This document shows positions 1 to 64,000 of a stretch of 64,000 nucleotides of DNA, one piece after another. The notes beneath the pieces are model-generated. The model did not search any database, was not told where the DNA came from, and saw only the letters and a program-made list of their open reading frames with translations. The translations under genes were made by a program, and so were the position numbers. How positions within the stretch are numbered: position 1 is the stretch's first letter; the number at the start of each line of letters is the position of its first letter. The DNA is taken from positions 124,001 to 188,000 of the forward strand of contig NQMI01000002.1 in NCBI GenBank assembly GCA_002270565.1, written 5' to 3'. Source of the stretch: Stenocarpella maydis (Eukaryota; Ascomycota; Sordariomycetes; Diaporthales; Diaporthaceae).

Positions 1-366
1 CCGGCCCGGCCCCTTGTTGCGCGACAAACCTTAATACTCTGGAAAGCGAAGACCAAATGTTGCAATCCGCGAACGCACACACATGGCACATATGTGTCGA
101 CCATTCCAGCGGGTTTTGGGTTTCCTTGGTCCTCTCCTTCCCCATCTCTTCACCATCCCTTTCTCCACCGGACTCTAAACCAGGCGGCTCATAACATCCA
201 GCCGATCTCAAGGATCCTATTTACTTCTCTGCATCGCCGCCGCAGCCACCGACTCCCTATTGTGAACCTCTAACAGAGCCTCTCCATATCGCCGGTCGGT
301 GACCGTAAGACAACATCGATTACACAACGTCGATCATCAGCGAGCTAAAGTTTCCCCTCATCCCCG
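1..366. other. Upstream region of the PTH11-like gene
   Basis: No coding sequence is recognised. The stretch is rich in C and T, especially about 130-175, as expected for a fungal promoter and 5' leader of the gene starting at 367. No repeat is seen. Confidence 0.5.
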
Positions 367-2006
367 ATGGGCAGTCATGCAGGAGGAGGCGATCTTTCAC
401 AGTTCTCGCAGGAGTACATCGATTATGACGAAGGCCCGGCAGTGATTGGGGTGTCCATCGCCCTGGGGCTCGTCGCGCTCGTGGTCGTCGGCTTGCGGCT
501 GTGGGCTAGGCACATCAAGAGGGTGCCGCTGGGGATCGAGGACTACCTGATTATAGCGTGTGTGGTATGCAAAAGAAACAAAACGTGTGAGGGAGATCCC
601 GAGACTTTGTGATGGGGATCTTGGGCTGAGGGCCATGATGGACTGACATTCTTATGTAGCCGCTCCTCATTGGGACCGTCATATGTGGTACGCAGAATTC
701 CACATCCCCGGACATGACTTGTAATCATGGTTACTGACATATTCTGCAGCCATCTTCGGTAAGCTTCCGTCACTTGCCCATGATGAGGCTGAATCCCTCG
801 CGTGGACAACAACCCAACTGACCTCCCCACAAGCGGTGCTTCTCGGGCGAGTGGGTAGACACTATGCGGTGAACAAGATTGTCGACCCACAAAGCTACGG
901 CCGGGGCCAGGCGGTAAGTGGCTCCCCCAGGACTCTGCCTCCAATACTCAATTGGAACAGGACAGAATGCTGACTGGCGACCCGCCAGACCCTCTTCGCG
1001 GTCGAGTGCTGCTACGGCGTCCTGCTGGTGGTGTGCAAGTTCTCGGTCCTGGCCATGTACTGGCGCATCTTCCCGACGACCCTCGTCAGGAGGGGCTGCT
1101 GCGTGCTGGGGGCGCTGACACTGGCGTGGATCATCGCGGTGGCGCTGGTGGCGTTCCTGCAGTGCCAGCCTATGCAGAAGATCTGGCTGCCCGACACGCC
1201 GGGCCACTGCATCGACAACAACAAGTTCTTTATCGGCAACGCCGTGCCCAACATCATCACCGACTGCGCCATCCTGGCGCTGCCCGCGTATGAGATCTCG
1301 CGGCTGCGGATGGGCCTGTCGCAGAAGCTGGGGCTGGCTGGGATCTTCCTGCTGGGGATATTGTGGGTGCTGCGTTCTTGGGGTTTATTGCTGGTCCACC
1401 CGTAGATGGGCTGACAAAGACCCGCAGTGTGTCCTTCATCAGCGCTATCCGCCTGGTATTCCTGTTCAGACTGAGCGATGGAGGCCCGGACGGAGACTTG
1501 ACCGGTGAGTCGTGGTCCCATGGCCCCCATCCCACAACCACAAAATACTAGCTAACCCCCCCCCCCCCGCGACAGTGCTGATCGCCATCCCGTGGGTCCT
1601 GACGGTAGTAGAGGGCGAGTGCGCCGTCATGTGCGCCTGTCTGCCCTTCCTCCGGCCGGTGGCGCAGGCCGTCTTCGGGCGGGTCTTTACCTCGGGCGGG
1701 GCCAAGTCGTCCACCAGGCGGCTGAGCGGCGGCGTCGGCGGCGGTGGCGGCGACGACCTCGTGACGATCGGCGGCGGGGGTCCCGGCGCGGGAAAACGTG
1801 GTGGGTTCAAGGTCTCGGTTCACGGCGGCGCCCACCCGTTTGCGGTTCTGGACGACGCGGACTCCGGGGAGGCGATACTGATCGGGGCCCAGCAGGACGG
1901 CGATGGCAAGGCGCCGAGCGAGGGGAGCGATGATATCCAGCTGCAGAGGATTGTTGTGAAGCATGAGGTCAACGTGAGCTACACCGAGGGGAAGCCTCAG
2001 GTTTGA
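367..2006 (+). CDS. PTH11-like integral membrane receptor (fungal rhodopsin-type domain)
   Basis: Seven exons are inferred: 367-564, 660-687, 750-758, 834-913, 989-1362, 1428-1504 and 1576-2006. Every junction is GT-AG and in phase, giving about 398 residues. The protein begins with a short extracellular N-terminus, followed by hydrophobic segments typical of the fungal rhodopsin/PTH11-like family: VIGVSIALGLVALVVV, then GIEDYLI, FSVLAMYWRIFP, a Cys-containing loop QCQPMQKIW, and IAIPWVLTVVEGECAVMCACLP ending in LRP. These GPCR-like plasma-membrane proteins are implicated in sensing surfaces or nutrients; this family member's ligand is unknown. There is no CFEM domain at the N-terminus. The cytoplasmic tail after about residue 280 is Gly/Ser-rich and low complexity. 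The 9-nt third exon is unusual, but it restores the reading frame and a sensible helix. A run of C precedes the last acceptor. Confidence 0.85.
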
Positions 2007-3104
2007 GATGTGTGTTTTGGCCTTTTCATTTTCTTCCATGCCTGTGGTCTTGAGTCAGATCGCCAGATGCGCAATGATCAAATTTTACTTGATGAGGCCT
2101 ACCTTGACCACCAGCAACAAGACCAAAAAGAGAGGTTGTTCCCAACCACCTCCTCACGCCCTGCTCCTCATTCGGCGCTAGAACGCGTCCCTCCTTTCGG
2201 TGTTTCCTTGTAGACGAGCCTCGCGATATTTGTTGCAGTGTTTTCATCTCCCAGTGGGAAGGGGGTGTGTTCTGCTGGGCTTACTTGGGAACCTCCAAGT
2301 CGCTCGCTTTGGCGCCATGCCAGCTTGCCAGGTTGGAAGATGCAGTTTCACATGCATTTCGCGGTAGGGGCCAGATGGGCATTGACTGGTGGGTGACTCC
2401 AAGTATGGTCGTCGAGACAGAGTTCAGATGAGGCTCATGCGAGATACTAGGCCGAGACATTTTTTTTGACCTGCCACGCGGTGGAATGCAAGACCCCTGC
2501 AGCCACCCGAGCACCAGGCCAGGCCAGCCCTGCTTGTGAGCTGTCAAGCCTTGTCATTTGGCCGCTGGCAGGACGAATGTCCCAATCAAACATGGCGACG
2601 GCACGGGTAAAGGTGGGGGCCATTAAGGGGGACCATTCCTTCCTTTTTTTGTCTTTTTCCTTGCATCTGCTTGGGCCTTGAGCCTTGCGCTGGGTCGCTG
2701 TCTCTACACTAATACTCCGTCATCATAATAGTAAGCGGCAAACTGGCGGCAGGTGCATCATCTTTCATCTTTCATCTTTCGTCTTTCACCTTCCACTCCG
2801 CCTTTTCCCGGAATAATCGTAATTCTTCGCGTCGCATCGCTGCTCTTGATGGCTTCATCTAGTCCATCCTGATATCCCCTTACCCAATGGATAGGCCCGT
2901 CCGTCCTTTGTGCGCCGTTGCCCATTCTAGTGATACACATCCAAGTCATATCAATTAAACAGTCGTAACCAAGAAGCAACCTCTGCGACAATCAAGGGCC
3001 CCCGACCGGACACCCAGAACACGCTTCCCCGGATATAGTTTGAGCTCGGACACTGACTCGCCTCACCTGTCTCGCGTCGCCTTGCTTTCCTCCGAACCCC
3101 CACG
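2007..3104. other. Intergenic region with a CTTTCAT-like repeat
   Basis: This holds the 3' end of the receptor gene and the promoter of the glycosyltransferase gene. About 2758-2792 contains five imperfect copies of a TCTTTCA-type pyrimidine unit. No convincing coding sequence is seen. Confidence 0.5.
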
Positions 3105-4526
3105 ATGATCGCCGTCCGCCCAAGGCCCGCCATAGCTATATCCATCGCCCTCCTGATAATCACAACCTTCTACCTCCTCCACCCTGATCGCAACTCCCTG
3201 CGCGCCGCCTCGAGCTTCTCCGCCCCATTCGGCGCCTTCAGCGGCTCGCCAGCCACCGACCAGCCCCCCTCCAAGTCAAACCTCGCAGAGAAGCCATACG
3301 GCAGGGACTACCATGGCCACTCCACGCCAGAAGATATCAACCGCGTCACCAACGGCACCCTCGGCTTCGGCAAGGTCTTTGTCGTCGGCCTGCCCGAGCG
3401 CACCGACAAGAGAGACGCCATCTCGCTGTCGGCCGCGCTGACGGGCTTCGATATAGAGTGGGTCGATGGCGTGCGCGGCGAGTCCATCCCGGACAAGGCC
3501 GTGCCCTTTGGCATCGACCGCAAGAAGTTGATGGAGACGAACCTGGGCAGCTGGAGGGGGCACATGAATGCCATACGGAGGTGAGCACCGCCCAGCCCTA
3601 CACACAACCCCTCGCGCTTGGCAGTGTAACGGCGTTACTTTGATCACCCGGAGCTAATCGTTGCCCTGTTGGTCACCTCCAGGGTCGTCGAGCAGAACCT
3701 CGACGCCGCCCTGATAATGGAGGACGACATGGACTGGGACGTCCGCCTCAAGCCCCAGCTCGAGCTCGTCGCCGCCGGCGCCCGCGCCGTCATGGCAAAC
3801 CTCCCCGACACCTACTTCCCCACGGGCCGCGCCTCTTCCTCCACCTCCGGCCCGGTCCCCAACACCCCCTACGGCGACGACTGGGACGTCCTCTGGCTGG
3901 GCCACTGCGGTGAGCCCTTCCCGGAGGACCTCCCCGAGAACAAAGGCCTGCCGGACGGCGACGCGGGCAGGGCGGCCATGTCCCTGCGGTACACGATCCT
4001 CAACGACGCGACCGTGCCCCCTCTGGACCGCGTCACCGGCATCGTCGATTTTAAAGCGCACCCGGAGCGCACGCGCTGGGTCCACGTCACCGCCGCCCCC
4101 ATATGCACATTTGCCTACGCTGTCTCCAACCGCGGTGCACAAAAGATCCTCTACGACCTTAGCGTCGACCGCCTCTCGGGCCCCTTCGACAACGCCCTCG
4201 CGTGGCTGTGTCGCCGCGCCGTCGGCGGGTGGAGCAAGCTGGCCGCCCTGGCCGCGGCGGGGGACCCGCTGGACCGCGAGGGGACGCTGGGGGACCGCGG
4301 TCTGGACGCAAAGTGCCTGAGCGTCACGCCGCCCGTGTTCTTCCACCACAAGGCCAAGGGCAATATCCACGGGGACAGCGACATACAGGACGTCGGCGGC
4401 GAGGGGGCCGAGGAGGAGAAGCCTCCTGTCATCCGGGAGAGGGGGAGCACCGAGAATATCGTGTGGAGCGCGAGGTTGAATATTTTGAATATGATACAGG
4501 GGACGCCGATGAAGAGCCAGTGGTGA
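3105..4526 (+). CDS. Glycosyltransferase family 25 (LPS glycosyltransferase-like) protein
   Basis: Two exons, 3105-3580 and 3683-4526, are joined within the Arg codon 159 and give 439 residues. Residues 8-25 form a single N-terminal hydrophobic anchor, so this is probably a type II membrane protein of the secretory pathway with a luminal catalytic domain. The GT25 signature VFVVGLPERTDKR lies near residues 91-103, and the acidic sugar-nucleotide/metal motif LIMEDDMDW at about 169-177. WLGHCGEPFP follows. Family members transfer a hexose from a nucleotide sugar; the acceptor here is unknown. The C-terminal 60 residues are polar and end shortly after a conserved-looking NILNMIQG segment. The start was chosen because it is the first ATG before the anchor. 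Confidence 0.85.
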
Positions 4527-5641
4527 TTTTGGGGTCCCGCCTTGGTTTTTTAGTCTGGGCCTTGGATTAGAGGCTTGCTTCTGGAGTACAGAGAGACGGT
4601 GGGAGCGTTCATGGCTGGTTTTGTTCTTACCGGAATGGCGTTATGTGGGGTTTGGAAAGGGTTTAGATATCCAGGGTAGAGATTGGATTGCCTTGCTGCG
4701 GCGGATTGTCGCTGTGATTTTGTTTGGTTAGCTCGGGCGAGAGTGACGACGACTTGAATCCTGTGTGCGTGACTGGGGATGGCGAGTCGCCCCCCTCTGA
4801 CGAGTGGCCTGATCACCACCTAGGTATTTGAATTCATTGCTCATCCAATATAAAGCCTGTTATGACGCCAGCGGGACACGATATAATCTCCTTGGCTGGA
4901 CCCCAGGACTTATAAAACGGGTGCTATGGTTTCTGGTTACGTAAGCCAGTGCATGAAAGGTCGACGACATGTCGGCCGAGGCGGGGCACTTCCACCCCGC
5001 GTCGGCAATCTGGGCTTGCGAATATGGTGGACTGGAGGCTAAAGGCTGGGATCCTGCCCACGGCGAGTCTATTGGCGAGATCAAGGCCACACATTCCATT
5101 ACTGTGTCAATTCTCGGTGATGGCGCAGCCCGGGCAATGAGGTCTGCCGGAGTGAAGTGGCTGGGGGCTGGGAAAAGCTGGTGACAGCCTTGCCCACTCA
5201 AACGAAGACCCCGACCTATATGACCTCCCGCCGAGCTCATCTCTGGGTCGTGCAGCATTCCTGGCCCACAGCTTTAAAACCGTTGGCTGTTCGGCGTCAG
5301 GCTGCGGTCATTCCCCGTCCAGGGGGTCATGACGTCGCGGACCGAGACGTCGACATTGGGGGTATTTCACGAGCTCAGGATTGCTTCACGGTAGTATTTT
5401 GCAGGTGCTGGTAAAAATAAATCAAGCAATTAACAGACTACCTAGCTGGCACAGCCCCAATAGCGGTGGCAGATGCCACCGCCATCGCAGCCGTGACAGG
5501 ACCGAGGAGAGAGGATGTGGACAGTTGGGGAGCAGTGCTGAATGAGGAGAGTGGGGGTGGGGCGAGGTCATTTCTCATTAAGGTCCAAAACGGAAGACTG
5601 ACGGAAGCAGAACGTGGGAAGGGAAACCACCAGCGCAGGTC
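4527..5641. other. Intergenic region, no gene recognised
   Basis: This separates the 3' ends of two convergent genes. Only short, biased reading frames occur and none resembles a known family. The accessory compartment begins about here. Confidence 0.4.
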
Positions 5642-6211
5642 TCAGAAGGAGTTGTTCATCCCGGACATATCCATGTCTCCGCCGTAATTACCATAGCCCG
5701 GAAAGTCGAAGCCCATGAGATCCTCGATGGCACCTAGGCTGGAATAATCCTCGAAGGGTCCAAAGGACTGAAGGGAAGCCTCAGCGGGCATGAAAAAATT
5801 GTCGGCAGAGTTCCCAGCCCGGCCCGCAATCAGCGTGGCAAAATCGGTACGGCACACGCAGAGGAATGCCTGGTGGCCATCCTTGGAGGCATGCTTCTCA
5901 AGGGCGTGGTTGTTCCGGTGTGTCTGCTTGCAGGTGGCACAGGTATGGGCGGTATTAAAGTTGATTCGTGTATGCAGGAGGGTTCTGCGAGATACGCGTG
6001 CAAGGCTGTTAGCGCCCGGAAAAAAAAAAAAATCTCACCTGGTGGCTCCCTGAGCCTCGTCGGCTGCAGGACCTTGTGTGGAAAGTGGGCACGCCACTGT
6101 GCCTTCAATCACATGTGTCGCAGGGTGAGATGCACCGGCTGACTGAGCCCCGGTGCTGTTCTCACCCACGTGGTTGAAGGTGAGGCTGTGTGGTGCTTGG
6201 TAGCCAGCCAT
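5642..6211 (-). CDS. C2H2 zinc-finger protein, copy A of a local family
   Basis: Exon 1 is 6211-6039 and exon 2 is 5984-5642, with a 54-nt intron at 5985-6038 starting GTGAGA and ending CGCAG, in phase 2. The product is about 171 residues. An in-frame upstream start at 6538 is possible but its sequence looks non-coding. Finger 1 has the spacing C-x2-C-x12-H-x5-H (CATCKQTHRNNH...H...H). It is followed by LCVC, the start of the second finger of copies B and C, but the rest of finger 2 and all of finger 3 are missing. The C-terminus is rich in Asp, Phe, Tyr and Gly (FEDYSSLGAIEDLMGFDF) and could be an acidic activation domain. A nuclear DNA-binding role is likely from the family; targets are unknown. 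With one finger it may bind weakly or act as a dominant regulator of longer relatives. Confidence 0.6.
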
Positions 6212-7382
6212 GATGGGTACTTCGTCGGGTGTAGTGTGTGATGTGTTGAGTTGCGAGAGTGTTCCAGAACCGCTTTGGCCGGGCACCTGGGAGTACCCTC
6301 CAACATATGTTTTCCCCCACCTGGCTTTCCTTGGTTGGCGGAGTAGAGGTACCTGAGGCTCTGATGTACATTCACGTCGCACAGGGTGACAATTCTTGGC
6401 CTGCATGTTGGGCGTAGACGGCTGTGGCCAGTGGAGGCCCAACCACCATGTTGGGCTGCCGATATTCGAGGGGTTGTCGCTTTCCGAAACGGCAGCTCTC
6501 TGGCCGCAAAGCAAGGCTGCACTGATTCCATTGCGCACATGGAGCTGAAGTCACACCATGGCAATGTCTGCATGCTCCAGGTTCACGGTCTTTTTACACG
6601 TCAAATTGGCGAGCGACAGCAGCCACTGCCTCCTTACAAATAATTTTGAGAACCGAGCGTGTGCTCATAAACTTGGTCCTGGCAACATCTTTGACTAGCG
6701 TAAAGCTGTGCGGATGTTCTGCTTCTTTGAAAAGAAATTCACGGGGAGACGCTTATGGTGACGGCATCTGCTGTTGTTATCCAGCACTTGCTTACATCAA
6801 GCGAAGCTCATCAACAACGAAGCTGCCCTTCGCACATTTGTTCACGCGATACGGCGTTTGAGTGAGTTATAATGTTAAACCCCGGGTCTTTTTTTTTTTT
6901 TTGGGGGGGGGGGGATGGCGTTCATATCACGTACACTGACGGTAACGATGCATTCAGAGAAGGAATATGCGTAGAGTGAGAGTAGGTAGATAATAGGCAC
7001 ACTGGTATATCTGAAACCCAGCATGGATCCTATTACCTGCATGCCTAGATAATGATATTCGAATTATCAGCCGGAATTCTCATCCAGTATTCCTCTTCCT
7101 CAGTAGTCTGGTATAGGTCATATCATATATACACAATTTTGTTTCAGCTCATTTACATTGACGGACAACTCGTTTCGAGCTCAAAGCCTACCTAGGTAAC
7201 CAATTGACCGGTCGCGCACCTTTAGTTCCGACCATGTGTTATGTGCTAAGGAATGTGATACTCCTGGCCCTGGACAGAACCATTGATGTGATTTTGATGG
7301 CACCAGCAGCAACGCATGTGCTGGATTTTCGGACGTCAATTTAGAATAGGGAGATATAATGTCTCTGGTGCAATAGTGAGTA
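6212..7382. other. Upstream of copy A; AT-rich tract with a T/G homopolymer junction
   Basis: The stretch includes the promoter side of copy A. A run of 14 T is followed by 12 G at 6889-6914, which may be a real homopolymer or an assembly weakness. From about 6940 the sequence becomes AT-rich. No gene is recognised. Confidence 0.4.
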
Positions 7383-7728
7383 GGTCCAGGAAATACCTAC
7401 CCATGGGTACTCGTGCACAGACACCGGGTCCTAGGACCCGGTTTATAAAATCACTGGGTCCTGGGTACCCATGGGTCCTAGGTAATGCTATGAGTAATTT
7501 TATTAGATATTTAGAAAATGATTTATTTAATAGCAGATCAATGTTAAAAATAAGGATAAAAACTTAGTATAGAAATTAAATTATTAATTTTATGATATTA
7601 AACTTAGAACCTATGGGTACCTACTTATCCAGGACCCGTGGGTTATGTTATACCTGCAATTACCCATGGGTCCTCGGGTACCCCTTGGGCATTACCCACG
7701 CGTGGGTACCTAAGTAGGTTCCTGGGCC
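7383..7728. mobile_element. MITE-like element flanked by TA
   Basis: The left end GGTCCAGGAA and the inverted right end GGCCCAGGAA are imperfect terminal inverted repeats. Both are followed by CCTAC and GGTAC-type motifs. TA dinucleotides at 7381-7382 and 7729-7730 flank the element, as for Tc1/mariner-type insertions. The centre, about 7490-7610, is strongly AT-rich and non-coding. About 346 bp, so too short for a transposase: a non-autonomous element. Confidence 0.6.
7423..7442. repeat. Perfect 20-bp palindrome inside the MITE-like element
   Basis: ACCGGGTCCT is followed directly by its reverse complement AGGACCCGGT with no loop. Related GGGTACCC and TGGGTCC pieces recur through the element. 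Confidence 0.85.
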
Positions 7729-7822
7729 TAGCCCTCCACCATCATAACACCACCTCTCAATTTTGGGGCTCACTCATATCCTTCGTCTCTACCGTCATTT
7801 TAGTCCCTCGAACCTAGCCAGG

Positions 7823-9173
7823 ATGGCATCAAACAAGCTGACAAGCAATGCTCCTTCTCTGGATCCTGTCATGGAAGAGTCACATGTCCGCAAAGCCACT
7901 GTTCATGACCTGGGAAACGGGGATCATTTTTCAATATATACACGCGCACTGGAGAGAGTCTTGTCAACGGATGTTGCCCAGTCAACACTTGCCCAACTTG
8001 TGGACGGTGCACCTCTCAGCCAGACTCTTTGCTTGACGCCTGAGGGGCCTGAACCATGTCATCCTGTTTACGAACACTCGAAGCTGTGCGATGGGGTTCA
8101 TTAAAAACTTGGACACATTCTGGACACGTCCAACTTGCATGTCTTGCACTTCGACTTTAATGTAAGCCAAAGCCCCACAGCCAACCAGGGATGTGGGTCT
8201 GACGCACGTCTTGCAGCTCGTTCGCCGGTATCTAGCCGCCCCGCCCGGTTCAAAGGCATTCAAGGCTGGATTGATCGAATTAATAGCTTTATCTGTACAT
8301 CAAATCGCGGCGTATATCTACAAACTACATCTAGACGTTGGCAGCCACAAAGCACTGCTGAAGGCGGACAACAACGCCCCGACATTCTTCTTGCACAGCC
8401 AGTACAAAGACATTGATCAATATCCTGATGGAGTGGCCGATGCCGTCGGTTACTGGGCCGAAGCTCAGATATTTGGTGGCGTGATACTGTTTGACCGGCG
8501 AGAACAAGACGGACCCTCGGTACATGTGAGTTTTTCTTAGTAGTTGTACTCTAACAACCGTCCCTCATTCTCCTTTGCAACGCACTGAAACGCAACAAAA
8601 GGAGGCTGATTGCTTTCTCCCATGGAATAGAGGTGAAACTGTCTATCGGAATCTGCAGCTTCTCGATCCAGAAGAGTGGGAAGCCTTCGATTTCTTCTTG
8701 TCTGAGAATCGCGCTTTAGAACAACACTCCCAAGCTCCCTACGACATATACTTTCACTGCAACAACTACGATGTGACTTACCGAATTTGGCAGCTGCTTC
8801 CAGAGCAGAAAAAAGCCCTGTTTGAGTTCCTTTTGTCGGAAACAGGAGAGGCCAAAATCCCATTACCCATCCGCCCGAGCGAGAACCACCTTTTCCGAGT
8901 CGACCCGGAGGATCCGATGACCGAAACGCGCATCTATCGAGACATTTGGGAACGGAAACCCCTTGATGATGAGAATGGCGACGCGCGCATGCATCATTCT
9001 CGTGGTAACATGGTCGACTTCTTCTGTCGCACCGACGAGGACAGGTCCAAGGACGGGGCAGCCCTTCGGAACGAACTTATCTGGCGATCAAATCACTCGA
9101 GGACCGAGCCCAGGAATTAGCAACGGCGAGGGCCTCCTGGACACAATTAGCATCGCCGCCGACTGAAGAATGA
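7823..9173 (+). pseudogene. Frameshifted copy of a conserved fungal hypothetical protein
   Basis: Coding character continues across the whole interval but moves between frames. The first part, starting MASNKLTSNAPSLDP, ends with VYEHSKL near 8085. The next piece, GFIKNLDTFWT (from 8094), is in another frame. HFDFNVSQSPTANQG (about 8140-8190) is back in the first frame, and GLTHVLQLVRRYL (from about 8196) is shifted again. A clean phase-0 intron at 8526-8601 follows. The next exon carries DVTYRIWQLLPEQK and ETRIYRDIWERKPL. Near 9080 the frame shifts once more to LAIKSLEDRAQELATARA and stops at 9171-9173. At least four indels make a functional full-length product unlikely. The family is one I recognise only as conserved in ascomycetes, without a known function. 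Confidence 0.65.
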
Positions 9174-10574
9174 GATAGCGAGGTGAAGACATTGCAGACA
9201 TCAAGAGGCATAGCAGGGCATGTGGGTCTAAGTAGTCCCCTGTAGCAATCGTGGGGTCATACTTCTTTGCGCTATAGAGCTGATTACAGAAGCCTGAGCC
9301 TTCCAAAGTTGGGCTTCTTACCAATGTCGGGTCCCAAGTAATCTCATCTGTACCGCTGCCATCCTGAGGTTCTCTGCGACTTACTTCCAGCTGCTGATCC
9401 AGGAGCTATCACGCATCCTCTACCAGGACCCATGCTTCTAAGAAGCATCAAGTGGGCAGCCACCAACGGAAGCAAATAAGAATCATTTTAACAAAATTGC
9501 AGTCTGCCCCTTGAATGCTGGGCTCTCAGCGAAAAGACCGCTACAACGTAGATACTACTGAATAACCACCTACTGGTGGTCGGTTGTAATACAACATAAT
9601 GTCTCTAAGCCGAGGATGGCCGGTTTTATCCGCTGTTCGTTAAGCTGGTCTTATACTCCGTAAGTAAACACGCATGCTTCCACCCAATCCCAGTGCTCTC
9701 TCTCTCTTCCCACCTCAGCGCACGGCAACAACTGTGCCAAACAAATAACAGCTTCCATTCCCAACCTATCCAGTTATGATGTCTGAACAGAAACCATCAT
9801 CCGCACCATCCATTCGTCTCTTGACGCGGATGGTCGACTGTCACCCTTGCGCTTCTGCGGCACACCCCAGTCCAAGAGGCGCCTCCAGCTGGGAAGTTCC
9901 CCTGATTGGGCCACATGTCCAGCGCTCGGCTTACCCTGAACAAGACTGGATTCGCTAACACACGGTCAGCCAGGCAGCTCATGCACGATCCGCACCCTGC
10001 CAGAATCATATAAGGCGACGGGGCCTCCTGGGCAGCCGCCTTATCTCGGGGCTGGAGCGACGCAACAGCCTCTCATGCCGATATCGAAATTGTCCGCCAG
10101 GGTGCGGCGCTCTGCTGCTGTCACACAATCGCGACTGTTGCTCCCCGGCCGTGATGACGTCGGGTTGAAACGTGGCCGAATCCGGCTCACGGTCGACTAT
10201 TGCAGCGCTATGGGTGGCTTCGCGACTCCCAGCCCATTGGCCTTGGACTTTTTCTACTAAGTATGCCACTTGCCAATGACGGCTCCGACTGCTCGTTCAA
10301 GGGGGTGTCTGTCGTGCGGACACCCCGTCGCCTTGTTTCCTATTGCACCCCTCCGCCCCCAAGCTGACGCCCTGCCGCCTCGTGGGATGGCGGGGTTGGG
10401 CACCCATTTTTGTCCCTATTTGAAGTGGGATGACGCCCCGGGGCACGACGAGACACGGTAATGGTGTTCCTACGCAACTTTTTCATGCCAACAATTAATC
10501 ATTCGACTTACTAGAGCCATTCTCCCGTCCACCACGAATGCCACACAGGGGCTTATCCGCCAGAACCCAAAAGA
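9174..10574. other. Intergenic region before C2H2 copy B
   Basis: No recognisable gene. A short open frame at 9776-9958 follows a CT-rich leader-like stretch (about 9700-9720) but has no family resemblance. The rest shows no clear repeat. Confidence 0.35.
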
Positions 10575-13521
10575 ATGGACCCACGCGACCAGGCGCGCCT
10601 TGTCAGGCTCGAGTACGGCGGCCATGGCCAGAGCTTTGCAAGCAGTGACCTCTCCGGATATGGTGCCGGCACCAGCACTGCCCCCACGCCCGGGAGAGTT
10701 GACTGGCACAACCAGAGGAACGCCACGAATAACGGTGCGGTGGCTTCGCCAGCCAACTATGCGCGTCAGCAAGGCGCAGTCACCAGTCCCACCTCCGGCA
10801 GCCCTGGCTGGGACCAGAAGTCACCGGCCCCGCATGAGCTGTAAGTGTACAGTTCATTTTGGCCACTGTGCCTGCCCGTTGCCCAACATGTCGATGGTTT
10901 TGTTCTTTTTTTTCTCTTTCGTTTTAGTAATTGTTATCTCATGTGCTGTGAGATTGTCATGTATGGTGAGGGGCAGCGAACGTCTGGAAGCTTGACCCAC
11001 ACTCTCTTCGGCTGCTCTCACACCCATTCGGCTCTGCTTGAACGTCTCATGGGCTTTTGTGGACAGTTTGAGATGCCAACTGGTTCCATTAACACAGGAA
11101 TCGCCCGGATGCTCTTTGGCAGGCCAGATTTCTCCAAGACATGGTGCTGCCGCCGACGCACCTCTATCAAACAGGATCCACACGGGCTTGGGAGGAATCT
11201 GCGATGGGTACCCTCAATCCACTCACTGGCTGCTTGGATTGTTGCACAAGGACGGTTGCTCAACCCAAGGGCAGTTATCTAGGGAGCATTTTCATCCACG
11301 GCTTGGACTTCGTTTTTCCTTTCATCCGCTGCCCACTTATGTGTTGGCTACATGGATGACAGGGTATCGTGTTCTCATCCGGACGGCCGCTTTCCGCGGT
11401 TATGGGGGCCATGCCATCGGACCACTTTGTCCTGTGGGATAATTCTACAACTACGGTAAAGCCCTGGAAGCCGTGGACAGGCTGGGTTCGGATTTTATGC
11501 CGGGTACTTTGCTGTCTTCCCTCCCAGGGGCTGCCATCAGTGTCTTGCTTGGCATGTTGGGCGGCCCAAAGGACATTTTTGAAGCCAATCCCGGCCATCT
11601 TGGACCCTACAGGATATCACATCCGTCTCTGCGACCCATTAGACCCTGAACCCTCGGAAAACCCTCACAGCGACCCACAATGGAGATATATCAATACAGC
11701 CTAACCAAGCTTGACATTAACAGGCCGGTTTGCCACGGCGGAGTGCATCCCAGTTGCCCTGCCAGCTTCGGAAAAAGCGCACTTGAAACCATTTTCCTGT
11801 TTTCCACGGTACAGAGAGTCTTAATCCTCTCTAACAATCATGAAGGAACCAGCCAGCGCTGGAGGCGACTGGCCCAGAAACAGTAGTCCTTTAATGGGGC
11901 CACATTTCACCGTCCGGGACTGACCGGCCCTTGTCCGAGGAGGATCACCTACATAGATATTAGCCGATTGTTTTTATCATTGCTTTCTTTCTTTCCATGT
12001 TTATTTTTTTGTTGTTTCGCTTCCATCTCGTATTGTTTAGTTTTGTTATTCTTGCACTTCTCCCCACGGGGACCACGCCCTGGGAGGGATTGTTTTGCAG
12101 CTTGCCTATCAGGAGACCCAGAGACTCAACCCCACGCCTTGCCTGCTTCCACTACCACATTGAGGTGCCCTTCCGCGCATTGGGATTGGATGTTCGCCCA
12201 AGCCTAAGCCGAGTGTACTAACCACTCCTCTCCCAAGGAAATCCACAACCGAAAACCGGCGGATCCTGGAATCGGCCCTGCCGTCCAGCCTCCAGGAGCA
12301 CACCAGGCGGGAAAGACGTACCGCAAACACCTGTGCGGTCTGTAACGACTCGTTCCAGACCAACTCCGGGCTGGAGAGACATGCAAAGGAGACTCGTCAC
12401 TCCTCCTTTGTGTGCGCATGCGACATGACCTTCGGCAGGCTTTCCTCCCTCGCGAGGCATATCAACTCGAACACGGGATCCGGGTACCACTGCGAGCTGT
12501 GTGATGACAGGAGGCTGCCCCGCATCGACAAGCTCTATGACCACCTCCGGGATGGACACAAGGTCAGCCAGAAGGTTCTGGACCGGTACAGGAATAAGGC
12601 TTTTGCCCGTCCCAGGAGGGCGTCACGGGCGACGAACCCGGCCCCGGCCCCAGCCCCGGCCCCGCCTCAAGCTCCGTTTCACATCAGCCAAGCTGCGTCG
12701 CTCGGCGGGTATGGACCTTGGACTTCGGCTGTTCAGGTGAACGGGATGTATGAGCGGCATACCATGAGTATGACTCCATCAAGTCCGAATAGTATCAATC
12801 CTACCAATCTCACAGTAAGATCCGCCTGTGCCCAAAGCACGCTCCATATACCACTCCCCTGGCGACAAAACAAGGGTAGAATACATGCATCGTGTGGATC
12901 AACTTAGGGCTGACTTGATGCTTCCCAGATTTTCAATGATCACTTCACCTCCCAGTGAGCTTCTTAAGGCCTGGGTTGCAGACATTTTTCCACGAACTAG
13001 CATTTCCTTGACTTGATCGTTATATGGATAGTTGGAAGGTCTTCTGAAGCCAAATTCTTTGTTTTTCTTCTGGGTTTCAACACAGGACCCAGCAGTGTCA
13101 ATCCGGCTCCCTGTTTGATCCAGGATCACCCGGCCTGGTGGTGCCAGGCTGTGCTCGTGTCCTTGATGGGGGCATTGTTTGATTGCCTGCCCTTTGGAGC
13201 GGTTGGCACATGGGGTACACAGCAGTGACGGCTAAAATCAGTATAGTCTGCACAGTAACAGAGCATGACCTAATTAATATCTGTCAACCTTTGTTTATTG
13301 CACAGGGCTCTCACACTAGCTACGCATATCAACGCCTGTCTACCAGCAACGTAGACCACGAAAGCTTCCGAAGAGTGAGGATGAACCAGCCTTTCAGTCA
13401 AGTTTCGCCTCGTAAAAGTGAATCTGATGTTACAGTAAATTGGACATCGACTGATGACGTTCCAACCAATTTTCAGGTGTTCCGTGGATATGTCACGCTG
13501 GGACAAATCAGAATAAGCAAG
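10575..13521 (+). CDS. Three-finger C2H2 zinc-finger protein, copy B (most complete relative)
   Basis: Proposed exons are 10575-10840, 12238-12814 and 13306-13521, the last with an uncertain 3' end. Exon 1 (MDPRDQARLVRLEYG...) ends at a consensus GTAAGT donor in phase 2. The finger exon follows a TACTAAC branch point and an AAG acceptor in the matching phase. Finger 1 is CAVC-x12-H-x5-H, finger 2 CAC-x12-H-x9-H, and finger 3 CELC-x13-H-x4-H, all with ligands intact. Finger 3 is followed by HKVSQKVLDRYRNKAF and an Ala/Pro repeat (APAPAPAP). The finger exon could end at the GTAAGA at 12815, phase 0, and join the phase-0 exon at 13306; if it reads on it stops at 12907. Intron 1 would be 1,397 nt, about 15-25 times longer than in the relatives, so an insertion or a missed exon is likely. 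A nuclear DNA-binding role is inferred from the fingers. Confidence 0.55.
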
Positions 13522-13833
13522 GTGAGCATCTCAACGGGCAGTCAGAGGGTGTCGGAGGAAGTCAGGCTTTCAAGCTTGTGGCACATGGTTCCTGCGGTCC
13601 TGCTGACGGAGCTCGGCGGAGGTCTAATGCCTCGATCTGGGCCGCCCTGCATTTCGGCGAGACGACGGCCGGGCAAACATTGAGATATCGGAGCGCCCTC
13701 TTTTCCCCAGAGGGTGCTGCTGGCGAGAAGGCCTGGCCCCCTCGTCAAGTGCCGCTCCAGCCTCAGCACCATTGGAGATGCAGGTTGGGGCCTTGGGGTC
13801 TCACTGGCTGTGAGAGTGGCACAGCATCTGATA
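13522..13833. other. Region between copy B and the transposon
   Basis: Starts with a GTGAGC donor-like site and contains no clear exon. The last copy B exon could continue into it. The TA at 13832-13833 is the transposon target site. Confidence 0.3.
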
Positions 13834-14798
13834 CCATCTGACACCCACTAGTGGAACACCCCTACCAGTGGAACGAGGAGCCACATACAAACTGCCCAAA
13901 CTCACAATGCACATAAAATACTCAATAATTAGTATTGAGAGTTGATTTGTATAGTAAATTAAAGCTTAAAAGATGGCTAATCCATATATCTAGCCGGCCG
14001 CTTGATTCCACGCCCAGATCTTATAACAATTGGTGCCAGAATGTCCTCCTTATCCTTATTACCTAGTCCCTTATCACTAAAGCCTTCAAATACTTCTTCA
14101 TCAGCAAACATATCTTCTGGAGCCCGAAACTCCTCTTTAAGGTCTTTAATAAACCCTCCTTAGCTTAATATCTTATAACTACTTATAAATGTTTTATTAG
14201 GGTTGGGGATGGTATAGTGTTTCTTTATGCCCCTTTAAGCACTATTATGAGCCTTAAGCTTAGCATTTTCTTGCTCTAAGAAGGCTACTCTAGCCTGCAT
14301 TTTCTTAAAGGTGTTGGTAATATTCCTAGCCCGCTATCTTTACGTTAGGCTAGTGTTTTAAGCTAATTTAAGTATATAGTCCCTTATGATAAGGTCCTTA
14401 TCGCTAGCATTCTTAGGTAAGGCTTCAGCCATACCATTCTTACGATCCTCTCAATTTAGCTAGATTTCTGGGTGATTTAACGCCTTCTAGCGGCTTATAG
14501 GCCAATTTCTAATATGCCTCCAAGCTAATTAAATAGTTGTTGGCTTTATAGCCGCGCTAGCCTTTACTAAATAATAAAGGAAGTTGATTTTGCCTATAGG
14601 CGCTAAGTTGGTGATAGAGTTAAGTTTAGCTAATTCTTTTTAATAAGCAGCCTTAAGGACATTGAAATGTCTATTATCTGCTGGCTATAGCTCATGAGAA
14701 GTATGTATTAGGAGGAAGCATAAAAAAATATTACCAAAGAAGCACTCCTTAATAAATTCTACTTATCCAAGTATTATTAGTAAATAAACCTTTAATAT

Positions 14799-14801
14799 NN
14801 N
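14799..14801. other. Assembly gap (NNN)
   Basis: Three unknown bases lie exactly at the junction between transposon sequence and the LTR-like fragment, so this boundary and the true distance are uncertain. Confidence 0.95.
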
Positions 14802-15270
14802 GCAAGGAGTTACCCTAGACTTGCGAGTCAGGCGATTTTCGCTAAGTACGCCCAGTGCGTGCGTGACGCAAGATGAGTTTGGTGGCCGTGAGTCGATTAT
14901 TTTGGCCTGCATTTGCACCTTAATTTAGACCTCTGCATTACCCTTATTCCTTACCCAAAAAGTATATAACTTGGTGCATTAGATAGCTTGATTTCTGAAG
15001 TTTATATGTACTTAATTTGGGCATTACTAGGGCTATGGTTGGCTAGTTGCTTGGAACTAAAGATGGTGTGTTGGAAGGGCGAATTTTCCGGCATTTGCAA
15101 ATTTGCACCAGAGCCTACCGCAGCGTGCCCAGGGGTGAGACGAAGTCGGAGGGTATATAAGGAGGGCTTACAGAAGCCCAACTTAATTTAATACAAAGTT
15201 GTCCAGACCATTGTCAATTGTCCCAATTCGCCTCAGAGCACCATACTGCGACCCTGCCGAAACACACACA
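14802..15270 (+). mobile_element. LTR-like fragment nested in the transposon
   Basis: Shares long blocks with the LTR at 24544-25007. Both have AGTGCGTGCGTGAC, then GGCCGTGAGT, CTCTGCATTA, GCACCAGAGCC, and GGGTATAT with GAGGGCTTAC shortly after it. The GGGTATATAAGG at about 15153 looks like an LTR TATA box. The left end is hidden by the gap and the right end could not be fixed; no target duplication was found. Confidence 0.6.
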
Positions 15271-16362
15271 CGCTGAACTGAATGCTATTTTATAGCACAA
15301 ATTCATCACAAGTGCTAAGAGTATAACTACTTGAACTCTTATAAAAATCATTAGGCTTAAAGATCTTTGCCCTTAAAGACAATTCCCAAGTTTAAATAGT
15401 GACTAGAAGCTGTAATAGTATTAATAAGGGTTACCCAAGCACAGCTACCACTTATCTTCTTAATGGCAGTTTTAATCTCTATAGATCTAAACATAAGGCT
15501 ATTAATACCTAAAATTTATTAGTACCAACTATTATAAAGCTTTATAAGTATATAAATAATACCTTAGCCCTCCATGATACCGCCCTTATTAACATTAACT
15601 ATTAACTCTAGCTCAACCCAGTTAAATTACTCTCAATAATTGAAATACTAGTAGACTGCCTTTAGCATAAAGCCATTAAATTAGGCTACTTCTTAAGGGC
15701 AAGAAATCTTCATTTTAATATCATTATAGCGGCTTTTAAATAATGCTATCCAGTACTTCCCAAGAGGCTAATTATCACCTTATTTCTTTATAATAGCCTT
15801 AGCAATTTACTGCACCACTAAGGCTGTTAGGGTATAGCCTAGTAATTCCTGCTTAATGATCCATTTAACAAGCCTATTCTCCTTAGCAATAGATAGGTGT
15901 TAAGCGGGCTGAATAGCCTCACTTTTAGATATAGTATCATTCATCCATCGGAAGAGTATCATCTTAAGTATACTATGCTTTTGGGTAGCTTTACCTAAAG
16001 TAAACTTATTATCAATGATATTAAACATAGCATCAGCTATATTCTCTTCATTATAGCCAGGAATTGTGTGGTTGGGTGGTAATTAAGAGGAATAGGCTGG
16101 GCTATCATGAAGAGAATTAAGAAATTGGGCCCTAGGTTTAATATTTATATATGGGGTTCGGAATCTAATTGCAGCTACTCCAATGCCCCCAAAACACTAA
16201 CTACCTATATAAGCTTATTTACTAAGTAAATATCTACAAATTGATCAAATTCCTATGTATATAGCTTCAAAATTGGCTGTGATACATGTAAGTCAATATA
16301 GTGATTTGTATGTAGGTCCTCGTTCCACTGGTAGGGGTGTTCCACTAGTGGGGGTCAGATGG

Positions 16363-17376
16363 TAACTAGTGCCAGCTCACCAGGCCTTGATGTCGAATCC
16401 GCCTTGATTCTCTGCCTTGAATTCAACCCCTCAAAGCCCGGGCCTTTCTGTCATCCTGTCCCCGTGCCTTACATATGCAGAAGCCTCGGTCTGACCCCAG
16501 TCATTGCTGTCGCAATATGAGGGACCGCAGCCTCTGCACCCCGTTTTCCACCCTCCCTGCACCCTATTTATTCAATTCATGTTGAACCAAGCCCTCCTGG
16601 AGGCAGGCAAAGTGGCTGCGCCCATGTCTGATTGGCTTCCTTCCCTCCCGGTTGCACATCAACGCTGCACAAGGCCTCCTTTACCTGGGCAGCAATGCAG
16701 CATTTGCACCCTGTGAAACCTCATAGCCCCAGGTCAATTTCGGGGCTGTGAAGAGCTTCAGCAACCCGTACCAGTTAAATTTGTCACAGTGTTTCCTAGT
16801 TTCTGGCGACATATAAATGTCTCCATCATCCCACCACCACGTTTGGATCCGAGCAACACTCGACCATTATTGGTTGTCGCTCCGTCTTTCGGCATGAATT
16901 CCTACAAGGTTCGCGCTGAATGCTTCTGACGAGGACTGAGGAAAACCCAGACGCTCATTCTCTGATACCACACCTGCTTGGCAATGAGTCTGTTCAGTAG
17001 CCTTTGCCCCGCTTTGAAGGTGTTGAGACATTCAAGCTGAGCTCTCCCGTTTCTCGTCATGCACCAGCACACTGTCCATAGGTTAAGAGGGTGGTTTTGC
17101 ACCCTTTTTCGCATCGAGGAGGCTTAGCCAGCACCAGTACGCCCAGGGCAAGTCTGGCAACATTTAAGGCCGAGTTATCCTCATATATTATCATAATATC
17201 TAAACGTGACTTCTCTTCTGCCTGTGAGCCTGGCATATTTGCATCTTCACCCTCCGTACATGCGAAGCATATCCACCTCGTCCCAACATTGCCTCTCTCT
17301 TCAATGTTCTCTGTACAGCCTTGTCTTTCCTGACAACCCCATAAACTTCCTTGCCCTTGCACCAATCACCACAGCC
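16363..17376. other. Region between the transposon and C2H2 copy C
   Basis: Non-repetitive, of moderate GC content, with no recognisable protein. The last 150 bases are CT-rich and probably represent the old promoter and leader of copy C. Confidence 0.4.
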
Positions 17377-17981
17377 ATGGCCAGTCGTAGTGAATACATG
17401 CCCAACATGGGAAGGTCCATTCATACCACTCAGACAGACACTTCGGCCTCCAACCACGATACCTTAGCCGATCAGTAAGTGACGTCTCACACCACAAGGG
17501 CATCCATCCACATCCTAGGTCTCCATCCCATGCCACACTTTTTCTGACCACTATTCTCTGGTGCAGGGCCTTTACCCAAGAGGCACTCCTTCAACCCGAC
17601 CTTTCCAGCTTCCCTGGCCCCTTTGCCCACGACAAGGTATCACACCTCCAAAAGACTTGTGCCGTGTGTCTCAGCCAATTCTCAACCAAGATAAAACTCA
17701 AGGACCACGCCTCAAGATCCGGCCACGGCGCATTTTCCTGCACTTGTGGCCGAGGATACTCGAGGGCCTTCGTCCTCACCCGCCACATCAACTCGATGGT
17801 CGGTCCTGGCTACCCATGTGAGCTCTGCGACGACAAAACATTCCCCCGATGAGTTAAGTTGTGTGACCACCTTCGCCGTTGGCACAAGCTTAGTGCCAAG
17901 GCCTTGGACCAATACAGAGGTGGGAACTCTACCCGCAAACACAGCCCTGTTAAGGGACAACATGGCTCCGGTTCCAGCTAG
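17377..17981 (+). pseudogene. C2H2 zinc-finger protein copy C, interrupted in finger 3
   Basis: Exon 1 (17377-17474, MASRSEYMPNMGRS...) and the finger exon from 17567 are joined by a 92-nt intron in phase 2, exactly as in the relatives. Finger 1 CAVC-x12-H-x5-H and finger 2 CTC-x12-H-x9 are intact. Finger 3 starts CELCDDKTFPR and is cut by TGA at 17850-17852. Beyond it the same frame continues with VKLCDHLRRWHKLSAKALDQYR, aligning with copy B, to a stop at 17979-17981. The stop most simply comes from CGA to TGA. A truncated two-finger protein could still be made, so loss of function is inferred rather than proven. Confidence 0.65.
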
Positions 17982-18135
17982 ATAATAAGACCATCTAAAA
18001 TGAAAAATCACTTTGAAGGCTTTGTGTGGATAATCTAGTGGTCTTGATTGTGAACTTGTTTTGTCTGTCGTAGACAAGCCGAGCTATACACATCTTGTTC
18101 TGTGCGGGCGACTAGGCCAGCCTTGCTCCTCAGCT

Positions 18136-19858
18136 TTATTGATTTGGAATCTGAATAAAACACGCATTCGCCTTTGGAGACACTAGGAAGTAGTTGACCA
18201 TGGCCATACTTTCGGTCGTTGTTTGCGGGGATGGTCGAGCGCCCTTGCACTCCCGGAAGAATGTGGCGACTGCATGTCGGAGCTCGATGTTGGCCAGGTG
18301 CATCCCGATACAGCTTCGGGAGCCAGCGCCGAAGGGGAAATAGGCACCGGATCTCATGGGCTGAAAGTTTCCCTCGGAGTCAAGGAATCGTCCAGGCTCA
18401 AATCTAGCACGTGAGTCAGCCGAGAAGAGCTCTCATTCAGAAGAAATAGCACGGGTTGCAGAAAACGTCAGGGGGTATGGGGAAGCCTATCAGCGAGGGC
18501 CACGAGCCTTTCGGGATCCGGGAAGACGGAAGTATCGCGGTGGTATGAGAAGGCCTGTGTGCTGACTGTAACCCCTGCAGGAATGGAGTAGCCACCCAAC
18601 CTGACAGTGTTGTCGAGCATCCGGCGTGGCAGAGCGCCCGGCGCAGCGGCGTACAGCCGGAGAGTCTCCGCGATGACAGCCGACAGGAAGGGCAGCTTCT
18701 CCAGGTCGGAGTCGCCGAAGCCTGGCTGCAGTGCACCAACTTCGTCTTCAAGCCGGCGCTGGACCTCGGGGTTCGTGATGACTGCCCACACGAGATAGGT
18801 CAAAGAAACAGCCGTCGTCCCGGATCCGGCGACGATGAAGCCGCCGGCTTCGAACGCCACCTGGTAGTCGCTCAGAGCTGTTCTGTCCTTCTCGCTCTCG
18901 GCAACGACCTTGGAGAAGAGGTTCGTGGCGCCGATTCCAGCTTCGCGACTGCGCCTCATGGTGGCTTCGGCAATGTTCTGGACGATTTCGTCGGCGTCCA
19001 GCTCCTGGACGGAGCGGATGGGAATCCAGTTGATGATGGTTCGCACCCAGGGCAGTTCAGAACACAGGAGGCCGAATTTAGCTGCGTCCTCGATCTTCTG
19101 CATGTGATACGTTTTCTAAGGGATTTCCACAATCAGCCGAAGGTTCAAAACGGCGAGTAGTATGCAAATGTGTGAGTGATTGAGTCGCTCATACCTTCTG
19201 AGCGGCAATCATTCCAAATGGCTCCCCGAAGGCCAAGTGCGAGACTACATCGGCCGTCATAAAGGTCCACCATTTGAAGATATCCACTTCACCGGTTTCC
19301 CTGGCCTCATCCTTGATTGCAGTGATGGTTGACTCGACTTTGTCGGTGATGACGGAATACCAATTCTTCATCAGAGCTGAGTTGCTGAACAGCGGCATAA
19401 GCAGCTTCCGCCTTTGTGCATGTTCGGCGGGGTCCAGCATCGAAAAGACGTCTTGGGCCTGTCCGACACGGAACGACTGGTACCATGGATCCTTCACAAA
19501 CCCTCCCCCCACGCGGTGGATTGATTTGAAGGCGTCCTGGTCCGTGAAATCGACCTCGGTCGGCGATACACGTACAACAGGACCATACTTGAGGTGCAAG
19601 TCATGAATGTAATGGACTCTGCGCCCAGACAGGATTTGCATCTTCAAGTAAAGGTGCGTGAATCTGGTATACCATGGCCCCGGAATGTTGCGAAGAGGCG
19701 TGTTGAATGCTTTATTAAGAAGCTACAAGACCATACATTTCTTAGCATTCGCCTTCAATTCCATGGTGCAGACCTACGCTGAGGATCCAAAGAGCTCCTA
19801 GAAGCCCCAACCACATGGCGACCGGAACCTCCTTGAGGGAACTGATCTTGGGAGGCAT
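18136..19858 (-). CDS. Cytochrome P450 monooxygenase
   Basis: Four exons: 19858-19778, 19722-19195, 19115-18508 and 18403-18136, giving 494 residues, a normal length. A hydrophobic N-terminal anchor (about residues 14-27) is followed by NIPGPWYTRFTHLYLK. The I-helix oxygen-binding motif is AGSGTT (299-304), the K-helix ExxR is ETLR (353-356), and the haem loop FPFGAGSRSCIG places the axial Cys at 437. It is probably ER-bound and needs a P450 reductase; the substrate is unknown. The introns are 55, 79 and 104 nt. The third begins with GC rather than GT (at 18507-18506), but this is the only splice that restores the PDPERFEPGRF reading. It has a good CTGAC branch point and TAG acceptor. A mutated GT donor, and hence a weakened gene, is the alternative. 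The SDR at 21217-21990 lies on the same strand. Confidence 0.8.
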
Positions 19859-20229
19859 AGCGGAGAGTTCAAGAGCGTCGTTTCAGTCGATTGAGGGGTA
19901 ATGTGTAAATTGGGCTGGTACAATGTGACTGGGAAAGGCTACTAAAGGCTAGGTACGCGAAGAAGCAAAGTTTTTCAAGGGCAGGCTTAACGCTGGTAAA
20001 TGCACAGTCAGAAGACGTCTCCCGATCTTTTGCCGGCTGTTCCAGTATTAATGATCCGAACATTCGAACCTAGGATTATGACTGAAGTGACGTACTGGGT
20101 ACGACAGGATGCTGATCTGCTGCTATACTCCGTACTTGGAGACGCTACGCCGGGCTCTCCACAGATACACCACGTGGGTGGCTCCCCACATGCCGAAAGC
20201 ATGGGGATGAGCCGCTGTGTGTAGAAAAT
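19859..20229. other. P450 upstream region
   Basis: Promoter side of the P450 gene. No coding sequence is seen. A GGTTCGAAT-like motif on the minus strand near 20060 lacks a T-stem and is not a tRNA. Confidence 0.4.
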
Positions 20230-20586
20230 GAAACGTAGCGCCCCCCCCCCTTTAGTCAGTTGTAGCTTAATGCATGCTACCTCTTTAAAACTGCTTATTT
20301 CATTTACCATTAAAATTTCTATAATATATATTAGCTATTTAAGTATATTTAATATATATGTAATAAATTAAATATTATATATTAAGCTTTGTAACTCTTT
20401 AAATTATATTTATAAAAAAAAATAAAAGGAATTATTATTTATAAAACGAGTTTATTGATTTAAATAATACAAAATAATGTATATCAATATTTCATTACTT
20501 AGTGTATCTATAAATGTAGTATTTTTTTTAAAAAAATGGTAGCGCGCATTAAGCTACAACTGACATGGGGGGAGGGGCTGCGTTTC
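20230..20586. mobile_element. Foldback/MITE-like element with inverted repeats of about 50 bp
   Basis: Left end GAAACGTAGCGCCCCC...GTCAGTTGTAGCTTAATGC, then GCTACC; the inverted right end has GAAACGCAGCCCCTCCCC and the same GTCAGTTGTAGCTTAATGC block. Differences are mostly C/T. Weaker similarity (CGCTG...TGTG.GAA) extends about 17 bp further out on both sides, so the true ends may be near 20213 and 20603. The centre is very AT-rich and non-coding. No clear target duplication was found. Confidence 0.6.
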
Positions 20587-21216
20587 GATTCCACATTCAG
20601 CGCCTTGCAAGCACCTCAATGTCCCCGGAGCATCAGCCTCTGCGGCAACCAAGTACCATTCCCAAGCCCTGACATAAGCCCATCCTGCAGTGTGATCTCA
20701 GCAAGGCCCTTCAGCTTCCAAGTAGCCGTTTGCTGTCAGCTCCGGCATGAGAGCCAATGCCCCAATGCCCCAAGGCCCAATTGGCATCACAAGGATTGCT
20801 CGGCGTATCGCTTCTTGGTGTGAGAAAAGGCGAAAGGACACACAGGCAGTTACGGAATAATACAACATACTTACTCATTCCAAGGTAGCCTTGCCGTGCG
20901 GCCCCTCCCCCACATACCGAAGGACCCGGGCTCAAACCTCACCATCCCCACCGTTCGCCGTCTTTTAAACTTGTTGGTTTCGTTCTACATACATAAAGAA
21001 AAGGATTAACTGTATTAACCCCACTAACGGTCAGGGAGGACGAGGTTGTCTGCAGCTGGCACGGGTTCCCCACCAGCGCCAGGATATTTCTCCCAATGAG
21101 AGCTCATCTATTAGCTGGATTAATGCCACGAATTCCCCCCCTGCGGCTGCTCTCGTTGCTGATTCGTGACGGAAGGGGTCGGAATGAGGACTTAATATAA
21201 TTCAAGTCTCCAGATT
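20587..21216. other. Spacer downstream of the SDR gene
   Basis: No gene recognised. It contains the 3' flank of the SDR gene and a CCCGGGCTCAAACC motif near 20927 reminiscent of a pol III B box but without other tRNA or SINE structure. Confidence 0.35.
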
Positions 21217-21990
21217 CTAGTCTATATGAAGGCCTCCATTGACCGATAGATGTACTCCGTTCACCCAACTTGCACGATCCTCACAGAGAAAAGCCACAGC
21301 AAAAGCGATCTCCTCCGGCTTTCCCATCCTCTTCCCAGCGGGAGTCGCATCGATCGTGGGCTGCAAAATCTTCATGGCTTCTTCACCTGCTGCCAGGAAA
21401 CCCTCCGTCTGCGTGGGGCCCGGTGACACTGCGTTGACTGTGCAGCCGTATTTGGGAGGCAACTCCTTTGCCCAGCACTTGGTGAAGGAATCGACCATGC
21501 CTTTGGTTCCAGCATAGATGGTCTGCAATGGCGGCGGGCCTCGAGAGCTAGCCGAACAAATGTTGACAATTCGTCCAGAACCCTTGGTTAGATGAGGCAG
21601 ACTGTGCTGGGTGAGAAGAAATGTGCTGCGTCCGTTGACATTGACCAAGAGATCCCAGTCTTCAAGCGTCTGCTCCTCAAGGGGCTTGTTGACGGCGATG
21701 GCAACGTTGTTCACGACGATATCGAGTCGACCAAACGTTTGAACAGCGGTTTCGACAAGGAGCCTGGGACCTTCAACGGTACCCATGTCAGCGCAAACCG
21801 CAATGCTTCTGGTCGGTAAGCTTGTAGCCTTGTTGTCCGCCTGGTGTCTCAATGTATCCCATGGGTAATTGATGGCGACATGTGCCCCCCGCGAAGCAAG
21901 CTCACTTGCAATGGCAAAGCCAATGCCGCTGTCGCTTCCAGACACAATTGCCACCTTCCCGAGTAAGGTTTGTGTTTGGCTTTGTGACAT
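21217..21990 (-). CDS. Short-chain dehydrogenase/reductase (classical SDR)
   Basis: Single exon, 257 residues, the usual length of classical SDRs. The nucleotide-binding loop is GSDSGIG (18-24, the TGxxxGxG position). The NNVA motif is at 94-97, the catalytic Ser probably at 146, Tyr159 and Lys163 in YAGTK, and PGP at 190-192. The C-terminal GVHLSVNGGLH is typical of the family. It is likely a soluble NAD(P)H-dependent reductase of ketones or alcohols; the substrate cannot be read from sequence, but close fungal relatives act in polyketide and other secondary pathways. It lies 1.4 kb from the P450 start on the same strand, separated by a repeat element, and might be part of a small or eroded metabolic cluster. 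Confidence 0.88.
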   Translation of the reverse strand: MSQSQTQTLLGKVAIVSGSDSGIGFAIASELASRGAHVAINYPWDTLRHQADNKATSLPTRSIAVCADMGTVEGPRLLVETAVQTFGRLDIVVNNVAIAVNKPLEEQTLEDWDLLVNVNGRSTFLLTQHSLPHLTKGSGRIVNICSASSRGPPPLQTIYAGTKGMVDSFTKCWAKELPPKYGCTVNAVSPGPTQTEGFLAAGEEAMKILQPTIDATPAGKRMGKPEEIAFAVAFLCEDRASWVNGVHLSVNGGLHID

Positions 21991-22715
21991 TTTGACGGCC
22001 TTGGCTAGTCGTTTCTGAGAATGAGTCCTTGGATGATCAATGAGGTATCAGTCAAGCTGTTCTTGTTTCTTGCCGCCCACGACGTGTAAGATTTATAATA
22101 CTTCTTGATCTTTCTAATTTCAACACAAGGATCTTCCTTGCAAAGATCAATCCCCCCACATCCCGCATAGCTAACTGCACAATTATTTAGCTGAGGCATT
22201 TTCTGCTAACGTGGGTGGCCCACTTCCGGCGCACCCCCTGTTCCGGCGCACCCCTGCAACACAAATACCCCATATTTAAACCTAGCTATTAAATCTAGTT
22301 TAAATATTACAAATAAGGCCCTTAGCCTAAGTATAACATAATAAATGGCATATATATTAGTTAATTTTAAATTAATATTATGTAATCCCATTCTATAGGA
22401 ATATATCTTGAATATAGTTCTATTATATGGAACTTATTAGAGCCATGGGCTGATAGCCCTCAGGACCAAACAGTTGGTCCTTGCACACTGCTTACCTCAT
22501 CAGCCCAACGGCCTCTGTATCAGGCACAATACAAGATCGCAGCTCCGCTGCTTACTCCATCCTATTCAGAGTTGTGACAATAATATCTACATTGTAGATT
22601 TGTAGATTTGTAGATTTAGAACTCTAACACTATCCCTTAGGCAACCATAACTTTGAATTAACAATTCTTTATAGACAATTTGAGCCCATTTTGCCATAAG
22701 TCGTAAGGGCCATTA
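21991..22715. other. AT-rich region upstream of the SDR gene
   Basis: The first 200 bases may be the SDR promoter. TTCCGGCGCACCCC occurs twice in tandem near 22224-22253. An AT-rich RIP-like stretch follows (22260-22440), then three copies of TGTAGATT near 22593-22616. No gene is seen. Confidence 0.45.
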
Positions 22716-22720
22716 CATAT

Positions 22721-23163
22721 TGTTATGAGCCAACACACATTGGCGGCTGACTACCGCAGAAGACAACCCCGCAGGTCGGGAAGTGGCCCCCGAGAAGAGC
22801 GCCCCACCTGATCCAATCAGTGACGCCACCTTATCAGGGTTAGGGTCAAGGACCCACCAGGATCGATGGGATCTATGTCGATTCCATCGAGCAGCACCCA
22901 GTCGACGGCATCACCGTCGATTCCATCGACCACTGAAGAGTCGGAACATATATACGGACATAGTCATCACCACAGTAGATAGTTTTCATAGAACAGACTC
23001 TTCAGTCATCAATCTAAGTATTCAATCCCAGTATTGGATAGCCTCACAGCTAGTGATCATTGTCAGTCAACAATATTGCTCAACAACCGCCTAACAACGT
23101 ATTCCGAACATAAACCCTTGATCTTTCAGGTTTAACGTACTCGGAAACCCTCTGATCATTACA
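22721..23163. mobile_element. Solo LTR with a 5-bp target duplication
   Basis: Begins TGTTATGAGCC and ends ATCATTACA, with the TG...CA termini of an LTR. CATAT lies directly on both sides (22716-22720 and 23164-23168), a 5-bp duplication made by retroviral-type integrases. At 443 bp with no internal coding region it is a solo LTR, probably left by recombination between two LTRs. GC-rich and comparatively undamaged, so younger than its AT-rich surroundings. Confidence 0.75.
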
Positions 23164-23168
23164 CATAT

Positions 23169-24538
23169 CTCCTATATTTAAAAATTATTTTCTAAATAAT
23201 ATATAACTTAATTTTAAAACATTTAAATATAACTTTTATTAATGATAAAGAAAAAGAAATTAATTATTACTACAATTAGTAATTAAGATTAAAACTAGTT
23301 TTTAAAACTAGTAGTATTATTAATGAGGAAGTTAGTTAGAATGAGTTAATTATGAAATCGCGGCTAGGAATGTTAGTTGATCCGTTGAGTCTTGAGGATG
23401 GCATCGTCGTCCATCCTAGCAAGCTTCGTCTGAAGGAAGGCGTGCAACTTCACGACTTTCTTTGCCGTGTTTTCCATCCGGAAAATGTTGTTGAGAGAGA
23501 TCCTGGGCCCAAAGAGAAGGCTGTCCTGAAACAATTCGGAATTGTGGGCGGATCTAAGTGAGTATGGGGTAATCCGGGGTAATCCGGGGTAACCCGCGGT
23601 GGTCGTGGGGGACCAAGGCGATAGGCCGTCGCAATCAAAATTGTGATAATAGGCATTGTAATGTGTAGGTGACAATAGCTTCGTCCTGCCGGCCAATAGT
23701 GTCCACACTACGCAATCTACATGTCCGTGCAGACACCAATGGGACCAGATGGGGTTTAAATTGTCTGGGGATAGTCCCCCCACACCCCGAGAATGAGGGC
23801 CCAAGACCGTTCCGACGCCGCCGGATTGGATCTACAGCAGACAAGGCTAGCACCGAGCCTGGAGGGTCGTGGCTGAAAGTCAAATAACCTATGTGGAGCG
23901 TCGTGATCACGCCCTCAACAGGCCAGATCCGTCAAAGCGAATGATGTCGCCGGCCAATGGTTTCCGGATCGTGAGGTTAATATCCCTGGCCTAGTTTAGC
24001 CCCCCTCCCGATTTATCCCTATAATTTTTACAATAAATATCTACTATTTAACTAATTATTATTAGGTTTCTAAAAGTAGTATAATTATATAAATAAAAAA
24101 TTTATATTAATTAGTATAATTTATTTAAAACTATTACAGGGTGGAACCTAGGTGTTGGCGCGGTCCGGCTCTCTCAGGACCCACTGGGGATCTCGCACAC
24201 AAGAGCGCGGATCCCGGACTTGCAGGATTTTCCTTCTACTTTTTCTTTCCTTATCGAACCTAGCTTAGTTACGGCCAATATACAGCGTTGGCTTATTTGC
24301 ACCCGTTACAATAACTTAGCTTAAAATATATAAAAAGATAATTTTAATAACTTTAAATATAATTATAATAAATTATAAATGTTTTTCTTTTAAAACTTAA
24401 ATAAAAAGAATTTTTTAAAAAAATATATTCTTAATAGTATAATTTTAAATACTATTTTATGAAATATATATAGTTAGTTATTATCTAATATATATATTAT
24501 AATATTAATTTAAATAAAAAGCTTACAAAAATATAAAT
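23169..24538. other. Mosaic of AT-rich and GC-rich repeat debris
   Basis: AT-rich at 23170-23345, 24000-24140 and 24300-24540. A GC-rich block at 23350-23980 has a short open frame (23352-23561) of unknown family and three GGGGTAATCC-type units near 23566-23598. A second GC block (24151-24300) starts TGTTGGCGCGG and may be another LTR remnant. No intact gene. Confidence 0.4.
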
Positions 24539-24543
24539 ACTTT

Positions 24544-25007
24544 TGTTAAACGGAAACAGTCGAATTCGACCAACTACGCCTAGTGCGTGCGTGACAAGAG
24601 ATGACTTGTATGGCCGTGAGTTGATTTTTTAGGGTATACAACTACCCCGACTTTGAACCTCTGCATTAGACTTATTTCTTGCCCAAATTCTTTGTTAAGT
24701 AAACCAATCAGAAGGCTAGCTTCTGATATATATCTGTATGTATTTTTATAGGCGTATGGGTTAGGGTTGTTGGGTTATTCGGGGTTAAAGTAGGTTGGTT
24801 TTTGACTAGATTCTTCGTCATTTGCAAACTTGCACCAGAGCCACCCGCAGCGTGCTGCGGGGTGAGACGATGTCGGAGGGTATATGAGGAGGGCTTACGG
24901 AAGCCCACTCAAAATCAGTACCAGATAGCAACAAGCAATCACAAGTTTTCCAACCAGTACTCTGCAGCCCCCTGAACCACTTCGATCCAGTATCGTACCT
25001 ACCAATA
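24544..25007. mobile_element. Solo LTR with ACTTT target duplication
   Basis: Starts TGTTAAACGG and ends ACCAATA. ACTTT flanks both sides (24539-24543 and 25008-25012). The expected terminal CA reads TA, explained by one CpA to TpA change. Internal blocks are shared with the fragment at 14802-15270, including a GGGTATATGAGG promoter-like site. 464 bp, no coding content. Confidence 0.7.
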
Positions 25008-25303
25008 ACTTTATAATACTTTTTCAAATTAATTTATTTTAAGTTTTAATAAGTTACTAATTCTATATTTTTAAAAGTTTCTAAAGTAAATTAGAAGTTG
25101 TTAGTTTACATAGGAAATTAAGGCTGAATCAGGGGGTAGTGAAAGTGCGCTGGGGATGTTACGCAGGCGTCGCACTTCTTATTGACTGGGTCCCCAACAG
25201 TCGTGAGCTTTGACTGTGATACTTTCTGCTCATTACTGGCTTGCCATCAACTGCCCAGCACAACGCTCCCAGTCAACGAACTTCACTGGCCGAGACCCTC
25301 GCC

Positions 25304-25849
25304 ATGGCTCACGAGAACGTATTTGCATCTCATCGCCCGGTGACGCCGGACAAGATCAAAGAGGTCGAGACCAATGCTCAGCGTTATCTGTGGGCCGTTG
25401 GCACTTGTGCTCTATGGTGTTGGCATCCAGCACAAGATGCACTGGATTGTTCCAACTATTGGCATTGGTCTAAGTAAGTACATCACTATTTTACGATTAT
25501 GTGCAACGTGCCCTCTGACCATGTTCTAGTCAACTTTTGCATCACACAAGCGAACAACGTCTCACTTGTTTACACTATCGATTGCTATCGGCCAATTGCA
25601 TGTGAAATTGTGGTCACTCAGCTTGCCTTCAAGTCCGCCTTTGGTTTCCTCCTCGGCTTCTACACCAACCCCTGGGTTAACGAGGCGGGTTACCAGACCG
25701 CGTGCGGGATTATGGGTGCGATCTGTGGTGGCATCTTGATCCTCTGGATCCCTATCTTCTTCTGGGGTCATAAGATCAGAGTAGCCACCGTTGGCTGGGG
25801 CATTATGAAGTATGCGCGCTGGGATCTCGACAGAGAAGTAGGCGAGTAA
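25304..25849 (+). pseudogene. C-terminal fragment of an MFS transporter, frameshifted
   Basis: A phase-1 intron at 25474-25529 joins two pieces. The second encodes VVTQLAFKSAFGFLLGFYTN, then GGILILWIPIFFWGHKIR and RWDLDREVGE, matching the last two helices and tail of a fungal major facilitator family. The first piece has KEVETNAQRYLWAVGT and then, one frame over, LYGVGIQHKMHWIVPTIGIGL, so an indel near 25405 breaks the frame. Only about the last three of the usual twelve helices are present. A transport function is therefore ruled out for this fragment; the original substrate is unknown. No transposon end was found next to the truncation. Confidence 0.7.
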
Positions 25850-26299
25850 GAATTCAATCCCTTATGGCTGTAACCATTCTCCATTGCCTCCTGAGTCCAG
25901 TTGAAGAAATCCCTGGCATTGGAGAGTGAGCAGTTATACTCATACCGCCCGGATGGTTTTACGTGCGAGGCTTGATGTTTTGCCTTTCGAACATTACAGG
26001 TGGCCGGGACGGCTATTACGCCAGCAGTTAATAGACCAACCTGTCTCACATAGACTATATAACAACTAGGTAGTATATGTGCCGATCGACTATGCTGCAG
26101 CGGGCCCACCCAGAGCGACTCCGCTCTTGCGCACAGTACATTAACTTATCTGCGTGTAATGCGTCGCTCACTGAGGCCTGCATGTACGGGGATAGCTACC
26201 CAAATGGGCCAACGGGATGAAACGGAGACCTTGCAGAGCCGTCTGTTGGCTGCAGGGTGTTCTGCGCACCACGCAATTGTGGTGTCTGTCCGACCTTGG
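25850..26299. other. Region between MFS fragment and MITE
   Basis: No gene or repeat recognised. The last bases carry the left copy of the 8-bp duplication of the following element. Confidence 0.4.
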
Positions 26300-26307
26300 C
26301 TGGACAC

Positions 26308-26781
26308 CGGTCCTGGTTCACCCACCCAGCTTTTTGTGTTCACCTAACCAGCTATTTGTGTGGGCATACCTAGTCTAAGAAATCAAGCGTGCAGCATACC
26401 ATAAATTCTTGTACCTCCCCCCCTCTCAAGCCCCTCCATACCCCACCACGCGCTTAAAGGAAGGCCATCCATATGTGCCCAAAGGAAGCCCCGAGGGCCT
26501 AGAGGGTTAGGGTAGGCCTTTTATATAGGCTTTCTATATACTGTGGGCTGGCAGGAGCGATAGACCAACGGTCGGGGTACTAAAGGGAGCTTCTTGGCAC
26601 CTAATTTCAGTGGCAGCTTTCTCCCCAATACAACTCTTTTTGCCCTAGTGGCTCATCCTTAACCATCCTACTACTACTTCAATACCTAGCTGAGGTGGGG
26701 CCTTGGTTCGGGGTTGAGGTATATGCTTAATTCCTCGTACTGGGTGTGCCTATAAATAGCTGGGTGGGTGAACCATGACCG
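26308..26781. mobile_element. hAT-like MITE with 8-bp target duplication
   Basis: Left end CGGTCCTGGTTCACCCACCC and inverted right end CGGTCATGGTTCACCCACCC differ at one of the first 20 bases and stay similar (AGCT.TTT.T) to about 33 bp. CTGGACAC lies on both sides (26300-26307 and 26782-26789). An 8-bp duplication plus short inverted ends is the hallmark of hAT elements. 474 bp with no transposase, so non-autonomous. Confidence 0.8.
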
Positions 26782-26789
26782 CTGGACAC

Positions 26790-27022
26790 ACGCAAGGAAG
26801 GCAGAGCGGGGTCACACAACGAAGATGACTTGAGCCTCAATGCATATCTATGTCACCAAGCTGACAGCAAGCCCCGGACCTCTGTGATACAACAGCCTCC
26901 CAACCCTATTCTTCCTCTTTTCCCCTCGGCTCTGTGCGTTTACTCAAACACATCTCCGCAGATAATCAAGCCTCCCAGGGACACGATCACTCTAATCAGT
27001 CCTTCGAGATCCAAACGCAACC
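26790..27022. other. Promoter side of the DUF4267-type gene
   Basis: No coding sequence seen; CT-rich near 26900-26935 as in a fungal leader. Confidence 0.35.
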
Positions 27023-27548
27023 ATGTTTGAGGGGTTTTCACTCCGTCATATCCCGGGCCTCATGTGAGCATCAAACCACTGTCGAACCATACAACGTTGA
27101 GGGGTTTTCACTCCGTCATATCCCGGGCCTCATGTGAGCATCAAACCACTGTCGAACCATACAACGCAACAACTACTGATATTGTACTTGCACTAGCGTC
27201 GCCACAACAATGACTTTTGGAGGCATGTGGCCCGCCTTCGACGCTCCTGGGGCGATGCGCAAGTTTGGCTTTCCAGCACGGATAGCCGATGCGCCCGCGG
27301 CCGCCCCCGTCATGGTTATCGGCCAGGCTCGCGCCACCGTCATCGGCCTGCTGGTGTTCCTATTCTACTCCCGCAACCAGCTGGAGCTGGTTGACCTGGT
27401 CACAGCTGTGACGGCTGCATACTGCGCCCTGGTCGACTTCTACGTTGTGTGGAAGGAGGGCGAGCCGGGCCATGCGGTGTTCCGCCTTGTGACGTCCGGG
27501 ATGCTTGCGGCCTGGGGATACGCCGGGATGACATCGCCTCGGGCCTGA
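27023..27548 (+). CDS. Small membrane protein, DUF4267-type
   Basis: Exon 1 27023-27063 and exon 2 27197-27548 join inside an Ile codon to give 130 residues starting MFEGFSLRHIPGL. Features are a GMWPAFDAPGAMRKFGFP loop, then hydrophobic segments ATVIGLLVFLFYS, VTAVTAAYCALVDFYVV and LVTSGMLAAWGYAGM, so probably four helices in a small integral membrane protein. This matches the DUF4267 layout as I remember it; function is unknown. A perfect 70-bp tandem duplication (27027-27166) copies most of exon 1, its GTGAGC donor and part of the intron. Only the first donor follows an in-frame ATG, so the second copy should fall inside a lengthened 133-nt intron. Confidence 0.65.
27027..27166 (+). repeat. 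Perfect 70-bp tandem duplication across an exon-intron junction
   Basis: Unit 1 27027-27096 and unit 2 27097-27166 are identical. Each contains TTGAGGGGTTTTCACTCCG, a coding part, CTCATGTGAGC (donor) and intron sequence ending ACAACG. Perfect identity indicates a recent event or an assembly duplication. Confidence 0.95.
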
Positions 27549-29499
27549 TTGGCCTGTGCCGTTTCGTCATGGAGCTCGCGAGCCTGTGGCGGTTCGGAGC
27601 GACGACCTACTTTGAAAAGACCTCGAGCATTTGCGCTGGTACTGGTTCTTCACACCATCACCTGGGCTGCACGTTGACCTACCCTGATCTGGATCACGCC
27701 TCTCAAGTAATGGCAGTGTACGTAGAATCAAAATAGAGCACGAACAAATTTATTTAACTCGAACTGCTGTGGGTTTTGGGGTAAGGCTTTGGTGGCTGGT
27801 TAACCAACTTACTGCCCTGCCAGATGGGCCGGCGTTAAAATCTCAGTTCGTCACCTACCTGCTCGACTAAACGATGCTGAATGTGACCCCGACCACTGAA
27901 ACGCTTGAAACGTACTACGGTAGGTAGGACAGAACATCAAAATTTAATAGGTGACAATCTATGAAAAAACTGTTCCCAAATGGTGTTATCTGATTTGGCC
28001 CACTCTCCTGATTCCATGGCTGTGTACTCCGTACCATTCGAGTGATCGGTCTGTTGGTCCGTGGCGCCCGGGAGACACGCATGAGGTAACCAACAGACCG
28101 ATTGACCGAGTCTCCACTACCTCGCCACCAACAATTACTGCCAACAAACCCTAGATATCACCAACAACATTGTAGTCTAACTGAATGAGGAATTCTCCTC
28201 CGAGGAAGTTCCAGCACAGTGCTGGGCATGGCTCCAACCGCAGCCTGGTGAGTGCTCAACGGGACTTCCATCATCCCTCGAGCAAATCACCGAGATTCAG
28301 GGTCAGCATGCCTCGCAATTTGAAGTCAAAGTAATACCATTAATAGCCTGCGCCAGATTACCTCCCTCTTCATGACGATCCCTCCTGACCAGATTCATAC
28401 CCAAGTCATTATACTAATCTCGACATCTTGTCTCTCGCCATGGCCGATCTGTCTGGTGTTCCACCAAGCTCCAATCCCAATGGGGACCCTCCCGACTTCT
28501 CTCATGGCCCCTTCCATCCAAAATGATGTATTGGGAAGCGGTGTTGTTCTCATTAACATTCAGCGTCGCCCTTGTGCTCGTTCGCGTAGGCACCTCTCTG
28601 TACAATAGCCGCAAGATGTTCCTCGATGGCTCTAAGTACTACCTGGAGTTATTATCTGCTTGCAGATGGAGTCGGCTTTGAAGAAGTACTGGCATGAAGT
28701 CATTTCCCAGAGCCTGCATTCCTTTGAAAGCCTTCAGCCTGGTTCAACCAGCCACCGAACCCCGGGATGAGATTGGCTGAGAAGCCCCCGCAGACCGGCA
28801 TGGCGCCGGCTGGATAAGCAAGTAGGGAGCGGCGGGAGCTGCGCCATGAGGCTCCGGGGTGCCAAGGCCCGGTCATGAAATCGGCACCGGAGGTGGACTC
28901 GTCGATGTGGCGTCTCCGGGCGGAGAGCCTGAAGGAGGCCTCAAGGAGCTGGGCGTTTTCCTGAGCCATGTTTGGTACCGCCCGCGTGGCCGCCGTAGTT
29001 GCGCTATCGAGCTTGTGGTGCGAAGTTGGCGCGTCCAGACAGGCCGGGTTGGGCTGGGTGGCCTCGCCTGGACATGTCTTCACGGAGGAAGGCTCTCACG
29101 GTGGTCCTCGCCGGTCGTCTCTCCCGGCCCTGGTACTTGTCTCCCTGCACCAGTAGGGTGCAAACATGCAAGTTTCTGCAGGCCTTTTTGCTCATATCCG
29201 CTGCTGCCCCATTGGGCTGCGCAGCGCTGCAGGGGGAAATTGTGCCTGCTGACCAAATGGACCGGCCGCTGCCCCTTCAAGAGGCCTGAGTCTACTGCAG
29301 GCACATCCGTTCTGACAGCAATGGGACGCGTAGACAGGGCGGCGGTTATCAGGCTATCATGTTATATGCATTACACTCAACTGATGTCCCAAGTGAAGCA
29401 ATGGACTCGTGCAAGATCACGCATGCCAGACTGGGAGGCCAGGATGGGGGAGAAATTCATTGTTAATTACAAGCTAACATACGTGACATCCATCGTTGC
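27549..29499. other. Gene-poor stretch with a possible P450 N-terminal relic
   Basis: No intact gene is recognised. At 28523-28681 (+) a 52-residue frame MMYWEAVLFSLTFSVAL... then LYNSRKMFLDG resembles the membrane anchor and linker of a fungal P450, with nothing of the enzyme behind it; this is weak. A minus-strand frame at 28968-28700 (MAQENAQLLEASFRL...) and an opposite one at 28859-29620 have atypical composition and are not called. Confidence 0.3.
28045..28102. repeat. Inverted repeat, 14-bp arms
   Basis: ATCGGTCTGTTGGT at 28045-28058 and its exact complement ACCAACAGACCGAT at 28089-28102 enclose a 30-base loop. It could form a hairpin or be the relic of a small element; role unknown. 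Confidence 0.8.
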
Positions 29500-30678
29500 T
29501 TATGCCGGACCGCCGGCGTCTTGCTCAGCGGCGATGAAGCCAACGGCTCGCGCTGGTTCAGTCGCAGCGAGACAGGGCTGGCGGCCAAATCCACCAGTCA
29601 TTAGGAAACTCGTATCGTGAAAAGGGGTGGGGGGACTGTGAGTATGGTGATCTGAGGCAAGACATGAACGCAGAAACTCAAACATGGGGAAATAGTAGGC
29701 TGGCGGCGCAGAGAAACACTCAAAGTATATTCCAGTCGATGCCGTTGAGCCAGCCCCATCTCCAAAGCTATTCTCGAACGTACCGTAGATACCCTCGCCC
29801 TGAAAGAAGGCGGCCGTGAGGGGCTCTACAGCGAGGACAGATGAGCCGGCCGGGACAAAGGAGCCAGGCGGAGCGAACGAGGTGGCCATAGTGACCATAC
29901 CGGAAATGAATAGGCGTGGCTGGAGGTTAGCGTACTGCTGCTGCCCAGTGAACACGGTGGCAGGCCACGCAGACGGTCCGGCAGGAGCTAGAGCAAGAGC
30001 CGGAGCAGCAGCAAGAGCCGGAGCAGCAGCAGGCGTCAGAGTCCGGTGTGTTCCAGACGAGGCTACGGCCAAGGTGATAGGAGCTCGATGGCGGCGACGA
30101 GAAGGAGTCCCAGCTCGAGGCGTCGCAACCCGAGAGTCAAGCGGGCTTCGCAAGGTGTCCTCGGTGACCTTGTGGAAATTCCGGTAGTGGTCCCTGAGCT
30201 TATCCTTGCGAGCAAACTTATCAGAGCAACGCGTGCATTCGAAGGTCGTGGACGTATCGATGGTTACGATGTAGCGGTTGAGGACTGACTGCTTGGTGAA
30301 GCCCTTCCCGCACCTGCACTTGTAGGCCTAGTGATTAGCTGCCTTTGCGTAGTTATCGAGGGCGTGGGCGTTGTGGAACGTTCCAATGCAGAACGCACAG
30401 ACAAACACTCTGATCGTGGGGGCGAGTATTAGTAAAATAAAAAGAATAAAAAAAAAAACTCACCCATTGGATCTTGCACCATGGTAGGGTGTAAGATCCA
30501 CTGGGGAGTGCCGCTGGGCCGTTGTGCCACCCTTCATCACCCCAGATGAGGCATTGGGAGTGGCGATGCAGGTTCTGGGCTGGTCCATGGCAGAGGCGGG
30601 CTCCGCGCCGAGGGAGGCCGCTATGTCGTACGACCCAGGGAAGGTGTTAAAGTCGAAGGGGGTGTTATACTCAGACAT
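29500..30678 (-). pseudogene. C2H2 zinc-finger protein copy D, inactivated by CpA-to-TpA changes
   Basis: Exon 1 30678-30464 (MSEYNTPFDFNTFPGSYD...) and the finger exon from 30409 are separated by a 54-nt intron (GTGAGT then T-run), phase 2, the same length as in copy A. Finger 1 is CAFC-x12-Y-x5-H and finger 2 CRC-x12-Y: in both, the first His is Tyr (CAC to TAC). A TAG at 30330-30328 sits where copy A has Gln (CAG). Finger 3 CTRC-x12-H-x4-H is intact. After it the frame is open for about 200 further codons of Ala/Pro-rich and Phe/Gly-rich sequence to a stop at 29500. All three lesions are C to T in CpA, the preferred RIP context. Stop readthrough cannot be excluded, but two lost zinc ligands argue for a pseudogene. 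Confidence 0.7.
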
Positions 30679-32671
30679 GGTTGAGGTACTTCTGGTGCGA
30701 GGTGAGTGAGCTTGGGAGAAGAGGACGATGTGGTGCTTGGCCGTTATTCTGCAGCGCAGACGAGACACGGGGCACCAGCCCATATTCATGCTCGTGCCGC
30801 CAGCCATCAGAGCCTCGCCGAGGAGGGCATGTACCAAGGAGCCTCAGAGGTACTTGCAAGCGTAGGGTTCAAAAGCCTGCATGGGCTGACAGGCAGGCCG
30901 CCGCGTCTGTCGCAGAGACACTCTGCACCCATGGCCGCTGCAGGCGCACCGGCGCATACAACCTATATGCACTCGCGTCATGGTCGTAGTGAATTAGAGT
31001 ATCATCCAGGCCTGGTGTTGTACGCCTGATACAAGTAAGAGCCAGGCCAGGCATGCCGTTTCGGTGTAGTTTCGTGAGTGGGCGTGCTGAGCGTGTGTGT
31101 GCGCGCGGGGCTCGGCTGCGTGTTAGCAAGGCGAGTGGGTATTGGTCGCAGGCGTTGGCTGAGTGTTGGCGGAGAGGCTGCCCGTCGTGGAGGCCTGAAT
31201 GCCTACCTGCCTCGGCGCCACGATGCACCCAGTCTACCCTGCGCTTTCGCGGGCGCGCATGTCCAACTCGAAGAAATAAAACCCAGAAATCACTAGCCAT
31301 CAAACGCGACCAAGCATGACAGATGGAACCACGTTGTATTTCAAGACCCCACTGAGGACGACAACCTAATGTCATGCACCCCTAGGTTGCAACAGTAGCG
31401 TCTGAAGATTACCAACTCCTCGATTGCGTGAGCGGTGGTGGTGGCGATGGCGGTGGCAGTTGGTGATGATTGTCGAGACGCCAAGATACTCCCGGACACT
31501 TCCTTCGCTCCCGCCATAGGCCCAGGCCTTCCATCCCAACCTCCTTTCATCGCCCATAACCAGCCGTATTCTCCAAGCTGCCACAGTGCAGTGCCCGCTC
31601 TCCAGCAGGGCGGGTGTGTCCGTCGAGAAAAAAGGTACCTTCCCGTATTGGTCCATCGTCGTTTTTTGCGCAAGATATGCGCTGTTGATATTTTTTTTGT
31701 TGATGATTTTCATAAGTTTATTAGCTTCCTCTTCCTCCGATCCTGTGTTGTGAAACAGGTGAAACATAGCCGTGGCTGCCAGAGTAGTTGCAGAAGAGGT
31801 AACTCCGACTGGGCATATTAGATCCTGCCAGGAATCCAAACACGCCAATAGACACCCAACGTGGCGGTCGTGCTGGGCTGGGAAGAAACCACTTCGCAGG
31901 CCTCTCGCTGATCATGATCATGGAAACGTTGGAGGGCTTTCATCCATTGGCCCCGTGCCTTTCGGCCTCATCGCCTCCTTCCAAACGCCTGCCGTATGCA
32001 TTCAACTCCTTGGTTTGCCCGTGTCAAAGGCTGACGACGGAGCCAGATGTTGGGGTATCGCTATGCAACTTGAAAGGTGAAAAAAGAGTCGTGACCGTCT
32101 TTCGCCGTCCGTAGTCAAAGTCGATACAGTCGATCCAACCGTATCCCTGAGGAAGGAAGTATGTCCGTGGAAAAGACTGGTGCCGATAATATCCGAGAAA
32201 GAAAAAAAAAAAAGTGAAAGTCGTTTGTTATGAAAAGAGTAGTAAACGGAAAAGGATAAGGTGGAGAAGTAAAAAGAAAAAGTCGAAAACAAAGGATTAC
32301 AGAAATGATAAGCAAAGGAAGCCAAATCGTGAAGAGGCGCATAGATTTTCGAAAAGTGCCCCCAGACAAAACCGTGCGATGCATGCGTTGTTGGCTGTGC
32401 CCCGTCTGGGGCATCGCCGACTTGCTTTGGGGTGGAAAAAAAAGGCGAGGTTTTGTTTTCCGATACAGCGTTGGCATGCATGTCAATTGTGTATTCGATT
32501 ACTGACACAGCGGACCGAAACCAGGTGCAGACGTGTGTCATTATGCCGAGCAATCAATCAAAGTCGCTCGGCCGAGAAAAGCTGCCGCAACAAGGGCGAA
32601 TGGGGGTGGCTGATGGCAGCAGCAGCTCTGTACAGTGTGGTTGAAGGGGTCGGTGGTCGTGATGGATCCCC
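30679..32671. other. Boundary region between accessory and core compartments
   Basis: No recognisable gene. It includes the upstream side of copy D and, from about 32,000, probably the 3' untranslated region of the NYN gene, with an A-rich tract near 32,200-32,300. Short frames here have no family resemblance. Confidence 0.4.
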
Positions 32672-34372
32672 TCATAGAGAACCCCTCTGATCAGGACGCA
32701 GCCAGAAGCCCAGGAGCTCCTCCGCAAACTCGTCCAGCTCGATGAGGCGGAACTGGCCGACGGCCCACTTCGCCAGGAAGGCCTCGTTGCGCCAGGCGCC
32801 CGAGATGTTGCGCCTCCAGCCGACAATCTCGACGTTCCAGCCGCGCTCGAGGGCGCGCTCGACGTTGCTGAGGAAGCCGTCCGAGAACTCTGCCTGGGCA
32901 GCGTCGCCCGTGGCCAGGACCATGGTGCCGGGCCGGGGCGCGTCGAGGATGCTCTGGACCATCTTGAGGTGGAGGATCTCGTCGACCCCCTGCTCGCGGT
33001 GCTTCATGGCAACCTGGATGGGCGGGCACCAGGGGCCGTAGTCGTCCGACTCGTCGTCTAGGGCGCCCGAGGCGGGCATGGGCACCTTGGGCGGGGTGTT
33101 GCTTGAGAGACATTGCGGCTTGGGCTTGGGGCCCCTGACGCGCTGCAGGATGTTCATGTCGTAGCCACACCGCTCGGCCTCCACCATGTAGTCAGGGTGC
33201 TGGCTGGAGGGCTTGAGGGAGCCCACGACGGCGCGCTTGGCGCAGGGGCGGTAGCGCTCCAGGATGAGGGCGAAGGCCTCGAAGAAGAAGGGCGGGGCCT
33301 GGACGCGGTAGTTATTGGTGATGCCGCGCTTCGCCTTCATGCAGTCGTAATATCCAATGACAATGTTGGACAGGTCGACAAAGACGTGGATGGACTCCTG
33401 GGCCTGGGGCACCTGGGGGTGCGCACGCAGGATGCTGTCCTCGATGAGGCGAGGATCAAGCTTGGCCTTGAGGATGTTGAGCTGAGTGGCCTTGTCGACA
33501 CGGTAGAGGGGGTCAATTGAGTTTCTGGAGACGGTCTTGAGGTGGATGTAGCCAGGCTTCTGGGGCGCCCAGGGGCTGTTGATTGAGGGTTGGTAGTGAC
33601 CAGGCAGGAAGTTGCCGTTGATGTCCCAGGGCAGGACGAGCGGGTCAGCAACGGGTTGGGTGAGCCGCTTCCTTTGGGCGAGCTGGGCGAGGGCGACGCG
33701 CTCGTCATGCTGAAGCCTGCCGAGATGCTTGTCGTTGGGGTTGAGGATCTTGAGTGGGGCGACAGCCGGGAACACACACTTGTGGAACTGGGTGTGCTTC
33801 GGCTGAGCGTGGACGGCATCAACCTGGTCGTAGAATGGGTCGGCGGAGTCATCCGATGAGTAGTGGCAGACCCCGGGGTCGGGGGTGGAGCCGACCAGGA
33901 GGGACTTGATGGTGAGATTGGGACTCAACTCAGGCTCGTTGGGGGTGATTGGGCTCTCAGAGGTCGGAGTGGTGCCACGACTGGAACCGGCGATGAAAGC
34001 AGACACGGGCGTGTCTCTGGCAGGGCTGTCGTCGTCCGTGATGGCGCCGTCAATTGGGACATTCTTGGGGCCAGGGATCTTGAGGCGAGCCAGGCCGTCG
34101 GTAATGCTGGTGAGGCCGGTACCCAGAAGGGGCGAGGTGGGTGCGGGGACGACCACGGGGCTGCGGACGGGCGAATCTGCCTCGCCTATGTGGCTGTCGG
34201 TGTGGCTGTGGCTGTAGCTGTCGGACTTGTCGGACCTGAGGGTGGTGATGGTCTGGTACAGGCGTGCAAAGTTGCCCAGTCTGGGGGACTTGGGCCGAGG
34301 GCCGGTGTGACGGTGAGCTCGACGATCAGCGCCCGAGGCCGGCCTGGCAGATGCCAGAACGGAGAGAGCCAT
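32672..34372 (-). CDS. NYN (PIN-like) domain protein
   Basis: Single exon, 566 residues. Residues 1-320 are mostly disordered, Ser/Pro/Thr-rich. A NYN domain runs from about 326 to 545: IHVFVDLSNIVIGYYD (putative catalytic Asp333 with Asn336), GVDEILHLKM (Asp464) and MVLATGDAAQAEF (Asp490). The order VD..N, VD and TGD is that of NYN/PIN-fold nucleases acting on RNA. Most metal-binding acids are present, so RNA cleavage or binding is plausible but unproven. No RNA-binding motif is obvious elsewhere. Leader sequence upstream contains a short 8-bp tandem repeat. Confidence 0.8.
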   Translation of the reverse strand: MALSVLASARPASGADRRAHRHTGPRPKSPRLGNFARLYQTITTLRSDKSDSYSHSHTDSHIGEADSPVRSPVVVPAPTSPLLGTGLTSITDGLARLKIPGPKNVPIDGAITDDDSPARDTPVSAFIAGSSRGTTPTSESPITPNEPELSPNLTIKSLLVGSTPDPGVCHYSSDDSADPFYDQVDAVHAQPKHTQFHKCVFPAVAPLKILNPNDKHLGRLQHDERVALAQLAQRKRLTQPVADPLVLPWDINGNFLPGHYQPSINSPWAPQKPGYIHLKTVSRNSIDPLYRVDKATQLNILKAKLDPRLIEDSILRAHPQVPQAQESIHVFVDLSNIVIGYYDCMKAKRGITNNYRVQAPPFFFEAFALILERYRPCAKRAVVGSLKPSSQHPDYMVEAERCGYDMNILQRVRGPKPKPQCLSSNTPPKVPMPASGALDDESDDYGPWCPPIQVAMKHREQGVDEILHLKMVQSILDAPRPGTMVLATGDAAQAEFSDGFLSNVERALERGWNVEIVGWRRNISGAWRNEAFLAKWAVGQFRLIELDEFAEELLGFWLRPDQRGSL

Positions 34373-36003
34373 TGTCAGGTCGATGGTGATGATGATGTTT
34401 CAGTTGTATTAGACAAGATGAAAGGTGAAAGACAAGGGGGGTTGGAAGCCGTGGAACAGGGACTGGGCCATTCAGGACTTGTTTGTATGTATGGGTGCAG
34501 GTATGTGTGCTGAAGTGAACGATGTTGAAGGCGATAAAGGCTGAGTGATATCGCAAAGTCGCAGAGTCGCAAAGTCGCAGAGTCGCAAAGTCGGTGGTGA
34601 TGGCGAGAGGTTGAGTGGGTGGCGAATTAGTAAAGGGAAAAGGCGACTGAGAGAAAGAGACAGACTGAGGACGACACTGAGAACTGGTCAAGGACCGTCA
34701 AAAAGAGCACGAGATTCCTGTCCGAAGATGATTGTCCAAGATGTACAGTTTGGAGGTTGACTTGAAGGGAAAGGGATGATGGGATGCGCCGAGGCAAAGA
34801 AGCGGTGGTGGTTGTGGTTGTGGATGGCGATGTGGTTGAGAGTGGCTGTGACTCGAGGGGCCGACAGCGAGGTCATGCAATGAGCCTGGGGCAAAAGAGT
34901 GGGTGGGGTATTTCCTCTGAGAAGCCCCCGCTGATTGGCTGCTCCTCTTGGATGCACTACTCCGTACTCTATCTACGACTTTCACCGCACTCGAAACATT
35001 TCATGTGCTGTTTGCACCCAAACTCCTTTCTTAGAGTTTCAGATCCAAACGAAGTCAAGAGCACTTCTCACACTGTTTGTTGAGCAAGCTTCCTACCAGC
35101 TACCCAGTTTTATGGTTTCTGGCTGCCCTGCGGAGGTTGAGGATGAACTGCCAACATTTACGATGCAAATGGGCACCCCCTCAGTGCTGCCGCGAGAATG
35201 TCTTAAATACTACCAGAAATTCAACACTCACTCATGGTATACTTACTACTTGAGCATTTAGTGGCCAAGCACGAGTCTTGCCATCTGCCCACACCTTCAG
35301 TCGCCCGTCATGTGACCATGGGCCAAAGCTCACGGCTCTCAGACTGGAGCCACACACAAATGACCTTCAATCACAGCAGTCATAGGGACAAAAGAGATAA
35401 CAAATAATACATCAGATGTTGAGTATCTGCAGAGATATCTACCCCCACAGAACAACAGAGCCCATAACCTAGCCCAAGCACCAGCGCCACGTCATCAAAC
35501 GGCGTAGAGCCATAAGCAGTAGCGGCGGCGGCGGCAGCAGCAGTGGCAGCAAGATATCGATCCCCACCATCTCGCAGACAGGCTGAAAGATGAGCTAAGC
35601 CTCAGACATTTTCTCGCACCATGCGTCATCCTCTCCCCCAGGAGTTCTTTCTTTTTTTGGTGTATCCCCAAAACTCCTTACAGTAATTCCCCGTACAGTA
35701 CAAGTAGAAGGCCCTCCAAGTCAGCAAGGGTCAAGGTCGATTTAAAGAAGAAAAAATTGCAAAACCTCAGACTGTCAAGTGCAACGCCTGGGTATAATGC
35801 GCCGTTGTCGTGGGAAAAGTCAAAGCCGTAAGCAGGGCACTGCTCTGTATGCTTCAGCCTAAGCCGTTGTCCTTCTCTCCGGCCGAAGAGCAGGATGGTA
35901 GGTGCCCGTGGAAGTGGCAGGTGTGCAGAGTAGTCGTACAAGTCGACAAGTCAAGAACGGCGGAGATGGTCATCGACCATAGCCATCAGTCATCTGTCGT
36001 CCT
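34373..36003. other. Spacer between the RSC1-like and NYN genes
   Basis: Holds the NYN promoter and leader on one side and the RSC1-like 3' flank on the other. No gene recognised. A GCGGCGGCGGCAGCAGCAG-type run occurs near 35522-35552. Confidence 0.45.
34551..34592. repeat. 8-bp tandem repeat in the NYN leader
   Basis: Five units alternating TCGCAAAG and TCGCAGAG. It lies about 180-220 bases upstream of the NYN start and may vary in copy number. Confidence 0.85.
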
Positions 36004-39000
36004 TCACTGCTCCAAGGCCTTGAGAGCGTCCCTCTCGGCCAGCCACGCGGCCTTCTGCGCGCGAACGGGCGCCAGCTCTTCCTCCATCTCCTCGTTCTCG
36101 CGCTTCATTGCCAGGATCCAGTCGCCAATGTGCCGGCCGGCCGCAGCGCTCATCTGCCGCTCCGCCTGCTCCTTGAGCTCCCGGTCGCGGGCCGCCCGCT
36201 CGGCCTCCTGCTGCCGCAGGGCCTCGTCGCGCTCCTTGCGCTTGCGCTCCCGCTCGGCCCGGTGCTGCTGGATGCCGCTCAGGTACCGTGCACTGTGGCC
36301 CAGCGTCGCGTTCTCCTCGGCGACCCCGTGGTTGGGCCGGTTCTGCGGCGGCGCCGTGAAGAAGAGCACGTGGCCCTTGTCGTCGGTCTGGTACCGCTCG
36401 CGCACCTCGGGCGGGAACGACGCGTCGACGTCGTCGTACAGCACCCACGAGTCGTAGCGCGGGGCTGTGGGCATTGTCGCACCGGCATTGGCATGCGGGA
36501 TGGCCGTGTTGCTCGGGGTGGGCGCCATGGGCATGCGCGAGTGGTGCTGCGGTGTCTGCGCGACGAAGGGGGTCGGTGGCTGGCTAGAGAAGCTGCCTGC
36601 GTTGGGTATGTGGTGGTGATGCCCCACGGGTGCGGCAGGGCTGGGCACGAAATGCGGCTGCTGGTGGTGGTGTTGGTGCTGGGGTGGTGGCGGTGGCTGG
36701 TGCTGCGGCGGCGGCGGCGGCGCGTGGTGGCCGTAGCCCTGGTGCTGCTGTGGAGCAAAATGGGGGCTTTGAGCCGCGGCGTGGTGGTGCACGGGCGACG
36801 GGGCAGCGGCGTGGTGTTGGTGGTGTTGGTGGTGTTGGTGGTGCTGCTGGTGCTGGTACTGGTGATGAGCAGCAGCAGATGACTGGACCGGGATGGCGCT
36901 TGGCGTGGTCGGGACGGGGCGAGGTGGGATAAAGTGCGGCTGCTGGTAATGGTTTGCATGCGCATGTGCATGTGCAGGAGAAGGGGGAGCGATCGGGCCC
37001 GGTGCGCCGGCATGATGGAAGGCGCTCGACCCTGGGCCCATCGGGACAGATTGTCGACGAATCGGGTCGACGGCGGCCATCGAGGGCGGTGGGACCGCTG
37101 GCGGCTCTGGTGTCGGCTCTGGGGAGGGAGAGTCCTATTTTCACGCAGGGGTCATCCGGTTAGTCTTGTCGCTTGTTCGCCTGTCGCTTGTCTATCCACC
37201 AAAAGATGCTTGCCCGCTCGGCTTGGTCTTGGCTCTGCTTGCGGAACGTGCCTCGTCTCTCGCGCGGGACGTTGTGTGTGCAATGCAGTGCAATCCCAAC
37301 GGAGCCCTGTGCTGAGCTTCTTTCTTCAAGGGCAGGGATGGCTCGAGCAGAGTTTGTCGTGCAAGGGAGGGGGTGGGTAGAGAGGGAGGAGGGGTGTCAA
37401 GAGGGAATGCCGAATTAAGCGAGTCTGACTTGACGGACGCGATAAGGAAATTGGGGCTTGGGACCAAGAGCCTCGAGGAAATATCGACTGGCACCCCGAC
37501 CCGGGTACTTGTGCGAGACGAGCAAGACAAAAATGCAAAGGCGTTTGCCTACGACTCAGACACGGCGCCGATGACGTCTACGTCGCAGGGGAATATGGCG
37601 TACCCGGATTTAACATGCAGTGTAATGAGAAAGAGAGAGAGAGAGAGGGGGGGGACAGAAATAAAGACGAACATGAAATCTATGTGGACTTACATTTGGC
37701 TCCCGGGGTCGGATATGCACTCCTCCTATTATTGGCGGCGCGTCCTTGTGTCCCCAGTTCGGCTTCGGCATCGAGTCTGTCTCCTTTGCGTTCTCGTTGA
37801 GCAGGTGCGCAATGGGTGTCGGCTCCTTCTTGATCTTGCGAGGCACATCATACAGGTCCATCTCGTAGTCCCTCTCGCGGACCTCGTCTGGCAGGCAGCT
37901 TGTCCACGTCTTGATCCGGTTGAAGGTGAATCTCTCCTCGTTGTACCTGGCCTCGCAGACGTACACCTCCTTGCCCGGTGGCAGCCCCCGCGGCCGTCCC
38001 TTGTGGTAGCGCGTGTGGAACATGACAAAGCAGCGGTCCACGATGTCGTCGATCCGGTGGTCCCGGTACTGGCCCGTCTTCATCACCTCGTTCCTATAGA
38101 AACGCTTCGTCACGCGGTGGATCGTCTGCTCCGGGCGGTAGTACCAGCACGCGTTGATCCACTTCTTTCCCGCCTCGTCCTGCCAGAGCCGGTAGATCTG
38201 CGCCACAATGGGCTTTTCTAGGTCGTTCATGTTGCGAATGTGAACCCAGTCGCCTGTGGACAAGACCCTCGCTGTCAGCATCGGTATGGGCCGGTCTGGA
38301 TGCACCTCTCGGTCGGGACTTACCAACTCTCCACGTCTCGCCATTATGCTGGGCCTCCGAGAGCGGAAGCTTACCCTCCTCATCCCGGAAGACGTCGTCT
38401 GGTTTGGCCTTCTCCTGCTCCACCAGCCTCCGCGCCTCCTTGAGCAGCTCGGCGGCATCCTCGTGGATCTGGCTGTCGGGTGCATTGTACTGCATCGCAT
38501 TGCGGAACATGAGCTCCAGGTCCGCAAAGCACTCGTCCACGTCTCGGTACTTCTTGCGCTTGGCGTTTCTCTTGATCTGATCAAGAGCGATCGGGTTCGC
38601 CACAACCTGGTAATACTCCTTGTTCAGCTGCTTATCAGGTAGTCGCTCAAAGTCGAGGACCCGGAGGTTCCCGTCGCCGTCCTTTGGCTTGCGCAGGCCT
38701 TTGAGCACTGCATTGATGCGCGCTTCTGTCGGAGTCAACACCTTGGGCGGGCGACCACGTTTCTTGTGGTAGTCATCATCGTCGTCGGCATCCTTCTTCG
38801 AACCGCGGCCACGGCGTCGACCGCGGCGCCGGCCAGCCTCGTCATCAGAATCGTCGTCCTCTTCCTCGTCGTCCTCGTCCTCTTCCTCGTCTTCCTCCTC
38901 GAGCTCATCCTCCGACCCGGGTTCTGGCGAGGGATCCACTGGAGGGAGCTCGCCAAAGTCGGGCAGCACGGCATCCTCGGCAGATATGGAGCCGTTGTTT

Positions 39001-39793
39001 ATCAGCTCCTGGAGCTTCTCCTTGAACACCTCCAACAGCCGAACGGAGTACTTGAAGATGTCTGAGCTGGGGCGGTTGTAGATTTGCGCGTTGCGGAATA
39101 TCTGAGCAACGTCAAAGACGAACTGTGAGAACTCTGTGTAGTCCTTCTTGAGGAGTTTGCCCTGCGCATCTTCGTTAGGTCGTTGCTCACAAATGTCACG
39201 TTGTCGGGATAACTTACCCGCACTGTACTGAAGGCGATTGGATTCGAAATGACTTCGTGATAGTCTGGGAAGATGTTCTTTCGCGGAATGCGTTGGAATG
39301 GTTCGCAAATCTCCTCGTCACTATGCCGAAACGTCAGTGTCTGCTTACACACCCAGCCGCGACATCGAGACTCTTACTCCTCCGTGTAGCCGCTTAGGTA
39401 CTTTTGTGTATCATCGATCAGTTGGCGCAACTCCTTGTTTGGGTCTTCGACATTCCGCCACCTTCCTCTGCCGCGCCGGCCCTTTGAGGCGTCAGCAGGT
39501 TCAACACTACCCGCATCGCCGTCTGCGTCTGGATCCGCACCAGCATCCGCATCCGCATCTGCATCCGCGTCACCATCGGCATCAGCGTCGGCATCCGCCT
39601 CAGCGTCTGCATCGGGTTCGCCCTCAGCATCAACGTCGCCGTTGGTGGCTCCACCCGTGCCCGCTGGAGGCCTGGCAACCGAAGGCTCTCCACCGTTGGT
39701 CGTGGCAGGGGCGTCTTCCATCTCAACGTCCTGGTCGCCCTTCGCCTCGATAGAATCGTGAACCATAATCTCGTCTGCAGATCTTGGCGCCAT
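36004..39793 (-). CDS. RSC1: RSC1/RSC2-like chromatin remodelling complex subunit (two bromodomains, AT-hook, BAH)
   Basis: Five exons are inferred: 39793-39378, 39320-39218, 39161-38324, 38253-37694 and 37134-36004, all GT-AG and in frame, giving about 1,015 residues. Order: acidic Asp/Ala repeat N-terminus, bromodomain 1 (FPDYHEVISNPIAF...), a long acidic stretch, the AT-hook KKRGRPPK, bromodomain 2 (YYQVVANPIALDQI... MQYNAPDSQI), and a BAH domain from GDWVHIRNMNDLEKP to YDVPRKIKKEP. A His/Pro/Gln-rich tail carries a conserved-looking GHVLFFTAPP and a charged coiled coil. This is the Rsc1/Rsc2 arrangement in yeast, where the subunit binds acetylated histones and nucleosomes in the RSC complex. 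The fourth intron is long (559 nt) and includes a GA microsatellite; a separate gene for the last exon is possible but less likely. Confidence 0.85.
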
Positions 39794-40044
39794 GGCTCCG
39801 CCGACTGACCTGAACCCTTCTTATCCCGACCCCTCTGTCCAGGCCCACCTTCGACCTATTTCGACCGCTCCTGCCCCGCCTTGAATCCTATTACTCGCTT
39901 CCGACTGTCTTTTGCTGTACTCGGGACCGCCCTCTCCCTCGGCGATTCTGCCCTTGCCTTAGCGTTTCCAAAGCCACCTGTTACTCGAGCTCCGCTGCCG
40001 TTGTCTTCGTCGTGGCTCCTAGGATAGTGCGGAGAAATGGCGGT

Positions 40045-41628
40045 TTATTGGTCAGATTCCTCAGCGCCGTCAGACTCCTGAGCCTCTCCAGAGATTTCTC
40101 CGTCCCCAACTTCTAGGTTAGGCCCGCGCGGTTGTAAGCCTTGAGATGTGACTGCGACCACGGGTCGCCTAGGACCGATATAGAACGAGCGCGAGTTGAG
40201 TGCTGTGCGCCAGAAATCTCGATCAGTAATGGGGTTCAGGGCGACTCGCCGAGTCACACGGGCAATCAGTTGGGCTGGCTGTCCCAGTCGAGTGGGCGCG
40301 GGGGCGAGGCCGTTGACGCCTCTGTCGTCGCTTCTGGATTGGCCTCGGGAATTCGTGGCCTGCTCGTCAGATCGCTCGACCTCTTCAGCCTGTTCAGACT
40401 CTCGAGCCTCTCCAAACTCTGCAGTGTCTTGGGCGTCTTGAATGGATGACGAGTCAGGTGGGATGCGCGAATGGTTAACCAGGCGCTCTGCGAGGCTCCG
40501 GAAGCGCTCGATGTCAGAGGCCGTGTTCTCAACAGTGTCGTCCTCGTCGCTATCCTCCTCTTGAGATTCTCCAGAATCTTCGGAGTCTTCGGTCTCTTCG
40601 CCGGGCGAGATGAACGCCGATTGGACGTCACTGTCCTCTTCGTCGCTGTCCTCTTCGTCGCTGTCCTCTTCGTCGCTGTCCTCTTCGTCGCTGTCCTCTT
40701 CGTCGCTGTCCTCTTCGTCGTTGTCCTCTTCGTCGTTGTCCTCTTCGTCGTTGTCCTCTTCGTCGTTGTCCTCAACAATGTAGTAGCCTAGCGGGCGGGT
40801 AGGATCGATATAGAAGCCGGTGCCGTCGATGTTAGGCTCGAGGTCGTGCGCGCTAAGGTCAAAGTCAGGCTCGTTGACGGGGTTGACTGGAAGTACAAGA
40901 GGGTCAAGGTCGATGTCGTCGTCGGAGTTGTCCTCGTCGTGGGAGTCCCCGGCCCAGAAGGAGCTGTCTTCAGGGTTGATCCGCGGCTGTGTGCACGTCA
41001 GCTTCCCCGCCAATTTCCAAGAAACACCACGGCGATCCGAATGGAGATCCCGTCTCCGGCCGTCGCGTCGCGTCACCTCACTTCAATGACACGCGTGCCC
41101 CCGTCCAAGCCGGCGCAAGAGCGCGATGCGCACTGAGTTACGTGTTCTGTTTGACTGCAATGACAGCGCGAAGTGGAGCACAAAAATAACCGAAAAGAAA
41201 AAAAGCCAAAAAAGGGCAGTTCAACCTGCAGCAAAAGGGAAAACTGGGGGGGAGACGGTGCGACTTACGAATCGGTGGTCTGGCCGGATACGTGCGTGAC
41301 GGAGCTCTGCAGACTGTTGTTCGAGCTGCAGGCGTGAGACGGGCGGGAGGAATTGGTCGAGGTCCAAAGACGGGAGGACGCGACGAAGAACGTCGAGAGA
41401 ATTGGGGAAGAAGTCGTCTTCGCCTCGACGAACAAGACCGTTTGCCACCAACACCTGCAGCAGCAGCAGCTCCTCCTCGGCCGAGGCGGTGCGTCTCCTC
41501 TCCGCTGGCGCTAGCAGTGCCGGGATGGGGGAGCCGGCGGCAACGGCACCAGCTGTAGCGGCTGTAGCAGCAGCGGCAGCAGCAGCGGCAGCAGCAGAAT
41601 GGGTCCACTGCCGCCTGCTTAGAGGCAT
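40045..41628 (-). CDS. Acidic, low-complexity protein with a DSDEE/DNDEE repeat
   Basis: Exon 1 41628-41269 and exon 2 40986-40045 join in phase 0 (GCTGAC branch point, CACAG acceptor) to give about 433 residues. The N-terminus is MPLSRRQWTHS followed by a poly-Ala tract. The middle has a helical EEELLLLQVLVANGLVRRG region and FPNSLDVLRRVLPSLDLDQF. About residues 200-250 form ten five-residue units DNDEE or DSDEE, then further Glu/Asp/Ser-rich sequence. The C-terminus contains ITDRDFWRTALNSRSFYIG. No known domain is recognised. Highly acidic tracts of this kind occur in nuclear chaperone-like proteins, but that is only suggestive. Its promoter faces that of the OTU1 gene. Confidence 0.65.
40631..40770 (-). 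repeat. 15-bp coding minisatellite
   Basis: Nine full units and a partial tenth of CTGTCCTCTTCGTCG or TTGTCCTCTTCGTCG (plus-strand reading). The two variants are grouped in blocks (six CTG, then TTG), as expected from expansion by slippage. The period is a multiple of three, so length changes would keep the frame. Confidence 0.95.
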
Positions 41629-42439
41629 CTAGTCGTGGGGAAGCCTGCAAGGCGATTGGGGGGGGGGTGTTAATGATCTTGCGTGGTGTGGTCAGGGTTC
41701 GGGGACGTATCGATATGATGGGTGGGCGTGTTGTTAGGAAGTATGTGGAGTGTGCTTAGAAAGAAGCGTATGTTTAAAAAGGAACGGGCGTGGGTGGGGG
41801 CAGAGGGTGTGGCCCGAGTGTGTGTCAGTCACTGAACCCTGACCTGCACAGTGAGTGCACATGCCCATATCGGAGTGATGGTGATGCATGGGATCCGCCG
41901 TCCAGTTTCTCCCTTTACCATCTTTCATCATCCGCTTTCAGAGTCCATTCCGGCTTGGATACCTCACGTCTGCTTCACATCCAGTATCTATCAATACCAG
42001 GACAGCAGACGAGCTACATTACAAGGATAACTGGACGGGGGTCAGGTCTTTGGCTGCCCCTCCTGTGTCGCCACTAAGAAAGGAAATCGTGTGCTTTACT
42101 CACTCACCTTGGCTTGAGTTTGGGTTTGGCACCCTTGTCCTGAGTGAGGGCCTTGGCCCAAGACGCATCCAAATAAAGCAGCAAACACACTGGTTTGTCA
42201 AGCCTGGGAAGCTCGGACCAAACCACCAGCTCGAGCTGTACTCATCGCCAGAGGGGTTATTCGGACTTTTGGACTGGTCACTGGCAACACTCAATACCCG
42301 CCGCATATTTCTGGGGCTTTCTGGCCAGTCAGGGGGAAGATCGAACACAAGGGCGGATATCGCAATACTGTGCACCGGCACCCACCCAGCAGAGATCCTA
42401 CGGAGCAAGGACCTATTATTGTTTTTATCTGGCCATATC
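41629..42439. other. Divergent promoter region between the acidic protein and OTU1
   Basis: The reading frame of OTU1 is open upstream to 41888 without a stop, but the extra sequence does not resemble OTU1 proteins and is treated as leader. Confidence 0.5.
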
Positions 42440-43505
42440 ATGGCCGATATCCGGTTCAGAGTCCGAGGCCCGGGCTGGGTCGAGACGGTCACGGCAACGC
42501 CGGACTGGACCATCCAGAAGTTACTAGACCACCTGAGGGAGAAGCAGGGCGCAGAGCCATCCGCCCTCAAGTACGGCTACCCCCTCAAGAACATCGACCT
42601 CGGCAATACCGACGCAACCATCGGGCCCCTGAACCTAAAGGGCGAGGCCATCACCCTCGTGCCAAAGGAGGACATCAACAACAACGCCGCCGCCGCCGCC
42701 GCCGCCGCGCAGCAGCAGCCGCCAGGGGCGCCCACACCGACGAGGCCGGCCTTCAAGCCCAAGGCGGTGGAGCCCGACCACACGGTCATACCATGGCCCG
42801 AAAGGGACGGCTACCTCGCGCTGCGCGTCATGCCCGACGACAACTCGTGCATGTTCACAGCATTCGGCGGCGTGCTGCAGCGCGCCGACCCGGCGCCGGC
42901 GCTGCGCAGGGAGGTCGGCGAGTACATCCTGGCCCACCCGGACAAGTTCGATCGCGTCGTCCTCGAGATGGACCCGCGGCGGTATGCGCAGACGATGCTC
43001 TCGCCCGAGCGCTGGGGCGGCGCCATCGAGCTGGGCATCCTCTCGGACATCTACGACATTGAGATATGCTCCGTGGACGTAAAGGTGTGTATATTGATTT
43101 CTTGTCTTCCCAGGACCGAGGCAGGGTTTCATTAAAAAATAAAATAAAGACCTGACTGAAGCATCACAGACGCAGCGAGTAGACCGCTACGGCGAGGGCA
43201 AGGCGACCCGCTGCCTCCTCCTCTACTCGGGCATCCACTACGACCGCATAGCCTTTACCATGGACCTCAGCCTGCCCGTGGACTTTGATGAGACCAGGTG
43301 GGACACGGGCAACGACACCGTCGTCGAGATGGCGCAGCGCCTCGCCCGGCAGCTCAAGGACATGCACTACTACACCGACACCACCGACTTTGTCCTGCGG
43401 TGCGACGTCCCCGGGTGCGGCTGGGTCGGCGCGGGGGCCGCCGAGGCGAGCCAGCACATGAAGCAGACGGGCCACTCGGCCCTGAGCGAGATGGAGATTA
43501 CCTAG
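42440..43505 (+). CDS. OTU1: OTU-family deubiquitinase OTU1 (YOD1-like)
   Basis: Exons 42440-43084 and 43170-43505 (85-nt intron, phase 0) give 326 residues, near the 301 of yeast Otu1. Order: UBX-like ubiquitin fold (residues 1-78, FRVRGPGWVETVTAT), a poly-Ala/Gln linker, the OTU catalytic domain with MPDDNSCMFTAFGG (Asp134, catalytic Cys137) and SGIHYD (catalytic His238), and a C-terminal C2H2 finger with Cys293, Cys298, His311 and His317. Otu1 removes ubiquitin from substrates handled by Cdc48/p97 in the cytosol and nucleus. All catalytic and zinc-binding residues are intact. The start was chosen because the UBX-like fold begins immediately after it. Confidence 0.92.
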
Positions 43506-43771
43506 GGGCTCTTTCCGTTCGGGGCTGGCCCGCTGATGGGTGATGCGTTGCGACGCGTCGTTTGGGCATTGGGACAAGCGTTGGGGATTGACGATTTAGC
43601 GTGATAGAAGTTTCATGGGTTCGAGACCAGCAGGCACATATAAATCGGCGCATCCACACTCCATAGACGATCGTTTCTGTTATTCCATCACGGGACCACA
43701 GCACCGAGCTGAGCTCTTTAACACAGCTACAGATGAACAAGTGTGCATACCTCGCACGAGAACTTACTCGC

Positions 43772-45529
43772 TCACGACTTATACGTGAGCCCGCCGCCGT
43801 AGCTGTGCTCGCTGTTCTTGCCCCCCGCCGTGACCTTCCCCTCCGTGACGCCCGTCTCGAACGCGCAGGTGCCCATATCGAGCTTCCTGGCCGGCAGCGC
43901 GCCCGGCGAGATGTCAAAGTCGAAGATGTCGATTGGCAGGCCGATGGTGGTGCACGCGTTGGGTATGTCCACGATGCCCGCGACGTGGCCCTGCACGGGG
44001 GCGCACGACAGCAGGAGGTAGATCTGGTAGTCGCTGTAGCCGAAGCGGCGGAGGTACTCGATGACGCCTTTTGGCAGGGGAGGAGGGGGGGGTTGGTTAG
44101 CAAACAGGTCTGCCGGGTGGGAGTGCTCGCCACAAAGAGGAGAAGGGGGGGGGAGGGGACAACTCACGAAGTGTGGTCTGCCGGTACGCAACAGCAACAT
44201 CGAGATAGTGCTGCTTGCCGTGCTGGTCGACGCTGAACCCCTCAAAGTAGATGTACCTCCCCGGGCCGAACTGGGGCTCGACCGGCCCCGGGACGTAGAT
44301 GGGGCTCTTCATGGCCAGGTCAGCCACGCCGTTCCTGAGGACCTTGAAGTTGATGGTGATGACGCCTGCCATCTCGATGGCCCCGCAGAAGCTGATCTCG
44401 CCGTCGCCCTGGCTAAAGTGTAGGTCGCCCACGCTGAACTTGGCGCCGGGGACATGCACGGGGAGGTAGACCTTGCTGCCGCCTATGCCAGGCTCCCTCA
44501 TCAGCTCTGACTTGTCTTGACACTTGTGCCATAGGGTGGTTGGTGGTATAACGTACGCGAGAGGTTCTTGATGTCACAATTGCCCCCATGCTCTGGCCTC
44601 CCGGGCACGGTCCTTGCGCCCTCGCGCCCGATCTTGTCCGCCAGGCCGCCCTCGACGTCGCTTGCGCTCACTCCGCCAGGGTGGCAGTTGTGCGGCAGCG
44701 GCGGCAGCGCGACGTTCCTCCCGTCCTCGAGGCGCGAGCTGGCGATGAGCTCGGCCTCGCGCTCGTTCCACGTCGCCAGGACCTCCGGGGACGGCGCGCA
44801 GCCCAGGATGCCCGGGTGGATGAGACCCGCGAACTTGACGTGGGGGATGTGCCGCGAGGTGCAGTAGATGCCCTCAAAGTCCCAGATTGCCTTTGCGCTA
44901 CGTGTTTGTGGCGTGTGAGCGGGGAACATAGTTGAGGAGAAGGGGGGGGGGTGAGAAGGGTGGCTTACGCGGATGGGTATATCTCATCCAGGAACCCGCC
45001 GCCGTTGGACTTGTCGAATACCCCTGTGAAGCCCCATGGTTGGTCCTGGAAGGGCTGGACGTCCATTATCTCCACAAGAAGGACATCACCCGGCTGGGCG
45101 CCCTCAATCTCAAAGGGACCGGAAAGGTAGTGAATCTTGGTCAGGTCCACATTCCTCATGTCATCTGCAGAATCATTGTTCTTGATCTGGCCACCGGTCC
45201 TTCACGGAGTATCTGCATTAGAAACAGGCGTGTATTCCAATCCATGGCTCAGAGGTGGTTCGTGCATACCAGTCAACACACTCGATCTTGACAGTCTCAC
45301 CATCCTTGATCTTGCCGGCGAAAGGGACTGAGAGAATGTTCAGTTTCCGTCCATGAAACCGTCTAAGAATTCAAGGGTTTTCTCACTGTCTGGGTGCCAT
45401 CTATTCTGCCAGCCTGTTAGTTACAGGACGGCAGGGACTCTAGCGTACGTGACTTACATGAAGCTGAGGGTGTTCGCTAGCAGGCTTGTCAAGGTTGACC
45501 TTGCAGACTGTCCGGATTTCACCAGGCAT
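43772..45529 (-). CDS. fmdS: Formamidase
   Basis: Seven exons: 45529-45458, 45405-45387, 45327-45270, 45199-44969, 44897-44557, 44482-44168 and 44067-43772, all in phase, giving 443 residues. The N-terminus MPGEIRTVCKVNLDKPASEH and then NRWHPDIPFAG is characteristic of the fungal FmdS/AmdA-FmdA family. Further signatures are WTGGQIKNNDSADD, YLSGPFEIEGAQPGDVLLVE, GFTGVFDKSNGGGF, FAGLIHPGILGCAPS, GGNCDIKNLSRGSKVYLPV and SVGDLHFSQGDGEISFCGAIE. The enzyme hydrolyses formamide to formate and ammonia in the cytosol, for nitrogen scavenging. The second exon is only 19 nt. Reading through the second intron stays open briefly (SEKTLEF...) but that segment is absent from the family. Confidence 0.92.
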
Positions 45530-46090
45530 ATTGATCGGGTTGTACAATGCTTGACAGATGCTGCCCCAGATATGGATATGGGGATTTTATCACGAGGCAA
45601 TGTCTAGGTGTCTTGCTGCTGCCACCATAACCGCGGGTCTGTAATTATATCACATCTCGCGGACTACCCCGCACAAGCGTACGGCAGTACCATTCGTACC
45701 CAGACGAACTCTTACTTGGACGACGTAATGAAATCTGACTATACAGATTAGGGCGGTCGTTATCGGGGAGTTGATAGTTGACGGCTCGAGAACGAACCCG
45801 ACGGCTTATCTGGGGCAACTTGCCCAATCCCGAGTTTGGCCGCAGCCCGCCCGCCCGGATCGGCCAACCCCTCGTCCCCACATCTCCGCAGATAAGACGG
45901 CCGAGTCAATCGTCAGTACGTGGTTTGGGAGGTTGAGCCCGTCCAGTTGTCATCCCAAGTTGCCCAGTACGTAAGACAATGGGAAAGAGTATCTACATTC
46001 TTGCCCACCCCCTCCGGTCTCACGCATCATAATGAGTTTGTATCACTGAAGCGCATTCAACACATTCATCATCTAACAGTTGCATCGCGG
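45530..46090. other. Spacer between formamidase and the UsgS-like gene
   Basis: Formamidase promoter side and UsgS-like 3' flank. No gene recognised. A GATA element search would be relevant for nitrogen control; CTATC/GATAA occurs near 45800-45895 but was not assessed systematically. Confidence 0.4.
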
Positions 46091-47497
46091 CTAGAGATCT
46101 GCCGGGCGGGAGTCGGGATGAGGATCCACTTCGGAGTACGCAGGTGGCTCGTCATGGATCTTATCCAGACTTGACAGAGGCAGGCTGAGGAACTTTTGCT
46201 TGTTCCTCCACTCCTGCTGGCTCGCAGCGAAACCATCGCTGCGGCTGGGCGGTGGTGGCGGATCCGTGACCTTGGTAATGAGGTACGCGGTCGACGCCTC
46301 GGCGATGCCATAGATCAGCACACCCAGGAGCGGCACCCGGAGCAGGATGTAAAAGCCAATGCCGAAGCCGAAAAGCAGCCCCTCGCGGCTGCGGAACCAG
46401 TTGCGCTTCTCCTGCTTGTTTAAGCGGATGCGGGCGAAATAGGGCTCGAGGAGCTCGCGCATGAGGCTGCGGGACGCGAAGTACGTCTGGAGGAAGATGA
46501 CGAGGTATCTCCGCGGGAGGAAGATGCCCGTGCCGAAGATGACAGAGGCCGGGCCGAGGCCGACTGCCTTGTTGAAGGTGTAGAAACTGGCAGCAGGCAG
46601 GACGAATCGACCGACGACGGGCAGGTATGACAGCAGGTAAACTCCGAGCGAGATGGAGGCCTTGCGGGCAAACCTGTAGAGGAACATGGAGACGGCCTCC
46701 GCGGTGCTGGTGGTGTGGGTGCTGCCGTCGCGGGTCGAGTACTGCCTCAGATTGGGATAGTACATGTCGCGGAGTTGCTTGGGGTCGTCGTGCTTGTGTT
46801 TCTGAACGTACGTCACATCCACCCACCTCAGTGACTCCATGAAGCTGTTTCTGGTCAGACAACAAGAACAATGAGCCAGGTTGGACCACGTGGTTGGACT
46901 CACAGGTTGTCTAGCGTGGGAGTGACATAACGCATCAATGTCATGAGGAACAGTGGCACCTGCAAGACATAGTTTGCGATAAAATTGAGACCTTCAAGGA
47001 TCTTGTCATCCCAGGTGACAGAGTCCAGACTGAATATGAGAGACAGGAACCATAGGAGGACGCGGATGCCGAGGATCTGAGCAGGGCGTGTGAGCACGTG
47101 TCATGGTGTAGACAGGGAGACTAGGCACGTACTGGGATGTAGATGGCAAGACGGATGGCTATGCCAGCAGCGACGGCGATTGCGGCCTGTCGATAGTGCT
47201 GAGAGGTGAACAAGGCAGGGTTCTGAAGCGCGCGATGTGCTATTTGTGTCTGTCAGCGCCAAGGAACAATATATGTAATATAGCCCCACAGGAGTGAGGG
47301 TGTCGCGTAGGGATGTATCTACCTCCAACCAGGGTGAGCTGGATACCTCGGAGGATGGCGTTTATGTCAAAGTGGGAGATGTCAAATGCCTGCTTGAGCT
47401 TCTCCTTGTCAATCTCAATGGGTGAAGACTGCTGCTGGGCTTGCTGATGGCCTGGGGGCCTCCTCTCGCGGGCCTCCATGATGATGAAGATGTCCAA
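46091..47497 (-). CDS. Multi-pass membrane protein, UsgS-like
   Basis: Four exons: 47497-47323, 47239-47133, 47076-46904 and 46850-46091, in phase, giving 404 residues (397 if translation begins at the second ATG, 47479). A polar N-terminus precedes FDINAILRGIQLTLVG. Several hydrophobic segments follow (AAIAVAAGIAIRLAIYIP, VLLWFLSLIF, LQVPLFLMTLMRYVTPTLDN), then FMESLRWVDVTYVQKHK, LVIFLQTYFASRSLMRELLEPYF, and LLFGFGIGFYILLRVPLLGV. It ends with a Pro-rich cytoplasmic tail containing PPAY. I recognise the family as the fungal transmembrane protein annotated UsgS; its role is not known. The location is probably an internal membrane or the plasma membrane. Confidence 0.75.
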
Positions 47498-48839
47498 GTT
47501 GGTAGGTATCCCGGCTCGGAGTTTCGAGGAAAGTTTGGATGCGGCACAAATGGTGACTATGGACTGGTATGTGGTCGAGTAGGCGGGTGGTGGGCTGTGT
47601 GCTGTCTGTGTATGCTCGGCGGGGACACCCGAGCGATGATGTCAGCTCCTGGCCGAGCCACAACAAGAAGCGGAGGACGGCAGGACGGGAGGCGGCAGAC
47701 GGCAGACAGTAAACGCAGAACGGCGGGACGGTGGTCCGTGGGACGATAGATCTAGTCAGAAACGGACAAGACCAGCCTTGCACAGCATCAAGCATGGGCC
47801 ATCCCCCGGGACAGGGGTCCTGAGGTCCCCTGGTCCCTTGGGTTGGCCGTCCAGTGTACGCAGTAGTAGACTAGCTAGACCATCAAGCCACCCCCGAATC
47901 GGTTCATTATTCCCAGGTTGGTCTCAATTAATACCCCATCCGACAGGGAGACAAGCTGCACAGCTGCCATGACGATCAAGCAGTCAAGCCAGTCCATCAG
48001 ATGATATTTTGCTAGAGGACAAACACCCCAGACATCCAAACGATTCAAACATTCAAAAACATGCCACTCAGGCCAGCCAGCCATCATTTGTCGTGAGATG
48101 CTGGGCGTTACGCCTTCTCTTCCAGCAGGATGCAGCAGCCAATGCGGTGGTTGGGGGCTGGAATGCAAGCTGATTCGATATGCGAGTGAGTGGGGGGGAC
48201 AATAGTGTACGTGGACATCTACAGATTGAAAGTGACAACAAATGGGTTACCGTTACTCACTCCTAATTTCAACCCCTGCGCCAAAGCTGCACAACTGCTG
48301 CAAGACGGTGGGTGCCAGCCTGTGCCCGTGCCTGTGCGGTGGGTGCATTGTGCTCCTCCTCCGGGTCCGTACCTGAGCCTAGCCTTTTCCTATGGTAGCA
48401 TTTCCCGAGAGGGACTCCAGATCGACATACAACCCCGTCGACCACTCTACTAATTCCCTCTACTCGAACTTTATAACCCTCATCCAGTCTTCTTCCCTCG
48501 CTCGTCATTGGGAATTCAAATTCTGTCCCTCCGGCTGACCAAGAACATCAGCATCATCTGCAGCTCGGCCTTGGTCAAAGCTCTGCCAGCATCGTTCGAC
48601 TCGTGTCTCAAAGTCCTTCTCGATGAACTGATTCTCCTCCAACCTGCGACCGACACCTGGGTCACGTAATTCCTACTTTGCTCGCCACCCAACCCCTCCA
48701 GTCCCTCCACGCGCCCGTCCTTCTTGCCATGTCGACTCTCGCCTCCCCTCCTCTGCTCTAGACATGATTGTCTGACAAGACTTGACCAACCTCACCGTCA
48801 TCCAAGCCATCCCATCCATCACGCCGCCCATTGTTAATC
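47498..48839. other. Divergent promoter region between UsgS-like gene and INP1
   Basis: No gene recognised. CT-rich leader sequence precedes the INP1 start (about 48,700-48,840). Confidence 0.45.
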
Positions 48840-51463
48840 ATGGACCAACTTCGACCTCCAGGCGACGGCCTGCCCTTCCCCGCCCCTCGACGCCATTCCA
48901 CCGTCCCGACCTCTTTCCAGCCAGCTCCCTCGCGCCCTGCCTCAAACTCCGTCTCCAGTAATGGCTCCGTCGAGACCCTCTTCAACCACCCTTCCGTCAG
49001 GATAGTCGCCTTTTCTGCCGGGAAATCCGCCTTTGACCGGCTTGGTTCCGCAGCCGAGGATAAGCCCGGCTCACTGCCCTCCTCGTCCCAGTTCGAGAGA
49101 ACTCTCGCTGTTGGTATGTGCAAAGCTGCGCCGCTATCTTGAACACCGTTGAACGCCCCTTGCTAAAGACACGTTTAGGTGCTTTCCAGATCTACCGAGC
49201 CCCTGGGTCTGTCGCATTCCTACGATGCGGTTCAGCACTGCAGCCCATCCTCCCAAAGAGCCAATGCTGGGTTCTCGAGGAGAATCTAAGCAAATTCGCT
49301 CTGCAGATCCGGAAACCGAATTATTGGAGAATTGAGGTCCCCGTCAGCGATGACGAGGATACGCGGAGGGTAGAGGTGCTACGCGAGATCCTGGATAAGA
49401 TACTACAGTTCGAGAAGACGCCATGCCCCTTCGAGCGGGACTTTGCTGTCCAGCTGCCCGAGAGACCCACGCCAGTCAAGAAGCGGCCATGGACCCCTCC
49501 AGTCCGGACTGTATCCATGAACTGGCCCCCACAGCCAGTCACCCCTCCTCCTGAATTTGCGACTCGGACAAGGTTCTACAATCCGAATGCGCGGAGGCAT
49601 TCCGACTTTGGGGTGGATTTGTCAAAAAGCAGTCCTGCGCCCGAGACACCCAAAGCAAAGACCGAAGGAAGTGCCGGAGATGGGTCAGCGAGGTTCGGCA
49701 CACCCACGAGGCCCCCATCGCGCCGGATATTGGAGACAATGGAGACGCCCCGCCACGAGACAATCCCAGAGGAGGTGGCTTCTGACGAGGCGAAACCTGA
49801 TTTCAACATCAAATTCAGGTCGGTACTGGAGGAACCAGAGCTACTCACGCCACCCCTTACCGCGGTTCCGCGTGAGCTGGCCAGCGATCCAGCCGAGCCC
49901 AGTCCAGACACGCCTGCGCCTACCGCGACAGAGGCCAAGGCTGCAGAAGACCTAGAAGCAAGCCCAAAGGCACCAGAACCACAGAGGACTCTAGCTGTTG
50001 CAAAGAGGCGCGAGCCTATCTGGATAACCAAGAGTCCGTCCGCTACGACTAGGAAGGCGCAACGGCCAGCACGGCCAAAGGCGCAATCAGCAGGGCCAGC
50101 ACCATCAGCCGCCCTACGCAGTCAGAGTGCAAGCACGGTAGAGACTGCCGAGAAGTCCGGGGATAGCGCAGACCAAGACGTACCATCGACGGCGGATAGT
50201 GCGGGCCGGAGAGGCTCGAAAGACTCTGATTCCGGGGGCGATGGTTCAATAGAAGGTGCCGGGCAAATGCGATTGAGGCGGACCAGGGTGGCAGCCTTTG
50301 CATCCAGGCGTGCTGCTACGGCACCTCCACTGAGACTCCGAACGTCGACGCCATCCTTGCATCTGCAAGAGGAAACCCCAGAGGAAGTGACCCGGCCTAG
50401 CTCACCAGCTGAGTCGTCAGATTCCTTCCACAGCACCCAGTCGTGGCACTCACCTCTTGCCCCTCCTTCGCCGCCCATGTCCCCAAGCCGGACATACCCG
50501 TATCCACATGAAGACATCCCCTTGGCAAGAACAGGTGATGGATCAGAGTCTGCAGCTACTCCTACAGTGTCAATCTGGGAGAAGGGCTCGACGGGCGCCG
50601 TTGCGGGTAGTGGGGCTGGCACACCCATCACCCCATTTTATAACGATCATAATCCTGATGCTGAGGCCGAAAATAAGGATGACGTGAAGCCATCAGACGT
50701 GCCTGAAATAGGAATCCAGGCTATTCCTATCACAAGAAGCGTTGTAGAAAAAGAGACATCCGAACACACCCCAGCCGCAGATACCGACTCGCTCTCAACG
50801 TCCTGGTCGTCCGCCGCGTCTCGCACCTCGTCGCCAGGATCAAACACCGCCATGCGCCATCGCGCAGCGACGACATCAGTCTCCATCTCCCACACCAGCC
50901 CGCGCGGCCTGTCCCCACTGCCCCCACCAGCCAACCTCTTCACCCCCCGGCAAGGCCTCCGGCGGCTCCCGTCGACGGCCGAACTCTCGGGCCACGCCTC
51001 CTCGGCGGTCAAGAGGATCCGGCGCATCCCGAGCACCATCCTCAACAAGACGTGCGAGATGATTTTCGGCCCGCCCGCGCACCTCATCAACCTGATGCTG
51101 AAGGTGGCGGCGCGCATCGCGGCGGGCGAATTCCGCGGCTTCGTGTTTGGCATGGGCGAGGGAGGCGAGGTGGTTGACGTCCGCTGGGACTGGAGCGACA
51201 ACGACGATATCGACGACGAGGGCGCCGCGCTCGAGGGATGGGACGAGTCGGACTTTGACTTTGGGGACGATGACGCGCGCAGGCGGACGAGGGCGCGTGC
51301 GCGTGCGCAGGCGCAGGCTCCCCGCGGGCGGAAGCCGATGAGGGCTAGCTTTGCGGCCGTGGACCTCTCGAGGCCCGCGAGGTTGCCCGGGAAGGCTTTT
51401 GCGTACCAGGACCCCTGGGACGACGGTGACGAGGATCCGAGTCGTAGCTGGGGCGTTGACTAG
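48840..51463 (+). CDS. INP1: INP1-like peroxisome inheritance protein
   Basis: Exon 1 48840-49113 and exon 2 49179-51463 join inside a Gly codon to give 852 residues. The conserved Inp1 region begins just after the intron: GAFQIYRAPGSVAFLRCGS, then LQPILPKSQCWVLEENLSKF and RKPNYWRIEVPVSDDED. This PH-like domain is followed by a long Pro/Ser/Thr-rich disordered region, and a C-terminal conserved block (GLRRLPSTAELSGHA, IPSTILNKTCEMIFGPPAHL) with an amphipathic or hydrophobic stretch. In yeast Inp1 tethers peroxisomes, through Pex3, at the mother-cell cortex/ER. The tail is acidic and Arg-rich and low in complexity. Confidence 0.82.
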
Positions 51464-52793
51464 AGGTAGTGTAATTTTGTGAGGGTGGGGGTGTCATTGA
51501 CTGGAGTTGTGACAGGCCTGAGAATAGGATCAGCCACGCGAGAGGGCGAACTCCGGACCTAGGTGTGAGAAGGAAGATACCACGAAGGCATGCATGGTCG
51601 GCGTTCTCATATACGGAGGGAAGGCCCTGGCCTGCCACAGGAGCAGATTTGAAGCTGTCTTGTTTGATGTATAGTACAGAGTCGGACCGAAGTCTGGGGG
51701 TCCCTACACTGTTTGGTGTATTGTATAAGCCCGTGGTCACGGGACAAGAGAGAAGAGTAATGACCATCCATCTGCATATATCTATCGTCTTGGCCACAGT
51801 GTGATCTACCCAGGTGCATACCAATGCCTGATGGTCGTTCGACCCGGGAAACGAGCCGAGACTAGAATGAGACTCAGACTCGCTGCTGTGGGCTGCCTTG
51901 CGCCACTCCTCTCCGAGCTAAGATCTCGACGGGTTGTGGGCTGGGCATATTTGTTCATTTTGATGCCTTGAGCGAATGCGAGCAGTCGAAACTCTCTGCT
52001 TCTGTGTATGCGCGGCTCATCTGGATACATGTACGATATGTGCCTCCCCTCCCGTCTCCCGTCTCGTGCCTCGCCATATTCATTCCCCAGACGCACACCC
52101 GCATTCTTCTGTATACAACCCCCCGTTCCTGCCCCTTGCCCCACCCCCCCCGGGAGGGGAGAGAAAAAAAAAGAAGAAAGAAAAGGATGGATGATTAGAC
52201 ATCGCCGATTCTCTCCATCCTCGCGATGCCCCCCTCGATCTCAGGTCACTTCAGCAAATAATCGGGAATAAGGAGAACAAGTTGAAACCAGCCGGTGTCC
52301 AGATTATATCTTAACAAAGTCCCGGCCGGGCCAGAGAATTTAAGTAGAAAAAATTGAAGAAAAAGGAAAGGAGGAAAGACAAAAAAAGAAGCCTGTGGAT
52401 CAATCCATGGCCGAGGAAGGGAAGGAAGAAAGAAAATAGAGAGCGAGAGAACCACCCCGAAAACGCCGTTTCGATATGCAATTGTACCTCATCATCCCGT
52501 GATTTGTCCCTGGCTCCCATGACGAGAAAGAACCATCCTAGTCTGAGTGACCTCTGGCCGGCCCGCGCGCCGGCCCCCCCCCCCTTCTATGCATGTTCGC
52601 TCTCCGTCCACCCGGCTGCGCCGCTTGTCCTCTGCTCTGCTCCGCTCTGCGGCGTTCAAACAAGAATAACACCGCTCATCAATCTGCCACTCCATATTCA
52701 ACACTCACCATCCACTGTGCCAAGTCTCCCAACCCATGCACCACCCCTGGCTTTCATTCCACCCCGACTCACCCCCCGACTGTGGCTCTGCCT
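51464..52793. other. Spacer between convergent INP1 and SDS23 genes
   Basis: 3' untranslated regions of both neighbours are expected here. C-rich and A-rich tracts near 52,140-52,190 and A-rich 52,330-52,440. No gene recognised. Confidence 0.45.
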
Positions 52794-54570
52794 TCACCTC
52801 CGAAAATCCAGGCTCCTCCTGTTCCTATCCCCATCCAGACTAGGCCTGACCGACGAGCTGGAGCTCCTTCTCCGCATAGCACGCTGCTCGCCGGGGTCGG
52901 CCGGGTTGAGCCCAGACGACCGCGCAAACAGGTTCAGAATGTCCGTCAGCGAGACGACGCCGGTCAGGCGGCCGGAGAGGCGCGCCCCGGGCAGAGCTGC
53001 GGCGGGCACGGACGAGGAGCCTGGCACCCCGGGGGTGTTTGTGGGCGAGAAGACGGACGAGGACATGGGGAGGGGCGAGGGCGGGGCTGAGGCCTGGTTC
53101 TGGGGGGCGTTGTTAAGGGAGGCCGCGGGGGCGGAGGGGGAGGTGGAGGCTGAGGCTGAGGTGCTGTTGGCATTGCTGCTGTTGCCGGCTGTCGCCGCTG
53201 CGCCGGCCACGTTAGTAGTGTGCCCGCTTGTGCTCTGTACTGCGGCCGCGTTGCCGCCCGTGCTCCAGGTGTTTGTGTTGGTGCCGACTGGCCCGAGGAG
53301 GGGCGTCGCCGGGGCGCTGGGGCTTGGGCTCGCGCTCTCGACGACCCACATCCTGTGGGAGCGGGTGGCAACGAGCTTGGCTACCGTGGCGGCGAGGGTC
53401 TGGTAGGGGTTGACGTAGAAGACGGGGACGGAGTCGCGGCCCTTTTCCATGCCGCGCTCGGAGAGGATGACGGTGATGAAGTGCATGCAGGTGGACTGGA
53501 GGAGCGGGAGGGAGGCGGCCGAGGTGAGGAGGCGCACGTCGGCGCTCGAGATGTTGCCGACGACGTTGGAGGCGTTGTCGACGACGGCGACCGAGGTGAT
53601 GCCCTCGTTGGACATGAGCACCAAGGCTTCCGCGACGGGTGCGTCGGCGCTGTAGGGTGGAAAGGAAATTACTATTAGCTTGGGACAATCATAAAGTCGT
53701 TGATGGAGCGGCATACTTGATGGAGATTATGTGTTGCGAACCGATCTGCAGGTCTCTCAGCAGCACGGGGTACAGCCTCTCGATGACGGGGAAGTTGATG
53801 CCCTCGTTCCAGAAGAACTCGAGGACCTTGAGCTGCGACAAGACGCCGACGACCTCGCCCTCCTGGCTCGTAATCAGGAGGCGGTGGATGCCGCTCCCAA
53901 AGACCTCGATGGCGCCGGGGAGGAAGGTCTCGGGCGGCAGCGAGACGAGCTGCTCGTGGCGGCAGATGGGCTGTATGTCCCTGAGGGGGATGGCCTCCCT
54001 CTCCCTGGCGCGGGTGGCAATGGTGTCGTACAGGGCGACGTGGTCATCGTCGGGCCTGGCCAGGCCGACGACGGCGAGCAGGTAGGCGTTGAGGTCCCTG
54101 TAGTCGAAGGTGGAGACGGCCTTGTTCTGGGGGCCGTCCTTGACCAGCACACAGTTGCCGGCGATGTTGCCCTTGACCAGGGCCATGGTGGCCTCCTCGA
54201 CGCTGCTGTCGAGGTCGACCCAGCGCACCTCGTCGGTGTTGAGGGCGACAAGCTCGCCGACCTGGACCTCGCGCCAGTCGCGCCCTGCGAACTTTGGGTT
54301 GGGCTGGCGGGACGAGGGCGGGTGGTTGATGAGGTCCTGGACGGCGGCCTGGGTGAAGGACGGATGGCGGGAGGCTCGGGGCGAGGGCGGGGCATGGTGG
54401 TTGCGCAGGTTCTCTGCGAAGCTGGAGCGATGGGCGTGCGAGTGGACGGACTTGTGGAGGGAGGAGCTGGAGGGCGATCGCTGTGGGAGGTTCGGGTGGG
54501 CGATCTTGTCGAGGCTGGTGCCCGAGGATGCTGGCGAGGGCTGCTTGCCCTGCTGGTGTTGTTGGTCCAT
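52794..54570 (-). CDS. SDS23: SDS23-like CBS-domain protein
   Basis: Exon 1 54570-53717 and exon 2 53649-52794 (67-nt intron, phase 2) give 569 residues. A Ser/His/Gln-rich N-terminus is followed by CBS repeats: [20 protein letters not shown]... GNCVLVKDG, then [32 protein letters not shown]... [20 protein letters not shown], and [17 protein letters not shown]... HRMWVVES. A Ser/Ala/Asn-rich insert interrupts the last CBS pair before [17 protein letters not shown]. The C-terminus is basic ([17 protein letters not shown]). Sds23/Psp1/Moc1 proteins inhibit PP2A-type phosphatases and link glucose status to cell-cycle progress, in cytoplasm and nucleus. The start was chosen at [10 protein letters not shown], after a leader without conserved sequence. 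Confidence 0.88.
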
Positions 54571-56044
54571 CTCGAAGGCTCGGTCGGTGTAGATGGTGGT
54601 GGTGGTGATAGGAGGTGATAGCAGAGACGGCAGCTGCCAGCGGAAGGCGAAGCTAAGCTGCTGCTGGGGTTGGTTGTTTATATCCCGAGTACAGGTGATG
54701 TCAGGAGATGGTCGCGAAGAATCGCGTGGTGGCGCAGAACGTTGGACGGCAAGGAGCGACGCAGGTGAGGCCAAGGCTGCCTGTGCTACACTGCACTCAC
54801 TGCACTCGCTGCGCGCACACACACGCACACACACAAGGTCAGATCGCGAGGAGTTGAGTGTGGCTGGTGTGTGTGGTTCGTGGTTCTTGGGCCGTGGGTC
54901 TTTTGGCGTTAGTCCGGGGTTCGACGGTGGGGTATTCGAGGAGGAGGGGATGAGTCTGGTCCGGGTCATTGGCCGTTTCCTAGCGTTTCTGGCGGGGAAA
55001 AGACGATAAACAAGCCTGAGAGTGACGGGCGAGCTCCAGATGCTCCAGTAGTTTCAGTGGTCCCAGATGGCTTCTGACCGAGCTATCAGAAAGACAGGGG
55101 CTGCCCTTCTCTCCTTTTGTCCTTTTTACACGTATGCCTCCTTATCATCCACCAGTAAGATAAGCCAGATTAGCACATATCCCACGCGTCACTGTCTCGT
55201 CTCTTTCTTCCTGCCCATCTGTCGCAAGTTGCTCGATGTGCTGGTGATGTCGAGACTAAATATGGTGGTGTTGGAAGTGGTGGTGGTGTTGTTGTTGTTC
55301 CTCCACCCGAAAATTACAAGACATATCCACCTAACAGCACAAGCTACTAGTGTACTCTGTAGAGCTCCCAAGCTTGGGGCGGAGTGTCCCAATAGGAGGA
55401 GGGGTAAGTTGACCCTAGAGATGGATCGTCATGATCTGACTCGGTCGTGGTGTGCCCCCAGACGACAGGTCAAAAGCAAACCATCATCATATGCACCCAC
55501 TTGAGTGTTATCTAAGAGGGCTTTTCAACATCAATTTTAACATAGTGCTGTACAATATACGAGCATCACGGAGGTGGAGTGGCCAAAACGGTGAGGTTGA
55601 CCGTGTACGGCCTCTCGTCTGGCAGGTCTGGTAATCGGCGGTGATTACAGGGAACCAACAAAGCAAAAGAAACACCAAAGGAAAAGAAAAGAAAAAAGAA
55701 ATCCGTGTATGGTCCACAATCGATAAGATCGTCGCATGTCGTCGCCAAGCCTGATCAGCGACAGGCCCTCGAGCTCCATCACAGCCCTGGAGGCCAACGA
55801 CGGCTGTGCACTGATGAGGGTCTGAAGGTTTGAGGGTTGAGAGTTGAGAGGTTGAGAGCACCAGTAGACTACTTCGTCTGCCCATGCTTCTGGGACGACC
55901 TAGCTGGCATGCATGGCTGGCTCATCCCTACTGCTTTAACATGGCCCCCTTTCATGCGGTTCCAGAAGAATCTCATCCGACGACCTAGGTACAGTATCAC
56001 AAAGTCCCCGACTAGTGTACTATTGCTACTGCAAGACCCTGCGG

Positions 56045-56049
<5 letters not shown>

Positions 56050-56085
<36 letters not shown>
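56050..56085. repeat. A36 homopolymer tract
   Basis: Thirty-six consecutive A. Could be the tail of a retroposed sequence or slippage; no target duplication or upstream element was identified. Confidence 0.9.
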
Positions 56086-56089
<4 letters not shown>

Positions 56090-57243
56090 TTTCTGTCTTT
56101 TTGCTGCCCTGGGCTCGGATTACAGGGATGTCGTTTTTATTCGTCCCCAAGGGAGGCATGTTGCTGGAGAATATGCGGTTCAAATGTTGCATGCGGCAGG
56201 GCTGCGGGACTATGTATCTACCCACAGACGAAAGCAGTCAACCGCAGAAAATAGAGGGGTGATGTTCACTGACTGACATTCCTCATCCTGCAGGGCCGTC
56301 TCCATGCGGCAACGCCAAACTCCATTTATAGCACTTGAGATACGGAGTATACCATGTACGGATATACAGGTCACGCAAAGAGAATTCATTGTCTGCTTCC
56401 ATACTCTTGACGTCACTCATGAGCATAGGACCATAGGACCATTGGACCACTGGACCACTGGACCATTTCTTTGCCACCACGGTACAGGATTTTACTTATA
56501 AAGACGAAAAGAAAGACACAGACTTGATAACGGGGAAGGAGTAACAAGGGCAGAGAAGGTGAGAGAAATTCTTAATCCTGGTTACGATACCATGGAGTGT
56601 TGATCTTATGCACACTACATGATCTGTACATGTACCTTGTACTCGTCTGCCCCTCCAAATCCACGCACTCCAAGTAGTGCACATGTGGCACTAGCCCACA
56701 TTCTCTCACCAGCAGCCGAGCGAACCACTGGTTAATGTCTCCCAAAACCCCTCCCGGACTCGGTTGTTTTCTGGATCATACCACAAGTACCATGCGCTAC
56801 TGTGTACTACTATGTATACGGAGTACCTTTGGTAGGCACTAGAGGTACACGGTATCCTCGTGGAGCGGAATCCCTTCCACAGCCACGTCAAACTTCCACC
56901 TGGGATTGGACTGGGCCAGGAATTTAGCCAGGCACCTAGACTGGACTGGGGCTGGGGACTGGGGCTGGGACTGGAAATGGATTGAACTGAACTGAATCTG
57001 GCTGGACTGACTGGCTGCAGTGCTATCTTGTTTGTTTTGCTAGACACACAAATTTCCACCCACCCGTGTCCACTCTTCACCCGTTTACGGTACTTTACTT
57101 ACCGGGGGGGAGGGTAACACGCTCAAGTCGCGATAGTCTGTGCTCCATTTTGCATAGCTTGACTTATTTTTCTTTCCCCTGCTTGACCCTGACTGCCGAA
57201 CGCGTGTTGCCTTACTTTGCCTTGCCTTCACCCTCCCAGTCGA

Positions 57244-57268
57244 ACTGACTGGCTGACTGACTGACTGA
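57244..57268. repeat. ACTG tetranucleotide repeat
   Basis: Six units with one imperfect (GGCTG), about 400 bp upstream of the PSE1 start. Confidence 0.85.
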
Positions 57269-57657
57269 ATCTGCCAAATATTTCACCCTGCCCGGCCTCA
57301 GCACGGGCCATCCACCGACCTGTGTTTAACATTTTACCCCCCGTCGCTGTCCCCTCTCGTCCCGCCGCGGGGCATTTCATTCATCGTCAACACTGCAACA
57401 CCCAACAACACTCAAAAAAAAATCCCACAACCTCCTCCTACCCCCAAAACGCCCCGACCAAGAACCCCCCGCTTAAGCCAGTGACTATCGTGTCCTGAGT
57501 CCCAACGCTTGCGACCACACACTTCGCAGTCACACGCGCGCCCTTTCTCGACTCACAGCCTCTCCCTCTCCGTGCGCGCTGCGGCGCCTTGCTTTGCCAG
57601 CGGCTCCCGCGCGACCCTTCTCCTCCTCGCTCCTCCGCGATCCATACACTGCCGGCC

Positions 57658-60600
57658 ATGTCTATGCTACCCCCAGAGATCACCGCCGAGCTGGGCCAGC
57701 TCATCCAGGGCCTCCAGTCTCCGGACAACTCAATCCGTTCCCAGGCCGAGGAGGCCCTGGCCAACAACTGGACCAGCACCCGCCCGGAGGTCCTGCTTAT
57801 GGGCTTGGCCGAGCACATTGCGGGGTCGCAGGACGTGCAGGTCCGCTCCTTTGCCGCCGTAATATTCAGGAGGATAGCCTCAAAGACCCGAAAGAACGAG
57901 CAGGGCCAGGTCGTCGACGTCTTCATCTCCCTCGCCAAGGAGCAGGCCCTCGTCGTCAGGCAAAAACTCCTCGAGACCCTCGTCAACGAGTCCGACAAGC
58001 AGGTCAGGAACAAGATTAGCGACAGCGTCGCAGAGGTCGGGAGGCAATATTCAGATGCCAGTACGTTTTCTACCTGCCCATCGCGCGCGATGGCCGTGAC
58101 GTGCGTGGCCCACCGCGTTTGCTAAACAAGACACAGACGAGCCCTGGCCTGAGCTGCTCACGGTGCTCTTCCAGCTGAGCATAGCAGAAGACCCTGGCAA
58201 GCGGGAATCAGCCTTCCGGGTCTTCAACACCACTCCTGGCATCATCGAGAAGCAGCACCACGAGGCCGTCGGCCAGGCCTTTACAAAGGGTTTCAAGGAT
58301 GACTCCGTCGGTGTACGTCTCCGCTTCGTGATCCCAATGACACGAGGCATTGCTGACATCGGTCACAGGTTCGCCTCGCCGCAATGGAGGCCTTTGCTTC
58401 TTTCTTCAGGAGCCTGACCAAGAAGAGCCAGCAGCAATACTACCCGCTGATCCCAGAGGTCCTCAACATCCTCCCGCCCATCAAGGACTCGCAGGACTCC
58501 GAGGACCTCAGCAAGGCCCTGGTCGCCCTCATCGACCTTGCCGAGTCCGCCCCCAAGATGTTTAAGCCCCTGTTCCACAACCTCGTCCAGTTCAGCATAT
58601 CCGTCATCCAGGACAAGGAACTCAGTGATATCTGCCGTCAGAACGCGCTAGAACTCATGGCCACATTTGCCGACTATGCGCCGTCAATGTGCAAGAAGGA
58701 CAGCTCCTTCACAAACGACATGATCACCCAGTGCCTGAGTCTGATGACGGATCTGGGCGAGGACGAAGACGTTCAGGACTGGCTCGACGCCGATGACGTA
58801 CGTCCATTCCGAGAGAGAGAGAAATATCCAGAAACGAAAAGAAAGATGTAGGATGTTGCTAACATCGCACAGCTTGACCAAGAGGAGAGCGACCAGAACC
58901 ACGTCGCCGGTGAGCAGTGCATGGACCGGCTGGCAAACAAGCTCGGTGGCCTGACAATTCTCGCCCCAACCTTCAATTGGCTGCCACGCATGATGCAGTC
59001 CATGTCGTGGAAGGACAAGCACGCTGCCCTGATGGCCATCTCGGCCATCTCGGAGGGCTGTCGCGACCAGATGCTCGGGGAGCTGCGCCAGGTCCTTGAC
59101 CTCGTCGTGCCGGCGCTCAAGGATCCCCACCCCCGCGTCCGGTGGGCTGGCTGCAACGCGCTCGGCCAGATGAGCACCGATTTCGCCCCCACCATGCAGA
59201 AGGACTTCTACGACGCCATCCTCAAGGCCATCGTCCCGGTTCTCGACTCGCCCGAGCCTCGTGTCAAGTCCCACGCCGCCGCCGCCCTGGTCAACTTCTG
59301 CGAGGAGGCTGAGAAGTCGGTGCTTGAGCCGTACCTGGACGACCTGCTGTCGTCTCTCTTCCGGCTGCTCCAGAACGACAAGAGATACGTGCAGGAGCAG
59401 GCCCTCTCCACCATCGCCACCATCGCCGATGCCGCTGAGGCAGCGTTCAGCAAGTACTATGACTCCTTGATGCCGCTGCTCTTCAACGTCCTGCAATCGC
59501 CCATGGACAAGGACACCCGCCTGCTCAAGGCAAAGGCCATGGAGTGCGCCACGCTCATCGGCCTCGCTGTCGGAAAGGAACGCCTGGCAGGCGATGCCAT
59601 GAAGCTGGTCGAGATCCTGGCCCACATCCAAACGAGCGTCACCGATGCCGACGATCCCCAGGCCCAGTACCTGATGCACTGCTGGGGCCGCATGTGCCGT
59701 GTCATGGGCACCGAGTTCCTGCCTTTCCTGCCCAACGTCATGCCGCCTCTGCTGGAGCTCGCCAAGGCCAACGCCGACATCCAGCTCCTGGACGACGAGG
59801 AGCAGGTCGAGGCCCTGCAGCAGGAGGATGGCTGGGAGCTCGTGCCCCTCAAGGGCAAGATGATCGGCATCAAGACCAGCACCATGGACGACAAGCACAT
59901 GGCCATCGAGCTACTCGTCGTCTACGCCCAGGTCCTCGAGGGCAACTTTGCGCCCTACGTCGTAGAGGTTATGGAAAAGATCGCCCTCCCAGGCCTCGCC
60001 TTCTTCTTTCACGACCCCGTGAGGTACATGTCGGCCAAACTGGTCCCCCAGCTCCTCAACTCGTTCAAGAAGGCTTACGGGAACCCCTCAAACGAGCTCC
60101 GCGGCCTGTGGGCCCTCACCGTCGACAAGCTCCTGGAGGTGCTGACCGCCGAGCCTGCTATCGACACTCTGGCGGAGATGTACCAGTGCTTCTACGAGTC
60201 TGTCGAGTGCCTGGGCAGGGACTGCCTGACCCTTCAGCACATGGACAAGTTCATCGAGTCCGTCAAGACGGCTCTGGATGACTACAAGGAGCGTGTGCAG
60301 GAACGCCTCGATGAGACTGACGGCGCTAACCCCGAAGACGTCGAAGACGAGGCTGACGAGACGCTCATGGCAATCGAGGACGACCAGACGCTCCTGTCGG
60401 ACATGAACAAGGCGTTCCACTCCATCTTCAAGTACCACGGCTCCGCCTTCCTCCGGCCCTGGGAGCGCCTCATGTCGACGTATGAGGCTTTCCTCAACAA
60501 CGGCCGAGATCCCACGCAACGCCAATGGGGCCTGTGCATCATGGACGATGTGCTCGAGTACTGCGGCGCCGAGTCCATCCACTATGCCAACTACACCATG

Positions 60601-61323
60601 ACACCGCTCATCGAGGGGTGCCGTGATGCTTCGCCCGCCATCCGCCAGGCCGCCGCGTACGGTATTGGAGTCGCGGCCCAGAAGGGCGGACAGGCATGGG
60701 CACAGTTCCTCGGCGGTTCGATCCCGGCCCTGTTCCAGGCGACGCAGGTGCCAGACGCGCGGAGTGAGGACAACGTCTACGCCACCGAGAACGCGTGCGC
60801 GGCCATCGCCAAGATCCTGCACTTCAACGCGAGCAATGTGCCCAGCCCAGACGAGGTCATCACACAGTGGATCCACACCCTTCCCGTTACCAACGACGAG
60901 GAGGCTGCGCCATACGCATATGCTTATTTGGCTGAGTTGATTGATAAGTAAGTGCATGTCCCGTCCTGTCTGCACATCATAGTACGGGCCGTCAGAGGTC
61001 CTACTCCTGATATTCCTTGCCATCCGAGCATGTGGCCGGTTTCAAGTCGGCCCGAAATCCCCCTTTCGAAACGGTTTTGCATAGTTGAAGGCCGGCACTG
61101 ATATGAATCCTCCAGGCAACATCCCGCCGTCGGCCAACAACCCGACAAGATCTTTACCTACATCGCACAGGGCCTCGAGTCGCAGACGCTGACGTCGCAG
61201 ACGGCGACGCGCGTCTGCGCCGCCGCCAAGCTCCTGCTGCAGGCAACCAACACGGACCCGATGCCGCTGCTCCAGCAGTTCACGCCCGACGCGCAGCAGG
61301 TGATCATGGCCTTCTTCAACTAG
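57658..61323 (+). CDS. PSE1: Importin beta-family karyopherin PSE1/KAP121
   Basis: Five exons: 57658-58060, 58137-58312, 58369-58797, 58873-60947 and 61116-61323, all GT-AG and in phase, giving 1,096 residues (yeast Pse1 1,089). The N-terminus MSMLPPEITAELGQLIQGLQ and then SIRSQAEEALANNW is the importin-beta N-terminal HEAT repeat; IRRIASKTRK-like and VGVRLAAMEAFASFF segments follow. The middle has WKDKHAALMAISAISEGC and HPRVRWAGCNALGQMSTDF, hallmark HEAT helices of importin-5/Kap121, and an acidic insert near NPEDVEDEADE. The C-terminus ends DAQQVIMAFFN. It carries nuclear import cargo and binds RanGTP and nucleoporins. Its gene has no oddities. Confidence 0.95.
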
Positions 61324-62332
61324 GGCTTGACGGTGAGCCACTCCAACGCGGCGCCGGTGGCGGACCCCGGACGGCGGGCAAAGACCAACAGTTCGGCCGT
61401 AGCCTTCACTGTATTGGGCTTGTAGTACCCGCCTGTGGTAGATAATGAGTGGGCGCGCGGGAAGGAAAGGATAACGGGAAAGCGGAGGACGCTCACACAT
61501 GGGTTCCAGACTGCAGTGATCAGTGTGGGATCCGCTCACGCGAGGCTCGCCACTCGACGTGACGCGAGCAGGGAGGATGCGGCCGTGGCTGGCGGGTCAT
61601 GCAATACCTGAACGAGAAGCTTGTCCAAACCAGATTATAAGAAGCGAGAAAGAAAGAAAGACCGCAACAGAAACATGAGATTCGCCCAGGCCTCGAGTGT
61701 GCCCTCGGTTGGATGGATGTATGTATGAACTGAATGGATAAGGGAACTGGCCGAAGGAGTGGACGACAGCACCAGAGAGGGGGAGGGGAAGGGAGTGAAA
61801 CAAGGTAGTTAGATTTCTGAAGATACCAAAACCACTATTTCTATCTTTTTCTTTGTCTGAAACCGTCCGTATCTTTGGCTCCCTCTTCTTTCTCGTGTCT
61901 TTTTCTTTTTGAGCTGAGACGTGGTCACCGTCACGCGTATCCCGCGGGCGAGTGGGCGATCCCTGCGTGTAGTGCAGTGCCTATGTCAGTCGAGCATGGT
62001 CTTATTCTCGGTCTACTGCGCTGCTTGCTCGCCCATTCGTCATATGGGGTAGTCAGCCAGCCAGCCAGCCAGCCAAGCAAAATATGCGCGGTACTTTCGG
62101 GGCTGATGGCACTCCACCACCCGCCGCATACCGCCGGCCGGATGTTAAATACTGAATCATTTTGCCGCCTCTGTTATTTATGCACACAAGGCAGGCAGGC
62201 AGGCGGGGGCTTTGTTTTGTTGCCTGATCGTCCCCGGCGCGGCCCATCATGACCGGCCAGATCCCATGATGACTCAGACGGTAGGTATATCGGCACTGTT
62301 GCTAGTAAATGTGACACCGTCGCAGCTCTGTC

Positions 62333-62377
<45 letters not shown>

Positions 62378-63210
62378 TAAATATATCCTTCCGTGGTAGA
62401 AAAAAATTTAAAAAACAACGGGTAGGGGAGATGAGGCCAAGGTACAAACAACGGCAGCCGGCGGCGGAGGGAAAGAAACGCCGGCAAGGCGCACACGGCG
62501 CGCGGGCGGGGGAGTTGAGGCGTAGAGGGAGTAGAAAGTGTATTCAGAGAGTAAATCTTATGACAATGGAGAGGGGGGCAGTGCTTCGGGCCTCCCGAGT
62601 CAACAAAGTCGAAGGACTTTTTTTTTTTGGNGGGGGGGGGGAGCGGGCACCGGCGACCAGTTACAACAAAAAGAACCCGAGGAATACGGCGTGCAAGGGA
62701 ATGCAACGCCGATCAATCCTCACCTTTTTTTTCAAGTATAGTTAGGCCGGTCCGGGGCATGGGCTGCTTGGCTGTGCGCCGCAACCGTATTCCGGGCGCG
62801 GAACGCGATTGGGCACCGCCGCGGTCTCGTGCTTATACCGCTAGGCCTGATGTGGGTGGCTGCTTATGCGGCTGATTGAGGTGGACCGTAGGACCCTTTT
62901 TGTGTCATTGGCCAGGTTGAGACGTTTGTATGTAATTGTTCTCTGTTTTTGGTGTGTGCTTTCCCTGACTGACTGGACTGCGGTTTGGATATAAAGATGG
63001 CCGTGGGGTTTCCCCCTTGGACGACGATGGCTGAACCTGTGTTGTTGTGTCTTGTCTTGTTTCTGTAGATATATACGCGAAGTGTTCAAGAGCGGACAGA
63101 CGGGTCCTTTGGTCGACGACATAATCTGTGACTGATACTTATTCCACCTACACTACGGGGTCGTCAAATCATCCTGCAACGACTTGGAAATCGAGCAACA
63201 TCCGCACACG
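61324..63210. other. Spacer downstream of PSE1 with microsatellites and an N
   Basis: No gene recognised. CAGC units near 62052-62075, GGCAGGCA units near 62190-62205, an AT microsatellite (62337-62372), and a T11 run followed by a G/N run at 62618-62641 with an unresolved base at 62631. The last part is the promoter of the RTA1-like gene. Confidence 0.5.
62337..62372. repeat. AT microsatellite
   Basis: Eighteen uninterrupted AT units. Confidence 0.95.
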
Positions 63211-64000
63211 ATGAGCACAAACGGCGAGAGTGGTACGTCGGCGCCGTCCTCCCATACAATTCCCGCAGATACTACCCGTCTATCACCTGCCAAAAAGTGC
63301 TAACCCCGACGCGGCGAGCAGAGAGCATCAACTACTGGATCTACGAGCCAAACAAGGGGGCGCCCGTGTTCTTCGCGGTAGCCTTTGCGGCCTCGGGGCT
63401 CTGCCAGCTATGGCAAGCCTAGTGAGTGTGATCCCTCCCCCACCCACCCAATACGTCGCCAACAACTCGGGGTAGGCCTTGCTTGGCTGACCTTGTCTTT
63501 TTCTACTGGCAGTAAGTACAAAGCCTGGCAGGTGACATGGCACTATGCCCTGTGCGCGGCGATATTCACGGCGGGCTTCATCACTAGGGAGATCGGCGCG
63601 TTCCACCGAAATAGCCTCCCATTGTACATCGTCAGCCAGTGCTTGGTGTATGCAGCACCGTGAGTCGGACCCCAACCCACACCCACACCCGAGGACACAC
63701 AGAAAAAGAAAAAAAAAAGACAGGTCGTAGTCGTAGTCGTAGGAGGGGGAAGACGGCGGGGGAACTTGAGCTGACAAACCGGAACCAGCCCGCTATACGA
63801 AGCAGCCAACTACCACATCCTAGGCCGCGTCCTCTTTTATGTGCCGTACCACTCCCCAATCCACCCAGGCCGCGTGTGGACAACCTTTGCGACCCTCGCG
63901 GGGGTGGTCGAGTCCCTCAGCGCTGTAGGTGCCTCCTACTCGGCCAACGTGGTCCTCCCCGCCTCGATGCAGGACACGGGCAAGGCGCTCATGAAGACGG
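63211..64000 (+). CDS. RTA1-like seven-helix membrane protein (3' end beyond window)
   Basis: Exons 63211-63232, 63322-63421, 63513-63659 and 63789-64000 (continuing) are in phase. The N-terminus MSTNGESESINYWIYEPNKG is followed by helices AVAFAASGLCQLWQA, WHYALCAAIFTAGFITREIG and LYIVSQCLVYAAPPLYEAANY. The RTA1 hallmarks YHILGRVLFYVPYHSPIHPGR and ATLAGVVESLSAVGAS are present. Rta1/Rsb1-type proteins are plasma-membrane or ER proteins linked to sterol-drug resistance and sphingoid-base translocation; this member's substrate is unknown. The first exon is only 22 nt, so the start is less certain than the domain call. The window ends in the fifth helix region. Confidence 0.85.

What the first reader, a model, noticed from the sequence alone, without database searches (positions are those of the whole stretch)
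5642..30678. Four dispersed paralogs of one C2H2 zinc-finger family in a 25-kb repeat-rich region
Copies at 5642-6211 (-), 10575-13521 (+), 17377-17981 (+) and 29500-30678 (-) share the finger-1 spacing C-x2-C-x12-[HY]-x5-H, a finger 2 starting C-x-C, and a phase-2 intron just upstream of finger 1. Copies A and D even have the same 54-nt intron starting GTGAG and a T-run. The N- and C-terminal parts differ widely, and copies range from intact to broken. A transcription-factor family spreading and diverging among transposons is unusual and may be lineage-specific.
Basis: partly seen in the sequence, partly recalled or inferred. Interest (0 to 1): 0.75.

Follow-up and report, generated by a model that had tools for sequence, protein, structure and literature searches.

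The report
Zinc-finger gene with three decaying neighbours
A probable Diaporthe fungus carries one well-conserved three-zinc-finger gene with three fast-changing and mostly damaged relatives close by; this looks like ordinary gene duplication and decay in a family so far seen only in Diaporthe, not a family spread by transposons.

Summary
The four copies are real and related. Their finger-1/finger-2 spacing occurs 4 times in the window against 0.01 expected, and genome searches with B and a Diaporthe amygdali relative recover all four. The genome (53.5 Mb, 312 contigs) gave one further convincing member, E, at the end of contig C42. So 4 of 5 members found lie within 25 kb: a local cluster.

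B is the conserved gene. Its three-exon model (10575-12958) gives 290 residues and matches D. citri, D. eres and D. amygdali proteins over 98-100% of its length. Copies A, C and D sit on end branches about 8 to 16 times longer than B's. C has an in-frame TGA in finger 3. D has an in-frame TAG after finger 1 and has lost two histidines. A keeps only finger 1, though its frame is open.

Spread by transposons is not supported: the repeats found lie between the copies, which share no flanks and show no RIP signature. 'The same 54-nt intron' in A and D holds for length, donor and T-run only.

Best reading: a C2H2 gene, probably a DNA-binding regulator, with old neighbouring duplicates that are decaying or diverging freely. 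Ordinary in kind; interest modest.

The parts
5642..6211 (-). Copy A: two-exon gene model, exon 1 6039-6211, intron 5985-6038, exon 2 5642-5984; 171 aa, open. Finger 1 complete, finger 2 reduced to its C-x-C, finger 3 absent; its tail matched nothing else in the genome search
   Evidence: splice sites inferred from sequence, no RNA data
10575..12958 (+). Copy B: three-exon model, exons 10575-10840, 12238-12814, 12929-12958; 290 aa, intact, three fingers; closest to D. citri INS49_014122, D. eres SLS63_009096 and D. amygdali N8I77_003038
10841..12237 (+). Intron 1 of B, 1397 nt, one match (itself) in the genome; one relative (P0020) has 319 residues of open frame upstream of its exon 2 start
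17377..17981 (+). Copy C: exon 1 17377-17474, intron 17475-17566, exon 2 from 17567; in-frame TGA at 17850-17852 inside finger 3; the finger Cys/His positions of B are all still present
29500..30678 (-). Copy D: exon 1 30464-30678, intron 30410-30463, exon 2 29500-30409; in-frame TAG at 30328-30330 just after finger 1; first His of fingers 1 and 2 replaced by Tyr; a 275-codon open frame follows the stop
13832..16364 (.). Inverted-repeat element between B and C (60-bp terminal inverted repeats at 13832-13891 and 16305-16364), AT-rich, copies about 80-90% alike elsewhere in the genome; a second repeat (about 14802-15311, mostly 96-98% alike elsewhere) is nested in it
22717..23163 (.). Short dispersed repeat between C and D
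24543..25008 (.). Short dispersed repeat between C and D, partly related to the repeat nested at 14802-15311
7381..7708 (.). Short dispersed repeat between A and B

Best explanation
A conserved C2H2 gene (B), so far found in named records of Diaporthe only, was duplicated more than once and long ago, and the duplicates lie beside it in a stretch with transposon remnants. B stayed under constraint: the Cys/His frame, both ends of the protein and (in D. citri and D. eres) the exon 1/exon 2 joint are kept. It most likely encodes a nuclear DNA-binding regulator, with fingers between disordered tails; this function is inferred from the fold only. The duplicates lost constraint. C and D gained in-frame stops, D lost zinc ligands, and A shrank to one finger with a different tail. 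Shown here: homology, copy number, gene models, the close match of B to other species, stops and long branches. Inferred: splicing, DNA binding, the order and mechanism of duplication (probably unequal exchange or repair-linked local duplication, with inversion for A and D), and loss of function.
Against: A keeps an open frame with coding-like codon use (shuffle z 4.7; but exon 1 alone only 1.4, with another frame scoring higher), and E keeps its finger ligands and an open frame, so not every copy is dead. D's 275-codon frame after its stop is unlikely by chance (2 of 5000 shuffles stop-free), so its stop may be recent or D may still make a product. Finger 2 lacks a conserved fourth ligand, which weakens a plain DNA-binding reading. 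The tree does not group A, C and D with B: it joins D to P0011 (96/86, starred) and C to that pair (84/55). The program calls the long rows unsure, but taken at face value this would put those duplications before the split of the species, so 'recent and local' is not shown.
Confidence: 0.74

Rival explanations
1. The cluster is a fast-evolving working family: A, D and E (perhaps C, truncated) are expressed proteins with changed or reduced fingers that compete with or modulate B.
For: A and E are open reading frames; E keeps the Cys/His positions; codon use in A as a whole, in C before its stop and in D is coding-like (z 4.7, 2.9 and 2.2-3.7); D's frame after the stop stays open (2 of 5000 shuffles).
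Against: In-frame stops inside or next to fingers in C and D; two His lost in D; A lacks two of three fingers. No relative of D's frame among 7998 scored candidates and only B-like proteins in the profile search; both searches see only relatives that share exact 5-residue words, and one search missed a known relative (P0014).
Confidence: 0.18
2. Transposon-driven dispersal: the fingers were carried or copied by mobile elements.
For: Repeats lie between the copies; A and D are inverted relative to B and C; E is at a contig end.
Against: No shared flanks; 27200-32600, which holds D, has no repeat match; B's intron 1 has no second copy; composite RIP index of the copies is -0.29 to -1.0; only five members found in 53.5 Mb. 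The DNA of the exons of A, B and C was not searched for repeats; the protein searches found no near-identical second copy of them.
Confidence: 0.05
3. The stops in C and D are sequencing or assembly errors and the genes are intact.
For: One stop in each copy; codon use on both sides of D's stop is coding-like.
Against: D also lost two ligands and C and D sit on long branches, so decay does not rest on the stops alone. No reads were available.
Confidence: 0.08
4. The spacing is convergent and some finger exons (A above all) belong to unrelated C2H2 proteins.
For: A versus B is weak (E=3.0e-4), and a protein elsewhere scores almost as well as A with B as query (C145, 4.7e-4) and better than A with C as query (0.0017 against 0.004).
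Against: C and D match B strongly; with P0013 as query A scores 2.0e-5 while the C145 locus is at 0.07, and with A as query B scores 3.1e-6; a phase-2 intron occurs upstream of finger 1 in all four.
Confidence: 0.04

Closest known systems
Diaporthe citri INS49_014122, D. eres SLS63_009096, D. amygdali N8I77_003038 and J7T55_009897 (hypothetical / C2H2-type domain proteins)
   Same: Same protein as B: three fingers and similar C-terminal region in all four; the same N-terminus in the first three, and the same joint between exon 1 and exon 2 in D. citri and D. eres
   Different: J7T55_009897 is predicted with another N-terminus. Whether these species have duplicates like A, C or D is unknown: their DNA could not be searched here
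Classical C2H2 zinc fingers (Pfam PF00096, PF13894)
   Same: Strand/helix finger units, Cys/His ligands, profile matches to solved C2H2 proteins; 17 of 19 aligned members match PF13894 and 16 of 19 PF00096 at E of 0.01 or better
   Different: Finger 1 has His-x5-His, finger 2 starts C-x-C and has no conserved fourth ligand; B passes the PF13894 cut-off only just (27.5 against 27) and misses that of PF00096 (23.4 against 25.2)
Aspergillus nidulans C2H2 + Zn-cluster paralogs with gradual loss of C2H2 domains (PMC5415576, passages read by 'find' only)
   Same: Paralogs in which C2H2 fingers lose ligands step by step after duplication
   Different: Those proteins carry a C6 Zn cluster; the Pfam scans of B and relatives list none

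Membership tests
C2H2 zinc-finger proteins (PF00096/PF13894) | Profile match above the curated cut-off | tested here: inconclusive
   Exon 2 of B: PF13894 27.5 bits against 27, PF00096 23.4 against 25.2; with the longer frame 12164-12907 PF13894 scored 26.2, below the cut-off. Other members are stronger: best PF00096 E=2.2e-10
C2H2 zinc-finger proteins (PF00096/PF13894) | Four zinc ligands (2 Cys, 2 His) in each finger | tested here: inconclusive
   Fingers 1 and 3 of B have all four; finger 2 has C-x-C and one conserved His, with no conserved fourth ligand in the alignments
C2H2 zinc-finger proteins (PF00096/PF13894) | Strand-hairpin/helix finger fold | tested here: met
C2H2 zinc-finger proteins (PF00096/PF13894) | Sequence-specific DNA binding | not testable with these tools
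   Needs DAP-seq, EMSA or similar
The B family: copies B, C and E | Finger 1 C-x2-C-x12-H-x5-H, finger 2 C-x-C with its His, finger 3 C-x2-C-x12-14-H-x4-H | tested here: met
   All positions present (C with a stop inside finger 3)
The B family: copies A and D | The same three fingers complete | tested here: not met
   D has Tyr for His in fingers 1 and 2 and a stop; A lacks finger 3 and most of finger 2. They are counted as decayed relatives by homology, not as complete members
Gene carried by a transposon | Copies inside, or flanked by, the same repeat | tested here: not met
   No shared flanks; repeats found only between the copies in the stretches searched
RIP-inactivated duplicates | RIP dinucleotide signature in the duplicates | tested here: not met
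   Composite index A -1.0, B -0.77, C -0.51, D -0.29; positive in the 1-kb windows starting at 14001, 15001, 24001, 26001 and 63001

The most novel reading that the evidence does not exclude
A Diaporthe-restricted, fast-evolving zinc-finger regulator family in which a conserved three-finger protein (B) is accompanied by partial versions next door: a one-finger protein with a different tail (A), a stop-truncated two-finger protein (C) and a remodelled one (D). These could act as competitors or partners of B and turn over quickly between species.
Probability: 0.12. Interest if true: 0.5.

Novelty: new member of a known kind. Interest (0 to 1): 0.27.

Why it matters
It gives a small case of birth and decay in a fungal C2H2 family, with the conserved gene and its old relatives side by side, and corrects the picture of transposon-borne spread. 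The conserved B gene is an uncharacterised protein with a long first intron, so far seen only in named records of Diaporthe, a genus that includes crop pathogens (general knowledge). Its role is open and testable by gene removal.

Tried and rejected
Spread by transposons: tested by repeat searches of five stretches (13900-17100, 22100-27400, 6212-10570, 17982-22050, 27200-32600) and of B's intron 1, by flank comparison and by RIP indices; not supported. The rest of the window was not searched for repeats in this way.

Same intron in A and D: alignment of the two 54-nt introns is at chance outside the donor and T-run; rejected as evidence of a special A-D link.

D's stop skipped by another splice: the TAG could serve as an acceptor, but the frame would then be wrong for the phase-2 donor (reasoned from the models, not run).

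Other genome hits: C145:269173 (E=4.7e-4, 0.0017) has pairs of fingers and looks like an exonuclease (sequence; the name is recalled, not from a call); C111:483133 (E=0.13) is a C2H2 pair. Both were left out of the family by judgement. Hits with E above 0.005 elsewhere were not followed.

D's long frame: no relative at E of 0.01 or better among 7998 scored candidates. Profile search with family members: 17 proteins, all B-like. It did not return P0014 and P0019, which one search had found (P0019 is under the length limit), so it misses some relatives.

Tree: 15 of the 19 fetched homologues were used; P0012, P0017, P0018 and P0019 have no complete finger 1.

E's surroundings (10 kb of C42) gave no blastn match to the window, so E is not part of a large recent duplication. 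A phase-2 intron for E could not be established by eye.

One row (C after its stop) was started one base off frame and is not used. An earlier count gave C's stop as 17851-17853; the correct place is 17850-17852.

Papers: eight searches. None of the four annotated Diaporthe gene names was found, and no listing that I saw is about a Diaporthe C2H2 cluster (one search listed 12 of 16 papers, one search listed 15 of 17). Only passages of PMC5415576 were read; the others were seen as listings with abstract openings.

The Foldseek libraries 'pdb' and 'viral' were not run as such (only 'pdb_via'). Viral and bacterial contig collections were not searched, as fungi are not expected there; the metagenome cap was 0.
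Full report
Observation. The window (C111:124001-188000 of a 53.5-Mb, 312-contig genome) holds four stretches with C-x2-C-x12-[HYN]-x5-H followed by C-x-C, at the coordinates given. In 100 first-order Markov sequences the same pattern occurred 0.01 times per 64 kb against 4 observed; because the pattern was written from the copies, the genome searches are the better test. With B's 98-residue finger region the genome gives six matches: B, then C (E=5.0e-25), D (5.5e-11), a fifth locus on C42 (6.5e-6; here called E), A (3.0e-4) and a different protein on C145 (4.7e-4). With the D. amygdali protein P0013 the order is B, C, D, A, E (A 2.0e-5, E 3.8e-5), while C145 is at 0.07. Searches with C, D's frame, E and A as queries add no further convincing member. 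They are not uniform: with C, the C145 locus (0.0017) scores above A (0.004); with D's frame, A and E are not found; with E, A is at 0.15; with A, B is at 3.1e-6, C at 0.008, E at 0.02 and D is not found.

Gene models. From splice signals, the models are A 6211-6039 and 5984-5642 (minus), B 10575-10840, 12238-12814 and 12929-12958 (plus), C 17377-17474 and from 17567 (plus), and D 30678-30464 and 30409-29500 (minus). All four have a phase-2 intron before finger 1; the split codon lies 15, 32, 31 and 4 residues before the first Cys in A, B, C and D. B's model is supported by relatives: the D. citri, D. eres and D. amygdali (P0013) proteins match exon 1; D. citri and D. eres join it to exon 2 at the same residue; D. 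eres and D. amygdali end much like exon 3. B therefore most likely stops at 12958. The 54-nt introns of A and D share length, donor and T-run only.

Long intron. B's intron 1 is 1397 nt and has no second copy in the genome. Nine relatives' predicted frames reach into the region just upstream of exon 2 and match B there (P0003, P0004, P0006, P0007, P0009, P0011, P0014, P0015, P0020); P0020 has 319 residues upstream of its exon 2 start without exon 1.

State of the copies. B is open with three fingers. A is open over 171 residues but has finger 1 only and the C-x-C of finger 2. C has TGA at 17850-17852 within finger 3. D has TAG at 30328-30330 after finger 1 and Tyr in place of the first His of fingers 1 and 2; the 275 codons after the stop are open (2 of 5000 base shuffles were stop-free). 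Codon use against shuffles: A z 4.7 (exon 1 alone 1.4, where another frame scores higher), B 4.7, C before its stop 2.9, D 2.5 in exon 1, 2.2 before and 3.7 after the stop. E has a 214-residue frame (stop to stop) with the finger ligands in place.

Evolution. In a tree of 20 finger regions (five from this genome, 15 of the 19 proteins returned; the four left out have no complete finger 1) B has an end branch of 0.16 among its relatives (median of all end branches 0.072), whereas C has 1.27, A 1.47, D 2.58 and E 5.26. The tree joins D to P0011 (96/86) and C to that pair (84/55), not to B; the program warns that the places of long rows are unsure, so no order of duplication is claimed, and duplication before the species split is not excluded. 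In one search, 4 of 18 hits have a named organism, all Diaporthe. In one search, 17 proteins pass, all of them B-like, one of them new (P0020, no organism). The species of the window is thus inferred as Diaporthe or a close relative from this one protein.

Surroundings. Repeats found: an inverted-repeat element at 13832-16364 with a nested second repeat, two short repeats at 22717-23163 and 24543-25008, and one at 7381-7708. In 17982-22050 only weak matches occur, and 27200-32600, which holds D, matches only itself. The copies share no flanks; the only matches at E of 0.005 or better are in finger exons, 59-65% alike. RIP composite indices of the copies are negative (A -1.0, B -0.77, C -0.51, D -0.29), while the 1-kb windows at 14001, 15001, 24001, 26001 and 63001 are positive. 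E's 10-kb surroundings gave no blastn match to the window.

Conclusion. The cluster is best read as a conserved C2H2 gene, so far known from named Diaporthe records only, with old neighbouring duplicates under relaxed constraint, two of them with in-frame stops. Transposons are neighbours, not carriers, as far as tested. Loss of ligands and fingers after duplication has been described for other fungal C2H2 paralogs (PMC5415576, passages). Not shown: expression, splicing, DNA binding, the mechanism and age of duplication, and the presence of A, C and D in other species.

Noticed in passing
10841-12237: Intron 1 of B is 1.4 kb, long for a fungal gene (general knowledge), with no second copy in the genome, and apparently long in at least one relative too; it may hold regulatory sequence.
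   Followed up: partly
13832-16364: AT-rich inverted-repeat element with RIP-like composition and a younger repeat of about 510 bp, mostly 96-98% alike elsewhere, nested in it.
   Followed up: partly
27027-27166: Exact tandem duplication of a 70-bp unit.
   Followed up: no
18136-19722 (-) and 21217-22047 (-): Cytochrome P450 frames and a short-chain dehydrogenase frame between C and D.
   Followed up: partly
974-1405 (+) and 27180-27548 (+): A fungal rhodopsin-domain (PF20684) frame left of copy A and a DUF4267 (PF14087) frame between C and D.
   Followed up: no
L004 / C42:120281-120541: Fifth family member E with its finger ligands but a very divergent sequence, about 360-620 bases from a contig end.
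   Followed up: partly
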